A stretch of 64,000 bases of DNA from assembly GCF_900143215.1 (NCBI RefSeq), contig NZ_FRDM01000001.1, forward strand, positions 186,001-250,000, written 5' to 3'. This stretch comes from Geodermatophilus obscurus (GTDB taxonomy: Bacteria; Actinomycetota; Actinomycetes; Mycobacteriales; Geodermatophilaceae). The stretch's first letter is position 1. Every line of letters begins with the position of its first letter. This document shows, one piece after another, positions 1-64,000 of the stretch. Position numbers and translations under genes: made by a program. A model generated the notes under the pieces. That model did no database searches. It was not told where the DNA came from and was given only the letters and a program-made list of their open reading frames with translations.

Positions 1-1206
1 GGCGTCCCGACGGCGATCAAGGACCTCAACAACACCGCCGGCGTCCGGACGACGTTCGGCAGCACCGTCCTCGCCGACAACGTGCCCACCGTCGACGACG
101 CGGTGGTCACCCGGCTGGCCGACGCCGGGACGATCAGCCTCGGCAAGACCAACACACCCGAGTTCGGCTTCCCCTGCTACACCGACAACGAGCTGGTCGG
201 CCCGGCCCGCTGCCCGTGGGACCCGACCCGGCTGGCCGGCGGCTCCAGCGGGGGCGCGGCGGTCGCGGTCGCCGCCGGGATGCTGCCGATCGCCCAGGGC
301 AGCGACGGCGGCGGGTCGATCCGCATCCCGGCGAGCATCAACGGCCTGGTCGGCCTCAAGCCCAGCCGCGGCCGGGTGAGCAACGCACCCTTCGGCAGCG
401 ACGTCACGGGGCTGGGCACCAACGGGCCGCTCGCGCGCACCGTCCGGGACGCCGCGGCACTGCTCGACGCGATGGCGGGGCCGGTGCTCGGCGACCCGGC
501 CTGGGCGCCGCCGCTGCCGCCGGGGGAGACCTTCCTCGGCGCGGTCGACCGCCCGCCGGGCCGGCTGCGGATCGGCCGGCACCTGGAGTCGCCCATGGCC
601 GACGCCGGCCTGGAGCGGGAGGTGCAGACGGCGTTCGACGACGCCGCCCGGCTGCTCGAGGAACTCGGCCACGAGGTCGAGGACGTGCCGGCCGGGCTGC
701 TCGACGCCGACGTCCTGGCCGCCTTCGAGCAGGTGTGGAGCCTGTCGGGGACGCTGCTGCCGGTCCCGCCGGGGCGCGAGGGCGAGCTGCGGCCGCTCAC
801 CCGGGAGCTGCGGGCCCGCGGCCTGGCGCTGTCGGCACGGGAGGCGATGGAGGCGCTGACCGCGCTGCGGCTGTTCGCCCGCCGCTTCACCACCGCCACG
901 GCCGGTTACGACGTGCTGCTCGCGCCGGTCACCACGATGACGCCGCGGCCGTTGGGCTGGTTCGACGCCGACGGGGACGGCGCGGCGGACTTCGAGCGGC
1001 AGAAGCGGTACGCCGCCTTCACCGCGGTGTTCAACGTGACGGGCCACCCGGCGGTGAGCGTCCCGCTCTACTGGACCCCCGACGGGCTGCCGGTCGGGAC
1101 GATGCTCGTCGGGCGCCCGGCCGACGAGGTCACGCTGGTCGCGCTGGCCGCCCAGCTGGAGGCCGCGCGGCCCTGGGCCCAACGGCACCCGCCGTCCTGG
1201 GACTGA
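1..1206 (+). CDS. Amidase signature family amidase, 5' part cut by the window edge
   Basis: The open frame runs in from before base 1, so at least the N-terminal part is missing. The first residues visible read GVPTAIKD, which carries the catalytic Lys of the amidase signature fold. The Gly/Ser-rich segment RLAGGSSGGAA follows near base 230 and the nucleophile segment GGGSIRIPAS near base 310. Family members hydrolyse amide bonds in the cytoplasm; the substrate cannot be told from sequence. The C-terminus ends in the usual region with PAVSVPLYWTPDGLPVG, so the 3' end looks intact. Two further amidase-signature genes lie at 33.2-36.7 kb, but they are a different subgroup with PWDP.LTPGGSSGG motifs. 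An internal GTG at 82 is not the true start. Confidence 0.9.
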   Translation, partial: GVPTAIKDLNNTAGVRTTFGSTVLADNVPTVDDAVVTRLADAGTISLGKTNTPEFGFPCYTDNELVGPARCPWDPTRLAGGSSGGAAVAVAAGMLPIAQGSDGGGSIRIPASINGLVGLKPSRGRVSNAPFGSDVTGLGTNGPLARTVRDAAALLDAMAGPVLGDPAWAPPLPPGETFLGAVDRPPGRLRIGRHLESPMADAGLEREVQTAFDDAARLLEELGHEVEDVPAGLLDADVLAAFEQVWSLSGTLLPVPPGREGELRPLTRELRARGLALSAREAMEALTALRLFARRFTTATAGYDVLLAPVTTMTPRPLGWFDADGDGAADFERQKRYAAFTAVFNVTGHPAVSVPLYWTPDGLPVGTMLVGRPADEVTLVALAAQLEAARPWAQRHPPSWD

Positions 1207-1244
1207 TCATGAGGGCGGGTGCGACTGCCGGTAGGTTGAGGGGC

Positions 1245-1625
1245 GTGACCGTCGTCGAGACCATCCTCGTCTACGCGGTGGCCCCGCTGGCCCTGGTGGC
1301 CGTCCTGGCCCTGCTCACCCTCGTCCCCGGGCGGCCCAAGCGGCTGCGGTACAAGCCGGGGCAGCCATGGGAGCACGAGCCAGTCTGGTACGAGCCGCAC
1401 CCGGTGGGCGGCGGCGGCCACGGCCCGGCCGGCGTCCCCGGCGACGGGACGACCGCGCTCGGCTCGTCGATGTACCCCGAGCAGCACGGCCCGGGGGCTC
1501 CCGGCCAGTCCGGCGCGTACGGCGAGGGTGACTCGCACGGCGCCACCAGCGTGCGCGCCCTGGCCGCCGGGCCGTCGGCCGCGGCCGCGGCGCGTCCCTT
1601 CGGCGGCGCCCGCGGCACCTGGTGA
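1245..1625 (+). CDS. CtaJ-like aa3-type cytochrome oxidase accessory subunit
   Basis: A 126-residue protein with one N-terminal membrane helix (about residues 4-26, TVVETILVYAV then Leu/Val/Ala-rich), a short basic stop and the segment YKPGQPWEHEPVWYEPHP, followed by a low-complexity Gly/Pro/Ala tail. This helix plus R/KYxPGxPWxxxPVW arrangement is typical of the small actinobacterial proteins annotated as CtaJ, an accessory subunit of the aa3 cytochrome oxidase in the bc1-aa3 supercomplex. I chose GTG 1245 because the family starts with TVVETIL; an in-frame ATG at 1209 would add twelve residues. It lies 38 nt after the amidase stop. The tail is longer than usual for the family. Assignment rests on motif recognition only. 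Confidence 0.6.
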   Translation: MTVVETILVYAVAPLALVAVLALLTLVPGRPKRLRYKPGQPWEHEPVWYEPHPVGGGGHGPAGVPGDGTTALGSSMYPEQHGPGAPGQSGAYGEGDSHGATSVRALAAGPSAAAAARPFGGARGTW

Positions 1626-1677
1626 CCGGCGTGAGCGCCCACCGCAGCACCCCTGAGACCCCCCACGGAGGCCGGAG

Positions 1678-2142
1678 ATGACCCGCGTGCTCGAAGGGAC
1701 GTCGCACGACACCGCGACGTCCGACGGCACCATGGCGACGCGCACCGACGAGGCCGAGGCGCCCGACTCGCTCTTCAGCTACCGCGAGCTGCTGCGCCTC
1801 GACGAGGCGCTGACCATGTCCTCCCGGGAGACCGGGCTGCGCTTCACCCTCTACATCGGCGACCTCGGGCAGCAGACCCGGGCCCGCGCCGAGGAGCTCT
1901 TCGAGCGCTCCGGGCACGACCTGCCGGAGTCGGTGCTGCTCGCCATCTCCCCGGGACAGCGGGTCGTCGAGGTCGTCACCGGCGCCGCGGCGGCGCGCCG
2001 GCTGCCCGACCGCGCCTGCGCGCTGGCCGTGCTGTCGATGACCAACGCCTTCGCCTCCGGCGACCTGGTGGGCGGCATCGTCAACGGGCTGCGCCAGCTG
2101 TCGGACCAGGCGGGTCACCCGCGAGGGCTGCGCACGCACTGA
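1678..2142 (+). CDS. DUF5130 family protein (Rv2468c-like)
   Basis: A 154-residue soluble protein with the core LFSYRELLRLDEALTMSS, then FTLYIGDLG and a C-terminal helical segment. It matches the actinobacterial DUF5130 family (TPM-domain-like), whose function is not established. ATG 1678 is preceded by a strong ribosome site (cggaggccggag); a second in-frame ATG at 1732 is possible. The neighbouring convergent gene is pepN, as in Mycobacterium tuberculosis, where Rv2468c sits beside pepN (Rv2467), which supports the assignment by synteny. Confidence 0.75.
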   Translation: MTRVLEGTSHDTATSDGTMATRTDEAEAPDSLFSYRELLRLDEALTMSSRETGLRFTLYIGDLGQQTRARAEELFERSGHDLPESVLLAISPGQRVVEVVTGAAAARRLPDRACALAVLSMTNAFASGDLVGGIVNGLRQLSDQAGHPRGLRTH

Positions 2143-2171
2143 AGCAGGACCCCCCTGCCCCCCACCGTGGC

Positions 2172-2304
2172 AGGACCCCGTCCTCCTCACGCCTCGTACG
2201 ACGACCCCCTGCCCCCGCCACTCGCAGGCTCGCGCCAGGCCCCGTCCAGAGGCTCGCCGCGAGCTTGCGAGTGGTGAGGAGGACGGGGTCCTTCCACCTG
2301 CAGG
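2172..2304. repeat. Dispersed palindromic repeat, copy 1
   Basis: A long inverted repeat. The outer arms 2172-2190 and 2274-2292 are perfect 19-nt complements, and the inner arms 2218-2233 and 2259-2274 match with one mismatch, so the element can fold into one long hairpin. Bases 2218-2304 are repeated at 5824-5911 with a single clear difference (ggctcgcgcc against ggcccgcgcc). It lies just after the DUF5130 stop codon. It encodes nothing convincing and resembles a REP- or MITE-like element. Confidence 0.85.
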
Positions 2305-2312
2305 GAGGCCGT

Positions 2313-2363
2313 CGTACGCGAAGGCCCAGGACCCGCCGCCGGGTCCTGGGCCTTCCGCGTACG
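2313..2363. terminator. Strong hairpin between convergent genes
   Basis: Bases 2313-2334 pair with 2341-2363 (22 bp with one bulged C at 2355) around the 6-nt loop gccgcc. It sits between the convergent DUF5130 and pepN genes. There is no T-run on either strand, as is usual in high-GC actinobacteria; a bidirectional terminator is the likely role. Confidence 0.7.
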
Positions 2364-2389
2364 GCGGTGGGCTACCGTCCGGTCCGTCC

Positions 2390-4945
<2,556 letters not shown>

Positions 4946-5110
4946 GCAGGGGAGCTTCCCACGGGACCCCGACACGCCGACGGCCCGGACCGGACGCCCT
5001 CCCCACCAGGGGGAGCGCCGGAACAACCGCCGTCCGGGCCGGCTTGGTACCCGGCAGAGACGTCCCCGGCGCGGTGCCGCCGGGCAGCGACGACACGAGG
5101 AGCAGAACGC

Positions 5111-5773
5111 ATGACCGAGGCAGTGCAGAGCGCCCAGACGAAGGCCCGCGTGGACTTCTGGTTCGACCCGCTGTGCCCGTGGGCGTGGCTGACCAGCCGC
5201 TGGGTCCTGGAGGCGGCGAAGGTCCGCGACATCGACCTGCACTGGCACGTCATGTCCCTGGCGGTGCTCAACCGCGGGCGCGACCTGCCGGAGGACTACC
5301 AGGACATGATGAAGAAGGCGATCGGCCCGGTGCGGGTGGCGATCGCCGCGGCGCAGCAGCACGGCGACGAGGTCCTCGGCGACCTCTACACGGCCATGGG
5401 GACGCTGCGCCACCACGAGGGCCTCGAACTCGACGAGCTGATCGCCCCCGCGCTGGAGCGGGTCGGCCTGCCCGCCTCGCTGGCCCAGGCCGCCACCTCC
5501 ACCGAGTACGACGAGGCCCTGGAGAAGAGCCACCACGCGGGCATGGACCCGGTCGGGGACGACGTCGGCACCCCGGTCATGCACATCGACGGCGTGGCCT
5601 TCTTCGGCCCGGTCATCAGCAAGGTGCCCACCGGTGAGGACGCCGGGAAGGCCTTCGACGGCGCCGTCCTGCTGGCCAACCTCCCCGACTTCTGGGAGCT
5701 CAAGCGGACCCGGCTGTCCGGCCCCGACATGGAATCCGTCCCGGCCGACGCGCTGGAGATCACCCGCCGCTGA
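5111..5773 (+). CDS. Mycothiol-dependent nitroreductase family protein (Rv2466c-like, DsbA fold)
   Basis: A 220-residue thioredoxin-fold protein of the DsbA/2-hydroxychromene isomerase class. The N-terminal [16 protein letters not shown] segment has the active-site Cys at residue 22, and the cis-Pro loop is GTPVMHID. M. tuberculosis Rv2466c is a mycothiol-dependent reductase that activates nitro-prodrugs and carries a CPWC motif; here it is CPWA, so the resolving Cys is absent and a monothiol mechanism is implied. ATG 5111 has a gaggag site upstream. It is divergent from pepN, as in M. tuberculosis. A palindromic repeat begins 4 nt after its stop. Confidence 0.85.
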
Positions 5774-5776
5774 AGA

Positions 5777-5911
5777 AGGACCCCGTCCTCCTCGCGCCTC
5801 GTGAGAGGACCCCCTGCCCCCCGCCACTCGCAGGCCCGCGCCAGGCCCCGTCCAGAGGCTCGCCGCGAGCTTGCGAGTGGTGAGGAGGACGGGGTCCTTC
5901 CACCTGCAGGG
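5777..5911. repeat. Dispersed palindromic repeat, copy 2
   Basis: The second copy of the element at 2172-2304. Outer arms 5777-5794 and 5882-5899 are perfect 18-nt complements; bases 5824-5911 match copy 1 almost base for base. It starts 4 nt after the stop of the nitroreductase-family gene, so both copies sit immediately 3' of a plus-strand gene and could act as terminators or mRNA-stabilising hairpins. Confidence 0.85.
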
Positions 5912-5964
5912 GGCCAGCGAGCCTCGGGACGGGGCCGGCGGCGGGTTCCTGCAGCGGAGCGGGG

Positions 5965-6738
5965 GTGCGGCATCCTCGACGGGTGCCGCACCCCCTCCGC
6001 CAGCGCATCCTCATCTCCGGCGCGAGCGCCGGCCTCGGTGCCGGCATGGCCCGCCGGTTCGCCGCCCTCGGCCGCGACCTCGCGCTCGCCGCCCGCCGGG
6101 TCGACCGCCTCGGGGCCCTGCAGCAGGAGCTCCTCGCCGCGCACCCCGGGATCCGGGTCGAGGTCGCGGCCATGGACGTCGACGACGCCGACTCGGTCGC
6201 CACCGTGGTGCCGCAGCTGGCCGAACGGCTGGGCGGCCTGGACCGCGTGGTGGTCAACGCCGGCATCGGGAGGGGCGGCTCGGTCGGCACCGGGCACGCC
6301 GCGGCCAACCGCGCCGTGCTGCACACCAACGTCCTCGGCTCGCACGCGCAGTGCGAGGCCGCGATGGAGATCTTCCGCGCCCAGGGCGCCGGGCACCTGG
6401 TGCTCATCTCCTCGGTCGCCTCGATCCGCGGCATGCGCGAGACCCGCACCGCGTACGGCGCGAGCAAGGCCGCGCTCAACTCGCTGGCCGAGGGCATCCG
6501 CTCCGACGTGTACGGCTCGCTGATCGCCGTCTCGACGATCCTGCCCGGCTACATCGCGACCGACATCAACGTCGGCCGCCGCGGCCCGTTCACCGTGGAC
6601 CTCGACACCGGCGTGGACGCGCTCACCGCGGCGATCGAACGCGAGCCGGTGCGCGCCCACGTGCCCGGCTGGCCGTGGCGCCCGGTCGCCGGGCTGCTGC
6701 GCGTGCTGCCGCTCTCCGTCGTCCGCCGCGTCACCTGA
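5965..6738 (+). CDS. Short-chain dehydrogenase/reductase
   Basis: A 257-residue classical SDR. The cofactor motif is GASAGLG near residue 19, the structural motif is VVNAGIG, the catalytic Ser is in ISSVAS and the catalytic pair is Y-GAS-K in TAYGASKAALN. The C-terminal segment (VPGWPWRPVAGLLRVLPLSVV) is hydrophobic, as in the SDR subgroup that includes the mycobacterial acyl-type reductases; the substrate is unknown. GTG 5965 follows a ggagcgggg site; GTG 5983 is an alternative six codons later. The gene interrupts the otherwise mycobacterial-like pepN/Rv2466c/rpiB order. Confidence 0.85.
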   Translation: MRHPRRVPHPLRQRILISGASAGLGAGMARRFAALGRDLALAARRVDRLGALQQELLAAHPGIRVEVAAMDVDDADSVATVVPQLAERLGGLDRVVVNAGIGRGGSVGTGHAAANRAVLHTNVLGSHAQCEAAMEIFRAQGAGHLVLISSVASIRGMRETRTAYGASKAALNSLAEGIRSDVYGSLIAVSTILPGYIATDINVGRRGPFTVDLDTGVDALTAAIEREPVRAHVPGWPWRPVAGLLRVLPLSVVRRVT

Positions 6739-6909
6739 CCGAGGCCGCCCTCCGTCCCTCGGCGATGATCGTCGGCGGGTGGCTCCCCGCGTCGGCGGGT
6801 CGCACCACCACTCGCCGGTGATCACGCGGGAGGCGCGACCACCCTGCAGTCGGGTCGAGCGGCGCCTGCCGGGAGCACGACCACCCCGCCAGTGACCTCG
6901 GTGAGCCTC

Positions 6910-7578
6910 TCACCAGCAGATGCGCATCGGGCGGCCGCGGGCGTCGATCGCGCCGTCCCCGACGCACTCCGCGGTGCCGTCGGCGATCCGCCGGGCCGAC
7001 CAGGCGGCGGCGCAGGCGTCGAGCGCGTCGACCGCCGGCACCCGTGGCGGGGCGTCGGCGAGCGCATCGAGGACGTCCAGCACCGGCTCCAGCGCCCGGA
7101 TCCGCTGCGCCTGGCCGCGCGCGCTCGGCTTGGGGTCGCACACCCGCGCGTCCAGCGCGCGGAAGGCCAGTTCGGGGTGCACCTCGACCACCCGCTCGGC
7201 CGGCGGGTCGCCGAGCGCGTCGTCGAGGCCCCGGATCGCCGCGACCAGCTGGAAGGACTGCGCCGACAGGGAACGGCCGCCCGTCGTCTCCACCGACAGC
7301 CGCCGCGCCTCGGCGTAGTCGCCCGCGCCGAGGACGGCCCGCACCGGTGCCGGGAAGACCGAGCTGCCCGCCCGGCCCAGCCGCTGCCGGGCCTCGACGT
7401 CGCACGCCCGTACGCCGCCGTCCGACAGGCCGATCGGCATGTCGATGCCGACCACCTCGACGTCCGGGACGGCGAGGACGGCCGGGACGTCGGCCAGGTC
7501 CAGCAGGCGGACCGAACGCCCCTCGAGCAGGGCCCCGACCCACCGGCCGCGCCAGCCGTCGACACCCAGCACCGCCAC
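6910..7578 (-). CDS. DUF429 family protein (predicted RNase H-like nuclease)
   Basis: A 222-residue protein beginning VAVLGVDGWRGRW and containing VVGIDMPIGL, the two acidic strands of the DUF429 family, which is predicted to adopt an RNase H-like fold. Later segments VEVHPELAFRAL and VDALDACAAAWSA are also typical. No experimental role is established for the family to my knowledge. The GTG start at 7578 is 28 nt from the divergent rpiB start, so the two share a very short promoter region. Confidence 0.8.
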   Translation of the reverse strand: MAVLGVDGWRGRWVGALLEGRSVRLLDLADVPAVLAVPDVEVVGIDMPIGLSDGGVRACDVEARQRLGRAGSSVFPAPVRAVLGAGDYAEARRLSVETTGGRSLSAQSFQLVAAIRGLDDALGDPPAERVVEVHPELAFRALDARVCDPKPSARGQAQRIRALEPVLDVLDALADAPPRVPAVDALDACAAAWSARRIADGTAECVGDGAIDARGRPMRICW

Positions 7579-7605
7579 CCGGGCAGCCTGACAGACTCCC
7601 AACCC

Positions 7606-8097
7606 ATGCGCGTCTTCGTCGGGACCGACCACGCGGGCCTGGAGTTCAAGGACCACCTCAAGCAGGCGCTCGCCGAGGCCGGTCACGAACCGGTCGACTG
7701 CGGGGCGTTCGAGTACGACGCCCAGGACGACTACCCGCCGTTCTGCTTCGAGGTCGGCGAGCGGACGGTCACCGAGCCCGGCAGCCTCGGCGTGGTCATC
7801 GGCGGCTCCGGCAACGGGGAGCAGATCGCGGCGAACAAGGTGCCCGGGGTGCGCGCCGCGCTGGTGTGGAACCGGGAGACCGCCGAGCTGGCTCGCCAGC
7901 ACAACGACGCCAACGTCGTCTCGATCGGCGCCCGCCAGCACAGCGTCGAGGAGGCCACCGAGCTGGTGCTGCACTTCCTCGCCACGCCGTTCAGCGACGA
8001 GGAGCGGCACGTCCGCCGGATCGGGCTGATCACCGACTATGAGCGCGATCGGCGCCGTCCGGCCGGCGGGCTGCCCACGCGCGAGGAGTCCGTCTAG
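7606..8097 (+). CDS. rpiB: Ribose-5-phosphate isomerase B
   Basis: A 163-residue RpiB/LacAB-family isomerase interconverting ribose 5-phosphate and ribulose 5-phosphate in the pentose phosphate pathway. The N-terminus MRVFVGTDHAGLEFK and the phosphate-loop region GGSGNGEQIAANKVPG are characteristic; the latter is the actinobacterial variant, without the Cys of the E. coli-type loop. No ribosome site is evident before ATG 7606, so leaderless translation is likely. Its TAG stop overlaps by 4 nt (ctag, 8094-8097) the stop of the convergent acetyltransferase gene. Confidence 0.9.
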   Translation: MRVFVGTDHAGLEFKDHLKQALAEAGHEPVDCGAFEYDAQDDYPPFCFEVGERTVTEPGSLGVVIGGSGNGEQIAANKVPGVRAALVWNRETAELARQHNDANVVSIGARQHSVEEATELVLHFLATPFSDEERHVRRIGLITDYERDRRRPAGGLPTREESV

Positions 8098-9335
8098 AAA
8101 TCGTCCGGGCACCACGGCGTGACCGGCCAGCGGAACGCCGTCCCGGCCTGGGTGACCGCGCCCGGGCTGACTTCGGTGACCCGGCCGGCCGCCTGCAGGG
8201 TCGCCAGCGACACCCCGCCGAGGTAGGCCGCCGCCAGCGCCTCGACGTCCAGCACCAGGTCCGGATCGGCGTCGGTCTGCGAGCAGAAGGCGCCGGCCGG
8301 GTGGCCGACCAGCGACCAGCGGCCGTCGTTCCACGGGCAGAACCGGTCACGCACCTCGAGGACGAGGTTGACCGGCGCCGGGTAGCGGCGGGCGGCCAGT
8401 GCGCGGCCGACGTCGACCAGCCGCACCCACAGCGCGTCGTACGGCTGCGAGCGCAGCGCCCGGGGCTCGGCCAGCAGGTGCCGCAGCGGGTCGTCCGGCG
8501 ACGCGCTCGGGGCCCGCATCGTGCGGACGAGGTCCAGCGACAGCAGGAACCTCCACAGCGCCGCGTGGGCCGGTGGAGTCAGGCTGCGCACCTCCTCGAC
8601 GACGACCGTGCCGTCGGGCTGACCGTCCTCGGTCCACGCCGAGCGGACCCGGTAGGCCGCGTAACCGGTTCCCGTGCCGTCGGGCCCGACGTGCCGCAGG
8701 AACCGCCGCTCGGAGGCGCCGTGACGCTCCGCGGGCTCGTCGCGCAGGCCGCGGTCCCACCAGCGGGCGTCGCGGGCCAGGTTGCCGGGCACGAACCGGC
8801 GCACCCGGTCGTGCAGGCCCACGGCGGCCACCCGGTACTCCTCGGCGGAGACCTGCTCGACCCGCCCCTCGCCGAGGTCGACGTCCGGCCGCAGCGCCAG
8901 CCGGGCGACGTCGCCGGAGAGGTTGCCCCGCCAGGTGGCCGGCGCGTAGCCGAAGCGGCCGTAGATCGAGGACTCCGAGGCCCACAGCGCCGCGACCGGC
9001 TCGCGCCCCTGCTCGTGCAGCTCGGTGAGCTGGCGGCGCATCAGGGCGGTCAGCACGCCGCGGCGGCGGTGGCTGGGCGCGACGCTCACCCAGGTCACGC
9101 CCGCACAGCGGACGACGCCACCCGGCACGGTGAGCTCCCGGCTGTAGACGCCGGCCGTCGCGACCACGCGGTCGCCGTCCCACAGCCCGAGCGAGCGGTC
9201 CAGCTCGGCGTGCGCGGGGACGGCGTCGACGTAGGAGGCCGGCGGCTCCTCGGCGAACGCGGTGAACAGGGCCCGGCTGAACGCCGGCCACTCCTCGGGC
9301 GTGGCGGGGCGCAGCCGGTCGGCGATGTCGGTCAC
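8094..9335 (-). CDS. Eis-family GNAT N-acetyltransferase
   Basis: A 413-residue protein with the three-part Eis architecture: an N-terminal GNAT domain with the acetyl-CoA loop VAPSHRRRGVLTALM, a second GNAT-like domain, and a C-terminal SCP2-like sterol-carrier domain (LVLEVRDRFCPWNDGRW). Eis of mycobacteria acetylates amines of aminoglycosides and peptides; members outside mycobacteria often have unknown natural substrates. The C-terminal end WPVTPWCPDDF fits the family, whose terminal carboxylate acts in catalysis. GTG 9335 is used. Its stop overlaps the rpiB stop. Confidence 0.85.
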   Translation of the reverse strand: MTDIADRLRPATPEEWPAFSRALFTAFAEEPPASYVDAVPAHAELDRSLGLWDGDRVVATAGVYSRELTVPGGVVRCAGVTWVSVAPSHRRRGVLTALMRRQLTELHEQGREPVAALWASESSIYGRFGYAPATWRGNLSGDVARLALRPDVDLGEGRVEQVSAEEYRVAAVGLHDRVRRFVPGNLARDARWWDRGLRDEPAERHGASERRFLRHVGPDGTGTGYAAYRVRSAWTEDGQPDGTVVVEEVRSLTPPAHAALWRFLLSLDLVRTMRAPSASPDDPLRHLLAEPRALRSQPYDALWVRLVDVGRALAARRYPAPVNLVLEVRDRFCPWNDGRWSLVGHPAGAFCSQTDADPDLVLDVEALAAAYLGGVSLATLQAAGRVTEVSPGAVTQAGTAFRWPVTPWCPDDF

Positions 9336-9375
9336 CGGAGTTGTCTACCGGGAGCCCGGTCCCTCGTGCGACGGG

Positions 9376-10128
9376 TCACCGGTCCCGTGCCCGGAGGACG
9401 GCGTCGCGCACCGGACCGCGGTGGACCGGACCGTGCCCCGGCAGGACGACGTCGGCGTCCAGCCGCGCGAGGCCGTCGAGGGCGGCGACCGCCTGCTCCG
9501 GGTCGGCGGAGAAGAACCCCGGCAGCAGCTGGGGGCCGCGGCGGGCCGAGGTCGGGTGGCCGGTGACCAGGGCGTCGCCGGTCAGCACGACGCCGGCCCA
9601 CGGCAGGGAGAAGGCGGTGTGGCCCGACGTGTGGCCGGGGGTCGGGACGGGGACCGGCCCGCCCGGCAGGTCCAGCGCGCCGCCGCCGGCCGGGAAGGGG
9701 AGGACGTGCGCCGCCCGCACGTCCCGGGTGCCGCCACGCCGCAGGGCGCGCAGTGCCCAGGCGGCGACGCGGGGACGCCAGGAGTGCGCCAGGACCTCGG
9801 GGACGGTCACCTGTTCGAGGTGCTCGCGGCGGGCGTGGCGCACCTCGACCGGGTCGGCGTACGCGGGGGTGCCGTGCGCGGCGTGCAGCCGCGCCACCGC
9901 GCCGAGGTGGTCGGCGTGGGCGTGGGTGACCAGGACGGCGCGGACGTCCTCGACCCGGTGCCCGGTCAGCGCCACGGAGGCCGCGACGTCGTCGGCGTCA
10001 CCGGGGTAGCCGGCGTCGACCAGCGTGAGGTCCCGGCCGTCCTCCAGCAGGTACCAGTTCACCAGGGCGCCGCGGACGGCGTACACCCCGTCGGCCACCT
10101 GCACGACGTCGTCCGTTCGCACGGTCAC
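9376..10128 (-). CDS. MBL-fold metallo-hydrolase
   Basis: A 250-residue metallo-beta-lactamase-fold hydrolase. The metal motif HxHxDH is HAHADH at residues 69-74; the further ligands are in TPGHTSGHT, LTGDALVTG and LPGHGPV. The substrate is unknown; glyoxalase II-like or lactonase activity is possible. GTG 10128 overlaps the TGA of the upstream Pth2-like gene by 4 nt (GTGA on the minus strand), so the two are probably translationally coupled. Confidence 0.88.
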   Translation of the reverse strand: MTVRTDDVVQVADGVYAVRGALVNWYLLEDGRDLTLVDAGYPGDADDVAASVALTGHRVEDVRAVLVTHAHADHLGAVARLHAAHGTPAYADPVEVRHARREHLEQVTVPEVLAHSWRPRVAAWALRALRRGGTRDVRAAHVLPFPAGGGALDLPGGPVPVPTPGHTSGHTAFSLPWAGVVLTGDALVTGHPTSARRGPQLLPGFFSADPEQAVAALDGLARLDADVVLPGHGPVHRGPVRDAVLRARDR

Positions 10129-10442
10129 CCCGGCTCGGTCCCGCCGGGGTGACCGGAGCCGTCGTCCCCCGAGCCGTCGTCCGCGGGTCGGTGGACCAGC
10201 GCGGCTCCCGCGGTCAGGGTCCCGGGCGCCACCTCGGTGCGCCCGGCGTCCCGGACGACGACGTCCATCGCCGCGACCTCGTCCGGCCGTCCGCCGAGCA
10301 CGACCACCCGCCCGTGGGGGATGCCGAAGGCGGCCAGCGCGGCGTGCACGGCCTGCGCCGCCGCCTTGTGCCGCGACATGGACACGTTGGTGTTGACGAG
10401 GACGCGGACCTCGGGGTCGTCGTCGACAGCGTCCGGTCGCAC
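10125..10442 (-). CDS. Pth2-like (peptidyl-tRNA hydrolase 2 family) small protein
   Basis: A 105-residue protein with NTNVSMSRHKAAAQAVHAAL near the N-terminus and VRDAGRTEVAPGTLTAG later. These resemble the Kx2AAQxxHA helix and the DAGRTxIAPG loop of the Pth2 family, known for archaeal and eukaryotic peptidyl-tRNA hydrolases. Whether it acts on tRNA here is inference. GTG 10442 follows a gggagg site. It overlaps the metallo-hydrolase by 4 nt. Confidence 0.6.
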   Translation of the reverse strand: MRPDAVDDDPEVRVLVNTNVSMSRHKAAAQAVHAALAAFGIPHGRVVVLGGRPDEVAAMDVVVRDAGRTEVAPGTLTAGAALVHRPADDGSGDDGSGHPGGTEPG

Positions 10443-10623
10443 GGTGGGTGTCCTCCCGGGTCGGGTCGGCCCGACAGCGCGGAGCTGCACAGCTCGGCCG
10501 CGATGCTCCCGAGACGGTGGGGGCGCTGTCCAGGGCCGTTGCGTCGTTAGGGTCGCCGGGAGCCGGGCGCGGCCTCGCCGTCGTGCTCCCGCGCGACCGT
10601 GCGCCCGGCGGGGGGAGGGAGCT

Positions 10624-12270
10624 GTGCGCTCTCCGACGGTCCCGATCGCCCTGACCGCGGCGCTGCTCGTCAGCGGCTGCGGAGCGGCCTCCGGCGAGGA
10701 GGCCGAGGACGCCGCCGGGGTGGCGACCTCCGCGCCCGATGCCCGCCTCACCCTGGTCGCCGACGACGACCCCGTCGCCTCGGCCGCCTCCGCCAGCCGG
10801 GCGCTGTTCGACGGCGCGGACGTCGTCGTCGTGGCCCGCGACGGCGACACCGCCGGCACGCTGCTCGGCGCCTCGGCCGCCACCGGCCTGGGCGTCCCGC
10901 TGCTGCTGGAGCCGGCCGGGGGTGGCCCGGCCGACGCGCTCACCGCCGAGCTGGAGCGCCTGGGGACGACGACGGTGCTCGCCGTCGGGGCGGCCGAGGG
11001 CGGTGCCGGTGACGAGGGCGGGCCCGAGGTGGTCGCGGTGCCGGCCACCCCCGAGGCCGTCGCCGAGGTCACCGGGCTGGAGCTGGGCGAGCCGCGGCCG
11101 GTGGCCGCGGACGAGGCGGCGGGCGCGGTCGCGGAGCTCGACCCCGAGCAGCCGGCGGTCCTGCAGCCCGCCGGCGCCGCGCCGGCCGGCGGCGAGGCCG
11201 GGGACGGCGAGCTGCCCGCGGTCGAGCGCGCCGAGCCGCTCGACGACACCGTCGTCGTGACCAGCGGCGCCCCGGAGGCGCTGGCCGGTGTGGCCACCGC
11301 GCGGGCGGCCGGGGCGCGGGTGCAGCTGACCGGCGGCGGCACCGATCCGCGCGGCTCGGCGGAGCTGGTCGAGCTCATGGCCGAGCAGCAGCCCGGGACG
11401 GTGGTCGCGCTGGGCGCCGGGTTCGCCACCGAGGAGGGGTTGGACTGGAAGCTGGAGACCGCGGCCGCCGGGGAGCAGCTGCCCGGCGGGGGCCAGCTGC
11501 TCTTCCCGCAGCACTTCCTCGTCGCCCTCTACGGCAGCCCGGGCACCGGCGCGCTCGGCGTCCTCGGCGAGCAGGACCTGGCGGCGTCGATCGAGCGGGC
11601 GCGGGCCCACGCGGCCGACTACGAGCCGCTGGTGCAGGACGCCACCGTCGTCCCCGCCTTCGAGGTCATCGCCACCGTCGCCTCGTCGGTGGCCGGGCCG
11701 GACGGCAACTACTCCACCGAGCTGCCGGTCGAGGAGCTGCGGCCGTGGGTGGAGGCGGCCGGCGAGGCGGGGATGTACGTCGTGATCGACCTGCAGCCCG
11801 GGCGCACCGACTTCCGCACCCAGGCCGAGCAGTACCGCTCGCTGCTGGAGCTGCCGCACGTCGGGCTGGCGTTGGACCCGGAGTGGCGGCTGGGCCCGGG
11901 GGAGGTGCACCTGACCCAGATCGGCTCGGTGTCCATCGACGAGGTCAACGGGGTGGTCAGCTGGCTGGCCGACCTGACCCGCGCCAACGCCCTGCCGCAG
12001 AAGCTGCTGCTGCTGCACCAGTTCCGGGTGGACATGATCCCCGACCGCGACCGGCTGGACACCTCCCGCGACGAACTGGCGCTCATGGTGCACGCCGACG
12101 GGCAGGGCGGTCAGGGCGACAAGCAGGCGACCTGGCGGACGCTGCGGCAGACCGAGCCGGAGGAGGTCGCCTGGGGCTGGAAGAACTTCTACGACGAGGA
12201 CGTCCCGATGCTCACGCCGGAGCAGACCGTCGAAGTCGAGCCGCGCCCGGACCTGATCAGCTACCAGTAG
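10624..12270 (+). CDS. Secreted lipoprotein with cell-wall-binding-repeat-like N-terminus and conserved C-terminal domain
   Basis: A 548-residue predicted lipoprotein. The signal is short, with lipobox LVSGC placing the lipidated Cys at residue 19. Residues about 40-300 contain repeated units of the kind ADVVVVARDG...LGVPLLL...TTTVLAVG, resembling cell-wall-binding repeat type 2 modules. Residues about 310-548 form a separate, better-conserved domain with FEVIATVAS, YVVIDLQPGRTDF, VGLALDPEWRL, QKLLLLHQFRVDMI and VAWGWKNFYDED; its acidic and aromatic motifs look enzyme-like (barrel-like), but I do not recognise a named family. The ribosome site ggggagggagct precedes GTG 10624. An 8-bp hairpin follows the stop. 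Confidence 0.75.
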   Translation: MRSPTVPIALTAALLVSGCGAASGEEAEDAAGVATSAPDARLTLVADDDPVASAASASRALFDGADVVVVARDGDTAGTLLGASAATGLGVPLLLEPAGGGPADALTAELERLGTTTVLAVGAAEGGAGDEGGPEVVAVPATPEAVAEVTGLELGEPRPVAADEAAGAVAELDPEQPAVLQPAGAAPAGGEAGDGELPAVERAEPLDDTVVVTSGAPEALAGVATARAAGARVQLTGGGTDPRGSAELVELMAEQQPGTVVALGAGFATEEGLDWKLETAAAGEQLPGGGQLLFPQHFLVALYGSPGTGALGVLGEQDLAASIERARAHAADYEPLVQDATVVPAFEVIATVASSVAGPDGNYSTELPVEELRPWVEAAGEAGMYVVIDLQPGRTDFRTQAEQYRSLLELPHVGLALDPEWRLGPGEVHLTQIGSVSIDEVNGVVSWLADLTRANALPQKLLLLHQFRVDMIPDRDRLDTSRDELALMVHADGQGGQGDKQATWRTLRQTEPEEVAWGWKNFYDEDVPMLTPEQTVEVEPRPDLISYQ

Positions 12271-12278
12271 CCGGCCGG

Positions 12279-12298
12279 GGAACGGGGTCTCCCGTTCC
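12279..12298 (+). terminator. Hairpin after the lipoprotein gene
   Basis: A perfect 8-bp stem (ggaacggg / cccgttcc) with a gtct loop lies 9 nt after the lipoprotein stop and 49 nt before the sigma factor start. It is a probable factor-independent-like terminator without a clear T-run. Confidence 0.6.
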
Positions 12299-12346
12299 GT
12301 CGGTGTCCTGTGGTGAGCTGTCGCGGCCCACGCCGGAGGAGGACCC

Positions 12347-13321
12347 GTGACGACCGTGCTGACCGACGAACTCGACCCGCGGCTGATCGAGCACCGGCGG
12401 GAGCTGACCGGCTACTGCTACCGGATGCTCGGGTCGGCCTTCGACGCCGACGACGCCGTGCAGGAGACGATGGTCCGCGCCTGGCGCGGGCTGGCCGACT
12501 TCGAGGGTCGCTCGGCGTTGCGCTCGTGGCTGTACCGGATCGCCACCAACGTCTGCCTCGACCAGCTCTCCGGCCGGCAGCGGCGGGCGCTGCCCATGGA
12601 CCTCTCCGGCTCGCCGTGGCAGCCGGTCGAGGCCTCGCTGGCCGCCCGCCGCCCGGGGACGGCGTGGGTGGAGCCGGTGCTCGACCGGCAGGTCGTCGCC
12701 GAGGACGCCGACCCCGCCGAGCAGGCCGTGCAGCGGGAGTCGATCCGGCTGGCCTTCGTCTCGGCGCTGCAGCACCTGCCGCCCCGCCAGCGCGCCGTGC
12801 TGCTGCTGCGCGAGGTGCTGCGCTGGCGGGCCGAGGAGGTGGCCCAGCTGCTCGACACCACCGTCGCCTCGGTCAACAGCGCCCTGCAGCGGGCCCGCGC
12901 CACGATGGCCGCGGTCGGCGGCGAGGCGGAGACCGAGCCGCTGGATGCGGTCCACCGGGCCCTGCTGGAGCGCTACGTCGACGCGTTCGAGCGCTACGAC
13001 GTCGAGGGCCTGGTGTCGCTGCTGCACGAGGACGCCACCCAGCACATGCCGCCGTTCGCGATGTGGCTGCGCGGCCGGGCCGACATCGGCACCTGGATGC
13101 TCGGCCCCGGCGCGAAGTGCCGCGGCTCGCGGGTGCTGCCCACGATCGCCAACGGGGCGCCGGCGTTCGCGCAGTACCGCCCCCGCGCCGGCGGCGGGCA
13201 CGAGCCGTGGGCGCTGCACGTGCTCGAGGTGCGCGCCGGCCGCGTCGCGCACATCTCCAGCTTCCTCGACCTCGACAACGACCTGTTCCGCCGGCTCGGC
13301 CTGCCCGTCGAGCCGGCCTGA
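12347..13321 (+). CDS. ECF sigma factor with SnoaL-like C-terminal domain (SigG/SigX5 type)
   Basis: A 324-residue ECF sigma-70 factor. Region 2 is about residues 12-80 ([20 protein letters not shown], then [15 protein letters not shown]) and region 4 about 135-190 ([28 protein letters not shown]). A SnoaL/NTF2-like domain follows from about 205, as in mycobacterial SigG-type factors. No anti-sigma gene is adjacent. GTG 12347 has an excellent ggaggagg site. The function of the NTF2-like extension is probably to modulate activity (inference). Confidence 0.9.
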
Positions 13322-13326
13322 GCGCC

Positions 13327-13344
13327 CGGGGCGGTGTCGCCCCG
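13327..13344. terminator. Hairpin between convergent sigma factor and larE
   Basis: A 7-bp stem (cggggcg / cgccccg) with a gtgt loop lies in the 50-nt gap between two convergent genes and is a plausible shared terminator. Confidence 0.5.
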
Positions 13345-13371
13345 CGGGACCCGTCCCCCACCGGCGCCGGG

Positions 13372-14256
13372 TCAGCCCTCGCGGACGCCCACCAGCGGCA
13401 GGGTGAAGGCGCCGGACTGGATGCCGGCGAGGTCCACGGCGAGGAACCGGAAGCCGGCCGCGCGCACCACCCGGATCGCCTGCTCGCGCAGGGGATCCGC
13501 GACGAGCGCGGGCAGGTCCTCGACCGCGACCTCGAGGCGGGCGACGTCCCCGTGGTGGCGGACCCGCAGGTCCCGGAGCCCGAGCCGCCGCAGCCCGGCC
13601 TCGGCCTGCTCCACCTGGGCGAGCTTCTCGGGTGAGACCTCGCTGTGGTGCGGGATCCGCGAGGCCAGGCACGGCGCCGCGGGCTTGTCCGCGCAGGGCA
13701 GGTCCAGCGCACGGGCGATCCGGCGCACCGCGGCCTTGTCCAGGCCGGCGTCGGCCAGCGGGCGCAGCACGGCGTGCGCGGTGGCCGCGCGCGCCCCGGG
13801 CCGGTCCGGTCGCCGGGCGTCGTCGGCGTTCTCCCCGTAGGCGACCGCGGTCAGGTCGTACCGGGACACGACGTCCTGGGAGATCCGCTCGAACAGCTCG
13901 TCCTTGCAGTGGAAGCAGCGGTCCGGGCCGTTGCGCCGGTAGTCGGGCCGGTCGCCCTCGAAGGTGGGGACCTCGACCACGGGCACCCCGACGTGCGCGG
14001 CGACCCGGTGGGCGGCCTCCCGCTCGTCGGACGCGAGGCTGGGGGAGACCCCGAGGAGGGCGAGCACCCGGTCGGGGCCGAGGGCCTCGGCGGCGAGGGC
14101 GAGCAGCACCGAGGAGTCGACGCCCCCGGAGAACGCGACGCCGAGCCGCGCCGTGCCGGTCAGCCCCTCCCGGAGGCCCTGGACCGCCCGGCGGTCCTCC
14201 GGCTGGAGTGCTGTCAGCGACACCTTGCCCACCCATCTCTCGTCCGTACCGATCAT
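13372..14256 (-). CDS. larE: LarE, ATP-dependent sacrificial sulfur transferase of nickel-pincer nucleotide synthesis
   Basis: A 294-residue PP-loop enzyme that adenylylates a pyridinium dicarboxylate nucleotide and delivers sulfur to make the dithio ligand of the NPN cofactor. The PP-loop SGGVDSS is at residues 43-49 (numbered from ATG 14256). Cysteines visible are C114 and C117 in RCFHCKDE, C188, and C196 in KPAAPCLASR; C196 aligns with the sacrificial Cys of Lactobacillus plantarum LarE. The extra CxxC suggests a cluster-assisted LarE type (inference). GTG 14223 is an alternative start; neither has a strong ribosome site. It is separated from larB/larC by about 15.7 kb of sugar-acid genes, but its presence completes the pathway. 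Confidence 0.9.
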   Translation of the reverse strand: MIGTDERWVGKVSLTALQPEDRRAVQGLREGLTGTARLGVAFSGGVDSSVLLALAAEALGPDRVLALLGVSPSLASDEREAAHRVAAHVGVPVVEVPTFEGDRPDYRRNGPDRCFHCKDELFERISQDVVSRYDLTAVAYGENADDARRPDRPGARAATAHAVLRPLADAGLDKAAVRRIARALDLPCADKPAAPCLASRIPHHSEVSPEKLAQVEQAEAGLRRLGLRDLRVRHHGDVARLEVAVEDLPALVADPLREQAIRVVRAAGFRFLAVDLAGIQSGAFTLPLVGVREG

Positions 14257-14507
14257 GGTGGCACCCGGCGGACCTCGTCGTACGCCGTGGGTCCGCAGCC
14301 GGCGACGTCGTCGAAGGGCGGCCGGTCCACCAGCTCGCCGCGGGCCGCCCGGACCGGACAGCCGGTTCCCGGCTGTCGGCCCACCGGGCCCAATGGTGTC
14401 GATCCGAGGGGTGGTGCGCCACGGGGGGAGCTCGAGCGCGGTGGCGTGGCGGGCGTCGACCCGACGCCCGCTACGCTCGACGCCCTCGTCGAGGGGAGTG
14501 CGGCAGC

Positions 14508-15329
14508 ATGGAAGGCGGACCGCCCCCGGGCGCTTCCCCACCGCCGAGTCGGGACGGAGCAGGCGTGGACCCCGCTCGCGCTGAGTTCGGCGGGCTGGTC
14601 GCCCTGGTGACCGGAGGAGCTTCTGGCATCGGCGCCGCCACCGTGGCCGAACTGCAGGCCCGCGGCGCGACCGTCTTCGCCCTCGACAGGACGGCCGGCC
14701 AGGCCCCGGACGACGTGCCCGTGCTGCTGGCCGACGTCACCGACACCGCGGCCGTCGAGGCTGCGGTCGAGGAGGTCGTCCGGCGTGCCGGCCGGCTCGA
14801 CGTGCTCGTGAACAACGCCGGCATCGGAGCGGTGGGCACGGTCGCCGACAACTCGCTCGAGGAGTGGCAGCGGACTCTCGACGTCAACGTCCTCGGCATC
14901 GTGCGGGTCACCCGGGCCGCGCTGCCGCACCTGCGCCGGTCACCGGCAGCGGCGATCGTCTCCACGTGTTCGGTCGCCGCGGAGATCGGGTTGCCGCTAC
15001 GGGCTCTGTACTCGGCGACCAAGGGAGCGGTGCTCTCGCTGACCCGGGCGATGGCCGCCGACCACCTCCGGGAGGGGATCCGCGTCTGCTGCGTCAATCC
15101 CGGAACCGCCGACACACCGTGGGTGGACCGGCTGCTCGCCCAGGCCGAGGACCCTGCCGCGGAGCGGGCGGCGCTGGAGGCGCGCCAGCCGTCGGGCCGG
15201 CTCGTCACCGCCGCTGAGGTCGCCGCCGCCATCGCCTTCCTGGCCAGCCCGGACTCCGGCGCGACCACCGGCACCGCGCTGACCGTCGACGGAGGGCTGA
15301 CCGGGCTGAGACTGCCGCCCCGGAGCTGA
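14508..15329 (+). CDS. Short-chain dehydrogenase/reductase at the edge of the sugar-acid locus
   Basis: A 273-residue classical SDR. A roughly 25-residue Pro/Gly-rich leader precedes the core; then come TGGASGIG (cofactor), LVNNAGIG, the catalytic Ser in VSTCSVAAE, and YSATK as the Tyr/Lys pair. The C-terminus GTALTVDGGLTG is typical of sugar/polyol-type SDRs. The substrate is unknown; position upstream of the regulator and dehydratase suggests a sugar or sugar-lactone oxidation (inference). ATG 14508 lies after a gaggggag stretch; GTG 14565 is a later alternative that would remove the leader. Confidence 0.85.
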   Translation: MEGGPPPGASPPPSRDGAGVDPARAEFGGLVALVTGGASGIGAATVAELQARGATVFALDRTAGQAPDDVPVLLADVTDTAAVEAAVEEVVRRAGRLDVLVNNAGIGAVGTVADNSLEEWQRTLDVNVLGIVRVTRAALPHLRRSPAAAIVSTCSVAAEIGLPLRALYSATKGAVLSLTRAMAADHLREGIRVCCVNPGTADTPWVDRLLAQAEDPAAERAALEARQPSGRLVTAAEVAAAIAFLASPDSGATTGTALTVDGGLTGLRLPPRS

Positions 15330-15763
15330 CCGGGCGGGTCGTCGCCAGCGGACCGGGGTCGGTGCGTCCCGGGCCGAGGGCGGTCCCGTCCCCGACCTCG
15401 CCCGGGCCGATCCGGACGCCGGCGGGCTGCCCGGTCGTCGTCGGAGCACACCCGGGCTCCCCGGACCTCCCGGCGCACCGCCGAACGCGTCGACGTCGCC
15501 CTGCCCGGGTGGGGCACCAGGACATCCGCCAGCAAGGCGCCCCGGACAACTCCGGGACGCCGACCCCCGGCAGGATCCGGCCGAGGACCGACGGCCGGCC
15601 GACGTCCGGTCCCGCGGCACGCTGAGCGGTGGGTCGGCGCGCCCCGATCCGGCGCCGCCCCGCGGCCCGCCGGGCACGGGGACCGGCGTACTCCGGGACG
15701 TCGACGCCGTGGTTGACTGCCGCGCAGGCACCTCGCTACGGTCATTGATCAGACCTCTGACGT
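15330..15763. other. Intergenic gap (about 430 nt) before the first GntR gene
   Basis: No open frame here has family-like sequence. The last 30 nt hold the palindrome described at 15749-15760. The rest shows no repeat or RNA structure I recognise. Confidence 0.5.
15749..15760. promoter_or_regulatory. Candidate FadR-type operator, TCAGA-CC-TCTGA
   Basis: A palindrome with 5-nt perfect arms lies 4 nt before GTG 15764 of the regulator gene. The TCAGA/TCTGA half-site recurs in other promoter gaps of this locus (18739, 21046 and 28569), so it is a candidate autoregulatory site. Confidence 0.5.
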
Positions 15764-16543
15764 GTGACCCGGGCGGCATCTGTGACCATGCGACGTCGAC
15801 TGGCCGATGAGGTGGCGGGACAACTGCTCGCCATGGTCACCGATGGTGGTCACCCGCCGGGCAGCCGGCTGCCACCCGAGGCGGTGCTGGCCGAGCAGGC
15901 GCACGTCAGTCGACTGACCTTGCGCGAGGCCGTGCGGGTGCTGCGCGACAAGGGCGTCCTCAGCGTCGAGCACGGGCGCGGCACCTTCGTCAACCCACCC
16001 GCACGTTGGGTGGCGCTCGACCCCGCCCTGCTGCGCAGCCGCGCGGAGCTGGAAGGGGGCTCCGCCCGGTCGGCTCAGCAGATCACCGAGACCCGGCGCA
16101 TCGTCGAGGTCGGGGCCGTCGAGCTGGCAGCCCAGCGTCGAGGCGAAGCTGACCTGGTACGCCTCCGTTCCTGCATCGAGCGGATGCAGCACGCGCACGA
16201 GCGCGGTGACATCGTCGAGTTCTCGGTCGCCGACGTCGATTTCCACGACGGTCTGATGACCGCGGCGTGCAACCCCTACCTGGCCGCGCTCCTGCAGCCG
16301 ATCAAGGCGCTCGTCCAGGAGGTGCGCCTGCAGACCTCGATCGAGCCGGAGATGCGGCTGACCGCCGTTGCGGCGCACGTGGCGATCCTCGATGCGGTTG
16401 CCGCCGGCGACGAGGACGCAGCGTGCCGCAACATGACCGAGCACCTGGCCGAGACGCACCGGGTCATCGAGCGGCTCTGCGCCTCCGGTGGTCTCCCAGC
16501 GGGCCGCAGCGGCACACCCGACGCCGAGCAGGACGTCTCATGA
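15764..16543 (+). CDS. FadR-subfamily GntR regulator (FCD domain) 1
   Basis: A 259-residue regulator. The winged helix is N-terminal (LADEVAGQLLAMV, SRLTLREAVRVL, GRGTFV) and the FCD ligand domain follows, with the metal/ligand residues in VADVDFHDGLM, VAAHVAILDAV and MTEHLAETH. FCD regulators typically sense organic acids, often sugar acids. It precedes the dehydratase by 105 nt on the same strand and is probably co-transcribed. GTG 15764, GTG 15782 and ATG 15788 are all possible starts; no ribosome site distinguishes them, and leaderless expression is likely. Confidence 0.88.
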   Translation: MTRAASVTMRRRLADEVAGQLLAMVTDGGHPPGSRLPPEAVLAEQAHVSRLTLREAVRVLRDKGVLSVEHGRGTFVNPPARWVALDPALLRSRAELEGGSARSAQQITETRRIVEVGAVELAAQRRGEADLVRLRSCIERMQHAHERGDIVEFSVADVDFHDGLMTAACNPYLAALLQPIKALVQEVRLQTSIEPEMRLTAVAAHVAILDAVAAGDEDAACRNMTEHLAETHRVIERLCASGGLPAGRSGTPDAEQDVS

Positions 16544-16648
16544 GGGCCACCTGCCCCCATCCCGACCGCTGCGCCGGCCCGCCCGGCCCGCACGAGACGT
16601 TGATGCCTGCCGACACCCGACGGCACGCCGACCAGCACAGGAGTGACG

Positions 16649-18454
16649 GTGAACGCAGTTCGCAAGGATGAGGCCCGGACCCTCCGGAGCCAGCAGTGGT
16701 TCGACAACCCGCACAACCCGGGCATGACGGCCCTCTACATCGAGCGCTACATGAACTGGGGGCTCACCCGGGAGGAGCTGCAGTCCGGTAAGCCGATCAT
16801 CGGCATCGCCCAGACGGGGTCGGACCTGGCGCCCTGCAACCGGCACCACCTGGTCCTGGCCGAGCGGGTGCGGGAGGGCATCCGCGAGGCCGGCGGGATC
16901 GCCTTCGAGTTCCCGGTGCACCCGATCCAGGAGACGGGGAAGCGGCCGACCGCCTCGCTGGACCGGAACCTCGCCTACCTCGGGGTCGTGGAGGTGCTGT
17001 ACGGGTACCCGCTCGACGGGGTCGTGCTGACGACCGGCTGCGACAAGACGACGCCCGCCCTGCTGATGGCGGCCGCGACGGTGAACATCCCCTCGATCGT
17101 GCTCTCGGGCGGGCCCATGCTGAACGGGTGGTACCGCGGTGCCAGGACCGGATCGGGAACGATCGTGTGGCAGGCCCGCGAGATGCTCGCGGCCGGCGAG
17201 ATCGACGAGGCCAAGTTCGTCGAGCTGGTGGCCTCCTCGGCTCCCTCGCCGGGGCACTGCAACACGATGGGCACCGCCTCGACCATGAATGGGCTGGCCG
17301 AGGCCCTGGGCATGAGCCTGCCGGGGTCGGCCGCCATCCCGGCCGTGCACCGGGACCGTGCACGGGTGGCCTACCGGACCGGCCGGCGGATCGTCGAGAT
17401 GGTGCACGAGGACCTCAAGCCCTCCGACATCATGACCCGCGACGCGTTCGAGAACGCCATCGTCGTGAACTCCGCCATCGGCGGCTCCACCAATGCGCCG
17501 GTCCACCTCAACGCCGTGGCCAGGCACATGGGCGTCCCGCTGGAGGTGCAGGACTGGGAGACCCTGGGGCTGACCGTTCCCCTGTTGGTCAACCTGCAGC
17601 CCGCGGGGGTCTACCTCGGCGAGGAGTACCACCGGGCCGGTGGTGTTCCGGCAGTGGTGCACGAGCTCATGCGGCACGACCTCATCCACGAGGACGCGCT
17701 GACGGTCAACGGCCGGACGATCGGGGAGAACTGCCGGGACTCCGTCTCGGAGGATGCCGACGTCATCAGGAGCTTCGACGACGCGCTGCTGCCCGATGCC
17801 GGCTTCGTCGTGCTCGGTGGCAACCTCTTCGACAGTGCGATCATGAAGACCAGCGTCATCTCCGCGGAGTTCCGCGAGCGCTACCTGTCCGACCCCGAGC
17901 ACCCGAACTGCTTCGAAGGACGGGCCGTCGTCTTCGAGGGACCCGAGGACTACCACGCCCGCATCGACGACCCCGAGCTGGCCATCGACGACGGCTGCAT
18001 CCTGTTCATCCGTGGCGCCGGGCCGCTCGGCTACCCCGGGGCGGCGGAGGTGGTCAACATGCAGCCGCCCGCTGCCCTGATCAAGCAGGGCATCCACGCG
18101 CTCCCGTGCGTGGGGGACGGGCGGCAGTCGGGTACCTCGGGATCGCCGTCCATCCTGAACGCGTCGCCGGAGGCGGCGCTCGGCGGCGGGCTCGCCGTCC
18201 TGCGGACGGGTGACACCGTGCGGATCGACCTCAACCAGCGCAGGGCCGACGTCCTGCTCACCCAGGAGGAGCTGGGGGCGCGGATCCGGGCCCTCGCCGC
18301 CGAGGGCGGATTCCCCGTCCCCGCCTCGCAGACGCCCTGGCAGGAGATCCAGCGTTCCATGGTCGACCAGCTCTCCGAGGGCATGGTCCTCAAGCCGGCT
18401 GTCGCCTACCAGCGCATCGCACAGTCCATGGGCGTGCCCAGGGACAACCACTGA
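16649..18454 (+). CDS. IlvD/Edd family dehydratase (pentonate or aldonate dehydratase type)
   Basis: A 601-residue Fe-S dehydratase that removes water from 2,3-dihydroxy acids to give 2-keto-3-deoxy acids. The cluster cysteines are C63 (APCNRHH), C131 (TTGCDKT) and C204 (PGHCNTMG), with the probable carbamylated Lys at 133; the catalytic Ser lies in [10 protein letters not shown] near the C-terminus. The spacing matches L-arabinonate/D-xylonate dehydratases rather than the branched-chain enzyme IlvD, and the surrounding genes support a sugar-acid substrate. GTG 16649 is preferred because aggag (16639-16643) then has proper spacing. Confidence 0.88.
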
Positions 18455-18738
18455 CCCCTCCGGTCGCCCCGCGGGTCAGGTCGCTCATCCACGTCGGAAG
18501 GCGCCCGGCCCGTCTGCCCGACGGGTCCCGAGCCCGACGGGTGATCGCGCGCTGCCCGCCACTCCGACCTCTGCTGGCCGCCCTTCGCCGGCGTCGCGGC
18601 GCCGGTCGGGACGGTCACGGTTCCGTCACAGGAGCGCGTCCACACGCGGGCAGGGGCGGGGCCCTCCGGAGATCGTCCCGGGGAAAGCAGCCGGTGGTCA
18701 TTGACGGTCAGGTGCCCCGTTCCGCATGATCCCCATCA

Positions 18739-18747
18739 CATCTGATG
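18739..18747. promoter_or_regulatory. Candidate operator CATCTGATG upstream of the transporter
   Basis: A 9-nt palindrome (CATC-T-GATG) within a 17-nt TGATGA-rich stretch, 25 nt before the likely ATG 18772. The same 9-mer is at 28569-28577 and its CATCTGA core is at 21050-21056 on the other strand. It is probably bound by one of the two FCD regulators. Confidence 0.55.
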
Positions 18748-18771
18748 ACTGATGAGTTCGAGGGAGCGGAC

Positions 18772-20178
18772 ATGGCCGAAGCAGTGACCGGCGTCGACCG
18801 GGTGGACCCGTACACCTTGACGCCGGAGGGCATCAAGGAACCGCCGGTCGGTTGGAAGGCCAGCTTCAGGTACCTCGGCCCGGGGCTCATCCTCAGTGCG
18901 TCGATCGTGGGCTCCGGGGAGCTCATCGCCACCACGGCGCTCGGCGCCGAGGCCGGGTTCGTCCTCCTGTGGCTGGTCATCTTCAGCACGCTGGTGAAGG
19001 TGGCCGTCCAGGTCGAGCTGGCACGCTGGACCATCGCCACCGGGCAGCCGGCCATCACCGGCTACAACAAGGTGCCGCCGAAGATCGGCCGCCTCGGTTG
19101 GGTGAACGTCCTCTGGATGCTGCTCGCGCTGAGCAAGCTGCTGCAGCTCGGCGGCATCATCGGCGGCGTCGCGGTCGCCTTCAGCATCCTGTTCCCGTTC
19201 GGCGGCGACCCGCTGTCGTTCTCCCACCTGCTCGTGTGGACGATCGTGATCGCCGCCCTCAGCATCGCGATGCTCTACAAGAACAAGTACTCGCTCATCG
19301 AGCGCGGCGCGGTCTTCCTGGTCGTCGTCTTCTCCATCGTCACGGTGCTGATCGCGCTGGGGCTGCCGTTCACGCCGTTCGCCTACGGCGGCGACGACAT
19401 CGCCAGCGGCCTGACCTTCCTGATCCCGGCGGGGGCCCTGGGCGCGGCGATCGCCATGTTCGGCATCACCGGGGTGGGTGCCGACGAGATCACCTTCTAC
19501 ACCTACTGGTGCGTCGAGAAGGGCTACGCCCGCTGGGCCGGCCCCAACGACGGCAGCGAGGAGTGGGCGCGTCGGGCGAACGGGTGGATCAAGGTCATGT
19601 ACAAGGACGCCGCGGTGTCCTGGGTCGTCTACACCTTCGGCACGCTGGCCTTCTACCTGATGGGCGCCGCGGTGCTCAACCGGCAGGGGCTGGTCCCCGA
19701 GGGCAACGGGATGATCACCACGCTGTCGCGCATCTACACCGACACCCTGGGCGCGTGGTCGAGCGTCCTGTTCCTCATCGGTGCCATCGCGGTCCTGGGC
19801 TCGACGATGTGGGCCGCCATCCCGAGCTGGTCGCGCATGTACGTGAACCTGCTCGCCACCATGGGCGTGCTCGACTGGCAGGACCCGGTCGCACGGCTGC
19901 GCTGGATCCGGATCTTCACCGTGGCGCTGCCGATCATCTGGGCCGTGGCCTACCTGGCGATCCAGTCGCCGGTGCTCATGGTCCAGATCGGTGGGGTGAT
20001 GACCGGCATCTTCCTGGTCGCCGCCGTCATCGCCGTCTGGTACCTGCGGAAGACCGAGACCGATCAGCGGGTGTACGGCAGCACGCTGTTCAACGCAGCG
20101 CTCGTGGTGAGCAGCATCGCGATCGCGCTGCTCGGCATCTACACGCTGGCGAGCGTGTTCGGGTTCAGCCTGGCCTGA
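18772..20178 (+). CDS. Divergent Nramp-family transporter lacking the usual metal-site motifs
   Basis: A 468-residue polytopic membrane protein of the Nramp fold, with about eleven helices. Canonical Nramp metal transporters carry DPGN in helix 1 and MPH(N) in helix 6. Here the helix 1 position reads GSGE (residues 47-50, after LILSASIV) and the helix 6 region reads GVGADE (234-239). The metal-coordinating side chains are therefore changed, so import of Mn/Fe in the usual way is doubtful; another ion or an organic acid may be carried. ATG 18772 has an agggag site, whereas ATG 18745 would overlap the operator palindrome. It lies alone between the dehydratase and the second regulator. Confidence 0.82.
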   Translation: MAEAVTGVDRVDPYTLTPEGIKEPPVGWKASFRYLGPGLILSASIVGSGELIATTALGAEAGFVLLWLVIFSTLVKVAVQVELARWTIATGQPAITGYNKVPPKIGRLGWVNVLWMLLALSKLLQLGGIIGGVAVAFSILFPFGGDPLSFSHLLVWTIVIAALSIAMLYKNKYSLIERGAVFLVVVFSIVTVLIALGLPFTPFAYGGDDIASGLTFLIPAGALGAAIAMFGITGVGADEITFYTYWCVEKGYARWAGPNDGSEEWARRANGWIKVMYKDAAVSWVVYTFGTLAFYLMGAAVLNRQGLVPEGNGMITTLSRIYTDTLGAWSSVLFLIGAIAVLGSTMWAAIPSWSRMYVNLLATMGVLDWQDPVARLRWIRIFTVALPIIWAVAYLAIQSPVLMVQIGGVMTGIFLVAAVIAVWYLRKTETDQRVYGSTLFNAALVVSSIAIALLGIYTLASVFGFSLA

Positions 20179-20254
20179 GCCGTCGTCCTGCGCCAGCGGG
20201 GGAGGTCGCCGCGCGCGGCCGCCCCCGCTGCACGCGTCGGTGGCGCGGCCCCGG

Positions 20255-20992
20255 TCAGTCCGGAGGCGCGGTCGTGACGGCCTCGCTGCCGAGGTGGCGT
20301 TCGATGTCCTCCTCGGTCTGCAGCAGGTGCGCCCGCATCGCGCTCCCCGCCGCTCCGGCGTCCCCGGCGGTGACGGCCGCCAGGATCGCGGCGTGGTGCT
20401 CCAGTGCGTGGCCGACGATCTCGGGGACCGAGGACGTCTCCCGGCGCAGGCTCCGCAGCACGGAGGCGAGCGGCTCGAAGAGCGCCTCGAGGAACACGTT
20501 GTCCGCTGCGTCGAACAGCAGTCCGTGGAACGCGAGATCGGCCTCCGCCACGGCCGGGACGTCGCCCGCCCCGTGGGCCCGCACCATGTCGTCGTGCACC
20601 GCCGTGAGCCGCTCGACCTGGGACGGCTGACGACGCTGCGCGGCCAGCTCCGCGATGGCCACCTCGACGGCACGACGCGCCTCGAGGAGCCGCATCGGCA
20701 GCAGCAGCGGATCCGGGTGCAGCCGACTGCGGGCGACCAGGAGCCGCCCGTCCAGCGGCGACCATTCCTCCGGGGCGTTCACGGTGCTGGAACGGCCCTG
20801 CTGCACTCGGATGACCCGGGTGGGCGCCAGTGACCGGATCGCCTCGCGCACGGTCAGGCGGCTGACACCGAAGCGGGCGGCCAGCTCGGCCTCGCTGGGC
20901 AGGGTGCCGCCGACCGGGAACGTGCCGTCGAGGACGAGTTCGAGCAACTGGTCGGCCACCGTGTCGGCACGGCCGGGACGCATGGCACCCAC
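20255..20992 (-). CDS. FadR-subfamily GntR regulator (FCD domain) 2
   Basis: A 245-residue regulator with a winged helix (TVADQLLELVLDG, GVSRLTVREAIRSL) and an FCD domain whose likely metal/ligand residues are in ADLAFHGLLFDA, LEHHAAILAAV and MRAHLLQTE. It is divergent from the kinase-dehydrogenase operon, and the 95-nt gap holds a direct repeat resembling its likely operator. It is related in layout to the regulator at 15764 but clearly distinct in sequence. GTG 20992 or ATG 20983 could be the start. Confidence 0.88.
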   Translation of the reverse strand: MGAMRPGRADTVADQLLELVLDGTFPVGGTLPSEAELAARFGVSRLTVREAIRSLAPTRVIRVQQGRSSTVNAPEEWSPLDGRLLVARSRLHPDPLLLPMRLLEARRAVEVAIAELAAQRRQPSQVERLTAVHDDMVRAHGAGDVPAVAEADLAFHGLLFDAADNVFLEALFEPLASVLRSLRRETSSVPEIVGHALEHHAAILAAVTAGDAGAAGSAMRAHLLQTEEDIERHLGSEAVTTAPPD

Positions 20993-21045
20993 GGTACAAG
21001 GAAGGCAGGTGCGGGCCCTTGACGCACCGGCGCGACGATGGCGAG

Positions 21046-21063
21046 CATGTCAGATGTCAGATA
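21046..21063. promoter_or_regulatory. Candidate operator: 7-nt direct repeat TGTCAGA
   Basis: The sequence catgtcagatgtcagata contains TGTCAGA twice with a 7-nt period, and on the other strand contains CATCTGACATG. It lies between the divergent regulator (starts 20992) and kinase (starts 21088) and shares the CATCTGA core with 18739 and 28569. Confidence 0.55.
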
Positions 21064-21087
21064 CCCGTGACGTCACGGAGGCATCGG

Positions 21088-22536
21088 TTGATCGTCGCAG
21101 GTCCCAGCGGGTTCCCTGCTCCGCTGCTGATCGCCGATGCGCGGGCCCGGATCCGCGGCGCCCGCGCGACCGAGGGCCGTCGCACCGTCGTCCTGGACGA
21201 CGACCCCACCGGCTCGCAGAGCGTTCACGGGCTCGACGTCGTCACGGCGCTGGACGCCGGGGAGTACGAGCGGGCGCTGGCCGAGCCCGGGGCCACCTGC
21301 TTCGTGCTGACCAACACGCGGAGTCTGACCGAGCAGGAGGCCGTGCGGCGCACCGCCGACGTCGCCACCGACGTCCTCCGGATCACGGCAGCCCTCGGCG
21401 CGCCGGTCGACCTGGTGAGCCGCAGCGACTCCACGCTGCGAGGTCACGTCGTCGCGGAGGTGCAGGCTCTCGTCGACGTGCACGAGCGCCGTACCGGCCG
21501 GCCGGTCGACGGCGTGCTCTTCGTGCCCGCCTTCCTCGAGGCCGGTCGGTTCACGGCCGGCGACGTGCACTACGCCACCGTGGACGGGGTCCCGGTCCCG
21601 GTGGCGGACACGGAGTTCGCCCGCGATGCCAGCTTCGGCTACACCCGCTCGAACCTGCGGGAGTTCGTGGCCGAGAAGAGCGGTGGGCGGCTGCGTCCCG
21701 ACGAGGTGGTCAGCCTCACGCTCCACGACATCCGGACCGGCGGCCCCGACCGGGTGGCCGAGGTCCTCGGAGCGGTCAGCGGTGGCGCCTACGTCGTCGT
21801 CAACGCGACCGACTACGCCGATCTGGAGGTCGTCGTCCTCGGCCTCCTCCAGGCCCGCCGTGCCGGTCGGTCGTTCGTGTACCGCACGGGTCCGTCCTTC
21901 GTCCGCGCCCTCGCCGGCGTCGAGCCCCGTCCTCCCCTGCAGGCCGGGGACATCTGGCCGCAGGGACGCTCCGGTGGCCACGGTCTCCTGGTCGTCGGGT
22001 CCCACGTCGGGCTGACCAGCGCGCAGGTCGCCGCCGCCGAGGCGCGCGGGCGGCTGGAGCGGATCGAGCTCTCGGTACCGGCTCTGCTGGACCCGCTCCT
22101 GCGGGAGGGCCACATCGCCGAGACCGCCGCCCGCGTGCGCGCGGCCATGGCCGGCAGCGACGTGCTGCTGCTCACCAGCCGGGACCTCGTGCGCGGAACC
22201 GACGCGGACGACAGCCTGGTCATCGCCCGCGCCGTGTCCGCGGGGGTCACGTCCGTCGTGCGGGCGGCACTACCCGCCGCTCCGGCGTGGGTGATCGCCA
22301 AGGGCGGGATCACCTCCCACGACGTGGCCGTGGACGGCCTCGGCATCCGCCGCGCCAGGGTCCTCGGCCAGCTCCTGCCCGGCATGGTCTCCGTGCTGCG
22401 ACCCGTGGAGGCGGCCGACGGCGCGGTCGGCGTCCCCTACGTCGTCTTCGCCGGCAACGTGGGCGACATCCGGACGCTGGCCCACGTCATCGACGTGGTC
22501 GCCGGCGGGGGCGCCCACGGCGCAGCTCCGAACTGA
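21088..22536 (+). CDS. DUF1537 acid-sugar kinase 1 (four-carbon acid sugar kinase family)
   Basis: A 482-residue ATP-dependent kinase of the DUF1537 family, which phosphorylates tetronates or 3-oxo-tetronates at the C4 hydroxyl (DtnK, DenK, OtnK). The N-terminal domain has VVLDDDPTGSQSVHG (DDDPTG at 37-42) and LVSRSDSTLRGH; the C-terminal nucleotide domain has LLLTSRDLVRG and IAKGGITSHDVA. The start is TTG 21088: ggagg at 21077-21081 has ideal spacing, and no ATG or GTG fits as well. It is followed 42 nt later by an LtnD-like dehydrogenase, the pairing known from L-threonate/D-erythronate pathways. Confidence 0.88.
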   Translation: MIVAGPSGFPAPLLIADARARIRGARATEGRRTVVLDDDPTGSQSVHGLDVVTALDAGEYERALAEPGATCFVLTNTRSLTEQEAVRRTADVATDVLRITAALGAPVDLVSRSDSTLRGHVVAEVQALVDVHERRTGRPVDGVLFVPAFLEAGRFTAGDVHYATVDGVPVPVADTEFARDASFGYTRSNLREFVAEKSGGRLRPDEVVSLTLHDIRTGGPDRVAEVLGAVSGGAYVVVNATDYADLEVVVLGLLQARRAGRSFVYRTGPSFVRALAGVEPRPPLQAGDIWPQGRSGGHGLLVVGSHVGLTSAQVAAAEARGRLERIELSVPALLDPLLREGHIAETAARVRAAMAGSDVLLLTSRDLVRGTDADDSLVIARAVSAGVTSVVRAALPAAPAWVIAKGGITSHDVAVDGLGIRRARVLGQLLPGMVSVLRPVEAADGAVGVPYVVFAGNVGDIRTLAHVIDVVAGGGAHGAAPN

Positions 22537-22578
22537 ACGACACGCACGGACCACGAGACGACGAAGGAGCGGGTGGGC

Positions 22579-23451
22579 ATGGCACAGGTGGGCTGGATCG
22601 GACTCGGAGCCATGGGGCGGCCGATGGCCGCGCGTCTGCTGGACGGCGGTCACGCGCTGATCGGCTACGACGTCGACCGGGCCGCCGCAGCGGCGCTGGG
22701 GGACCGCGCCAAGGCGGCGGGGTCGCCGGCCGAGGCCGCCGCCGGCTGCGACGTCCTGGCCGTGATGGTGGCGACCGGCGCACAGGCGGAGGAGGTCCTG
22801 TTCGGCGACCAGGGTGCCGCTCCCGCGCTGAGGAAGGGCGCGGTGGTCCTGGTCACGGCCACCGTCGGGCCGGCGGCCGTCCAGGGCATGGCCGACCGCC
22901 TGGCCGGGCAGGGCGTGCACGTCGTCGACGCGCCGGTCTCCGGTGGAGTGGCGCGGGCGACCACGGGCGAGCTGCTGATGATGGTCAGCGGCCCCGAGGC
23001 CGCGCTCGCCGTGGTCCAGCCTCTGCTGGACGCCATGTCGAGCAGGGCCCCGGTGGTCGGCGCCACACCCGGTGACGGGCAGAAGGTCAAGCTCGTCAAC
23101 CAGCTGCTGTGCGGCGTCCACATCGCGGCCGCCGCCGAGGGGCTGGCCTATGCCGAGGCACTGGGACTGGACGCGGAGGCCTGCTGGGAGGTGATCCGGC
23201 ACGGAGCCGCGGCCTCGTTCATGCTCGACGACCGCGGTGAGCGCATGGTGCACGGCGCGGGGGACCAGGTGAAGAGCGCCATCGACATCTTCGTCAAGGA
23301 CCTGGGCCTGGTCCTCGCCGCCGCCCGGGAGAACGTGTACCCCGCACCGCTGGCCTCCGTCGCCGAGCAGCTCTACCTGACCGGCCGCCGGGCCGGCCTG
23401 GGCTCGGCGGACGACTCCAAGCTGATCGAGGTGCTGCGCGGCCGGCGCTGA
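22579..23451 (+). CDS. LtnD-like beta-hydroxyacid dehydrogenase
   Basis: A 290-residue NAD(P)-dependent 3-hydroxyisobutyrate dehydrogenase-like enzyme. The Rossmann motif GLGAMGRPMA is near residue 8, the substrate loop is DAPVSGGVARA, and the catalytic Lys is in KVKLVNQLL. In tetronate pathways LtnD oxidises L-threonate at C2, and an OtnK kinase then acts; here the kinase is directly upstream. No OtnC aldolase or OtnI isomerase gene is seen in this window. ATG 22579 has aaggag 9 nt upstream; GTG 22573 is too close. Confidence 0.85.
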   Translation: MAQVGWIGLGAMGRPMAARLLDGGHALIGYDVDRAAAAALGDRAKAAGSPAEAAAGCDVLAVMVATGAQAEEVLFGDQGAAPALRKGAVVLVTATVGPAAVQGMADRLAGQGVHVVDAPVSGGVARATTGELLMMVSGPEAALAVVQPLLDAMSSRAPVVGATPGDGQKVKLVNQLLCGVHIAAAAEGLAYAEALGLDAEACWEVIRHGAAASFMLDDRGERMVHGAGDQVKSAIDIFVKDLGLVLAAARENVYPAPLASVAEQLYLTGRRAGLGSADDSKLIEVLRGRR

Positions 23452-23461
23452 CCCGCCCGCC

Positions 23462-23478
23462 GCGCAGCACCGCTGCGC
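23462..23478. terminator. Hairpin between convergent operons
   Basis: A perfect 7-bp stem (gcgcagc / gctgcgc) with an acc loop lies in the 39-nt gap between the convergent dehydrogenase and UxaA genes and is a probable shared terminator. Confidence 0.55.
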
Positions 23479-23490
23479 CTCCTCAGGGCG

Positions 23491-25026
23491 TCACATCACC
23501 GCGCCGAGCTGCCACGGGACGAACTCCTCCTGGCCGAAGCCGAGCTCCTCGCTGAGCGTCTTGCGGCCCGAGGCGGTGTCCAGGACGAGCTGGAACAACC
23601 GCTGGCCGACCTCCTGCACGGTCGCCTCGCCGTCCATGATCACGCCGCAGTTGAGGTCCATGTCCTCGGACATCCGCTGGTACATCTCGGTGTTGGTCGC
23701 CAGCTTGAGGCTGGGTGTCGGCTTGCAGCCGAGGACCGAGCCGCGGCCGGTGGTGAAGCACATGACGGTGGCGCCGCCCGCGACGATGCCGGTGACCGAG
23801 ACCGGGTCGTACCCGGGGGTGTCCATGAAGGTGAAGCCCTTGGCGGTGACCTTCTCGGCGTAGCGGTAGACACCGGTGAGGTTCGTCGTCCCGCCCTTGG
23901 CCACCGCACCCAGCGACTTCTCGAGGATGGTGGTCAGCCCACCGGCCTTGTTGCCGGGGGAGGGGTTGTTGTCCATGGAGCCGCCGTTGTCGGCGGTGTA
24001 CTTCTCCCACCACTTGATCAGTTCGACCAGCTCGTCGCCGACCTCTCGGCTGACCGCGCGCCGGGTCAGCAGGTGCTCGGCGCCGTAGATCTCCGGCGTC
24101 TCGCCGAGGACGGCGGTTCCGCCGTGGCGCACCAGCAGGTCCACCGCGGCACCCAGGGCGGGGTTGGCGGTGATGCCCGAGTACGCGTCCGAGCCACCGC
24201 AGTTCAGCCCCAGGATCAGCTCGCTGGCCGGGACGGTGGTGCGGGTCACCTGGTTCACCACCGGCAGCATGTCCCGGATGGCGGCCACCCCGGCCCGGAC
24301 GGTGGCGGCGGTGCCGCCCTGCTCCTGGATGGTCATGGTCTGGACCAGCTTGGTGCTGTCGAGCTGCCACTTCTCCGCGAGGCTCGCGACCTGGTTGACC
24401 TCGCAGCCGAGCCCGAGCATCAGGAACCCGGCGAAGTTGGGGTGCTCGGCGTAGCCGGTGAGCGTGCGCTGGAGGACGTCGAAGCCCTCTCCGGAACTGG
24501 CCATCCCGCACCCGGCACCGTGCGCCAGGGCGACGACCCCGTCGACGTTCGGGAACTCGTCCAGCAGCCCCGGCGAGCGGAACTGGTCGGCGATCAGCTT
24601 GGCCGTGGTCGCCGAGCAGTTCACCGAGGTCAGGATGCCGATGTAGTTGCGGGTGGCGACCTTGCCGTCGGCTCGCACGATCCCCTGGAAGGTCGCGCGC
24701 TCGACCTCGGGGACCATCTCGGTGGGGACGACGTCCGCGCCGACGGCGTGGTCGCGCTCGAAGGCCCGGAACTCGACGTTGTGGGTGTGCACGTGGTCGC
24801 CCGGCTCGATGGGCACGGTGGCGAACCCGATGATCTGGTTGTACTTGCGGACGGCCTCCTGCGTGGCGATCGGCGCGACCGCCACCTTGTGGCCACGGGG
24901 AACCGCCGTGCGCACCGTGACGCCGCCGGCGGCCGCGCCCTCCTCCAGGTCGCGCGAGGCCACGACCACGTTGTCGGACGGGTGCAGGTGCACGCCGAGC
25001 TGATCGAAGGCCGTTGCCGTGGTCAT
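23491..25026 (-). CDS. UxaA-family hydro-lyase (altronate/galactarate dehydratase type), fused SAF and catalytic domains
   Basis: A 511-residue dehydratase. The N-terminal roughly 90 residues form the SAF domain (LHPSDNVVVASRDLEEG, EPGDHVHTHN); the rest is the UxaA/GarD C-terminal domain with GYRR-type region RADGKVATRNYIGI, VALAHGAGCGM, LGLNCGGSDAYSGITANPALG and NPSPGNKAGGLTTI. UxaA and GarD remove water from altronate or galactarate in an iron-dependent way; in some bacteria the two domains are separate chains, here one. It is the last gene of the minus-strand operon. ATG 25026 is the likely start; its 40-nt upstream gap contains a single TCTGATG half-site. Confidence 0.88.
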   Translation of the reverse strand: MTTATAFDQLGVHLHPSDNVVVASRDLEEGAAAGGVTVRTAVPRGHKVAVAPIATQEAVRKYNQIIGFATVPIEPGDHVHTHNVEFRAFERDHAVGADVVPTEMVPEVERATFQGIVRADGKVATRNYIGILTSVNCSATTAKLIADQFRSPGLLDEFPNVDGVVALAHGAGCGMASSGEGFDVLQRTLTGYAEHPNFAGFLMLGLGCEVNQVASLAEKWQLDSTKLVQTMTIQEQGGTAATVRAGVAAIRDMLPVVNQVTRTTVPASELILGLNCGGSDAYSGITANPALGAAVDLLVRHGGTAVLGETPEIYGAEHLLTRRAVSREVGDELVELIKWWEKYTADNGGSMDNNPSPGNKAGGLTTILEKSLGAVAKGGTTNLTGVYRYAEKVTAKGFTFMDTPGYDPVSVTGIVAGGATVMCFTTGRGSVLGCKPTPSLKLATNTEMYQRMSEDMDLNCGVIMDGEATVQEVGQRLFQLVLDTASGRKTLSEELGFGQEEFVPWQLGAVM

Positions 25027-25066
25027 CGCTTCTTCTCCGGTTCTGATGGGTGTCGGTCGGTCCGTG

Positions 25067-26383
25067 TCACCAGGGCTCCAGCTGCCCGCCGCTGTCGAAC
25101 CGCATCGGGACCGGATCGCCGGTGATCTCCAGTCGCGGCTCGGCCAGCACCTGGTCGCGGAGGGTCTCCGACACCAGGAGGTTCTCCAGGTCGAGGGTGT
25201 TGCGCATGCGCACGAGCGAGATCCCGGTGGGATCGGCCCGGCCGCAGGTCAGGATGGCCGCGGCCACCGCGCTCCGGTCGGTGGCCATGGCCATGGGCAC
25301 CTGCGCGCGCTGTGGACCGCCCAGTCCCGCCGTCATCGCGTTGATGTAGGTGATCCGCAGGTCGACCTTCTCGAGGATGCGGAACGGGATGAAGTCGGCC
25401 AGACCGAGGCCGACCACGTTGCCGTGCGAGACGTCGGTGACGTCGAGGACGGCGATGTTCGTGATCCGCGGGCGGTCGAACTCCGGGGTTCCCCGGATCA
25501 TCATCCGGCCGATCACATTGGGGTCCATGCCCGAGCCGGACAGGTCCTTCCCCATGAGGTCGACCACCGCCACGTCGACCCGGTCGAAGGGCAGGGTGGC
25601 CATCAGGTTCTTCGCCTCGGCGAGCAGCCGGGCCTCACCGTCGCCGGCGATGTCCTGCGGCCCCAGCAGCGCGATCTGCGCCGCACGGTCGTAGGCGTTC
25701 TCGACGATGCCCAGGCCACCCAGGACCTTGCCCGTCTCGACGATCCGTCGGGCCACCCGGGGGATCCAGACCCCGAGGTTCGCCGGGCCGTAGGCGTGGA
25801 TGCCCTCGGCGCCCCGCCGCTTGCCCAGGCCGATCGCGATGATCTTGGCGATCCCGCTCTCGATCTCGCCCTTGAAGTCGGTGTGCGCCTTGATGCGGTT
25901 GACCGCGAGGACGGCGTCGGCCTTGGCCGCATGGGCGTCCAGGTGCACGGCCGGGCCGCCGGGCAGCCGGTCGATCTCGACGGTCTCCATCGTCGCGCGG
26001 ATCGGCATGCCGAGGACATCCTCGGTCATGCCGAGGTCGGCGAGCATCTGCACCTGACCCTCGGCGGTGGCGCCCCCGTGCGAGCCCATGGCCGGGACGA
26101 CGAACGGCTCGGCCCCCACCGAGCGCAGCCATTCCCCGGCGGTGCGCACCACGGTGGCCTTGTCGTGGATGCCCCGGCTGCCGGCGGTGAGGGCCACGCT
26201 CATGCCTGGCCGCAGCCGGGACCGGAGCGGTTCGAGCGCCGACGTGGTGGCTGCCGCCACGTCAGCGAGCTGCGGTGCGTCGAAGTTCTGCCGCACGGGG
26301 ATCAGCCGCGGGAAGGGTGCCTCGAAGTCGAGGCTGCGCAGGGCCTCGAACGGGCCGAGGCCTCCGCTGCCGTGGTCGGTCAT
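25067..26383 (-). CDS. LarA-superfamily nickel-pincer enzyme, putative aldonate racemase/epimerase
   Basis: A 438-residue protein of the LarA superfamily, distinct from the larA-like gene at 28568. Motifs are TAGSRGIHDK (65-75), GSHGGATAEGQ with H102, RIKAHTDF with H167, SGIAK with K180 and GAEGIH with H196. The steps H102-H167 (65), H167-K180 (13) and H167-H196 (29) resemble H108, H174, K184 and H200 of L. plantarum LarA with one 3-residue insertion, so NPN binding is plausible. Known superfamily members racemise or epimerise 2-hydroxy acids, including D-gluconate 2-epimerase. ATG 26383 has a cgggag site. It lies between pdxA-like and uxaA-like genes, which suggests a sugar-acid substrate (inference). 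Confidence 0.8.
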   Translation of the reverse strand: MTDHGSGGLGPFEALRSLDFEAPFPRLIPVRQNFDAPQLADVAAATTSALEPLRSRLRPGMSVALTAGSRGIHDKATVVRTAGEWLRSVGAEPFVVPAMGSHGGATAEGQVQMLADLGMTEDVLGMPIRATMETVEIDRLPGGPAVHLDAHAAKADAVLAVNRIKAHTDFKGEIESGIAKIIAIGLGKRRGAEGIHAYGPANLGVWIPRVARRIVETGKVLGGLGIVENAYDRAAQIALLGPQDIAGDGEARLLAEAKNLMATLPFDRVDVAVVDLMGKDLSGSGMDPNVIGRMMIRGTPEFDRPRITNIAVLDVTDVSHGNVVGLGLADFIPFRILEKVDLRITYINAMTAGLGGPQRAQVPMAMATDRSAVAAAILTCGRADPTGISLVRMRNTLDLENLLVSETLRDQVLAEPRLEITGDPVPMRFDSGGQLEPW

Positions 26384-26416
26384 GGTGTCTCCCGAGCTGT
26401 CGTCAGTCCCGGCGGG

Positions 26417-27412
26417 TCACGAGCGGGCGTCGGTGCGGGCGCGGGCCATGGCCGCACCCACGAGGATGGCTTCCACGAGGCTGTCGTGGCTGGCGCGTCC
26501 GGTGCCGGCGATGTCGAACGCCGTGCCGTGGTCCACGCTGGTCCGGACGATGGGCAGGCCGATGGTGGCGTTGACGCCGGTCTCGAACCCGAGGACCTTC
26601 ACCGCGATGTGGCCCTGGTCGTGGAACATCGCGATCGCGACGTCGAAGTCACCGGCGACGGCCCGGCCGAACAGCGTGTCCGCCGGCCAGGGGCCGGTCG
26701 CGTCGACCCCCTCGGCCCTGGCCTGCTCGATGGCGGGCGCGATGACGCGGGCTTCCTCGTCGCCGAACAGGCCGCCCTCCCCGGCGTGCGGGTTCAGGCC
26801 GGCGACCCCGACGGTCGGCGATTCGATGCCCATGTCGCGCAGGGCGCGGTCGGCCAGCCGGATCGTCGTCAGTACCCGTTCGGTGGTGACCCGATCGAGC
26901 ATCTCGCGGATGCCGACGTGCGTCGTCACGTGGACGACCCGCAGCTTCAGCGCGGTCAGCATCATCGCGAAGTCCCGGGTCCCGGTGAGGTCGGCGAGGA
27001 TCTCGGTGTGGCCGGGGTAGGGATGCCCGGCGAGGGCGATCGCCTCCTTGTTCAGCGGCGCGGTGACGATCCCGTCGATGTCGCCGGCCAGAGCCAGCTC
27101 CACCGCCCGGGCGACACCGTCGAAGGCGATCTTCCCTGCCTCGGCCGACAGCACGCCCACGGGCACCGGGGTGTCGGACGGCACCGTGATCACGTCCAGG
27201 GTGCCGGGCTCGAACCGGGCCGCCCGCGGGTGCGCGACCTCGTTGAGCGCGGGTGCGTCAGGGACCACCGCGCCGGCGGCCCGCAGGGCGGCCACGCTGC
27301 CGATCGCGACGACTCTCGCCTCGCTCGCGCGGGGGTCGCGTGCGGCCTTGAGCGTGATCTCGGGGCCGATGCCGGCCGGGTCGCCGACGGTCAGGCCGAG
27401 CAGGGGTGTCAT
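26417..27412 (-). CDS. PdxA2-like 4-phospho-tetronate dehydrogenase (decarboxylating)
   Basis: A 331-residue member of the PdxA family. The N-terminus MTPLLGLTVGDPAGIGPEI is diagnostic, and the metal ligands are the His residues in YPGHTEIL, LNPHAGEGGLFG and MFHDQGHIAVK. PdxA proper makes a pyridoxal precursor; PdxA2 proteins next to DUF1537 kinases oxidise and decarboxylate D-threonate or D-erythronate 4-phosphate to dihydroxyacetone phosphate. The context here clearly favours PdxA2. ATG 27412 overlaps the TGA of the kinase gene (ATGA), which implies translational coupling of kinase and dehydrogenase. Confidence 0.88.
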   Translation of the reverse strand: MTPLLGLTVGDPAGIGPEITLKAARDPRASEARVVAIGSVAALRAAGAVVPDAPALNEVAHPRAARFEPGTLDVITVPSDTPVPVGVLSAEAGKIAFDGVARAVELALAGDIDGIVTAPLNKEAIALAGHPYPGHTEILADLTGTRDFAMMLTALKLRVVHVTTHVGIREMLDRVTTERVLTTIRLADRALRDMGIESPTVGVAGLNPHAGEGGLFGDEEARVIAPAIEQARAEGVDATGPWPADTLFGRAVAGDFDVAIAMFHDQGHIAVKVLGFETGVNATIGLPIVRTSVDHGTAFDIAGTGRASHDSLVEAILVGAAMARARTDARS

Positions 27413-28512
27413 GCGCACTCCTCGAGCGCCTCGGCGGCTCGGCACAGCGCATCCGGTGCACCGAAACCGCCCGACTTGGTGACCACGGGGATCCGGCGGT
27501 CACCGGTGAACAGTTCACCGAGGGGCAGGCCCTCGGTGACTTCCGCCAGGAGACGCAACTCGGTGGCTCCGAGTGCGGTCGCCACGGCCAGCGCCGTCGC
27601 GCCGCCGGTCAGCACGAGTCCGGCTGACGGGGCGCCGTCCAGGACCGCCGCCACGACGCGGGCAAGTCGCTCCGCGAGTGCCGCGGCCTGCGGGCTGTCG
27701 GCCGGCACGTCGACGACGACCGCGCTGGTCAGCAGGACCCGCCGTCCGTCGCGCAGGGCGCTCACGGCGTCCTCGACCGGCCAGGGGGTGGAGTCGTCGA
27801 CCACCAACCGGTCGGCGCCCGTCGCCAGGAGCGGCGCCACCTGGGCCTTGGTGGTGGGGTGGTCGGTCCCGACGACGAGCAGCACGCCGCCGACCGGGGT
27901 CGCGAGGAACCGGCGCGCGGCCGGCGTCGTGATCAGGACCTCGGCGAGCGCGCGGGCCAGGCCTCCCGAACCCGCCGCGACGGCGCCGTCGGCCAGGATG
28001 CGGCGGGCGATCTGCACCAGATCGCCGTGGGTCTGCGCATCCACCGCCCGGACGCCGGGTGGGAAGTGCCCGCCGATGTCCGTGACCGTCGCCTCGCCAT
28101 GGACCCGGAGCGCCCCGTCGTGGACGGTCCGGCCTTGCGCCGGGAACGCCGGCGTGGCCACGGCGTTCCGGGTGCCCCACGCGTCCAGCGCCACGGACAC
28201 GTCGGCGCGCACCCGGCCGCGCAGGGTCGAGTCGATCTTCAGGAACAGCAGGTCGGGCCCCCATGCCCGCACGCGCTCGACGGCCTCCCGCATCCGGTCC
28301 GCGGCCTCCTCGGGAGGGCGCCAGCGGTTGTCGGTGACCAGCGCGAGCACGTCGACGGCGCCCGGCGTGGCGGCGGTCAGGGCGACGGAGACCTCGAGGC
28401 CGCGGACGGCGAACGGCGCGGCCGCGTCAGCGGCGCCGGTCAGGTCGTCGGCGAGGACGGCGAGACGCCCAGACCCGGCAGCGACAGGAGGCACTGGTCC
28501 GCTGACCTCCAT
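27409..28512 (-). CDS. DUF1537 acid-sugar kinase 2
   Basis: A 367-residue kinase of the DUF1537 family, shorter than kinase 1. The N-terminal motif is LAVLADDLTGAADAAAPFA, followed by LFLKIDSTLRGRVRADV; the C-terminal nucleotide-binding part has LVLTGGATALAVATALG and VVTKSGGFG. It should phosphorylate a tetronate for the coupled PdxA2-like enzyme. ATG 28512 is preferred; a TTG at 28563 would run through the operator at 28569. It is transcribed after larA across a 55-nt gap and overlaps the next gene by 4 nt. Confidence 0.86.
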   Translation of the reverse strand: MEVSGPVPPVAAGSGRLAVLADDLTGAADAAAPFAVRGLEVSVALTAATPGAVDVLALVTDNRWRPPEEAADRMREAVERVRAWGPDLLFLKIDSTLRGRVRADVSVALDAWGTRNAVATPAFPAQGRTVHDGALRVHGEATVTDIGGHFPPGVRAVDAQTHGDLVQIARRILADGAVAAGSGGLARALAEVLITTPAARRFLATPVGGVLLVVGTDHPTTKAQVAPLLATGADRLVVDDSTPWPVEDAVSALRDGRRVLLTSAVVVDVPADSPQAAALAERLARVVAAVLDGAPSAGLVLTGGATALAVATALGATELRLLAEVTEGLPLGELFTGDRRIPVVTKSGGFGAPDALCRAAEALEECA

Positions 28513-28567
28513 CGGCAGACTTCGGGTGCCACGAGGGTATGGACCGGCGGCGCCCGTCGTCAAGAAC

Positions 28568-29863
28568 TCATCTGATGTCAGCGAAGTTGTCGGCGCTGAC
28601 GTACGGGATGGTCTGCGGCCCCTCGGGCAGGACGCACACCCGGGCGTCGGGCCCCGCCGCGCCGAGCAGCTCCCGGACCGTGGCCCCGATGTCGTGGGTC
28701 TGCTCCAGGTGGGCCGCCTCGAGCGCGTGGTCGGCGAGGTAGGAGGTGTGCATGATCACCCGCGCCCGGCTCTGGATCTTCGCCTGCACCTGCACCTGCC
28801 ACTGGTCGGGCACCGTCTTCGGCCGGCTCTCGATGAGGTCGAGCAGGGCCTGGGGGGATTCCGCGGACTCGAGCACCTCGCGGTAGGAGCCGTGGTTCGG
28901 GAACCCGTCCCGGCACTCCGCCGCGCAGATGATCGCGCCGCCGTCCCTGACCACCGTGGCCGCCGCGGAGATGCCCTTCACCGCCTGGTACAGGTTCTGG
29001 TCCAGCGGGAAGCCGGAGTTGGTCGTGACCACCACGTCGAAGGGCTCCGGCACCGGGGCCATCGCCAGCTCCCGCGCGGCCTCGCGAGCCGCGGCGTGCA
29101 TGGCGAACAGCTCCCCGGCGAACGCGCCCACCACCTGCTGGTCCCGGTTGAGGGTGACGTCGAAGCCGAAGTGCACGCCACCGACCGCGGCGACGACCGC
29201 GCGGATGTCGTCGTGGACCGGGTTGCCCTCGCAGACGCCCCACACGGCCTGGGGGGAGCCGATGCGCTCGGCGTCGTGCAGGGTCAGCACGGTCTCCAGG
29301 CCGGCCAGCCCCGGGACGGCGAGCTTGGGGCCCCCGCTGAACCCGGCGAAGAAGTGCGGCTCGACGAACCCCGTGGTGATCCGGACGTCGGCCTCGACCC
29401 AGTGCCGGTCGAGCCAGACGGGCACGCCGTTGCCGTGGGTGCCCATCCAGACCAGGGACGCCTCGTCGCGCGCGTCGTGGTTGAGGACGTGCACCCGGTC
29501 GACGACGTCGTCGCCGAGCATGCTGCGGAGCTCGGCCTCGGTGTTGCCGCGGTGCGTGCCCGTCGCCACCAGGATCACCACGTCGTCCAGGCCGACGATC
29601 CCGTCGAGCTCCTCGAGCACCGCCGGGACCATGAGGTCCCGCGGCTGGGCGCGGGTGCCGTCGCAGACCGAGATGGCCACCTTCTGCCCCGGTCGCACGA
29701 ACTCGCGCAGCGGGGGCCCGGCCACCGGTGCGCGCAGGGCCGACCGCAGGACCGCGGCCGGGTCCTCCGCGCCGGGCACGTAGCGGGGCTCGACGACCGT
29801 CGTCCGGTCGTCCGGCAGGTCGACGGTCAGACCCCGCTCGCCGTAGGCCAGTTGCACCTTCAT
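28568..29863 (-). CDS. larA: LarA family nickel-pincer nucleotide-dependent racemase/epimerase
   Basis: A 431-residue LarA homologue. All active-site positions are present with exactly the spacing of L. plantarum LarA: D68 and R71 (CDGTR), H104 (GTHRGN), H170 (EPHFFAGF), K180 (GGPKLAVPG) and H196 (TLHDAERIG), each four lower than the D72/R75/H108/H174/K184/H200 reference. This argues for a functional NPN enzyme that moves a hydride at C2 of a 2-hydroxy acid. Since the operon continues into tetronate kinase, PdxA2 and UxaA genes, the substrate is more likely a sugar acid than lactate. It is divergent from larB/larC (124-nt gap). ATG 29863 is the start. Confidence 0.88.
   Translation of the reverse strand: MKVQLAYGERGLTVDLPDDRTTVVEPRYVPGAEDPAAVLRSALRAPVAGPPLREFVRPGQKVAISVCDGTRAQPRDLMVPAVLEELDGIVGLDDVVILVATGTHRGNTEAELRSMLGDDVVDRVHVLNHDARDEASLVWMGTHGNGVPVWLDRHWVEADVRITTGFVEPHFFAGFSGGPKLAVPGLAGLETVLTLHDAERIGSPQAVWGVCEGNPVHDDIRAVVAAVGGVHFGFDVTLNRDQQVVGAFAGELFAMHAAAREAARELAMAPVPEPFDVVVTTNSGFPLDQNLYQAVKGISAAATVVRDGGAIICAAECRDGFPNHGSYREVLESAESPQALLDLIESRPKTVPDQWQVQVQAKIQSRARVIMHTSYLADHALEAAHLEQTHDIGATVRELLGAAGPDARVCVLPEGPQTIPYVSADNFADIR
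28569..28581. promoter_or_regulatory. Candidate operator CATCTGATG-TCAG at the larA/kinase 2 junction
   Basis: The palindrome CATCTGATG followed by TCAG overlaps the larA stop codon and lies 57 nt upstream of the kinase 2 start on the minus strand. It matches the 9-mer at 18739. It may control an internal promoter for the kinase-pdxA-LarA homologue-uxaA genes. Confidence 0.5.
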
Positions 29864-29881
29864 CCGATCACCCGTCCTGCG

Positions 29882-29906
29882 GTCCGGTCGTTCAGCCTGA
29901 TCGGAC
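29882..29906. promoter_or_regulatory. Inverted repeat in the larA/larB divergent promoter region
   Basis: Arms gtccggtc (29882-29889) and gatcggac (29899-29906) are complementary with one mismatch around a 9-nt spacer, 19 nt upstream of the larA start. It differs from the CATCTGA sites and may be an operator for another regulator. Confidence 0.4.
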
Positions 29907-29986
29907 CCTAGCCGCGCCCGCCGGTCCCGGCGCCGGGGAGCGACCTGCGCCGCCCCGCTGTGGGCAGCCGGTCGCTGCCGTGCAGG

Positions 29987-30706
29987 ATGCCCGCTGTGGA
30001 CGGCGAGGAACGCGACCCGGGGTACGTCGACCTCGGCTTCGCGCGGGTGGACACCGACCGGCTGTCCCGCACCGGGGACCCGGAGGTGGTCTACGCCGCC
30101 GGGAAGACCCCGGACGAGGTCGTCGCCATCGTCGGGACGCTCCGCGGGGCGGCTCCGCACCGGCCGGCCCTCGTCACCCGGGCGGACCCGGCGACGGTGG
30201 CGGCGGTGCGGCTGCGGTGGCCCGAGGCCCGGGTGGAGGCGACGACGGTGGTCGTCGGGGACCTGCCCCCGGCCCGGGGCCTGGTCGCGGTGGTCACGGC
30301 CGGGACGTCGGACTCGCCGGTGGCGGCGGAGGCGGCGACCACGGTGCGGGTCTTCGGCGCCGACGTCGTCCGGGTGGTCGACGTCGGGGTCGCCGGACTG
30401 CACCGCGTGCTCGACGCCCGGCCGGTGCTCCGGGACGCCGACATCGTGATCGTGGTGGCCGGTATGGAGGGCGCGCTGCCCAGCGTCATCGGCGGGCTGG
30501 TCGGCACACCGGTGGTGGCCGTGCCGACCAGCGTCGGCTACGGAGCCAGCTTCGGCGGTCTGTCCGCGCTGCTGGGGATGCTCAACTCCTGCGCCGCGGG
30601 TGTGGTCGTCTGCAACATCGACAACGGGTTCGGCGCCGGGGTGTTCGCCGCGCGGATCGCCCGGAGCATCCACGCCGGCGGCTCCCGCGTCGTGGACCCG
30701 CGGTGA
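29987..30706 (+). CDS. larB: LarB, nicotinate adenine dinucleotide carboxylase/hydrolase of NPN synthesis
   Basis: A 239-residue enzyme that carboxylates and hydrolyses nicotinic acid adenine dinucleotide to give pyridinium-3,5-biscarboxylic acid mononucleotide, the first NPN step. The PurE-like C-terminal half has VTAGTSDSPVAAEA, VAGMEGALPSVIGGLV and VVCNIDNGFGAG, with the substrate-binding Cys at 209. The N-terminal region PEVVYAAGKTPDE is typical. ATG 29987 is used; GTG 29960 or 29996 are possible. The stop overlaps the larC start (GTGA, 30703-30706), so larB and larC are coupled. Confidence 0.92.
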   Translation: MPAVDGEERDPGYVDLGFARVDTDRLSRTGDPEVVYAAGKTPDEVVAIVGTLRGAAPHRPALVTRADPATVAAVRLRWPEARVEATTVVVGDLPPARGLVAVVTAGTSDSPVAAEAATTVRVFGADVVRVVDVGVAGLHRVLDARPVLRDADIVIVVAGMEGALPSVIGGLVGTPVVAVPTSVGYGASFGGLSALLGMLNSCAAGVVVCNIDNGFGAGVFAARIARSIHAGGSRVVDPR

Positions 30707-31944
30707 CCCGGGTCGGGTGGCTGGACCTCGGCAACGGCGTGGCCGGCGACATGCTGCTGGGCGCCGTGGTGGGCGCGGGCGTGCCGCTCGCCGGCATCGT
30801 GGCGGCACTGGAACCCCTGCAGCTGCCCATCACGCTGCGCGCCGAGGACGTGCGGCGCGGCGGGCTGCGGGCGGTCCGGGTGGTGGTGGACGCCCCGGAG
30901 GAGGGCCAGCCCGCGCGCCGCTGGTCCGACGTCCGCCGGCTGCTCGGCCGGCTCCCTGAACCCCTGCGCTCGTCGGCGGTCGAGGTGTTCGGCGTGCTCG
31001 CGCGGGCGGAGGCGGCGGTGCACGGCGGAGCCGAGGAGGACGTGCACTTCCACGAGGTGGGCGCGCTGGACGCCGTCGCCGACGTCGTCGGGGTCTGCGC
31101 CGGGATGGCCGCCCTGCGCCTGGACCGGTTGGTGGCGTCTCCCATCGCACTCGGCGGGGGGACGGCGCGGACGGCGCACGGGACGATCCCGGTCCCCGGA
31201 CCGGCCGTGCTGGCCCTGCTGGAGGCGGCGGGGGCGCCCGGGCGGGGCGGCCCCGACGAGGTGGAGCTGGCCACGCCGACCGGGGTCGCGCTCGCCACCA
31301 CGCTGGCGACCGGCTTCGGCCCGATGCCGGCGCTGCGCCCGACGGCCACCGGCACCGGCGCCGGCACCCGGGACCCGGCAGACCGGCCCAACGTGGTGCG
31401 CCTGGTCGTGGGCGAGGTCGAGGCGGAGGAGGAGGAGGAGGAGGCGCCGGTCCCGTCCGCCACCTCCGCCGGTCTCGACACGACGGCGGCGGTGGTCCTC
31501 GAGGCCAACGTCGACGACCTCGACCCGCGCGCCTGGCCGCTGGTCCTCGCCGCCCTGCTGGACGCGGGCGCCCTCGACGCCTGGCTGACCCCCGTGCTCA
31601 TGAAGAAGGGCCGGCCGGCCCACGTCGTCGCGGCGCTCGCCGGTCCGGCCGGGGTGGCCCGGGTCCGGGACGTCCTGCTCCGCGAGACCACGACCCTCGG
31701 CGTGCGCGAGACGACCGTCGTCCGGCACGCCGTCCGGCGCACGTTCGACACGGTCCATGTCGACGGTCACCCGGTCGCGGTCAAGCTCGGGTGGGCGGCC
31801 GACGGCTCGGTGGTCAACGCCATGCCCGAGTGGGAGGACGTCGCCCGGGCCGCCGTCGCGCTCGGTCGGCCGGTCAAGCAGGTGCTGGCGCAGGCCGTCG
31901 GGCTTGCCGAGGCGCTCCGGGCCGGTCCTCCGGGACGGGACTGA
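30703..31944 (+). CDS. larC: LarC, CTP-dependent nickel insertase of NPN synthesis
   Basis: A 413-residue protein that inserts nickel into the dithio pyridinium nucleotide using CTP. The N-terminal LarC1 part has WLDLGNGVAGDMLLGA, a His-rich VHFHEVGALDAVADVVG and HGTIPVPGPAVLALL; the C-terminal LarC2 part has LEANVDDLDPRAWPLVL and LMKKGRPAHVVAAL. In L. plantarum the two parts are joined by programmed frameshifting; here one uninterrupted frame encodes both, linked by a Glu-rich stretch (residues 242-247 are consecutive Glu). The GTG start overlaps the larB stop. Confidence 0.92.
   Translation: MTRVGWLDLGNGVAGDMLLGAVVGAGVPLAGIVAALEPLQLPITLRAEDVRRGGLRAVRVVVDAPEEGQPARRWSDVRRLLGRLPEPLRSSAVEVFGVLARAEAAVHGGAEEDVHFHEVGALDAVADVVGVCAGMAALRLDRLVASPIALGGGTARTAHGTIPVPGPAVLALLEAAGAPGRGGPDEVELATPTGVALATTLATGFGPMPALRPTATGTGAGTRDPADRPNVVRLVVGEVEAEEEEEEAPVPSATSAGLDTTAAVVLEANVDDLDPRAWPLVLAALLDAGALDAWLTPVLMKKGRPAHVVAALAGPAGVARVRDVLLRETTTLGVRETTVVRHAVRRTFDTVHVDGHPVAVKLGWAADGSVVNAMPEWEDVARAAVALGRPVKQVLAQAVGLAEALRAGPPGRD
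31426..31443 (+). repeat. In-frame GAG microsatellite inside larC
   Basis: Six consecutive GAG codons encode a Glu run at the linker between the LarC1 and LarC2 parts. Length change by slippage would keep the frame, so it would only alter linker length. Confidence 0.8.
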
Positions 31945-31954
31945 CAGCCGACGG

Positions 31955-33100
31955 TCAGCGGGCCGGCGCCCGGGCGACGTCCGCGTACAGCTGCGTCATC
32001 CGGTCGACCAGCCGCTGGTGCGAGCGCGTCGCGGCCAGGCAGCGCCCCCGGGCACCCAGCCGCCGGGCGGCCTCCGGGTCGAGCAGCAGCGACACCAGGG
32101 CCCGCGCCAGATCCTCGGCCTCGCCCGGCCGCACCAGCAGACCGCTGCCGCCGTCCTCGACCAGGTCCGGCAGCCCGCCCACCCGGCTGGCGACGACCGG
32201 CACCCCGGCGGCCATCGCCTCGCACACCACCAGCGGGGAGCCGTCGGAGCGCGAGGGCACGGTGAGCACGTCGAGGCCGGCGAGCAGGCGCGCCGCGTCG
32301 GAGCGGTAACCGGTGAAGGTGACCGTGTCGGCCAGACCCAGCACCGCCGCGCGGTGCTCGAGGTCCGGCCGCAGCGGCCCGTCGCCGACCACGAGGAACG
32401 CCGCCTGCGGGACGACGGCCGACACCAGCGCGGCAGCCCGCAGGAGGACGTCGACGCCCTTCTCCGGGACCAGCCGGCCGACGACCCCCACCACCGGCCG
32501 CCCGGGCGCCGGGGGAGGACCGCCCGCGGTGGGCGTCGCGGTCGTCGTCGGCAGCAGCACCTCCACCCGGTCCGGCGCCACTCCGTACTCGGTGACGACC
32601 AGGTCGCGGATCGCGGTGGAGACGGCGACCACGCGGTCGGCGTGGCGGTAGACCAGGCCGCTGACGGCGCGGGCGCGGCGGTCGCGCCACGGTCCCTCGG
32701 TGTGCTCGGTCACCACGAGCGGCACGTGCACGCCCCGGACGGCGTGCACGGCCGCGGCCGCGCTCGCGAACAGGTGGGCGTGCAGCACGGCCGGCCGCAA
32801 CTCCGCGACCAGCCGGCTCAGCGCCCGCCCGTAGCGGCCGCTGACCCGGCGCTCGACCAGCTCGTCGAGCAGGACGGTCACCGGGATGCCGGCGTCGGCC
32901 AGCACCCCCGCGCGGACCCCGCCGACGGAGCAGGCCACGTGCACCGGCCAGCCGCGCCGCTGCAGGGCGACGGCGAGGTCCACGACGTAGCGCTCGGCGC
33001 CGCCGCCGTCGAGGGAGTCGATGACCAGCAGCACGGGCAGCGGGGGGACGGGGCCAGCACTGCGCGGAGGAAGGGGGGTGCGAGGCCGGGTGCCGGTCAT
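31955..33100 (-). CDS. GT4-family glycosyltransferase
   Basis: A 381-residue GT-B fold glycosyltransferase. The N-terminal domain has LLVIDSLDGGGAERYVVDLA and the acceptor-side motif HAHLFASAAA; the C-terminal domain has VGRLVPEKGVDVLL and the E-x7-E donor motif in SPLVVCEAMAAGVPVVASRVGG. It probably transfers a sugar from a nucleotide donor at the cytoplasmic membrane face. ATG 33100 has a cggag site. It is convergent with larC (10-nt gap) and not obviously part of the NPN locus. Confidence 0.88.
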   Translation of the reverse strand: MTGTRPRTPLPPRSAGPVPPLPVLLVIDSLDGGGAERYVVDLAVALQRRGWPVHVACSVGGVRAGVLADAGIPVTVLLDELVERRVSGRYGRALSRLVAELRPAVLHAHLFASAAAAVHAVRGVHVPLVVTEHTEGPWRDRRARAVSGLVYRHADRVVAVSTAIRDLVVTEYGVAPDRVEVLLPTTTATPTAGGPPPAPGRPVVGVVGRLVPEKGVDVLLRAAALVSAVVPQAAFLVVGDGPLRPDLEHRAAVLGLADTVTFTGYRSDAARLLAGLDVLTVPSRSDGSPLVVCEAMAAGVPVVASRVGGLPDLVEDGGSGLLVRPGEAEDLARALVSLLLDPEAARRLGARGRCLAATRSHQRLVDRMTQLYADVARAPAR

Positions 33101-33250
33101 GGGCGCTCCGGGAGGAGGTGGGGCCCGCGGTTCAGGCCCGCCGACCCTATCCGCTCCGGGCGGCGCCGGACCCCGGCCGGACGCGCGTCCGGACAGGACA
33201 GCTGCCACCGGGCCGTCCCCGCGACCAGGGGCGACCTCGATCCGAGCCGG

Positions 33251-34789
33251 CTAGAGGCGCGGGTCGATCGGTGTGCCCATGGGATGGGCCTCCTCGATGA
33301 CCTCGCCCGCGTCGAAGCAGAGATCCTCACGGAATCGCTCGGCGACCACCTGCACTCCGGTCGGCACGCCGTCGACGACTCCGGTGGGCACGGTGAGCCC
33401 AGGTAATCCGAGCAATGCGATCGCCAGCACCGGGCTCTGCGCGTGCAGGATCTCCCGGAATGCATCCGGGCCCAGCTGGTCGTAGTCGACGGGGAAGGGG
33501 CGCTGCCAGGACACCGGTGTGATGAGGATCGGGTGTTCCTGGAGGAACAACCGCCATTCCCGCAGGATCTGATCGCGGCGACCGAAGGCTGCAGAGAAGG
33601 CGCGCAGGTCGAGTTCCGGCGTCACGGCGAGCCAGGTCGCCATCGCGGTCCGGACCTTCTCGTCACCGTACTGTTCGATCGCCTGGGCAAAACCGAACCG
33701 GGCCTCGGTGATCACCAGCGGTGACCACAGCTCGGCGAGCTCCCTGAAGTGGGGCGGCGCGATGTGCTCGACCTGGTAGCCGGCGGCACCGAGCGCGCCG
33801 GCCGCGTTGTCCAGTCCGATGGCCACGGCGGGATCGGGGGTGAACCCCTCCAGGTCGCGGACGACGGCGACCTTGAGGCCCCGGTGTCGGCCTTGGGGTG
33901 GAGGCGGCGCGGGTTGCCACCAGGAATCCCGCACGTCGGGCCGCGCGAGGACCGGCAGGCCGAGGCGGAGATCGCCCACCTGCCGCGCCAGCAGTCCTCC
34001 GGTGGACATCAGCTGGTTGGTGATCGTCCGAGGCGTGCCGGCCCCGGACGGGTTGTAGTTGGGGACGACGCCCAGTGACGGCCGGATGCCCGCCACCCCG
34101 CAGCAGTAGGCGGGGTACCGCACCGAGCCGGCGATGTCCGTGCCGTGGGCGATCGGGCCGATCCCGACCGCGGTGGCCGCCGCGGCGCCGCCGCTGGAGC
34201 CGCCGGGGGTCAGCGCGGGGTCCCAGGGGTTCAGTGTGCGGCCGTGCAGGTCGTTGTCGCTGAACCAGCGGAAGGAGAAGGCCGGCACGTTCGACCGGCC
34301 GACGACGATCGCGCCGCCGGAACGGAGGGTGGCGACGGCGGCGCTGTCCTCCTCGGCGATCCGGTCCCGAAAGGCCACCACCCCGTTCGTCGTCGGGTGT
34401 CCCTCCAGATCGACGTTGATCTTCGTGGTGATCGGGACGCCGTGCAGCGGGCCGAGCACCTCACCGGCAGCCACCGCGCGGTCGGCTGCGTCGGCGGCAG
34501 CGAGGGCCTCGGCCTCCAGCACCTCGGCGACGGCGTTGACGGTCGGATCGACCGCGTGGAGGCGGGCGAGGACGCTCTCGGTGGCCTCTCTGGCCGACAC
34601 CCGCCGCGCGGCGATCGCCGCCGCCAGATCCGCCGCGCCCCAGCGCCACAATTCGTCCTCGGGCACCCCGCGGTGCTGGCCGGGGACGCCGGGGCCGTGG
34701 GCCGCCGCCGGGGAGGTCGCGAGGAAGGGCAACGCCCCTGTCGCCGCCAACATCGCGGTGAACTGGCGGCGGCTCAGCTCCGGATCCAC
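33251..34789 (-). CDS. Tat-exported amidase signature family protein
   Basis: A 512-residue amidase with an N-terminal twin-arginine signal: SRRQF at residues 6-10, a hydrophobic stretch, and AAA at 28-30 before a likely cleavage site. The catalytic triad reads Lys123 (ITTKIN), Ser198 (GGSSGG) and Ser222 (AGSVRYP), with the 24-residue Ser-Ser spacing of the family. Secretion suggests action on an extracellular amide or ester. GTG 34789 has a perfect gaggag site. It is a tandem paralogue of the frameshifted gene at 35219-36683, which lacks the signal. Confidence 0.9.
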   Translation of the reverse strand: MDPELSRRQFTAMLAATGALPFLATSPAAAHGPGVPGQHRGVPEDELWRWGAADLAAAIAARRVSAREATESVLARLHAVDPTVNAVAEVLEAEALAAADAADRAVAAGEVLGPLHGVPITTKINVDLEGHPTTNGVVAFRDRIAEEDSAAVATLRSGGAIVVGRSNVPAFSFRWFSDNDLHGRTLNPWDPALTPGGSSGGAAAATAVGIGPIAHGTDIAGSVRYPAYCCGVAGIRPSLGVVPNYNPSGAGTPRTITNQLMSTGGLLARQVGDLRLGLPVLARPDVRDSWWQPAPPPPQGRHRGLKVAVVRDLEGFTPDPAVAIGLDNAAGALGAAGYQVEHIAPPHFRELAELWSPLVITEARFGFAQAIEQYGDEKVRTAMATWLAVTPELDLRAFSAAFGRRDQILREWRLFLQEHPILITPVSWQRPFPVDYDQLGPDAFREILHAQSPVLAIALLGLPGLTVPTGVVDGVPTGVQVVAERFREDLCFDAGEVIEEAHPMGTPIDPRL

Positions 34790-35218
34790 ATTGGTCTCCT
34801 CACATGGCGGAGATCTGCAGAGCGCGGGCCCTGAGCGCCCGATGCGCCTGGCAAGCGATGCTCCCCTGGCAGCGCCGGCCCGGTCAATGGCCGAATGGCT
34901 TTTCGGATGGCGAGTGATTTGGTGCACCGCCATGTCGATCGAGCAGCAGAATGGCTCCTGACCGGGCAGGACGCCCTGTCACGCATCGGGACTGCGCCGA
35001 CCTCGGCGCCAGGACGTGCCACTCCCGACTGGTACGGGAATCGTCCAGGGCTGATCTCCGAGACCCTGCGTCGACGGGGCAGCGGATACGTGGTGACCGG
35101 TCGGGTGCCGCGGCGCCGGGCTCGACGGTGTCCGGCGCGGCGCAGCCGGCCCCGTGGTCGCTGAGCCAGGACGTTCGGCATCGCCCGGCCACGAACGGCC
35201 GCAACGGCGACCCCTGGT
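34790..35218. other. Gap between tandem amidase genes (429 nt)
   Basis: No supported gene. The part near 34880-34970 is noticeably richer in A/T than the surroundings and may contain the promoter of the exported amidase, but no consensus boxes are convincing. Confidence 0.4.
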
Positions 35219-36683
35219 TCAGCGCGGGTCGATGGGGGTGAAGACGCCTGTTCGGGCCTCGATGACCGTGGCGGCCTCGAGCAGGGTGTCCTCGTCGAAC
35301 CGCCGCCCGAGGAGTTGCACGCCCGTGGGCAGGCCGCCGGCCACCCCGGTGGGCACCGACATGGCCGGGAACCCGAGGACGGGGATCGCCATCATCGACG
35401 CCTGCGCGGCCATCAGCCGACGCATGCTCCCCACGCTGGCGATGTCGGCGTCCTGCTCGAACGCCTGCTCGGCCGACACCGGGAGGAGGACGAGCGGGTG
35501 GGACTCGAGGACCTCGGCGAGCCGGCGGATGAGCGTACCCCGGCGAGCGTATCCGGCGATGAACTGTTCGATCGTCGGCTTTCTCGCCCCACCAGTCGGC
35601 CGCGACGGCGTAGTAGTGCTCTGCTGCCTTCTGCATCCCCTTGTCGCCGACCTCGTTGACCATCGGCATGGCGAGGCGGAACTCCTCCATGCACAGCAGG
35701 TACCAGAGCCGGTAGGCCTCGGCGAGGACGGGCAGTTCGATCTCCTCGACGACGCAGCCCACGTCGCGCAGGTATCCGGCGGCCTGGTCCAGGGAAGCGC
35801 TCACCTCGGCGGTGGGGGCGGCGACGCCGAGGTCGCGGACGAGTCCGACGCGCAGGGGCCGCTCCGGCCGTGCGGCAGCGCGTGCGCCGGGGACGAAGAC
35901 AGGGTCCCGGGGGCTGAAGTCGTTGAGCGCCCGCATCGTGAGTCGGACGTCGGCCACGGTGCGGGCGAGCGGGCCCTGGACGAGCATGGTCTGCACGGAC
36001 AGCGATGCGTCGACCTCGTCGGGGTGGTAGGTCTGGGCCACCCGTCCGACGGTGGGCCGCAGACCGACGACGCCGCAGGCATAGGCGGGGTAGCGCACCG
36101 ACCCGCCGATGTCGTTGCCCCCGGCGATCGGCACCATGCCCGAGGCGACGGCCGAACTCGCCCCGCCGCTGGAGCCACCAGGGGTCCGGGTGGCGTCCCA
36201 CGGGTTGAGCGTGCGCCCGTGCAGGTCGTTGTTGGTGAACCAGCGGTAGGCGAACGCCGGGGAGTTGCTCCGACCCATCAGCACGGCGCCGGCACGGCGC
36301 AGGCTGGCGACGTGAGGGCTGTCCTCGTTCGCCATGGCGTCCTGGAACGCGGGGACGCCCTGCGTGGTGGCGTAGCCGGCCTGGTCCGAGTTCACCTTGA
36401 TCGACACCGGCACGCCGTGGAGGGGCCCGAGCTCCTCGCCGGCGGAGCGCCGGCGGTCCGCCTCGTCGGCCATCGACAGCGCCTCGTCGGGTCGCACCTC
36501 CACCAGGGCGTTGAGTCGCGCGTTGACCGCGTCGATCCGCGCGAGGCAGCTCTGCACCACCTCGCGGCTGGAGACGAGCCCCGTGGCCACGGCGTGTGCG
36601 AGGTCGGTCGCGGTCCGACGCCAGAGCTCATCGGCGGAGCCGCCGCCGCGCGGCGAGGTCGATGAGCCGTCGGTGGTCGTCAT
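35219..36683 (-). pseudogene. Amidase signature family gene broken by a single-base frameshift
   Basis: Two overlapping frames together encode a near full-length amidase (487 residues if repaired). The first runs from ATG 36683 (site gggga g) through Lys96, Ser171 and Ser195 to AADWWGEK; it then reads out of frame. The second resumes as PTIEQFIAGYARRG and continues through VLGFPAMSVPTGV to the natural C-terminus TGVFTPIDPR. Removing one T from the TTT at 35580-35582 (plus strand) restores the frame. It may be a true pseudogene or a sequencing error. It is a paralogue of the exported amidase downstream but lacks a signal peptide. Confidence 0.85.
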
Positions 36684-37480
36684 CTCGGGTCTCCCCTGGC
36701 AGTGTGAGAACGCCCGAACCATCCTCGACCGGGACACTTCTGCTCGCTGATCACGCACGCTCGTCCTCATTGGCGTGGTGTCTCTGCGTCGTCGCGGACG
36801 CGGCCAGTGAAGCAGTCCGCTGAACGGACCGCCAACGCGCGACGGTTGGTTCTCTCCCTGCTGCGCAGCGTCGCCGTCCCGCCGTTTGGCCGGGAGCCTT
36901 TTACTCGCGTTCCGCAACTCGTGACGGCTCTGGTGACGGTCCTCGAGAATCTGCCCCACGTCACAGCGCTGGGGCCGTCACTCGGAGCCGAGAGTCCGGA
37001 ATTGGGCCCAGCCCGGATGGTCATGATCATCCCGGCCGTTGCCGGAGTTCTGGTCCCGCTGGGCGGGCAGAGGGCCGACGCGGATGGGCGCCCGCCCCAC
37101 ACTCCGGTTGGGTCTTGGTCGTCGGGGCGGTGGCCGTCGGGTCAGCCGGCGCTCGTGCTGGCCCGGCGGTCAGCGGGGCGAGGGCGGCGAAGCCTGCAGC
37201 GCCAGGCCGGTGGAGGGTGGGTCGGCGACCAGGGGCAGCAGCCGGCGGCGGCCGATGCGGGCATGGCGCGGGACTGATGCAGTCGCAGGCGCGGCCGCTT
37301 GGCCCCCCCGTGGGCGTCGGGCTCCTCAGGGCGAGGAGCTGGATCCAGGCGACCGGGCTCGACCGTGACGCTGGTCTTGCGTCACAGGGTGCGGAGATGG
37401 GTCTTAAGTCACGCATCGGCTGGCGCCTGCAACGGATCGCCGTTCTAGTAAATGTTGCCGACGATGAGGTAAGATACGCC
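36684..37480. other. Roughly 800-nt gap of lower GC
   Basis: Base composition is more balanced than elsewhere. One plus-strand open frame (36807-37277) begins with plausible protein but has poor GC3 and no recognisable family; I do not call it a gene. No repeats or RNA genes were recognised. Confidence 0.4.
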
Positions 37481-37744
37481 ATGAAATCCACCATCCTATG
37501 GTCACTGACCGTCGGTGCGCTCGTAGCGCTGATTCTGGTCGTTACGGCCGTCAGCATGTCGGCGGCGGGCTTCCGGCTCGACGTGGAACGTTGGGTTCTC
37601 ATCGGCGCCTTCTTGGTCATCATTTCCATGGCGACTGCCGTGATGGTGTCGGTGCTCAACACGCTCAAGGACGTTCGACAACAGACCGCTGGAAACACCA
37701 CCAGAAACGGCAACGGCGACGACAAGTACGGCGAGTCGGGCTGA
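37481..37744 (+). CDS. Small two-helix membrane protein of unknown function
   Basis: An 87-residue protein with two strongly hydrophobic stretches (about residues 6-28 and 38-62), a short loop GFRLDVERW and a polar tail rich in Asn, Gly and Asp. Codon use is less GC-rich than neighbouring genes, which suggests recent acquisition. I recognise no family. ATG 37481 lies 11 nt after gagg; ATG 37397 in the same frame is an alternative. Confidence 0.55.
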   Translation: MKSTILWSLTVGALVALILVVTAVSMSAAGFRLDVERWVLIGAFLVIISMATAVMVSVLNTLKDVRQQTAGNTTRNGNGDDKYGESG

Positions 37745-37838
37745 GGTTGTTCAAGCCGGGAGTGCCGGCGGCGGGTGTGTGGATCCCTAGTTCGGTGTGC
37801 AGGCGGTCAGCCGGCGAGCGCCGTAGACCCGACGGTGC

Positions 37839-38009
37839 TCAGGCACTGCCGGCGGCTTCGGTGGCGTAGGACTCCTCCACCTCGGCCGGAGTGGGCCACC
37901 GGACCACGTGGCCCAGGAGCAGGAGCTGGTCGGGCTGATGCCGGGGATGCGGCAGAGACGGCGCACGCCGTAGGTCGTCTTCCCCGCGGCGATAAATGAA
38001 CGGGACCAT
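37839..38009 (-). CDS. Small hypothetical protein (56 residues)
   Basis: A short frame from ATG 38009 with gaggaa upstream, reading MVPFIYRRGEDDLRRAPSL and ending in an acidic, Ala-rich tail. Third codon positions are moderately GC-rich. It could be a real small gene or the remnant of a longer one; no family recognised. Confidence 0.35.
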   Translation of the reverse strand: MVPFIYRRGEDDLRRAPSLPHPRHQPDQLLLLGHVVRWPTPAEVEESYATEAAGSA

Positions 38010-38089
38010 CGCGACGAGTTCCTCGTGCGAACGGGATGCGGAGGCCGGGAGCCGGCCGGTCGCTCGCACCGACTGGTGCTGCGGCGCGG

Positions 38090-38383
38090 TCAGGGGATCG
38101 ACTCGATGATCCGGATGTCGCGCTCGGCGCCGTCCCCGAGAGCAGCGAGGGCCCTCTGGTACGCCTCGCCGTGGTACGTCGTCACGGCTTGCTCGACGCT
38201 GTCGAACTCGATCAGGGTCGTCCGCTCGAGCACCCCCGATTCGAAGGCCGCGGCCGGGGTGCCTCGCGCCAGGAACCGTCCGCCGCCGGCGAGCATCGCC
38301 CGGCCGGCCAGGTCGACGTAGGCGGCGACCCTGGCCGGATCACTGATCGCGCGGAAGGTGTTGATCCAGTACGCCTTCGTCAC
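38090..38383 (-). CDS. DUF1330 family protein
   Basis: A 97-residue ferredoxin-like fold protein with KAYWINTFRAISDPARVAAY, GGRFLARG and the C-terminal LIEFDSVEQAVTTYHGEAYQ, the hallmark segments of DUF1330. Function unknown; members often sit among small detoxifying or catabolic enzymes. GTG 38383 follows gaggag. Confidence 0.8.
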   Translation of the reverse strand: MTKAYWINTFRAISDPARVAAYVDLAGRAMLAGGGRFLARGTPAAAFESGVLERTTLIEFDSVEQAVTTYHGEAYQRALAALGDGAERDIRIIESIP

Positions 38384-38522
38384 GGGGTGGCCCTCCTCGG
38401 TCGGGCTGGAGTCGACGGTCGGTCGCGGTGGGCCGCTCCCGGGGCTTCGGGGCCTCCGCACCAGCCGAGCGCGGCGAACGAGGCGCGGACCACCACCGGG
38501 CGGAGGCGCTGGTCGACCGGGA

Positions 38523-39038
38523 TCACGCCTGTTCCCCGAACAGCACCGACGCGTCCCCGTCGGACCAGACGGTGCGGATCGTCATGGCGGTGATCACCCA
38601 CTGCTCGGCCTGCGGCACCAGGTCGACGTCGTAGGTGTTCTTGAGCAGGAGGTGCCGGTGCGGCTGTGCGTGGAGCACGTGCTGAGCTTCCACCAGCGCC
38701 CACAGGTGCGCGTGATCGCCTTCGACGACGACCCGCGGGTTGGTGACGGTGTGCGTCGTGGCCAGCGGCTCCAGGGCGGTCAGGATCCGGGCGATCATCT
38801 CCCGGCCGTGCATGACCGGGACGGTGGCGCCGAACCGGCTCGCAGGCTGGGTGAAGTCGAGGACGGCGTCGGGGGAGAAGGCGGACAGGAACAGGTCCGT
38901 GTCCCGCAGGTCCTGCCCAGCGCCGAAGCGGTAGAGCGCGTCGACGACCTCCTGCGTGTCGCGCAGGTGCTGCACCCGACGTGCGACGTCGCGCAGGCCG
39001 GGGTCCGAACGGGCCGTGCCCTGCAGATCGATGGTCAT
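38523..39038 (-). CDS. SnoaL-like (NTF2 fold) protein
   Basis: A 171-residue protein with helix-strand features of the SnoaL family: EVVDALYRFGAGQDLRD, LFLSAFSPDAVLDF, MHGREMIARIL and HTVTNPRVVVEGDHAHLWA. Such proteins can be ketosteroid isomerase-like or dehydratase-like enzymes; no specific role is supported. ATG 39038 has a clear ggagg site. Confidence 0.8.
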   Translation of the reverse strand: MTIDLQGTARSDPGLRDVARRVQHLRDTQEVVDALYRFGAGQDLRDTDLFLSAFSPDAVLDFTQPASRFGATVPVMHGREMIARILTALEPLATTHTVTNPRVVVEGDHAHLWALVEAQHVLHAQPHRHLLLKNTYDVDLVPQAEQWVITAMTIRTVWSDGDASVLFGEQA

Positions 39039-39052
39039 GGCGGTCCTCCTGA

Positions 39053-39529
39053 TCACGGGTCGGGAGCGGGGTCTGGTGCGCCGACGAGCGAGGCGACGAG
39101 CTCCTGCGCGACGGCCGGTGCCCGCACCTCCAGCTCCCGGCCGCGGTCGTCCACGGTGGGGACGAAGGCGAGGAAGGGGCAGCACTGGTGTTCGGCGGTG
39201 ATCGGGCGTGCGAGTCGCCCGAGGTCGGCGCCGGGGGCGAGTTCGAGCCGCAGGCCGCCGTCCAGCGGCGCTCGGGTGCGGACGTCGTCGACAGCCGCCT
39301 GCCAGTCCGTCATCCGCGCGGGCATCTCTCCGGCGGCGAGGCTGCAGGCGGTTGCCGGCCGGGCCGTTCCCGGCCGGCCCGCCGACGGGTACGGCTCGGG
39401 GTGCCCGTGACGGGTCGGCGTTGCATCCAGCCGGGCGCGCCACGAGACGAGCGCGTCGGCCACCGCCTCCGGCAGCACGGGCCGGTGTGGTGTGGGACGC
39501 GGCTCGATCTCGCTGACGCAGGTGTCCAC
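39053..39529 (-). CDS. Hypothetical protein with CC motif resembling MerR-associated C-terminal domains
   Basis: A 158-residue protein. The central part CSLAAGEMPARMTDWQAAV and the later ADLGRLARPITAEHQCCPFL resemble the small Cys-containing domain often found fused to or near MerR-type regulators, where it may bind a metal or thiol-reactive compound. That function is inference. GTG 39529 is the only start before the motif region. It ends 14 nt before the SnoaL gene, and the gene upstream ends 3 nt before it, so an operon is likely. Confidence 0.6.
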   Translation of the reverse strand: MDTCVSEIEPRPTPHRPVLPEAVADALVSWRARLDATPTRHGHPEPYPSAGRPGTARPATACSLAAGEMPARMTDWQAAVDDVRTRAPLDGGLRLELAPGADLGRLARPITAEHQCCPFLAFVPTVDDRGRELEVRAPAVAQELVASLVGAPDPAPDP

Positions 39530-39532
39530 GGT

Positions 39533-40399
39533 TCACCGTTCCCTCCGCCGTCCACCCGGAAGCGGCGGAGAGGTCCGAGACGTGCCCGACAGGGGCAGGG
39601 ATCCCCGCCGAGCCGGCGGTGCTCCCGCCGCTGTGCCGGCCCAGGCGCTGAGCTCCCGGGTGGCCCAGCCGGCGAGCACGAGGAGGAGTGGCAGGAGCAC
39701 GACCGGGTCGTAGTGCGAGCCCAGGTGGGGGAAGGCCCACACCGAGACGTTCACCGACGCGTGCAGCAGCACCGCGCTGCCCAGCGCACCGCCCGAGCCT
39801 TCGTACGCCCAGACGGTCAGCACCCGCAGCGCCACGGTGACCAGGCACTGCGCGGCGATCCAGCCCGTGCGGTGGCCGGCCTGCGCGTACGGGAGCGCGT
39901 GCCAGAGCGCGCACGCGACGCCGATCAGGACGGCGGCGTGCGGGGCGGGCAGCCGCCTCCGAGCGGCGGGGAGCAGGTAGCCGGTCCAGCCGATCTCCTC
40001 CGCCGCGGCCACGACGAGGAAGAAGACGAGGAGCCCCGCGATCAGGGCCACGGAGGGACCTCCGCCGGGGAGGTCGCGGCCCAGGAGCCGCTGGATGAGA
40101 TAGGACGCGACCGTGGCCCCAGGTACCACCAGCGCCGCCCGGAGCAGCCGATGTCGTCGCCCTGCCGCCGGCAGCTCCACGGCGCGCGCCAGTAGCTCCC
40201 GCCCCGCAGCCGCCCCCCGCTCGGCGCGCGTGAGCACGATCGCGGCGACTCCGGGGCAGATGGCCATCGCTGCGCTCACCGGCAACGGGAGTCCCGGCCC
40301 GAGGGCGGTGTCGCCGGCGAGCCAGCCGGCGAGGTAGAAGGGCAGCGACAGGGCGAGCAGCAGGCTCAGGAACCGCGCGGCAGACGGTGGACTCGACAT
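39533..40399 (-). CDS. CPBP-family intramembrane metalloprotease (CAAX/Abi type)
   Basis: A 288-residue membrane protein with about seven hydrophobic segments. The CPBP motifs are AAAEEIGWTGYLLP (motif 1, two Glu), ALWHALPYAQ (motif 2, His) and LLHASVN (motif 3, His). The Arg often found in EExxxR is Thr here. Family members cleave or process prenylated or other membrane peptides; bacterial roles include self-immunity. Start ATG 40399. It is upstream of and probably co-transcribed with the CC-motif protein. Confidence 0.8.
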   Translation of the reverse strand: MSSPPSAARFLSLLLALSLPFYLAGWLAGDTALGPGLPLPVSAAMAICPGVAAIVLTRAERGAAAGRELLARAVELPAAGRRHRLLRAALVVPGATVASYLIQRLLGRDLPGGGPSVALIAGLLVFFLVVAAAEEIGWTGYLLPAARRRLPAPHAAVLIGVACALWHALPYAQAGHRTGWIAAQCLVTVALRVLTVWAYEGSGGALGSAVLLHASVNVSVWAFPHLGSHYDPVVLLPLLLVLAGWATRELSAWAGTAAGAPPARRGSLPLSGTSRTSPPLPGGRRRER

Positions 40400-40518
40400 C
40401 GCTCATCGACGCCCCGGCCGGGCCGCCGCGGAAGCACGGCCGGCGACCACCTGATCGGAGCCGTGGGCGGCCCCGGACCCCGGGGCCGACGGGACGGAGG
40501 TTGCGGGGCTCATCCGGC

Positions 40519-41451
40519 TCACCGGCCCTCGACGGCCGCCGATCGGCCGGCTCGCCCGAATGCCTGCGGCCAGCCCTGCCGCCGGCTCGGCACGGTTGGC
40601 CGCCACCCCAGCGTCCGGAACCTCTCCGCGGTGACGCGCTGCGAGCGGGTGAGCGCTCGCACCGGCGCGGCGGCGGTGCGAACGATCCAGGTGGGCAGCG
40701 GGTTCACACCCGGAACGCCCGCCGCTGCGGCCAGTACGGCGAGCAGGTCGCGCCGCCGCAGCGGCTCGTCGTCGACGACGTTGTACACACCGGCCGGCGC
40801 GGTGAGCGCGGCGAGCAGTGCGGACCCCACGTCGTCGGTGTGGATGGCGCTGGTCCAGGCGTCGGGAGCGCCGACGATCATGGTGCGCCCGCGGCGGGCG
40901 CCGGCGATCAGCTCGCGGCTGAACTCGTCGTCGGGACCGTAGAAGCCGCCGAAACGCAGCGTCACGCCGGTCCCGCCGGCGGCAGCGAACCGGGCCAGGT
41001 GGCGCTCGGCCACCAGGTTGGCCTGCAACGCGCCGGGTGCCATGACGGGGCTGCTCTCGTCGAGGTGCCGGTCGGCGCCGTCGGCGTACACCATCGTCAC
41101 CGTGTCCCGGACGAGGCGCGGCACGCCGACGGCTACCGCGGCATCGACCAGCCGGCCGGCCCCGGTCGCGCGCAACCGGGTGTACTCGCGCCACGCCCAG
41201 GGCACCGCCGCCCGCGAGCTGGAGGGGATGGCCACCCGCAGGTCGATCACGGCGTCGGCGCCGGTGATGAGGTGCTGCAGGGCTGCCGGGTCATCGGTGT
41301 CCCCGCGAACCGGGGTGGCACCGAGGGCTGCGACCGCGGCTGCGCGCTCGTCGGTCCGCGCGTGCCCGTGCACCTCATGACCGGCCGCCGACAGCACCGG
41401 CAGGGCGGAACGCCCCGCGGTGCCGGTGGCGCCGAGAACGGTGACCTTCAT
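40519..41451 (-). CDS. NAD(P)-dependent epimerase/dehydratase family protein
   Basis: A 310-residue atypical extended SDR. The N-terminus is MKVTVLGATGTAGRSALPVL; later segments are TLRFGGFYGPDDEF, SAIHTDDVGSALLAAL and GVYNVVDDEPLRRRDLL. It is a paralogue of the protein encoded at 50594-51529, with the same C-terminal RTLGWRPTVPSRR pattern. The substrate is unknown. ATG 41451 has a tggagg site. Confidence 0.82.
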   Translation of the reverse strand: MKVTVLGATGTAGRSALPVLSAAGHEVHGHARTDERAAAVAALGATPVRGDTDDPAALQHLITGADAVIDLRVAIPSSSRAAVPWAWREYTRLRATGAGRLVDAAVAVGVPRLVRDTVTMVYADGADRHLDESSPVMAPGALQANLVAERHLARFAAAGGTGVTLRFGGFYGPDDEFSRELIAGARRGRTMIVGAPDAWTSAIHTDDVGSALLAALTAPAGVYNVVDDEPLRRRDLLAVLAAAAGVPGVNPLPTWIVRTAAAPVRALTRSQRVTAERFRTLGWRPTVPSRRQGWPQAFGRAGRSAAVEGR

Positions 41452-41628
41452 GATGCTGACCTCCAGGTCCTGGTCCGGACGGATGGGGGCTGAGGACGCC
41501 TGCGTCGATGGAAGCGCCCACCCCGTCGTGCACCGCCACCCCACCGCCGAGCCCACCGGCCTCGACGTGCCCGGCGACGTCTCCCTCGCGGCGTGGAGCG
41601 GTGAAGGCCCTCGCCAGCGGAGTTGTGG

Positions 41629-41805
41629 TCATCGGATCGTCGGCGCCGGCCACAGCTTCCGAAAGCGGTAGAGCTGCCCGTCGGCGCAGCGAACCTGCCA
41701 GGACGCGGGACCGTCGCCCGGAGCGTCCGCGATGGTCCGGAAGACGTCCTCGACCGCTAGCAGCGCTCGGTGGCCTTGCCTGGCCTCGGCGTGCTCCGTG
41801 GTCAT
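41629..41805 (-). CDS. Small protein of 58 residues
   Basis: A short frame from ATG 41805 with gaggct upstream. It begins MTTEHAEARQGHRALLAVED and later reads DGPASWQVRC and DGQLYRFRKLW. Codon use is ordinary for the host. A 38-nt motif also found at 46904 and 47790 lies 33-70 nt upstream of its start, which supports a real transcribed gene. No family recognised. Confidence 0.5.
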   Translation of the reverse strand: MTTEHAEARQGHRALLAVEDVFRTIADAPGDGPASWQVRCADGQLYRFRKLWPAPTIR

Positions 41806-41837
41806 GGCTGGAGCCTCGCCGCCGGGCCGGGGTCGCG

Positions 41838-41875
41838 ACAGTGGCAGGTCTGCCGTCGTCCGAGGCGTTCCTGCC
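41838..41875. promoter_or_regulatory. 38-nt conserved motif, copy 1
   Basis: Pattern ACAGYGGCRG-N2-CYGCC-N10-GCGTTMCTGCC. Here GGCAG-GT-CTGCC (41843-41854) is a perfect palindrome, followed 10 nt later by GCGTTCCTGCC (41865-41875). It sits just upstream of the 58-residue gene on the minus strand. Confidence 0.65.
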
Positions 41876-41932
41876 CCCGACTCCGCCGCCCGCCGACGGA
41901 GCGGGGTCGGAAGGCCCTCGTCCGGGCGTCCT

Positions 41933-42391
41933 TCAGTCCTCCGACGGGGGCGTCGTCGGCTCGGAGCCGGCGGCCTTGGCCAGCAGGTCCCGCAGCAGCG
42001 CTCGTTCGCCGGCGTCGAGCGCCACCATCACCGGTGAGGTCTCCAGCATCCTGGCTTGCAGCGTGCTCCGGAGCCGCCTGCCGTCGGGCGTCAGCTGCAG
42101 CAGCTTGACCCGGCGGTCCCCGGCCTGAGCCGCGCGGGACACCAGGCCGCGTCGCTCCAGGTGGTCGGCGATACCGGTGACGTACGACGCGTCGCAGCGC
42201 AGGTGCTCGGCCAGCGAGCGCATGGGGGCGGCACCCTCCAGGGCGAGGAGTGCCCGCGCCTGGGCCACGGTGAGGTCGAACGCCGCGGCGGCCGCCTCGA
42301 AGTTGTGCAGGGTCTGCTCGGTCACGTGCATGAGCAGCGCGGCGGTGTCCCGCGCCTCACCGGCCGACGTCGTCCTGTCGATTCGCCCCAC
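41933..42391 (-). CDS. MarR-family transcriptional regulator
   Basis: A 152-residue winged-helix regulator with MRSLAEHLRCDASYVTGIAD (recognition region), HLERRGLVSRAAQAGDRRVK (wing) and flanking dimerisation helices. It is divergent from the PPOX-WrbA-MFS genes, whose promoter gap carries a perfect 5-nt-arm palindrome, so it probably represses them and itself. GTG 42391 is the start. Confidence 0.88.
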   Translation of the reverse strand: MGRIDRTTSAGEARDTAALLMHVTEQTLHNFEAAAAAFDLTVAQARALLALEGAAPMRSLAEHLRCDASYVTGIADHLERRGLVSRAAQAGDRRVKLLQLTPDGRRLRSTLQARMLETSPVMVALDAGERALLRDLLAKAAGSEPTTPPSED

Positions 42392-42412
42392 GGTCCGAGA
42401 TTACTAGGCCCG

Positions 42413-42425
42413 GTCAACACTTGAC
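42413..42425. promoter_or_regulatory. Candidate MarR operator GTCAA-CAC-TTGAC
   Basis: A perfect palindrome with 3-nt spacer in the gap between the divergent MarR and PPOX genes. Its right arm includes TTGACT, a possible -35 box of the plus-strand promoter. Confidence 0.55.
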
Positions 42426-42485
42426 TGGATAAAGCATCTGGGCGCAGAGTTGGTCCGTCGACCGGTCCTGGAATCGGAGGGGATC

Positions 42486-42851
42486 ATGGCCACACTGACG
42501 GCACTGGAGTCGGCGTACCTGAACGGCGAGCCCCGGTTGGCGCGGCTCGCCACCGTCGATGCCGACGGGCAGCCCCACGTGGTGCCGGTCGGCTGGCGCT
42601 ACGACGAGGCGACCGGCACCTTCACGATCTCCGGCCGTGACCTGGCGGCCACCCGCAAGTTCCGCAACGTGCTCGTTCACCCGCGAGCCGCGCTCGTCGT
42701 CGACGACGTGCTCCCGCCCTGGCGGGCCCGGGGCGTGCTCGTCCAGGGGCCCGCGCAGGCCCTGCCCGCGGACGACGCGCCCGAGGGGCGGGCCATCATC
42801 CGGCTGACCCCGACCAAGGTCACGTCCTGGGGGCTGGACGGCAGCCGTTGA
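42486..42851 (+). CDS. PPOX-class F420-dependent-type oxidoreductase
   Basis: A 121-residue split-barrel flavin/F420-binding protein with LARLATVDADGQPHVVPVGW, FTISGRDLAATRKFRNVL and a C-terminal LTPTKVTSWGLDG, typical of actinobacterial PPOX-class F420 enzymes. The substrate is unknown. It heads a probable operon with wrbA-like and MFS genes under MarR control. ATG 42486 follows ggagggg. Confidence 0.82.
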   Translation: MATLTALESAYLNGEPRLARLATVDADGQPHVVPVGWRYDEATGTFTISGRDLAATRKFRNVLVHPRAALVVDDVLPPWRARGVLVQGPAQALPADDAPEGRAIIRLTPTKVTSWGLDGSR

Positions 42852-42959
42852 GCTCACCCCGGCGCCCGGTGTCGAGCCGTACCCGGCGAGCCCGGTGGCC
42901 GGCGACCCCGCGGAGCGGTTCCACCCGGGGCCCTCCGAACACCGCACGAGGAGGTAGCT

Positions 42960-43577
42960 GTGAACGTCAACATCGCGGTCGTCTACTACTCGGCGACCGG
43001 CCACACGCACCGGCTGGCCGAAGCCGTGGCCGAGGGAGCCGCCGACGCCGGAGCCGACGTCCGCCTGCGGCGGGTCCGCGAGCTGGCACCGGACGAGGCG
43101 ATCGACCGCAACCCGGCCTGGCGCCGGCACGTCACCGAGACCCCGCACGTACCGGAGGCCGAGCTGGCGGACCTGGAATGGGCGCACGGGCTGGCCTTCG
43201 GCTCGCCCACCCGTTACGGGATGGTCGCCGCCCAGCTCAAGCAGTTCCTCGACACCACCGGCCCGCTGTGGCAGCAGGGCAAGCTCACCGACAAGGTCGT
43301 CACCTCCTTCACCGGCGCCGCGACCGCGCACGGCGGGCACGAGACCACGCTGCTGTCGCTCGACGCGGTCTTCTCGCACTGGGGCTCGGTCATCGTGCCG
43401 CTCGGGTACAGCAGTCCGGAGGTGTTCGAGACCGGCAACCCGTACGGCTCCACCTGGGTGTCCGGCAGCCAGCGCCACCCCGACGACCTCACGCTCCGCG
43501 TGGCCCGCCACCAGGGTGGGCGGCTGGTGCAGTGGGCGCTCCGGGCGGTGTACGAACCGGTGTCCTCCGGTGTCTGA
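42960..43577 (+). CDS. WrbA-like NAD(P)H:quinone oxidoreductase
   Basis: A 205-residue flavodoxin-fold protein: FMN loop YYSATGHTHRLAEAVAEG, then FGSPTRYGMVAAQLKQFLDTT and TSFTGAATAHGGHETTLLSL, as in type IV quinone reductases. It performs two-electron reduction of quinones. GTG 42960 has gaggagg. Its end overlaps the MFS start by 8 nt. Confidence 0.88.
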   Translation: MNVNIAVVYYSATGHTHRLAEAVAEGAADAGADVRLRRVRELAPDEAIDRNPAWRRHVTETPHVPEAELADLEWAHGLAFGSPTRYGMVAAQLKQFLDTTGPLWQQGKLTDKVVTSFTGAATAHGGHETTLLSLDAVFSHWGSVIVPLGYSSPEVFETGNPYGSTWVSGSQRHPDDLTLRVARHQGGRLVQWALRAVYEPVSSGV

Positions 43578-44994
43578 TCGGCCCCGGCCCGGAACGGCTG
43601 CGGCAGCCGGGACGCTGCCGGCGGGCCGCGCTCAGGACCCGCTGGGGAGCACGCACGGCTCGCCGGACCGCGAGCGCTGGTCCCTCGTGGTCGCGGCGGG
43701 CCTGGCGGTGTTCATGGCCATGCTGGACAGCTACGCCGTCGTCGTCGCGCTGCCGGACCTCGGAACCTCGCTGGCGGTGACACCAGGGCTCCTGCCCTGG
43801 GTGGTCCTCGCCTACTCGCTGGCCATGGCTGCCGTCGTCCTGCCGGCCGGTCGCTGGCTGGACGGCGTCGGTCACCGGCCGGCGCTGCTGATCGCCGTCG
43901 GGGCTTTCGCGGCGGCCGGCGTCGGCTGTGCGCTGGCGCCCTCGATCGAGGTGCTGCTGGCCGCGCGAGTCGTCCAGGGTGCGGCGGCAGCAGTGCTGAC
44001 CGCCCTCACCCCGGTGCTGGCCGCGGTGGCGGTCGCCCCGCAGCGCCGAGGCCGCGCCATGGGTGTGGTCTCCGTGCTGGGGCCGCTGGGGGCGCTGACC
44101 GGCCCGGCGGTGGGTGGCTGGCTGGCCGAGGCGGTGGGCTGGTGGGCGCTGTTCCTCCTCGACCTGCCCGTCGCCGTGACCATCGCCGCCATCGCCCTCC
44201 GCAGCCTCCCCGCGGGGCAGCCGGTCAGCGGGCCGGACCGGAGGCTCGTGGCGCAGGTGGTCCTGCTGGGCGGCGCCGTACTCGCGATCCTGGCCGGCCT
44301 CTCCCTGGCGTCCCGGGCCGACCTCGCCTGGGCGGCGACGGCCGTCCTCGCCGTTCCGCTGCTGCTCGTCTGGGCGCGCCTGCCGAGCAGCGCGCCGGTG
44401 CTGCACCTGCTGACCGTGCGGTCGGTGACCGGGGGACTGGCCGCGCTGGCCCTCGTCTCCGTCGTCACGAGCGGCCTGATCTACGCCGTTCCCCTCGCCC
44501 TCGCCGGGCGGGACGGTTCGACGGCGGTCGAGTCCGGGCTCGCACTCAGCGCCCTGTCCCTCGCCATGCTGGCCCTCGCCCCCGTGGCCGGCATGCTGGC
44601 CGACCGGTTCGGTGCCGACCGCGTGGCGATGGCCGGTGCCGTCCTGGCCGCGACCGGATTGGTGGTCCTGCTCCCCGTGGACCCCACCTGGGGCGTTCCG
44701 GACCTGAGCTGGCGGCTGGCCGTGGTCGGAGCCGGCACGTCCCTCTTCGTCGGTCCCAACCAGGCGCTGCTCATGACGGCTGCTCCCCGCCCGCTGCTCG
44801 GCTCGACCGGGGGAGCGTCCGGCGCGGCCCGCGCGGTGGGATTCGGTCTCGGCCCGGCCCTGGTGTCGGCGACCTGGACGACCACCGACGGCGTGGCCGG
44901 GCTCCGGTGGTCCCTGGTCGTCCTGTGCTCAGCCGCCGTGCTGGCTGCGGGCTGCCTGCACGCGTCGGGACGACGGTCCCGGACGACGACCTGA
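43570..44994 (+). CDS. MFS transporter, EmrB/QacA-like drug efflux type
   Basis: A 474-residue polytopic protein with about twelve to fourteen helices. Motif A-type region AGRWLDGVGHRPALL, and helix 5 segment GPLGALTGPAVGGWLAE, match drug:H+ antiporters. Within a MarR-controlled operon with a quinone reductase it may export a toxic quinone-like compound (inference). GTG 43570 overlaps the wrbA-like stop. Confidence 0.85.
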   Translation: MSDRPRPGTAAAAGTLPAGRAQDPLGSTHGSPDRERWSLVVAAGLAVFMAMLDSYAVVVALPDLGTSLAVTPGLLPWVVLAYSLAMAAVVLPAGRWLDGVGHRPALLIAVGAFAAAGVGCALAPSIEVLLAARVVQGAAAAVLTALTPVLAAVAVAPQRRGRAMGVVSVLGPLGALTGPAVGGWLAEAVGWWALFLLDLPVAVTIAAIALRSLPAGQPVSGPDRRLVAQVVLLGGAVLAILAGLSLASRADLAWAATAVLAVPLLLVWARLPSSAPVLHLLTVRSVTGGLAALALVSVVTSGLIYAVPLALAGRDGSTAVESGLALSALSLAMLALAPVAGMLADRFGADRVAMAGAVLAATGLVVLLPVDPTWGVPDLSWRLAVVGAGTSLFVGPNQALLMTAAPRPLLGSTGGASGAARAVGFGLGPALVSATWTTTDGVAGLRWSLVVLCSAAVLAAGCLHASGRRSRTTT

Positions 44995-45185
44995 GCGGCC
45001 TGGCCCGGGCGATGGGCCGGCTGCTCGTGGCCACCACCGCCGGTGCGGTCCTGGGACCGAACCTCCTCGGACCGGCCGCTCGGCTGGGCGCCCGCCTGGA
45101 TCTGCCGTCCCTCGGTGGCCCGCACCTGGTCGCCGGGCTCGGCTTCGCCGTCGTCCGGCTGCTCCCCGAGGATGCGGCCGGATCG
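44991..45185 (+). pseudogene. Remnant of another MFS transporter gene
   Basis: The frame starting in the stop region of the intact MFS gene reads LARAMGRLLVATTAGAVLGP, then a helix-like stretch and GGPHLVAGLGFAVVRLLP. This resembles the middle part of a different MFS subfamily (helix with TTVGAVLGPNL, then loop and GPFLV). There is no plausible start and no continuation, so it is a decayed fragment. Confidence 0.5.
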
Positions 45186-45270
45186 CCGAGGACCGGCACG
45201 CCTGACCACCGGGCCGGTGCCCGCGCGGAAGGCGAGCCTGCCGCAGCCGGAACGACCCCGCCGGCTCCGA

Positions 45271-46269
45271 TCAGGCGGCGCGGTGACCGCCGGTCATCGC
45301 CGCTGCCGCGCGGAAGGTCTGTCGGTAGGCCCGCGGAGAGACGCCTCGGCGGCGGGCGAACTGCTCGCGCAGGCCCGCCGCGGTGCCGAAGCCGACCAGC
45401 TGGGCGACCTCCTCGACCGGGGTGTCGCTGTTCTCCAGCAGCTCCTCGGCGGCGGCCAGCCGCTGGTGGAGCAGCCAGGCGTGCGGTGTCGTCCCGGTGG
45501 TGGCCTTGAAGTGGCGGGCGAAGCTGCGCGGGCTCATCAACGCCCGGCGCGCCATGACGTCGACGCTGATGTCCTCGGCCAGGTGCGCCGAGGCCCACTC
45601 GAGCACGGCTCGGAGCAGGTCGTTCTCGCAGGCGGGCACGGGGGCGTCGATGAACTGCGCCTGCCCGCCGTCGCGGTGCGGCGGAACGACCATCTCGCGG
45701 GCGAGCGCGTTGGCTGCGGCCGTGCCCCACTCGCGGCGGACGACGTGCAGCAGGGTGTCCACGCCTGCGGCGGTGCCGGCTCCGGTGATGACCTGGCCGT
45801 TGTCGACGTAGAGCACCCGCGGGTCGACGCGTACCGCCGGGTGGCGGGCGGCCAGCTCGCCGGCGTACTTCCAGTGCGTGGTGGCCCGCTGCCCGTCCAG
45901 CAACCCGGTCGCGGCGACCAGGAAGGCGCCGGTGCACTGGCTGACGATGAGCGCGCCGCGCGTGTGCGCGGCGCGGAGGGCGCGGAGCAGCTGCGGGGTG
46001 GGCGCGCGGTCGTACAGCTCCCAGGCGGTCACGAGGACGATGTCGGACTGCGCCAGGCGGTCGAGGCCGTGCTCCACGGTGATCGGGATGCCGATGTCGG
46101 TGCGGACGACGCCGGGCCGCTCGGTGACCAGGCCGAAGTCGAACCGCGGGAACCCCATGTCGCGACGGTCGTGACCGAAGACCTCGACGGCCACGCCCAG
46201 CCCGAACGAGCCCACCAGCCCGTCGCCGACCAGGGTGCTGACCACGAGGGGACGCTCCCCGCCCCTCAT
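45271..46269 (-). CDS. GlxA-family regulator (DJ-1/PfpI domain plus AraC DNA-binding domain)
   Basis: A 332-residue regulator. Residues 1-190 are DJ-1/PfpI-like, with SQCTGAFLVAATGLLDGQRAT containing the nucleophile-elbow Cys in VSQCTGAF. The C-terminal roughly 100 residues are the AraC double helix-turn-helix (MARRALMSPRSFARHFK, VEEVAQLVGFGTAAGL). ATG 46269 is the likely start; upstream in-frame starts exist without better ribosome sites. It lies between motif copies 1 and 2, so it could be their binder (inference). Confidence 0.85.
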   Translation of the reverse strand: MRGGERPLVVSTLVGDGLVGSFGLGVAVEVFGHDRRDMGFPRFDFGLVTERPGVVRTDIGIPITVEHGLDRLAQSDIVLVTAWELYDRAPTPQLLRALRAAHTRGALIVSQCTGAFLVAATGLLDGQRATTHWKYAGELAARHPAVRVDPRVLYVDNGQVITGAGTAAGVDTLLHVVRREWGTAAANALAREMVVPPHRDGGQAQFIDAPVPACENDLLRAVLEWASAHLAEDISVDVMARRALMSPRSFARHFKATTGTTPHAWLLHQRLAAAEELLENSDTPVEEVAQLVGFGTAAGLREQFARRRGVSPRAYRQTFRAAAAMTGGHRAA

Positions 46270-46466
46270 GAGGGACAGCGCAGCAGGCCGGGCCCGTCGT
46301 ACGTCCTGCCTGCTCCTCGTGCATGTGCCCCTCCGTGGCCACGTCTCCGTCATGCGCCCGGCCCCAGGTCCGTCCGGGCGTGCACCTGCACCCCGTGTCC
46401 GCCGGAGCCGCGCAGAGCGAGTGCCCGACCACCTCGTGCGACCCGTGGACCCGGGGACCGTGGCCG

Positions 46467-46748
46467 TCACGACGCCGGCCCCGCACATGCCAGGCTCTCG
46501 GCCGATCGGTCGCGCGGAACCGGGAGGTGACCGACCGACTCGCCGGCCGGCCGCTCTGCGCCCGGGACCGGTGGCGCAGCGGCCACCGTTCTCGCTCCGC
46601 GCATCACGGTGAGGAGGCGGTGGACCAGCCGCCGGGCTGCGCGGGGTCGCCGGTGCAGCACCGATGCCACCAGTCGCTCGCGTTGGGCCTCGCGGAGCAG
46701 ATCCAGCCGCCGGGCCCGGGCCAGTTCCTCGACCATCCACGAGCTCAT
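46467..46748 (-). CDS. Small basic hypothetical protein (93 residues)
   Basis: The frame begins MSSWMVEELARARRLDLLRE and continues as an Arg-rich amphipathic helix region, then a Pro-rich tail. ATG 46748 has a strong gggagca site (ggggag, 7-nt spacing). Similar short Arg-rich helical proteins are common in actinobacteria, without known function. Confidence 0.5.
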   Translation of the reverse strand: MSSWMVEELARARRLDLLREAQRERLVASVLHRRPRAARRLVHRLLTVMRGARTVAAAPPVPGAERPAGESVGHLPVPRDRSAESLACAGPAS

Positions 46749-46903
46749 CGTGTGCTCCCCATGTCGTACGGACAGCGGGGCACGGGCGGTCGGCAGGCTA
46801 GGTGGCGCGGTCCTCCGGAGGCGCCGACGCCGGTGCGCGGCGAGCCCGGTGCTGCCGCCGTCGTGCCCGCACCCGCCATGCTGGGCTCGCCTCCGCCGGG
46901 CCA

Positions 46904-46941
46904 ACAGTGGCAGACCTGCCCCGTCCCGAAGCGTTACTGCC
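46904..46941. promoter_or_regulatory. 38-nt conserved motif, copy 2
   Basis: Same pattern as at 41838: GGCAG-AC-CTGCC at 46909-46920, ten bases, then GCGTTACTGCC at 46931-46941. It lies about 160 nt upstream of the 93-residue minus-strand gene. Confidence 0.65.
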
Positions 46942-47054
46942 AAGACCCCGTGAGTGGGCCGGACCGACGGCGGCGGCCACGAGGTGATGGTGACTCGGCT
47001 CGAGGTGACCACCGCTGGTCGGCCCGCGGGCACCAGCGGCCGGCCGGCGAGCCT

Positions 47055-47093
47055 CACCGGCCCACCGGCCCACCGGCCCACCGGCCCACCGGC
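47055..47093. repeat. Tandem repeat of the 8-mer CACCGGCC
   Basis: Four full copies and one partial copy in direct succession in non-coding DNA. The period is not a multiple of three. Confidence 0.9.
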
Positions 47094-47275
47094 GCTGCGG
47101 CAGCGATGGCGGGCGAGCGTGCCATGGCAGCCCGAGCGGATCGACCGGTGTCCTCGGGTCAACGCACCTCGAGCCCCGCGGTCACGAGGGCTGCCTCCAG
47201 GGGGAGCCTCTCGCCGTCCCGTTCAGCGCTGGGAGAGCCGGTCAGCCGCTCCCACAGGGTCCGGCGGCGCCTCGA

Positions 47276-47605
47276 TCAGGACGGACGATCGGCCTGGCCG
47301 GTGCCGAACCGCTCGCTGTAGGCCGCGGCACCCCTCACCGAGTCGACCGCGAAGGTCACGTGACCGACGGGAACGCCGTCCCCCACGGCGGACGTGACGG
47401 CCGCGGCCAGGGGTAGGGGAAGGCCGCCACACAGCTCGATCAGCTCGACCCCCTCCTCGACGAGAGCTCGTGCCACGTCGGCGGCCATCGACGCCTCCGG
47501 AACGGGTACCAGCAGGGTCCGCTGACCGCTACGGTCGATGACCACGCGGTCGACGACCGGGTCGGTGTCGGGATGCTCGTATACGTACGCCCAGCTGACG
47601 ACCAC
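47276..47605 (-). CDS. DUF6506 family protein
   Basis: A 109-residue protein starting VVVSWAYVYEHPDTDPVVDR and containing EEGVELIELCGGLPLPLAAA and GDGVPVGHVTFAVDSVRG, segments I associate with the small DUF6506 family. Function unknown. GTG 47605 follows gagggagg. Motif copy 3 lies about 190 nt upstream. Confidence 0.65.
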   Translation of the reverse strand: MVVSWAYVYEHPDTDPVVDRVVIDRSGQRTLLVPVPEASMAADVARALVEEGVELIELCGGLPLPLAAAVTSAVGDGVPVGHVTFAVDSVRGAAAYSERFGTGQADRPS

Positions 47606-48037
47606 GGTTGGCTGCCTCCCTCGTCGCAGTCCTCGTCGTCGAGCCGGCATCCACGCTGACGCAAGCGCCGACAGGAGCCCCGCTGCCCGCACCGACGGCC
47701 CGGGCGGCGGCGCTGCTGTCAGGGGAGCCTGCGGTGGTGCCGGCGTCGAACCCCTGCTGGTCATGGTCGACCTCGCTCCGGACCGGCCGACAGCGGCGGA
47801 CCCGCCACTTCCCGCGGCGTTCCTGCCAAGGCCGCGTCGATGGACCGACAGGGCAGGCTCGCGAGCCCGGCGTCGGAGACCATGTGCGCGAGGGAACACC
47901 GCCTTCGGGACACGTCGACGCCGGCGGGCCCTGCCCCAGCCCGACGCAGCTCCAGCTGGTGCCGCGTCAGGGAACCATCGCCCTGTTGGCAATTTCGGCC
48001 CGGGGATGACCTTGCGGAGTCCGGGTCGGCGGCGCGC
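47606..48037. other. Non-coding gap (432 nt)
   Basis: No supported gene; it contains motif copy 3 at 47790-47827 and otherwise nothing I recognise. Confidence 0.45.
47790..47827. promoter_or_regulatory. 38-nt conserved motif, copy 3
   Basis: GGCGG-AC-CCGCC at 47795-47806, ten bases, then GCGTTCCTGCC at 47817-47827. The palindrome arms are changed together (A to G and T to C) relative to copies 1 and 2, keeping symmetry. Confidence 0.6.
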
Positions 48038-48640
48038 TTACGCCGGGCGCGTCGCCCGCAGCTGCAGCGCCGTGGTGGCGAGTCGGCCGGGAGGCTCCCA
48101 CCGCCAGCTCCGCGCGTCGGCGAAGCCGGCCTTCGCGACGGCGGCGATGAGGGCGTCGGCTCCGCCGGGCTGCCACCGCTCGTGCACGGAGACCAGCAGC
48201 CGGCCGCCGGGGCGCAGCACGCGGCGCAGCTCGGCGAGGCCGGCGGCGAGGTCGGGCCAGAGTTGGATGTTGTTGACGCTGAGCACCACGTCGACCGAGG
48301 CGTCGGGCTGCCCGGTGGCCGCGGCGGTGCCGTCCTCGACGCGCATGACGCCCCGGGCGACGAGGCCGGCGCACCGCCGCCGCGCGGCGCGCCGCATGAG
48401 CTCCGACGGGTCCACGCCGATCACCCGAGTGGCGCGCGCGCCGGCGTGCTCGAGGCCTACGCCCGGCCCGTGGCCGACCACCAGCACGACGTCGGCCGGG
48501 GTGAGGCCGGCGGCGTCGACGAGATGCCGCTCCGTGGCCGCGTTGCCCTGAGCCATCAGGCGGCCGCCGAGCCGGCCCAGCGGCCCGTGCGGGCGCCCGA
48601 AAGCCGCCTCCAACAACCGAGCATCCAGCGCTGCCCGCAC
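48038..48640 (-). CDS. Class I SAM-dependent methyltransferase
   Basis: A 200-residue methyltransferase. Motif I is VVLVVGHGPGVGLEHA (an unusual VGHGPG variant of GCGPG), motif II includes GVDPSELMRRAARRR, and DVVLSVNNIQLWPDLAAGL and LRRVLRPGGRLLVSVHE follow. The substrate is unknown. GTG 48640 is the likely start, though ggaggtg is a little far upstream. Confidence 0.8.
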   Translation of the reverse strand: MRAALDARLLEAAFGRPHGPLGRLGGRLMAQGNAATERHLVDAAGLTPADVVLVVGHGPGVGLEHAGARATRVIGVDPSELMRRAARRRCAGLVARGVMRVEDGTAAATGQPDASVDVVLSVNNIQLWPDLAAGLAELRRVLRPGGRLLVSVHERWQPGGADALIAAVAKAGFADARSWRWEPPGRLATTALQLRATRPA

Positions 48641-48829
48641 CGGACCAGCACAGCACCTCCGCGCGGGGCGCGCATCGGGGCGAACCCGGAGAGGGCAGGG
48701 CAGAGGTCCCGACAGGGCAAAGGCTGGCAGCCGCGGCACTAGTGGTAGCTGCTGCCGCCGGTGTCGCCGTTCGGCATCGATCGAAGGGGCGCTCCGCCAA
48801 CGGAGTGGACGCTCCCAGAGAGGACCGCC

Positions 48830-49111
48830 ATGACCAGTGGGAAGAGCCAGCGGACGCGGAAGTCCTCGGACTCCGGCGGCGCGCGGCTCGGGGGCCACCT
48901 GCACCGCCCCGCCGGTGCCGACGGTGTTCCAGCGCATCGGGTGCCGCGGGAGCAGCTGCGCCGATACCCGGGAACCCACCCCGACCTCTACCGCGCTCCC
49001 GTGCTTCACCACGTGGTAGCCGACCAGGTCGCATTCCTACGCCAGCGCCTGGCCGCGGACCAGCCGCGGCGCGGCGCCGCGTCGACGGCCACCGGGCATG
49101 ACTGCCCATGA
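48830..49111 (+). CDS. Small basic hypothetical protein (93 residues)
   Basis: ATG 48830 follows gagagga. The protein begins MTSGKSQRTRKSSDSGG and later has HPDLYRAPVLHHVVADQVAF. It is basic and probably partly disordered. No family recognised. Confidence 0.45.
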   Translation: MTSGKSQRTRKSSDSGGARLGGHLHRPAGADGVPAHRVPREQLRRYPGTHPDLYRAPVLHHVVADQVAFLRQRLAADQPRRGAASTATGHDCP

Positions 49112-49168
49112 ACGCGGACCCCACCGGCCGAACCGGGCTCCACATCGGCGTCCGACGGCCGCGGCCGG

Positions 49169-49635
49169 ATGGAGCGGCTGCCGTCCTCGCCCGAGGTCAC
49201 GCGGATCCTGCGGGCGCCCAACCCGGCCGTGATGGCCACGGTCGGACGCGATGGTTCGCCGGTGACCGTGGCGAGCTGGTACCTGTGGGACGGCGGCCCG
49301 GTGCTGCTCGACCTCGACGCCGGGCGGGCCGCCTGCGTCATCTGCGCGCAGACCCACGGGTCTCACTGACCGTGCTCGACGGAGCCGACTGGCACCGGCA
49401 CGTCAGCCTCCGGGGTGCGGTCACCCTGCAGGACGACCCTGCGCTGGCGTGGATCGACCGGATCGCCCGGCACTACACCGGCCATCCGTACCCCGACCGC
49501 GACCGCCCGAGGGTCAACGCCTGGCTGGCCATCGACCGGGTGCACGGCTGGGGCTTCTCGCAGCTCCGGTCGAGAGACCGGGATCCCGCCCCAGAGGCCG
49601 GTGCTGGTGCGGGTGGTGGCCGCGGGGTTCCCTAG
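49169..49635 (+). pseudogene. PPOX-class F420-type gene with an internal frameshift
   Basis: The first frame from ATG 49169 gives LPSSPEVTRILRAPNPAVMA and ASWYLWDGGPVLLDLDAGR, then ends early at 49368. A second frame resumes as RLRHLRADPRVSLTVLDGAD and runs through HYTGHPYPDRDRPRVNAWLA to a TAG at 49633. Together they make one PPOX split-barrel protein; adding one base near 49325 joins them. It is either a decaying gene or a sequencing error. The stop overlaps that of the convergent sigma factor by ctag. Confidence 0.75.
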
Positions 49636-50597
49636 CTCTGCCACCACCCGAGCCGCGGGCAACGAGGGCGTGGACCGGCCTGATCCGACGACCTCAGCAG
49701 CGATGCGAAGTCGCCGACCGGTCCGAGGTGCCGCAACTTGTCGGGGTTGACGATCCCGCTGATGCTCCTGATCTGGCCGTCGGCGATGTCGATCGCGCAC
49801 ACGCCGATCAGCCGCTGCTGTGCGTCGAGGAAGAGCGCTCCCGGGCCGCCGTTGAGCTCGACCGGGCGCAACGACACGCCTGGGAGGCGCACGACCCGCC
49901 GGACCCAGTTGACGACCGTGCGCGCGACGCGGTGGCGTCCGCGCAGTGAGCGCGCGAGCGCCGGGACCTTGCCGCCGCCGTCGCCGGTCAGTGCCACGTC
50001 GTGCGCGAGCAGTGCCTCGAGCCCCGCGAGGTCGCCGTGCTCGGCGGCCGCGAAGAACCGGGTCGCCAGCTCGTCGCGCTGCTCGCGCGTCGTCCGGAAG
50101 CGCGGCCGGCGCTGCTGGACGTGGCGTCTGGCGCGGGTGGCGAGCTGGCGGACGTTGTCCTCGCTCTTGCCGACGATCCCTGCGATCTCGGGATACCCGT
50201 AGTCGAACACGTCGTGGAGCAGCAGCACGGCGCGCTGCTCGGGCGAAAGGCTCTCCAGCAGCACCAGCATCGCCAGCGACAGCGAGTCGGCGGTCTCGGC
50301 GTGCCGGGCCGGATCGTCGCGGCCGTCGGTGATGATCGGCTCCGGCAGCCACTCGCCGACGTAGCGCTCGCGGCGGGCGCGGGCGGAGCGCAGCTCGTTG
50401 ATCGCCAGCCGGGTGGTCACGGTGGCCACGAACGCGCGCGGCGATGCGATCTGCTCGCCCGCATCGAGCGCCTGGTGCACCCGCAGCAGCGCTTCCTGCA
50501 CCACGTCCTCGGCGTCGGACACGCTGCCGAGCATCCGGTAGGCGAGCGCGAACGCGCCCGGCCGCAGCTCGTCGAGCAGCCGCTCGCGGGCGGTCAT
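49632..50597 (-). CDS. ECF41-group sigma factor with SnoaL-like C-terminal extension (SigJ type)
   Basis: A 321-residue ECF sigma factor. Region 2 is near residues 15-70 (ALAYRMLGSVSDAEDVVQE) and region 4 near 115-165 (LSPEQRAVLLLHDVFDYGY). The ECF41 hallmarks are all present: WLPEP at 83-87, DGGGK at 206-210 and NPDKL at 284-288. In this group the extension controls activity in place of an anti-sigma factor. The ATG overlaps the stop of the upstream epimerase (ATGA), matching the known ECF41 association with carboxymuconolactone decarboxylase, oxidoreductase or epimerase genes. Confidence 0.92.
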   Translation of the reverse strand: MTARERLLDELRPGAFALAYRMLGSVSDAEDVVQEALLRVHQALDAGEQIASPRAFVATVTTRLAINELRSARARRERYVGEWLPEPIITDGRDDPARHAETADSLSLAMLVLLESLSPEQRAVLLLHDVFDYGYPEIAGIVGKSEDNVRQLATRARRHVQQRRPRFRTTREQRDELATRFFAAAEHGDLAGLEALLAHDVALTGDGGGKVPALARSLRGRHRVARTVVNWVRRVVRLPGVSLRPVELNGGPGALFLDAQQRLIGVCAIDIADGQIRSISGIVNPDKLRHLGPVGDFASLLRSSDQAGPRPRCPRLGWWQS

Positions 50598-51529
50598 GCC
50601 GCGGCGAGCCCGTGCCGCCAGCTCGGGTGCGCCGGGTGCCACCCCAGCTCGCGCTTGGCCTTGGCGTTGGAGGCGCCGCGGAGCTCGGTCATCATCACCA
50701 CGCCGGCCTCACCGGCGAACAGCCGCCCGATCAACCGTGGCACGCGCATCGGCTTCCGGGCACCGAGTTCCTGCGCCAGGGCCGGCAACCACTCGGCGAC
50801 CGGAGCGGGGTCGTCGTCGACGACGTTGTAGATCCCGCGGCTGCCGTGCTCGACCGCCGCCACCGTCGCCTCCGCGGCGTCGGCGACGTGGATGAACGAC
50901 CACACGCCGCCGCCGTCGCCGACCAGCGGGAACCTGCGCTGGCGGATCAGCTCGGGCTGCTGCCCGCCCGGCGCCATCGACGTGCCCGGCCCGTAGAAGG
51001 CGCCGTAGCGCAGCACGATCCCCTCCGTCCACCGTGCGCCGAGGACCGCCTGCTCGAGATGACGGATCGCTGCCAGGGTCTCGCGCATCTCCCGCGCGGG
51101 CGCGGGGTCGAGTGGGTCCTCCTCGGTCTTGATCGGCGCACCGGTGCGCGCGTACGCGCCATAGCCCGCGATCGACTGCGCCACGAACCGCCGCACGCCC
51201 ACCGCCTGCCCGGCGGAGAGCAGATGGTCCGTGCCCTCGATCCGCAGGCGGTTGGTCAGCGCGAAGTCGCGATCGAAGTGGCGCATGTCCAACGCTCCGA
51301 TCGCGGTCAGCTGATGGACGATCACGTCCGGCCGCGCCCGGCCCACGGCCTCCGCGACCTGATCGGGATCGAGCGCGTCCGCGACCACCGGCACGGCCCC
51401 CAACTCGCGCAGCATCGCCAGCTTGGACTCGCGACGCGTCATGCCATGGACCTCATGACCCGCCCCGACCAGCCGTGGCACCAGCTGCCTTCCGATCGCT
51501 CCCGTCGCCCCTGCGACGAACACCCTCAT
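50594..51529 (-). CDS. NAD-dependent epimerase, ECF41 partner
   Basis: A 311-residue extended SDR: MRVFVAGATGAIGRQLVPRL, then VIVHQLTAIGALDMRHFD, ARTGAPIKTEEDPLD, VLRYGAFYGPGTSM and SFIHVADAAEATVAAV. It is the epimerase partner gene of the ECF41 sigma factor, upstream in the same operon with a 4-nt overlap. The substrate is unknown. ATG 51529 has an aaggag site. Confidence 0.88.
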   Translation of the reverse strand: MRVFVAGATGAIGRQLVPRLVGAGHEVHGMTRRESKLAMLRELGAVPVVADALDPDQVAEAVGRARPDVIVHQLTAIGALDMRHFDRDFALTNRLRIEGTDHLLSAGQAVGVRRFVAQSIAGYGAYARTGAPIKTEEDPLDPAPAREMRETLAAIRHLEQAVLGARWTEGIVLRYGAFYGPGTSMAPGGQQPELIRQRRFPLVGDGGGVWSFIHVADAAEATVAAVEHGSRGIYNVVDDDPAPVAEWLPALAQELGARKPMRVPRLIGRLFAGEAGVVMMTELRGASNAKAKRELGWHPAHPSWRHGLAAA

Positions 51530-51567
51530 GATCAACTCCTTGGTCGAGGACCACCGACACCCGATAG

Positions 51568-51594
51568 GACAAGACGGCAGCCCCTGCTGTGACA
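51568..51594 (-). promoter_or_regulatory. ECF41-type promoter of the epimerase-sigma operon
   Basis: On the minus strand TGTCACA (51594-51588) is followed after 16 nt by TGTC (51571-51568). The published ECF41 target is TGTCACA-N16-CGTC, so only one base differs. It lies 39-65 nt upstream of ATG 51529, as expected for autoregulation. Confidence 0.75.
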
Positions 51595-51811
51595 CCTCTG
51601 CAGTAGCGGCTCGAGCGCCGCGCCGGCGGCTGGGAGGGAGGCGTCGCCTGCCGGCAGGGCAGACGTGTCACCGTCAGGTGGGACCCGTCGTGCGCGTGAT
51701 GCCGCTGGAGACGGAGCCTGCCCCGGTCCGCCGCCTGCTCGCGCACCGGCGGGATCCGTCGCGCCCGCGGCGCCGGGACACCACCGCACCGCACGTGGGC
51801 AGAGGTGGGAT

Positions 51812-53251
51812 TCATGCGTGCGCTCCGCTGGTGGCCGGTACCGCGGCGCCCCAGCGGGTCAGCGTCGCCTCCAGCCCGTCCGGGGTGCGGCCGGCCCAGG
51901 CGATGTAGCCGTCGGGGCGGACCAGCACCGCAGTGGCGGCGCGATCCACGTCGAGCGTGGTGACACCGGGCGGGGCGGGTACGACACCCGGTGGGGCGGC
52001 GAGCACGAACCGGCCCCGGCGCAGCGCCTCGTACAGCCGCGTGCCGTCGTTCGCGGTGATGTCGGGAGCCCGCGTGCCGACGAGCCGGTGCGCGCCCCGG
52101 GGACGGGGGTAGGCGATCCCCACCCCGCTCAACTGCAGCCGGATCCGATCGCCGATCGGCGGCAGGGCGAGCGCGGTGCGGGCGACCCGGTTGCGGATCG
52201 CGCGGGTCACCGGTGAGCGGAGCATCGCGGCGCGGATCAGCCCGCCGCTCATCCGCAGCACCATGCGTCCGACCGGCCGGCGCTCGTCGTGGTAGCTGGC
52301 GAGCAGCTCGTCACCGGCCCGCCCGTGCACGACAGCGGCGAGCTTCCACCCCAGGTTGGCCGCGTCCTGCAGCCCGGTGTTCATGCCCTGCCCGCCGGCG
52401 GGGGAGTGCACGTGGGCGGCGTCGCCGGCGAGGAAGGCCCGTCCGACACGGTACTGGCGCACCTGTCGCTCATCGCTGTGGAAACGGGACAGCCACCGCG
52501 GGTCGTGCATGCCCCAGTCGGTGCCGAAGACCCGGCGGGCGACGTCGGCGATCTCCTCGAGGGTCACGGGTGCGTCGTCGGGCAGCTCGCGGTCGGGGTC
52601 GCGGGCGATGACCCGGTACCAGCCGTCGCCGTAGGGGACGGCGAAGCAGAACCCGCGGGCGTTGCCGTCGACGGTGAGCAGGTCGGGGGGTGGGTCGGTC
52701 ATCCGTACGTCGGCGAGCATCAGGGAGCGCACCACCGACTCACCGGGGAAGTCCAGGTCCAGCTCCCGGCGCACGGTGCTGTGGTGCCCGTCGGTGCCGA
52801 CCAGCCATCTCGCCTGCCGAACCTGCGTCGCGCCGTCGGGGTCGCGGTAGGTCACCTCGACCCGGTCGGCGTTCTGCCGCACCCGCTGTACGTGCGCGCC
52901 GCGCAGCACGGCCGCGCCCGCGTCGAGCGCGCGTTCCAGGAGCACCTGCTCCACCTCGTACTGCGGGGTGACCAGCAGGTAGGGGAAGCGGCTGGGCACC
53001 GAGGAGAGGTCCACCGAGACCGACCCGAACAGCCGCAGCCCAGCCACCGCGTTCCCGGCAGCGACGACCGGGTCGGCGAGGCCGCGGGCGTCGAGCTGTT
53101 CCAGGGTCCGCGCATGGACGGCGAAGGCGCGGGTCAGGTTCGACTCGGTGGTGCGCCGCTCGAGCACGGTGACCCGGACGCCCGCGGCGGCGAGGTCGCC
53201 GGCGAGCAGCAGCCCGGTCGGTCCGGCACCGACCACGATCACGTCGGTCAT
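51812..53251 (-). CDS. FAD-dependent aromatic monooxygenase 1
   Basis: A 479-residue class A flavoprotein hydroxylase. The dinucleotide motif VVGAGPTGLLLAGDLAAAGV is N-terminal, the DG motif is WLVGTDGHHSTVRRELD, and the second FAD motif is RAFLAGDAAHVHSPAGGQG. A thioredoxin-like C-terminal part follows. It hydroxylates aromatic rings with NAD(P)H and oxygen; the substrate is unknown. ATG 53251 overlaps the upstream small gene by ATGA. Confidence 0.9.
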   Translation of the reverse strand: MTDVIVVGAGPTGLLLAGDLAAAGVRVTVLERRTTESNLTRAFAVHARTLEQLDARGLADPVVAAGNAVAGLRLFGSVSVDLSSVPSRFPYLLVTPQYEVEQVLLERALDAGAAVLRGAHVQRVRQNADRVEVTYRDPDGATQVRQARWLVGTDGHHSTVRRELDLDFPGESVVRSLMLADVRMTDPPPDLLTVDGNARGFCFAVPYGDGWYRVIARDPDRELPDDAPVTLEEIADVARRVFGTDWGMHDPRWLSRFHSDERQVRQYRVGRAFLAGDAAHVHSPAGGQGMNTGLQDAANLGWKLAAVVHGRAGDELLASYHDERRPVGRMVLRMSGGLIRAAMLRSPVTRAIRNRVARTALALPPIGDRIRLQLSGVGIAYPRPRGAHRLVGTRAPDITANDGTRLYEALRRGRFVLAAPPGVVPAPPGVTTLDVDRAATAVLVRPDGYIAWAGRTPDGLEATLTRWGAAVPATSGAHA

Positions 53252-53529
53252 CGTCGTGCCTCCACCGCATCGAGCACGGAACGGGTGCCGGGGTCGGTGA
53301 CGCCGGCGTCCTGCCAGGCTTGGCGGAGTTCCGCGCTGCCCATGTGCTGCCGGGCGCGGGCGAGGTCGTCGAAGTCGAAGAGGACGACGACCTCGTGCGG
53401 GTCCTCCCGGTTGCGGAACACGGCCGTGGAGCGGCAGCTCGCCGCGGCCCGGGCGGGCCCGAGGCGGTCGAAGACCTCCTTCCAGCGGCGGAACTCGCTG
53501 ATGCGCTGGTGCACCAGGACGTGTGGCAC
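53248..53529 (-). CDS. Small ABM/EthD-like dimeric alpha-beta barrel protein
   Basis: A 93-residue protein: HVLVHQRISEFRRWKEVFDR, then VVVLFDFDDLARARQHMGS and ELRQAWQDAGV. This resembles the small ferredoxin-like cyclase or monooxygenase family. It is translationally coupled to the FAD monooxygenase (4-nt overlap), suggesting a shared aromatic pathway. GTG 53529 has a ggaggag site. Confidence 0.65.
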   Translation of the reverse strand: MPHVLVHQRISEFRRWKEVFDRLGPARAAASCRSTAVFRNREDPHEVVVLFDFDDLARARQHMGSAELRQAWQDAGVTDPGTRSVLDAVEARR

Positions 53530-53679
53530 GGTCAACTCCTCCCGATCGGCGGAAGCGTGCGCAGGGGTGGGCTCCCGGGGCGCCACGGCACGCGGATGAC
53601 GCAGGGCAGCGTGCGAGCCCGCCGACATCGCAGGCCCGAGATCCGGCCGAGCCCGACGACGCAGACGTCGGTCCGGCGG

Positions 53680-54912
53680 TCATCCATCGCTGAGCTCCCC
53701 TCTCGGCTGCGTGGGGGCGTCCAGGTCGATGCCGGTCAGGCCGGCGCGCAGCCGGTCCTCGACGGCGAGCAGCCGGTGGCGGACCGGCACGGGCAGCCGC
53801 GGCAGCAGGCGGGTCAGCCAGGCGTTGCGGGCCACAGCCAGGCGGGACCGGGGAACGCTGGTCCTCAGCACGGCGGGCCCGACCCGACGGCTGGCGGCGA
53901 CGTAGTCGCGCATCGCGTCCTCGTAGGCGGCGAACCCCCGGTGGTGGTCGCCGTCGGCTGCGGCGAGCCGGTCGGCGAGGACGTAGGCGCCGACGGCGGC
54001 GACGGTGGTGCCGCCGCCGACCGCCGGAGCGGGGCAGTAGCCGGCGTCGCCGACGAGGGTCACCCGGCCGCGGGTCCAGGTGTCCATCCGGATCTGGGTG
54101 ATCGCGTCGGAGTAGAAGTCGTCGGCGGCGTCGAGCTCACCGAGCAGCCGGGGGACCTCCCAGCCCACGCCGGCGAACACGTTCCGCAGCAGCGCTTTCT
54201 GCCCGGCGACGTCGCCGTGGTGCGCGGCCGGGCCGTCGTGCCGGAACAGGAACACCGCCCGCGCCGCGCCGGTACCACGCACCGGGTACAGGACCACGAC
54301 GCGGTCCGGGGCACTGAACGTGACCATCCGGCCGTCGAGCCCGCGGTCGTCCGGGACGGTGAACACGGCGAGGTGACCGCCGAGGTGGTGGGCGAAGCGC
54401 TCCTCGGGGCCGAACACCAGCCGCCGCACGCCCGAGTGCAGCCCGTCGGCACCGATGACGAGGTCGAACCGCCGCGAGGGGCCGTGCTCGAAGCCCACCT
54501 GGACGTCATCGCCGTCCTCCTCGAGGGTCCGGACGGCGTCGCCGAAGACGTAAGCGACGTCGTCGCGGGTCGCCTCGTACAGGATCCGGGCGAGTTCCCC
54601 GCGCACGATCTCGACGTGGCCGCCGTCGGCGAAGCCGGCCGCGAGCGTGGCCACCGGGATCTCCACCGGCCGACGCCCGGGTCGTTCCAGCACGACGACG
54701 TCGTTGCGGGTCCGCGCCTCCTGCACCGCGGGCAGCAGCCCCATCCGTTCCACCACCTGCACGGCGGGGCCGAAGAGGTCGACCGCGTGGCCGCCGGTCC
54801 CGTGCCGCAGCCGCGGGGTCCGCTCGACGACGGTAGGGGCGAACCCGTGGTGGTGCAGCCAGTACGCCAGCACCGGGCCGGCGATCCCCGCGCCCGAGAG
54901 GAGGACGTTCAC
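53680..54912 (-). CDS. FAD-dependent monooxygenase 2, TetR-controlled
   Basis: A 410-residue class A flavoprotein (TetX-like subgroup): VLLSGAGIAGPVLAYWLHHH, the DG motif LVIGADGLHSGVRRLVF and RVTLVGDAGYCPAPAVGGG. It may hydroxylate a xenobiotic or antibiotic. GTG 54912 has a tggagg site. An 18-nt operator-like site at 54972-54989 overlaps its likely -35 box and matches one before the TetR gene downstream in the window. Confidence 0.88.
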   Translation of the reverse strand: MNVLLSGAGIAGPVLAYWLHHHGFAPTVVERTPRLRHGTGGHAVDLFGPAVQVVERMGLLPAVQEARTRNDVVVLERPGRRPVEIPVATLAAGFADGGHVEIVRGELARILYEATRDDVAYVFGDAVRTLEEDGDDVQVGFEHGPSRRFDLVIGADGLHSGVRRLVFGPEERFAHHLGGHLAVFTVPDDRGLDGRMVTFSAPDRVVVLYPVRGTGAARAVFLFRHDGPAAHHGDVAGQKALLRNVFAGVGWEVPRLLGELDAADDFYSDAITQIRMDTWTRGRVTLVGDAGYCPAPAVGGGTTVAAVGAYVLADRLAAADGDHHRGFAAYEDAMRDYVAASRRVGPAVLRTSVPRSRLAVARNAWLTRLLPRLPVPVRHRLLAVEDRLRAGLTGIDLDAPTQPRGELSDG

Positions 54913-54971
54913 CGGGACCTCCAGGTGCCAACTGCTGTTGGCGAACAACCGTAGACCCGAGGCGCGCTCGT

Positions 54972-54989
54972 TGACAACGCCTGTTGGCA
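54972..54989. promoter_or_regulatory. TetR operator before FAD monooxygenase 2
   Basis: On the minus strand TGCCAAC-AGGC-GTTGTCA, matching the TetR gene's own site in all 14 arm positions. A candidate promoter is TTGTCA, 18 nt, TACGGT on that strand, so binding would block the -35 box. Confidence 0.7.
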
Positions 54990-55260
54990 GCGGAGTCCCC
55001 CTGGCGTTCATCCCCTGCTCCCCGCCTGCCCCGGAGTCGGTCCTGCGCGGCCCGGGCACGCTTCGCCGCCGAGGGCGACGACTGCCAGGGGGCGGCCATC
55101 GCCGCCGACGTCGGGGGTCGACCCGGCGATGGTGAGGCGGTCGTGCGGCAGCAAGCGGCAGGTGTTCCTGCCGCTGCGGACGTCGACCGGCGGCTCCCCG
55201 GCTCGCCGGCGCGCCGCGCGGGGAGGTCGGCCGCATGCTGACCGCGCTCGGCCGTCCCTT

Positions 55261-55818
55261 TCAGGGTGAGCCGACGAGGTAGCGCTGCAACGTCGGTGCG
55301 ACCCAGTCGATGAGCTCCGCCCTGCTCAGGTCGACGACGGGGGGCAGGCGCAGGACGTAGCGGGTCAGCGCGACGCCGAGTGCCTGGCTGGAGACGAGCC
55401 CGGCACGGACGGGCGCCGAGTCCGGGTCGTCGGTGAGCGCGGCGACCATCGGCGTGAGCTGCTCACGGAAGATCCTCCGCATCCGGTCGGCCGCGTCGTC
55501 GTCGGTGGCGGCGGTACGCAGCAGGATCTTCAGCCCGGCGTCGTCCTCCCACCGGTCCAGCAGGTGCGTGCTCAGGATGCGGCCGACCTGGTCCCGTGGA
55601 GTCGCGGCGAGGTCCGGGAACCGGAGGTCGAAGTCCACGGCGAGGGCGAACAGTTGTCGCTTGCTCCCGAAGTAGCGCATCACCATCGACGGGTCGATGC
55701 CGGCGTCGGCGGCGATCGCCCGCACCGTGGCCCGGTCGTACCCGTCGGCGCCGAAACGGTCACGGGCCGCACGCAGGATCGCCTCGCGGGCGGGAAGGGA
55801 GCGGTCGGTGAACGCCAT
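55261..55818 (-). CDS. TetR-family transcriptional regulator
   Basis: A 185-residue regulator with the N-terminal helix-turn-helix [20 protein letters not shown] and [14 protein letters not shown], then an all-helical ligand domain. Shared 18-nt sites before its own gene and before FAD monooxygenase 2 indicate that it represses both. ATG 55818 follows TAAGGT by 6 nt, which suggests a leaderless transcript. Confidence 0.9.
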
Positions 55819-55830
55819 CCGCCGACCTTA

Positions 55831-55848
55831 TGCCAACGGCTGTTGTCA
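55831..55848. promoter_or_regulatory. TetR operator before its own gene
   Basis: TGCCAAC-GGCT-GTTGTCA, an imperfect palindrome (one arm mismatch), 13 nt upstream of the TetR start. Its arms are the same as those at 54972-54989. Confidence 0.7.
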
Positions 55849-55859
55849 GAATGCGAGGG

Positions 55860-55897
55860 CCCGCCCTACAGCTGCTGGCCAGCAGCTGTAGGGCGGG
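55860..55897. repeat. Perfect 38-nt palindrome
   Basis: Bases 55860-55878 are the exact reverse complement of 55879-55897, with no spacer. It lies 12 nt beyond the TetR operator, at the border of a stretch of decayed gene fragments. It could be a terminator, a strong regulatory cruciform or a scar of an insertion. Confidence 0.85.
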
Positions 55898-56155
55898 ATG
55901 GGTGACCGGCGCGGACATCGGCGACCCAGCCACCACCTTCGACGCCTGGCTGGCGGAGATCGCCACGGCCGCGGACGGAGCCTGAGGTGGCCCTCGACGT
56001 GCACGCACGCCAACTGGCGGTACGGCTGCCGGGGTCGGGGCGGGTGACGTGGCCGCTGGTGGTGCGATGGCTGCACGATGCCGTGGTCGAGGACCTCCTC
56101 GACCGTGCCGAGTCGTCGCTCGGTGTCGGCCCGGTCCGGCCGGCCCGCTGGTCCT
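55898..56155. other. Stretch of probable gene debris
   Basis: A short plus-strand frame ends at 55985 ([13 protein letters not shown] then [13 protein letters not shown]), and GTG 55987 opens a second one ([18 protein letters not shown]) that loses gene-like character after about 45 codons. Neither has a family match or complete ends. Confidence 0.4.
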
Positions 56156-56305
56156 GCGGAGTAGCGTGGTGGTCTCGCCCGCGCCGTTGGGGCCGAGGAA
56201 GCCGTACACCTCGCCCCGTCCGACGCTCAGGCTCACCGAGTCCACGGCCAGCCGCCCTCCGTATCGCTTGGTCAGCCGATCGGTGCGCACGACGGTCTCG
56301 TCCAT
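56156..56305 (-). pseudogene. 5' remnant of an ABC transporter ATPase gene, Walker A Lys changed to Glu
   Basis: From ATG 56305 the frame reads [20 protein letters not shown], then [20 protein letters not shown] followed by ETTTLLR. This is the N-terminus of a drug-type ABC ATPase, but the Walker A GPNGAGKTT has Glu in place of the essential Lys. After about 50 codons homology stops; there is no Q-loop, signature or Walker B. It is clearly a decayed fragment. Confidence 0.8.
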
Positions 56306-56451
56306 GCCGATCACGCTCCTGCTGGACGCGTCCTGGCGCGTCGGCCACGGGGCGGCTCCTGCGCTCCGCCCGGCGGCGTGCCGCACCGCCCCGCGTCGCC
56401 TCCGGGCCCGCGGTGCCGTTCACCGCACGGTCGGCCCGGCGTCGGGGGGAG

Positions 56452-57168
56452 CTACCCGTCCCGGCCGGCCACGACCAGAGCGCCGCGCTTGGTGACCTGC
56501 AGGGGCGTGGGCAGCCCGTCGGCCGCGGCGACGGCGATCTCGGCCCGCACCTGCCGGCCGACCAGGTGGTCGCGGATCGCCGCCGCGTCGGGAAGCGTCA
56601 CCAGGGGCGCGTCCCACGAGTGCACGGCGACCGAGTCGAAGACCCGGGCGAGCAGCCCGGGCGCGTCCTCGGCGTCGAAGCTCGTCGCCGGCCGGGTCCA
56701 GTACGCCGAGAACTCCGGTGAGTCGGTGCGGGCGATCGTCGCCGCCAGCAGGTGCCCGCCGGCGCGGAGCACGCGGTGTGCCTCGTGCAGGGCGGGCATC
56801 GGGTCGGGCAGGTGGTAGAGGACGTTGAGGGCGGTGACGGCGTCGACGGCGCGGTCGCGCACCGGCAGCCGGCGGGCGTCGGCCCGCAGCACCGGGGGCG
56901 GGTGGTCGAGCAGCAGGATCTCCGACGCGTCCAGGCCGACCAGCCAGGGACCGGGCGCGGGGAGGGCGGCGCGCAGCGCGCCGTCCGCGCACCCCACGTC
57001 GAGGACGGTGGCCGCGCCGAGTTCACCGAGCAGCCGCGCGACTCGGCCGTACAGGTCGGCCCGGGTGTGCGCCCAGGTGCTCCGCATCCCCAGCCGGTAG
57101 CGCTCCGGATGGGCGTCGTAGTCGCACGGCACGCTGCCCTGTCGAGCCGGCCGGTGCTCCGGTGCCAC
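56452..57168 (-). CDS. SAM-dependent methyltransferase (type 11)
   Basis: A 238-residue methyltransferase. YDAHPERYRLGMRSTWAHT leads to motif I ATVLDVGCADGALRAALP, then VGLDASEILLLD, AVTALNVLYHLPDP and HRVLRAGGHLLAATIAR. The substrate is unknown. GTG 57168 has a gaggag site with 6-nt spacing; upstream in-frame starts lack one. Confidence 0.85.
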   Translation of the reverse strand: MAPEHRPARQGSVPCDYDAHPERYRLGMRSTWAHTRADLYGRVARLLGELGAATVLDVGCADGALRAALPAPGPWLVGLDASEILLLDHPPPVLRADARRLPVRDRAVDAVTALNVLYHLPDPMPALHEAHRVLRAGGHLLAATIARTDSPEFSAYWTRPATSFDAEDAPGLLARVFDSVAVHSWDAPLVTLPDAAAIRDHLVGRQVRAEIAVAAADGLPTPLQVTKRGALVVAGRDG

Positions 57169-57254
57169 GGGTTGCTCCTCGCGCTCGTCGGGCCGACGGC
57201 GGTTCGGGCACCGGGCAGCGTCGGAGGTGGAGTCCCGCGGGTCCCCCGGGGTGG

Positions 57255-57632
57255 TCATCCGCCGTAAGGGACGGTGATGACCTCGAGGTTGTGGCCGTCG
57301 GGATCGTCCCAGTACAGGCCTCGCCCGCCGTCGTTGGTGTTGATCGCGTTCGGCTGCCGGTGGAAGGGGTCGGCCCAGTAGGTCAGCCCGCGAGCGGTGA
57401 TCCGTTGGCGGATGGCGTCGAACTCGTCCTCGCCCACCAGGAAGGCGTAGTGCTGCGGTTGCGGCGCCTCCTGCGCATCGACGTAGTCCAGCGACACCCC
57501 GTTGGCGACCTGGACGACGACGAAGGGCCCGTAGGGGCTCGGTGGCCCGAGACCGAGGATGTCGACGAGGAACGCTGCCGAGACGCGCTTGTCGCGCGCG
57601 TGGACGATGGTGTGGTTCAGCGTGACGCTCAT
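57255..57632 (-). CDS. VOC-family (glyoxalase/bleomycin-resistance fold) protein
   Basis: A 125-residue protein with two beta-alpha-beta-beta-beta units: TLNHTIVHARDK (His ligand), PQHYAFLVGEDEFDAI (His) and DPDGHNLEVITVPYGG (Glu). It is probably a small metal-dependent dioxygenase, lyase or drug-binding protein. ATG 57632. Confidence 0.85.
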   Translation of the reverse strand: MSVTLNHTIVHARDKRVSAAFLVDILGLGPPSPYGPFVVVQVANGVSLDYVDAQEAPQPQHYAFLVGEDEFDAIRQRITARGLTYWADPFHRQPNAINTNDGGRGLYWDDPDGHNLEVITVPYGG

Positions 57633-57702
57633 GTGGAGACCGCCTTCCTGCGACGTGCGTGCGGATGAGAGGCACGCCTGCCATCCGCCTTCCCACTGAA
57701 GA

Positions 57703-58479
57703 TCAAGGGCCGACGGCGAGGTCGTCGGAGCGGCCGGCTTCGAGGCGCGACCACTGGGCGATGGGCCGTCCGTTGATCCGCGTGACGTGCTCGCCGGGAC
57801 CGGCTCCCCACTGTTGTGGCCAGCCGGGGGGCGAGTCCTCCCACGGCTCCTGGCGTCCGTACACGGTGAGGTCCATGAGCGCGTAGCTGTAGTCCATGGC
57901 CTCTACGCCGCGGCGGGTCGTCCAGTAGGTCTCGAAGACGCGGTCGCCGTCCCGGACGTAGCAGACGAGGTGCATCAGGCCGATGCGGCGTCCGACGAGC
58001 AGCTCGTCGAGGGAGGCCTGTGCCGAGTACCACGGGACGTTCCAGCCCATGAACTCGCGGTACCGGCTGCTCTCGTCGTAGGGCCCCTGGCAGAAGACCG
58101 CGTAGGTGATGTCGCGCGAGTGGAGGTAGGACAGCTCCGTGACCTGGGTGGTGACCCAGGTGCAGCCCTCGCACTGCTCGGCGGCGGGGTGGCCGGGGTG
58201 CCACATGAAGTAGTAGGCGACGAGCTGCCGGCGCCCCTCGAAAGCGTCGAGCAGGGGAACCGGACCGTGGGGCCCGATCAGCTCGGTGGTGGCATCGACC
58301 TCGACCATGGGCAGGCGCCGTCGAGCCGCGGCGATCGCGTCGCCCTCCCGGGTGTGCGCCTTCTCCCGCGCTCGCAGCCCGTCCAGTGCCGCCTGGAAGG
58401 TGGCCCGGTCGACGGCATCGGGCACCCTCGGTGCGCTCGTGGCCGCTGCCCTGCCGAGGGGCGTTGCTGCATCCGTCAT
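57703..58479 (-). CDS. DUF899 family thioredoxin-like protein
   Basis: A 258-residue protein with the DUF899 signature ELIGPHGPVPLLDAFEGRRQ, YYFMWHPGHPAAEQCEGCTW (CxxC) and FMGWNVPWYSAQAS. The fold is thioredoxin-like; the role is unknown though often linked to stress. ATG 58479 has ggaggag. Confidence 0.85.
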   Translation of the reverse strand: MTDAATPLGRAAATSAPRVPDAVDRATFQAALDGLRAREKAHTREGDAIAAARRRLPMVEVDATTELIGPHGPVPLLDAFEGRRQLVAYYFMWHPGHPAAEQCEGCTWVTTQVTELSYLHSRDITYAVFCQGPYDESSRYREFMGWNVPWYSAQASLDELLVGRRIGLMHLVCYVRDGDRVFETYWTTRRGVEAMDYSYALMDLTVYGRQEPWEDSPPGWPQQWGAGPGEHVTRINGRPIAQWSRLEAGRSDDLAVGP

Positions 58480-58603
58480 GGGAGCCTCCTCCGATCGCTT
58501 TGGCGACCGTGCCCGGCGTTCGGCTGCGCCGGTGCGGACGCGGTGGTGCAGGCGGGTGACGTCGGGGGCCGGCAGGGTCGGGGCGAGTCCAACTCCAGCG
58601 TGG

Positions 58604-59233
58604 TCACCCGGGGAATGGTTCCCTCACCCTGGCTGCCGGCGAGCCGATCGCCGCAGCACTGTCCGATCCCCCGGCGTTCCTCACCTGCGGAGTCACGGGC
58701 GCCCACCCTCCGCGTCGGATCGTGCCCCAGGGCTTGAACACCGACAGGGCCATCGCGACGAGCACGACGGTGCCCGACACCAGGGGCGGGAAGACGAGGT
58801 CGCCGACCGCGGGAGGTCCGGTGGCTGCCAGCAGGCTCGCGCGAGCAGCCTCGGACACCTCGCCGACCTGGGGGCGCAGCAGCACCAAGACGAGGACGAC
58901 GAGTGCGACGTTGAGGACGAGTTTGATCGCGACCCACCAGTAGCGCAGCAGTCCGTACGTGGAGCCGCCCCCGAGCAGGATGCCGCTGGCCAGGCACAGC
59001 AGCCCGACGACGATCAACGGCCAGACGGCGAACACGCCGAGGGACTGCAGCGCCACGCCCGCCTGCTGGGCGTCGCCGGTCACCAGCGCGGTGCCCACCA
59101 TGACGCCCAGGACGACGTCGATGCCCAGCCACGCACCGGCTGCGGCGATGTGGGTGAGGAGGGTGACCTTGCGGGCCCGCCGGCCCAGCCGGAACGCCGG
59201 CCGCGACACCGGTCTCGTCGCCACGTCCACCAT
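58604..59233 (-). CDS. Four-helix integral membrane protein (DUF2269-like)
   Basis: A 209-residue protein with four hydrophobic segments: VTLLTHIAAAGAWLGIDVV, FAVWPLIVVGLLCLASGIL, WVAIKLVLNVALVVLVLVLL and LVSGTVVLVAMALSVF. A His in the first helix and YWWVAIK before the third match small actinobacterial membrane proteins of the DUF2269 kind. ATG 59233 follows gggaggtg. It may be controlled by the two-component system upstream. Confidence 0.7.
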   Translation of the reverse strand: MVDVATRPVSRPAFRLGRRARKVTLLTHIAAAGAWLGIDVVLGVMVGTALVTGDAQQAGVALQSLGVFAVWPLIVVGLLCLASGILLGGGSTYGLLRYWWVAIKLVLNVALVVLVLVLLRPQVGEVSEAARASLLAATGPPAVGDLVFPPLVSGTVVLVAMALSVFKPWGTIRRGGWAPVTPQVRNAGGSDSAAAIGSPAARVREPFPG

Positions 59234-59442
59234 CGCGGACACCTCCCTGCGCTGGCTGCTTCGTCCGTCCCGGTCAGGGTGCTCGGCGCGCGCGGGGGTG
59301 TCGTCGGCCGCCGGGCGACATCGGGTCCACGCCCCGCGGCGTAGGCCGGCGCCGGGGTGTCGGTGCCGGGAGGAGAGGCACCGGGATGCCGGCCGGCCGG
59401 TCGGCTGGGTGGGCTGGCCGGGCAGGCGGTGTGCAGGCCGGG

Positions 59443-60096
59443 TCAGCCGGCGAGTCCGGACTGGAAGGCGAAGACCACCAGCTGCGCGCGGTCGCGGGCG
59501 CCCAGCTTGACCATCGCCCGGCTGACGTGCGTGCGCGCGGTCGCCGGGCTGACCACGAGCCGCTCGGCGATCTCGGCGTTGGTCAGGCCCTCGGCGGCCA
59601 GGGACACCACCTCGCGTTCCCGGTCGGTGAGCTGGCCCAGCCGGGGATGCGGCACGGTGCGCCGGGGCCCCTTCTCGACGAACTCCCGGATCAGTGCCCG
59701 GGTGGCGGTCGGGGCGAGCAGGGCGCCGCCGTCGGCGACCGTGGTGATGGCCTGGAGCAGCTGCTCGGGCGGGGTGTCCTTGAGCAGGAAGCCGCTGGCG
59801 CCCATCCGCAGCGCGTCGAAGACGTACTCGTCGCGCTCGAACGTGGTCAGGACGACGATCCGGGTGTGGTCCATGCCGTCGGCGCTGGTTATCCGCCGGG
59901 TGGCCTCCAGGCCGTCGATGCCGGGCATCCGGATGTCCATGAGGATCACGTCGGGGCGCAGCTCGCGGGCGAGGGTGACCGCCTCGAGGCCGTCGCGGGC
60001 CTCTCCGGCGACGGTGAAGCCGTCCTCGCTCTCCAGCAGGGTGCGCAGCCCGAGCCGGACGAGGTCCTGGTCGTCGACCAGCAGCACCGAGGTCAC
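59443..60096 (-). CDS. NarL/FixJ-family response regulator
   Basis: A 217-residue regulator. The receiver domain has DDQDLVRLGLRTLLE, phosphoacceptor Asp in DVILMDIRMPG, Thr in VVLTTFERDEY and Lys in FLLKDTPPEQ. The LuxR-type helix-turn-helix is LTDREREVVSLAAEGLTNAE. The GTG start overlaps the kinase stop (GTGA), so the pair is coupled. Confidence 0.92.
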   Translation of the reverse strand: MTSVLLVDDQDLVRLGLRTLLESEDGFTVAGEARDGLEAVTLARELRPDVILMDIRMPGIDGLEATRRITSADGMDHTRIVVLTTFERDEYVFDALRMGASGFLLKDTPPEQLLQAITTVADGGALLAPTATRALIREFVEKGPRRTVPHPRLGQLTDREREVVSLAAEGLTNAEIAERLVVSPATARTHVSRAMVKLGARDRAQLVVFAFQSGLAG

Positions 60097-61190
60097 CGGT
60101 CACCTCGCGGCAGCCAGGCGCGCACCACGAAGCGGCCGTCCGGCTCGGGACCGGCGCTGAACCGCCCCCGCTGGGCCAGCACCCGTTCCCGCATCCCGGT
60201 CAACCCCAGGCCGGGGCTGGGGGACTGCGGCGTGGGCACCCGGTCGACGTGCGGGTTGGCGATCTCCAGGCGGGTGCCGTCGGCCCGGTGGTCGACCACC
60301 ACCGTCGCCTCCTTCCGGTCCGCGTGCTTGAGCACGTTGGTCATGGCCTCCTGCACGACCCGGTAGGCGGCCAGCTCCGCTGCTGGGGGCAGGGGGAGCG
60401 GGGTGCCGTGGACGTCGACGCGCACCCGCAGGCCGGCTGCTCGCATCCGCCGATAGAGCGCCTCGAGGTCGCCGATCCCGGGGCCGGCCGACCCCGCGGG
60501 CGCGCCGCGGACCATGCCCAGGGTCGAGCGCAGCTCGTCGAGGGCCTGTGCGCTGGTCCGGCTCACCGTCTCCAGGGCCAGGCGGGCCTGCTCGGGCCGC
60601 TTGGGGAGCACGTGCAGGGCGACGTCGGCCTGCATCTTGATCGCCGCCAGGCCGTGCCCGACGACGTCGTGCACCTCCTGGGCGACCCGCAGCCGCTCGT
60701 CGGCGATGCCGCGGTCGACCGCCGCGCGTCGTCCGGCGTCGATCGAGGCGACGGTGCTGCCGACGGCGAAGGGCACGGCGACCCAGGCCGACGCGGGGAT
60801 CAGGGCGAGCGCTCCGGGCAGGGCGGCGTCGTTGGAGAGCAGGTGCAGCAGCAGGACGCCCAGCGCGAGCAGGGCGGCGGGGACCGCGGCGCGCCAGGGG
60901 ACGTGCCGGGCCACGGTGCAGACGGCGATCGCCATCGGCACCAGCACCGGACCGTAGGGATAGCCGATCGACAGGTAGGCGGTCGTGCCGACGGTGGTCG
61001 CGGCCAGCACCGGCAGCGGAGCGCGGCGGCGCCATCCCAGGGCGCCCGCGCACGCGGCGACGAGCAGGTAGCCGCCGGCGTCCAGGGGCCGGTCGGCGGG
61101 CATGTCGCGGCCCGCTGCCCACGTCCAGGCCAGCACCAGGACGCCGACGCCGGCGGCGAACCCCAGATCGTGCGAGCGGGGAGATCCCAC
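60093..61190 (-). CDS. NarL-type sensor histidine kinase (HisKA_3)
   Basis: A kinase with an N-terminal membrane region of about five to six helices, the phosphoacceptor motif AQEVHDVVGHGLAAIKMQAD, the N-box VVQEAMTNVLKHADRKEATV and the G-box GLGLTGMRERV. There is no separate sensor domain, so the signal is probably read in the membrane. The start is uncertain: GTG 61190 (365 residues) is conservative; GTG 61271 and 61379 extend the N-terminus. Confidence 0.9.
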   Translation of the reverse strand: MGSPRSHDLGFAAGVGVLVLAWTWAAGRDMPADRPLDAGGYLLVAACAGALGWRRRAPLPVLAATTVGTTAYLSIGYPYGPVLVPMAIAVCTVARHVPWRAAVPAALLALGVLLLHLLSNDAALPGALALIPASAWVAVPFAVGSTVASIDAGRRAAVDRGIADERLRVAQEVHDVVGHGLAAIKMQADVALHVLPKRPEQARLALETVSRTSAQALDELRSTLGMVRGAPAGSAGPGIGDLEALYRRMRAAGLRVRVDVHGTPLPLPPAAELAAYRVVQEAMTNVLKHADRKEATVVVDHRADGTRLEIANPHVDRVPTPQSPSPGLGLTGMRERVLAQRGRFSAGPEPDGRFVVRAWLPRGDR

Positions 61191-61596
61191 CGGCTCATGA
61201 TCGTCGCGCAGCGCCGGTCGGGCATCGGTCGGTGCGCGGCTCGTCCGGTACGTCGACGGACGTAGCGCCACCGTTCGCGAGGAGGCGCCCGACGTCCCTG
61301 CCGCAGCTGCACGATGAGGACTCACCTGCGGGGCCACCCTTCGGAGCGGCCGACGATCAGCTGCTCGACCGGTGTGCACTGGCGCACAGGCAACTCAGCG
61401 GCCCGGCTCCGTGGCTCCACCCCTGCCGAGTCCTGGCCGGTCGTGCGGCGATCGCGGTTGCCTCGCCGGCCACATCCACGTGGTCATGCGGGAGATCGTT
61501 CCTCGCCCCGGCTGCCGTCCGAGCAGAAGGCCTGCTCTTGTCCGCTTTCCTGGGGTTCACGACGAGTGGTCGGCGGCCCTGACCGGCGGTCTGACG

Positions 61597-61734
61597 CTGC
61601 GCGAGCGGGTCGTCAACGGCCAGCTCGGTCCGGTGGCCGAATTCGACGGCGCCGTCGTGACAGTGCTGGCGTTCGACGTCGCGGGGGACCGCGTCAGCCG
61701 CACCTGGGCGGTGCGGAACCCCGAAAAGCTGTGA
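61597..61734 (+). pseudogene. C-terminal remnant of an ECF41-like sigma factor
   Basis: The frame ending at TGA 61734 reads LRERVVNGQLGPVAEFDGAV, then TVLAFDVAGDRVSRTWAVRN and PEKL. This matches the end of the SnoaL-like extension of SigJ/ECF41 factors (compare NPDKL at the end of the intact factor at 49632). No sigma regions 2 or 4 are found upstream, so only the tail survives. Confidence 0.6.
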
Positions 61735-61893
61735 ACCTCGGCGACGGGCTGACCGGGTCCCCGCACAGCGTCGACCCCGGTCGGGCGACCGACGCCGTCG
61801 ACCCGAGGCGACCGCTCCCGTCGTCCCGGTGCGGGGTCGTCTCGGGACAGCAGCCGGACGCGTGCGGCTGCCGGCGTTCCTAGCGTCGGGCGC

Positions 61894-63435
61894 ATGCCCA
61901 GCAAGTCCCCTCGTCGACTCTGCTCGGCCCCTGCCGGCTCCGGTCCGCGGACGGTGGTGAGCGTGGCCGTCGCCGGCCTGGTGGCTCTGGGGGGCGTTGC
62001 CTGCAGCACGGCACCACCGGAGGCGGAGGTCGAGGTCACCTTCGAGCGGCCCCTGGCCATCCCGCCGCTGGCGGACTCACGGGTGGAGGCGGACGGCACC
62101 CGGGTCTTCCGGCTGACCGCCGACGAAGGTGCCACCGAGTTCCTGGACGGCACCGAGACCGCGACGTGGGGGTTCAACGGCTCCTACCTCGGCCCCACCC
62201 TCCGTGCCGAGCGTGGCGAGCGGGTCGCGGTGGAGGTCACCAACGGCCTCGACGAGGGCACCACCGTGCACTGGCACGGCATGCACCTGCCCGCGGCGAT
62301 GGACGGCGGGCCGCACCAGATGATCGAGCCGGGGGACACCTGGCGCCCGCACTGGACGATCGACCAGCCCGCCGCGACGCTCTGGTACCACCCCCATCCG
62401 CACGGGGAGACCGAGGAGCACGTCTACCGCGGCCTGGCCGGCATGTTCCTCCTCGACGACGGCACGGCTGCCGCCGCCGGACTGCCGCACGACTACGGCG
62501 TCGACGACATCCCGGTCATCGTCCAGGACAAGCGGTTCGCCGAGGACGGCCGGCTCACCCTGGACGACAGCGGCAACGAGATCGGCACCCTCGGCGGCAC
62601 GGTCATGGCCAACGGGACCCTCGGTGCTGTCCACGAGGTGATCACCGAGCGGATCCGCCTGCGCCTGCTCAACGGCTCCACCGCGCGGACCTATAGCTTC
62701 GGCTTCGACGACGGCCGCAGCTTCCAGCTCGTCGGCACCGACGGCGGCCTGCTCCCCACCCCGGTCGAGACCGACCACGTCCGCCTCTCGCCCGGCGAGC
62801 GCGCCGAGATCATCGTCGCGATGGAGGAGGGCACCGAGGTGATGCTGCGCTCCACCCCACCCGACCTCGGTGCGGTGGTGGCGCCGGCGGCCTTCGGCGG
62901 CGATGACGCGTTCGACGTCCTGCTGCTGCGGGCGGCCGACGACCTGACCGCCTCACCCCAGGTCGCGGCCACGCTGACCGACCCGCCGCCACCCGACGAG
63001 TCCGACCCGTCCGACGTCACACGCAGCTTCGTGCTCGAGGGCCGCAGCATCAACGGCAAGACCATGGACATGGACCGGATCGACGAAGTAGTCACGGTCG
63101 ACACCGCCGAGGTGTGGGAGGTGCGCAGCCGCAACCCCTTCCCCCACAACTTCCACGTCCACGACGTGCAGTTCCGGGTGCTGAGCATCGACGGCGAGGC
63201 ATCACCACCGGAGCTCGCCGGCCGCAAGGACACCGTGTACCTGGAGCCGCAGCGCACCTACCGGCTGCTGCTCACCTTCGAGGACTACACCGATCCGCGG
63301 TACCCGTACATGTTCCACTGCCACCTCCTCCTGCACGAGGACGAGGGGATGATGGGCCAGTTCGTGGTGCTCGAGCCGGGGCAGGAGCCGGAGCAGTCCC
63401 CCAGCGGCTCCTCCGGGCACGACCACGGCGACTGA
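61894..63435 (+). CDS. Multicopper oxidase, exported lipoprotein
   Basis: A 513-residue cupredoxin oxidase with a lipobox (LGGVAC, Cys37). Copper ligands are complete: HWHG (H126, H128), WYHPHPHG (H166, H168, H170 region), HNFHVHD (H418, H421, H423) and HCHLLLH (H475, C476, H477, H481) followed by a Met. It oxidises Cu(I), phenols or metals outside the cell with reduction of oxygen to water. ATG 61894. The layout resembles CueO/CotA-type oxidases. Confidence 0.92.
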   Translation: MPSKSPRRLCSAPAGSGPRTVVSVAVAGLVALGGVACSTAPPEAEVEVTFERPLAIPPLADSRVEADGTRVFRLTADEGATEFLDGTETATWGFNGSYLGPTLRAERGERVAVEVTNGLDEGTTVHWHGMHLPAAMDGGPHQMIEPGDTWRPHWTIDQPAATLWYHPHPHGETEEHVYRGLAGMFLLDDGTAAAAGLPHDYGVDDIPVIVQDKRFAEDGRLTLDDSGNEIGTLGGTVMANGTLGAVHEVITERIRLRLLNGSTARTYSFGFDDGRSFQLVGTDGGLLPTPVETDHVRLSPGERAEIIVAMEEGTEVMLRSTPPDLGAVVAPAAFGGDDAFDVLLLRAADDLTASPQVAATLTDPPPPDESDPSDVTRSFVLEGRSINGKTMDMDRIDEVVTVDTAEVWEVRSRNPFPHNFHVHDVQFRVLSIDGEASPPELAGRKDTVYLEPQRTYRLLLTFEDYTDPRYPYMFHCHLLLHEDEGMMGQFVVLEPGQEPEQSPSGSSGHDHGD

Positions 63436-63475
63436 CCGCCCTCCGCTCCGACACCCGAGATCCCGGAATCCGTCC

Positions 63476-63667
63476 ATGCACGAGGCCAGCACCGCTGGTC
63501 GACGTGGACCCGTCCGCGCAGAAGGCATCCTCCGCGGGCACGTCGTCGTGCCGAGCCTGCTCACCGGCACCGCCGTCGGCGTCATCACGGGCGCCGTCGC
63601 ACTCCTGCTCCTGCGCGTGGTGCGCCCGCGGTCGGAGAGGCGCGGACGGCCGAGGCCGGGTGCATGA
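63476..63667 (+). CDS. Small single-helix membrane protein
   Basis: A 63-residue frame with one helix (GHVVVPSLLTGTAVGVITGA then ALLLLRVV) and basic ends. It starts 40 nt after the oxidase stop. No strong ribosome site and no family; low confidence. Confidence 0.35.
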   Translation: MHEASTAGRRGPVRAEGILRGHVVVPSLLTGTAVGVITGAVALLLLRVVRPRSERRGRPRPGA

Positions 63668-63722
63668 GGATCGAGTGGGAGAGCGGCTCCGGGGACGGGG
63701 CTGGCCCGCTCGGCGCACCCGG

Positions 63723-63980
63723 TCACCCACCAGCGGCCGGCCTCGTCCGCACACCCTCTCGCGCGTCACCCGGGTCTGCTGCGACGCGACGGTTGTGTCC
63801 GATCACCAGGCCGGTCGTCAGGACGAGTTGCGCGAGCAGTACCCCGCCACCGTAAAGCCAGCCATCCTCACGAGTGCTGCTCAGCCGATCCACGGCGGCC
63901 AACCCCGAGGCAATGCCCGCAAGCCCGAGCAGGTGTGCCCACGAGGGGACGGACACGCTCGGCCGCCCGGTGAAGCGCAC
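63723..63980 (-). CDS. Small two-helix membrane protein
   Basis: An 85-residue protein with helices near WAHLLGLAGIASGLAAVDRL and GGVLLAQLVLTTGLVIGH. GTG 63980 lies 20 nt from the window edge, so the true start may be further upstream. No family recognised. Confidence 0.45.
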   Translation of the reverse strand: MRFTGRPSVSVPSWAHLLGLAGIASGLAAVDRLSSTREDGWLYGGGVLLAQLVLTTGLVIGHNRRVAADPGDAREGVRTRPAAGG

Positions 63981-64000
63981 CTGGCGACGACCGGACCGAC

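Follow-up and report, generated by a model that had tools for sequence, protein, structure and literature searches.

A candidate sugar-acid epimerase of the nickel-pincer nucleotide type in a catabolic locus of Geodermatophilus obscurus

Introduction

The nickel-pincer nucleotide (NPN) is made by LarB, LarE and LarC and serves the LarA superfamily, many groups of which have no known substrate. In 2016 Zhang reportedly described a D-threonate route via DtnK and PdxA2; in this kind of pathway a DUF1537 kinase phosphorylates the acid, and a PdxA2-like enzyme oxidises and decarboxylates the product to dihydroxyacetone phosphate. D-Threonate and D-erythronate are C2 epimers. An L-threonate route, LtnD-OtnI-OtnK-OtnC, is described in the sections consulted of PMC12540250. 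Among LarA homologues, GntE is an NPN-dependent D-gluconate 2-epimerase of groups 19 and 20 (excerpts of the 2020 survey, PMC7583248), and lactate racemase has broad-spectrum relatives (5huq, 9eid), the signature of the lactate-racemase group being given as F, F, W and E/Q positions (excerpts of PMC11770544).

Here we analyse a window of 64,000 nucleotides in which the genes for NPN synthesis and two LarA-type enzymes lie among sugar-acid catabolic genes. On balance, we regard the locus as an island for sugar-acid catabolism that provides its own NPN, in which one of these enzymes, LarA22, would feed the kinase DUF1537b and PdxA.

Results and discussion

Profile searches of the window's open reading frames recovered every gene that the original prediction had named at 13372-31944 (Table 1). 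larE, larB, larC and two LarA-type genes do lie in one stretch, each exceeding its curated NCBIfam cut-off: LarE scored 265.6 bits against TIGR00268 (cut-off 150), LarB 253.6 against NF033503 (175), and LarC 180.7 against TIGR00299 (90), with 126.7 for its LarC2 part against NF052512 (50). The LarC1 and LarC2 parts share a single unbroken frame, and LarE has CFHC and a later Cys, the CXXC-C motif of [4Fe-4S] type that is found in most, but not all, LarE homologues (excerpts of PMC9283937). The two DUF1537 kinases, PdxA, the LtnD-like dehydrogenase, UxaA, IlvD/Edd and two FadR-type regulators were borne out by Pfam or NCBIfam matches, and two genes had been missed, a short-chain dehydrogenase (SDR) and an Nramp-like transporter. 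Several open reading frames were over-long as listed, and starts were re-read for larE, larA1, larB and larC. On the minus strand larA1, DUF1537b, pdxA, larA22 and uxaA are closely spaced and probably form one operon.

Table 1. Features of the locus, in window coordinates.
Feature	Position	Strand	Basis
larE, sulfur insertion, CXXC-C type	13372..14256 (probable)	-	TIGR00268, translation; start is a reading
Short-chain dehydrogenase (SDR)	about 14566-15329	+	Pfam adh_short, NCBIfam; start is a reading of the sequence
FadR-type (GntR/FCD) regulator 1	15764..16543	+	Pfam
IlvD/Edd sugar-acid dehydratase	16643..18454	+	Pfam; best PDB matches 7m3k galactonate dehydratase, 5oyn
Nramp-like transporter, DPGN and MPH absent	18745..20178	+	PF01566; NF037982; motif search
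FadR-type (GntR/FCD) regulator 2	20255..20992	-	Pfam
DUF1537a, divergent kinase	21019..22536 (start perhaps near 21088)	+	Pfam; NF047819
LtnD-like dehydrogenase	22573..23451	+	NF043037
UxaA/galactarate-dehydratase-like enzyme	23491..25026	-	Pfam; TIGR03248; best PDB match 6u7l
larA22, candidate sugar-acid C2 epimerase	25067..26383	-	NF052515; model pLDDT 90.1, LarA fold
PdxA2-like dehydrogenase	26417..27412	-	PF04166; TIGR00557; best PDB matches 2hi1, 6e85
DUF1537b, D-threonate-kinase-like, shortened	27412..28563	-	SBD_N and NBD_C; NF047819; alignment
larA1, lactate-racemase-group LarA	28568..29863	-	NF033504, alignment; start read from sequence
larA1-larB divergent intergenic region	29864..29986	.	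sequence
larB, NPN biosynthesis	29987..30706	+	NF033503; start about 29987, a reading
larC, nickel insertion, LarC1 and LarC2	30712..31944	+	TIGR00299, NF052512; start about 30712

This grouping is more than chance, since the genome (G000; 5,238,583 bases in 112 contigs) has its only group-22 gene over cut-off, its only NF033504 match, its only PdxA, and its one LarE and one LarB over cut-off inside the locus. Two of its three DUF1537 matches also lie there. The genome-wide searches covered these six families.

LarA22 scored 478.1 bits against NF052515, ‘NPN isomerase group 22’ (cut-off 400), and 20.9 against Pfam Lar_N, under the gathering score of 23.3. Its predicted structure has the LarA fold, and alignment with LarA places R70, H102, H167, K180 and H196 at the catalytic and NPN-binding positions, which are kept in 129 of 129 group-22 proteins. 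At the column aligned with LarA K298, LarA22 has M295 and no lysine, the column being variable and the alignment gappy there. Close by are R293 (122/129) and K279 (129/129), either of which, judged by sequence, might substitute for K298. Excerpts of the 2020 survey (PMC7583248) flag the loss of K298 in groups of unknown function and state that inversion of a stereocentre may not take place in LarA groups without it. Because of this position our confidence is lowered, and we consider C2 epimerisation of a sugar acid the likely activity of LarA22. The lack of a lysine at this column would also fit the use of NPN for another hydride-mediated reaction, for instance the isomerisation of a sugar acid by internal redox, a possibility raised in the same excerpts for groups that miss catalytic residues. 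The invariance of both catalytic histidines in the 129 group-22 proteins and the gappy profile around K298 speak against it, and we think this alternative quite improbable. GntE is likewise a LarA homologue and sugar-acid C2 epimerase, but its signature, E, V, A, H in the excerpts of PMC11770544, is not matched by LarA22, which has H-T-D-F and belongs to a different group. No group-22 substrate is reported in the portions of the literature covered.

LarA1 resembles lactate racemase and its broad-spectrum relatives in exceeding the NF033504 cut-off (541.6 bits; 460) and in having, by alignment, the signature F, F, W, Q (EPHFF and DQWQ); it differs from them in sitting in a probable sugar-acid operon. 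Membership of a conserved operon is unsupported for larA1, because in the operon of LarA22's nearest relative, L071, its place before DUF1537b is taken by an SDR gene 72% identical to that of the window. The original prediction of a nickel-dependent epimerase is in keeping with the position of larA22 in the cassette, and is undercut for LarA1 by its lactate-racemase grouping and its absence from the L071 operon. That absence, the occurrence of LarA1 without group 22 in other genera of the family, and the presence of group 22 in 4 of the order's 150 genomes searched would suit two unrelated neighbours, with larB, larC and larE serving a lactate/glycerate racemase next to an NPN-independent sugar-acid cassette. 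However, one of the cassette's own proteins is of the LarA superfamily and has NPN-binding residues, nearly all group-22 genomes tested carry LarE and LarB (LarB over cut-off was not found in 2 of 12 by profile search), and we give this arrangement very little credence.

DUF1537b and PdxA resemble the D-threonate kinase and D-threonate 4-phosphate dehydrogenase of the DtnK-PdxA2 route, but they stay under the specific cut-offs, with 157.3 bits for DUF1537b against NF047819 (450) and 364.7 for PdxA against NF002891 (583), and they are accompanied by an NPN enzyme and dehydratases. PdxA exceeds the cut-off of the general model TIGR00557 (373.6 bits; 290.35), and by alignment DUF1537b is without a stretch of the sugar-binding domain. 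The UxaA-like enzyme scored 394.4 bits against TIGR03248, under the cut-off of 730.85. As in the L-threonate route of PMC12540250 (sections consulted), the window pairs an LtnD-like gene (275.7 bits against NF043037; cut-off 350) with a DUF1537 kinase, but DUF1537a is very divergent (57.4 bits against NF047819; cut-off 450), with no PDB match in a sequence search, and OtnI and OtnC were absent among the Pfam matches of the scanned part of the window's open reading frames.

Twenty-four of the 129 group-22 genes examined, from several phyla, lie beside a DUF1537 kinase and pdxA, and 102 have neither within 5 kb. The adjacency of DUF1537, PdxA and group 22 occurs in 23/23 PdxA-bearing genomes of one family, presumably Rubrobacter, and is missing in 18 of 42 PdxA-bearing genomes of a phylum sample. 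The recurrence across phyla supports a nickel enzyme feeding the DUF1537/PdxA2 route and suggests a real link between the nickel enzyme and sugar-acid catabolism; the 102 genes without either neighbour and the 18 genomes without the adjacency count against it. The window LarA22 itself falls outside the PdxA-associated clade in the tree; its membership of that clade, forced in an AU test of groups picked after viewing the first tree, was rejected (p 0.0013). After L071, its nearest relatives adjoin UxaA (L161) or IlvD (L072, L073), and further IlvD neighbours are found in its clade at L162 and L163, the latter also having an enolase-superfamily sugar-acid dehydratase next to the group-22 gene. 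From this position and these neighbours it follows that the window lineage joined its LarA22 to the kinase and PdxA independently, and the dehydratases make a longer aldonate possible as the substrate.

The same neighbours favour an alternative in which LarA22 inverts C2 of a pentonate, hexonate or aldarate and passes the epimer to UxaA or IlvD/Edd, DUF1537b and PdxA taking a different acid that the same food supplies. In both the window and L071, uxaA follows larA22 immediately, which speaks for this alternative; however, in both, pdxA and DUF1537b lie upstream of larA22 in the same probable operon, and in a separate clade, to which the enzyme of Ruminiclostridium cellobioparum (L102) belongs, the DUF1537-PdxA-group 22 triad stands without UxaA or IlvD within 5 kb. 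We judge the alternative unlikely, though deserving real weight. The claim that an NPN epimerase feeds an aldonate or tetronate pathway is strengthened by the probable operon of an NPN-type enzyme with DUF1537, PdxA and a dehydratase and by the triad across phyla, and is weakened by the placing of the window LarA22 outside the PdxA-associated clade, among dehydratase-associated relatives. In agreement with the original prediction, no described NPN enzyme in a tetronate route was found in the main texts of the literature covered.

If LarA22 feeds DUF1537b and PdxA, as we favour, the key steps would be as follows. Cofactor supply: LarB, LarE and LarC would make NPN for the island. Epimerisation: LarA22, judging from its fold and residues, would bind NPN and invert C2 of a short aldonate via hydride transfer with H102 and H167, the most economical epimer pair being D-erythronate and D-threonate. 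Breakdown: the resulting epimer would be phosphorylated by DUF1537b, and the PdxA2-like enzyme would then oxidise and decarboxylate it to dihydroxyacetone phosphate. Parallel reactions: UxaA and IlvD/Edd would form 2-keto-3-deoxy acids from further stereoisomers or from longer aldonates, and LarA1 would be a lactate/glycerate-type racemase using the same cofactor. A tetronate as the substrate in the window is a tentative assignment, and dihydroxyacetone phosphate as the product a slightly less tentative one.

More generally, group-22 NPN enzymes may include a nickel-dependent tetronate C2-epimerase, with one DUF1537/PdxA2 pair consuming both D-erythronate and D-threonate, the kinase/PdxA link made at least twice (in the multi-phylum clade and in the window lineage), and Nramp-fold carriers without metal-binding motifs importing the acid. 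This extended proposal is speculative, and we would call it rather improbable as a whole. If true, nickel would enter the catabolism of four-carbon sugar acids, and Nramp-related transporters without metal-binding motifs could have an organic-acid role. The recurring triad gives one LarA group a short, assayable list of substrates.

Inverted repeats were seen near gene starts. As a common regulator site, TGGTNNNACCA and TNGTNNNACNA were rejected, neither being above chance frequency. TCAGATG has three matches, all inside the cluster, against 3.89 expected in the window, and a palindrome pattern has a single match, outside the cluster, against 0.38 expected.

The Nramp-like protein scored 97.2 bits against NF037982 (cut-off 50); the strings DPGN and MPH are both absent, and GSGE is found in TM1. 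It shares the absence of both motifs with Nramp-related groups in the excerpts of PMC12873925, one of which contains a hypothesised Mn importer, and differs from them in the position of its gene in a sugar-acid locus. A role as metal importer is weakened by the missing motifs and by the contexts of its homologues. Close homologues (75-78% identity) occur in 7 other genomes of 396, with UxaA and FadR as neighbours in three, purine-catabolism genes in two, and argininosuccinate synthase in one; a further genome is assigned the last context from its gene layout alone.

Gene content of the locus

Gene families of the window's open reading frames were assigned with Pfam and NCBIfam. Every gene listed in the original prediction was present at 13372–31944, confirming the gene content, and a short-chain dehydrogenase (SDR) gene and an Nramp-like transporter gene are additional to that list. 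The first half of the locus holds larE (−), SDR, a FadR-type regulator, IlvD/Edd and the Nramp-like gene (all +) and a second FadR-type regulator (−). Further genes are DUF1537a and an LtnD-like gene (+), larA1, DUF1537b, pdxA, larA22 and uxaA (−), and larB and larC (+), which are divergent from this minus-strand group. Searches of the whole genome (5,238,583 bases, 112 contigs) placed its sole group-22, LarE and LarB genes over cut-off, its sole NF033504 match and its sole PdxA within the locus. The three TCAGATG matches are the only ones in the window and all lie inside the cluster, a number not above chance.

Features with coordinates
Feature	Position	Strand	Remark
Amidase-signature gene	82–1206		PF01425
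Sigma-70-type factor	12347–13321		just outside cluster; C-terminal SnoaL-like domain
Nramp-like transporter	18745–20178	+	
DUF1537a	21019–22536	+	kinase-type
larA22	25067–26383	−	NPN isomerase group 22 (NF052515)
DUF1537b	27412–28563	−	kinase-type
larA1	28568–29863	−	lactate-racemase group (NF033504)
TCAGATG	18739, 21050, 28569		
Amidase-signature genes, adjacent	33251–34933, 34884–36959		PF01425
LarB-like paralogue, same genome	G000:C56:31683–32276 (L176)		
DUF1537b, nearest relative	L071:1361–2455		

Nearest relative and genus-mates

The nearest relative is an Actinomycetales MAG (contig L071), whose LarA22 is 81% identical to that of the window. Its gene row, preceded by an enolase-superfamily fragment, reads SDR, DUF1537b, PdxA, LarA22, UxaA, SDR, with LtnD and DUF1537a on the opposite strand; the seven best-matching genes are 71–88% identical. 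LarA1 was not found on this 10.6 kb contig; the MAG carries LarE and pieces of LarB and LarC on separate contigs. In the window and in L071 alike, DUF1537b has a deletion in its sugar-binding domain, estimated at roughly 55–60 residues, and it retains the residues invariant across a seven-row alignment, conserved motifs included. Within the order, group 22 was found in 4 of 150 genomes, one of them that of the window, and in none of three sampled genus-mates. Two of these (G446 and G526) have no LarE or LarB over cut-off; the third (G470) has both and a DUF1537–PdxA pair, yet lacks group 22.

Neighbours of group-22 genes

Group 22 is already known as a public NCBIfam model. The stretches fetched were 40 from the same phylum, 80 named loci (the best 80 of at least 589 confirmed relatives) and 15 more, all annotated by iterated profiles. 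Removal of short pieces and identical proteins left 129 proteins, a non-random sample in which one family (f19, Rubrobacter by inference) is over-represented. Within 5 kb of the group-22 gene, PdxA was found in 25/129, DUF1537 in 26, both in 24 and neither in 102. UxaA or IlvD was near in 19, and PdxA together with a dehydratase in only two, the window and its nearest relative. Among 396 sampled genomes, 42 carried PdxA, 46 group 22 (weak matches left out) and 27 both (Fisher's p = 4e−19, relatives counted as independent). PdxA starts 0.9–6.9 kb from a group-22 gene in 24 of the 27, which comprise every f19 genome with PdxA (23 of 23) plus the genome of the window; such proximity is absent in 18 of the 42. 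Group 22 also has PdxA and DUF1537 as close neighbours beyond this phylum: in Ruminiclostridium cellobioparum, in other Clostridia or Bacillota, in a Prolixibacteraceae MAG and in another bacterium.

Other arrangements were also seen. Five Bacilli stretches (L111, L118, L128, L139, L149) cluster group 22 with SDR, LarE, LarB and LarC and have no PdxA; a Bacillota MAG (L088:4255–8318) has another LarA-type gene, UxaA and group 22 consecutively; and in an f19 genome (L066:8621–14601) LutB-like and LutA-like (CCG) genes adjoin DUF1537, PdxA and group 22.

Phylogeny of group 22

In a 129-row FastTree, a single set of 27 rows with support 97 took in 23 of the 25 PdxA-linked proteins. The window's LarA22 paired with that of its nearest relative (support 100), in a five-row set (support 97) with L161 and two Kribbella proteins, whose genes adjoin UxaA or IlvD. 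A 61-row IQ-TREE was concordant (PdxA-linked set 93; window, L071 and L161 94; neither starred). A forced grouping of the window's protein with the PdxA-linked set was rejected, being 116 log-likelihood units worse (AU p 0.0013, groups picked after the first tree). The trees and the AU test argue that the kinase/PdxA link to group 22 probably has at least two origins, which favours a functional link.

The original prediction, that a nickel-dependent epimerase feeds aldonate or tetronate stereoisomers into a DUF1537/PdxA2 pathway, is partly supported: the recurrence of PdxA and DUF1537 with group 22, with at least two probable origins, speaks for it; the position of the window's LarA22 outside the PdxA-linked set and the lack of LarA1 on the relative's contig speak against a simple reading of it. 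LarA22 may retain an older, dehydratase-type substrate. D169, adjacent to H167, is present in 25/25 PdxA-linked, 5/17 dehydratase-linked and 31/87 other group-22 proteins, a distribution compatible with, though short of proof of, a shared substrate. A literature search, with most subscription papers outside its coverage, found no report of an NPN enzyme in tetronate catabolism. C2 epimerisation of 4-deoxy-threonate/erythronate is reported in the available text of PMC11770544, which names only 4-deoxy acids.

Cofactor genes and LarA1

The LarE translation has an SGGVDS loop, a CXXC motif and one more cysteine; the available part of PMC9283937 ties these cysteines to a [4Fe-4S] cluster, not to sacrificial sulfur transfer. 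LarC1 and LarC2 are both encoded within the single larC frame (NCBIfam, translation). The LarB-like paralogue scored 140.3 bits, under the cut-off of 175; G446, G470 and G526 also carry it (140–158 bits in the genus), including genomes without LarE over cut-off.

LarA1 exceeds the lactate-racemase cut-off and, like lactate racemases, aligns with FF following the catalytic His and WQ further on, the pattern given for those enzymes in the portion of PMC11770544 available. Since larA1 in five other genomes of the host's family has no second lar gene inside the 20 kb fetched, LarA1 need not belong to sugar-acid catabolism.

Nramp-like transporter

The window's Nramp-like protein has neither the DPGN nor the MPH motif. 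Distant relatives occur in 11 of the 25 other fetched stretches having group 22, PdxA and DUF1537 (window excluded). The motif region is GSGE in the 10 that were aligned, the shorter L064 frame lying outside the alignment; the L165 gene duplicates that of L055. Nramp-related groups without DPGN/MPH are uncharacterised save two, according to the available text of PMC12873925. We propose the protein as a candidate sugar-acid carrier. Copies 75–78% identical to it occur in seven f19 genomes, and UxaA and FadR genes adjoin in three.
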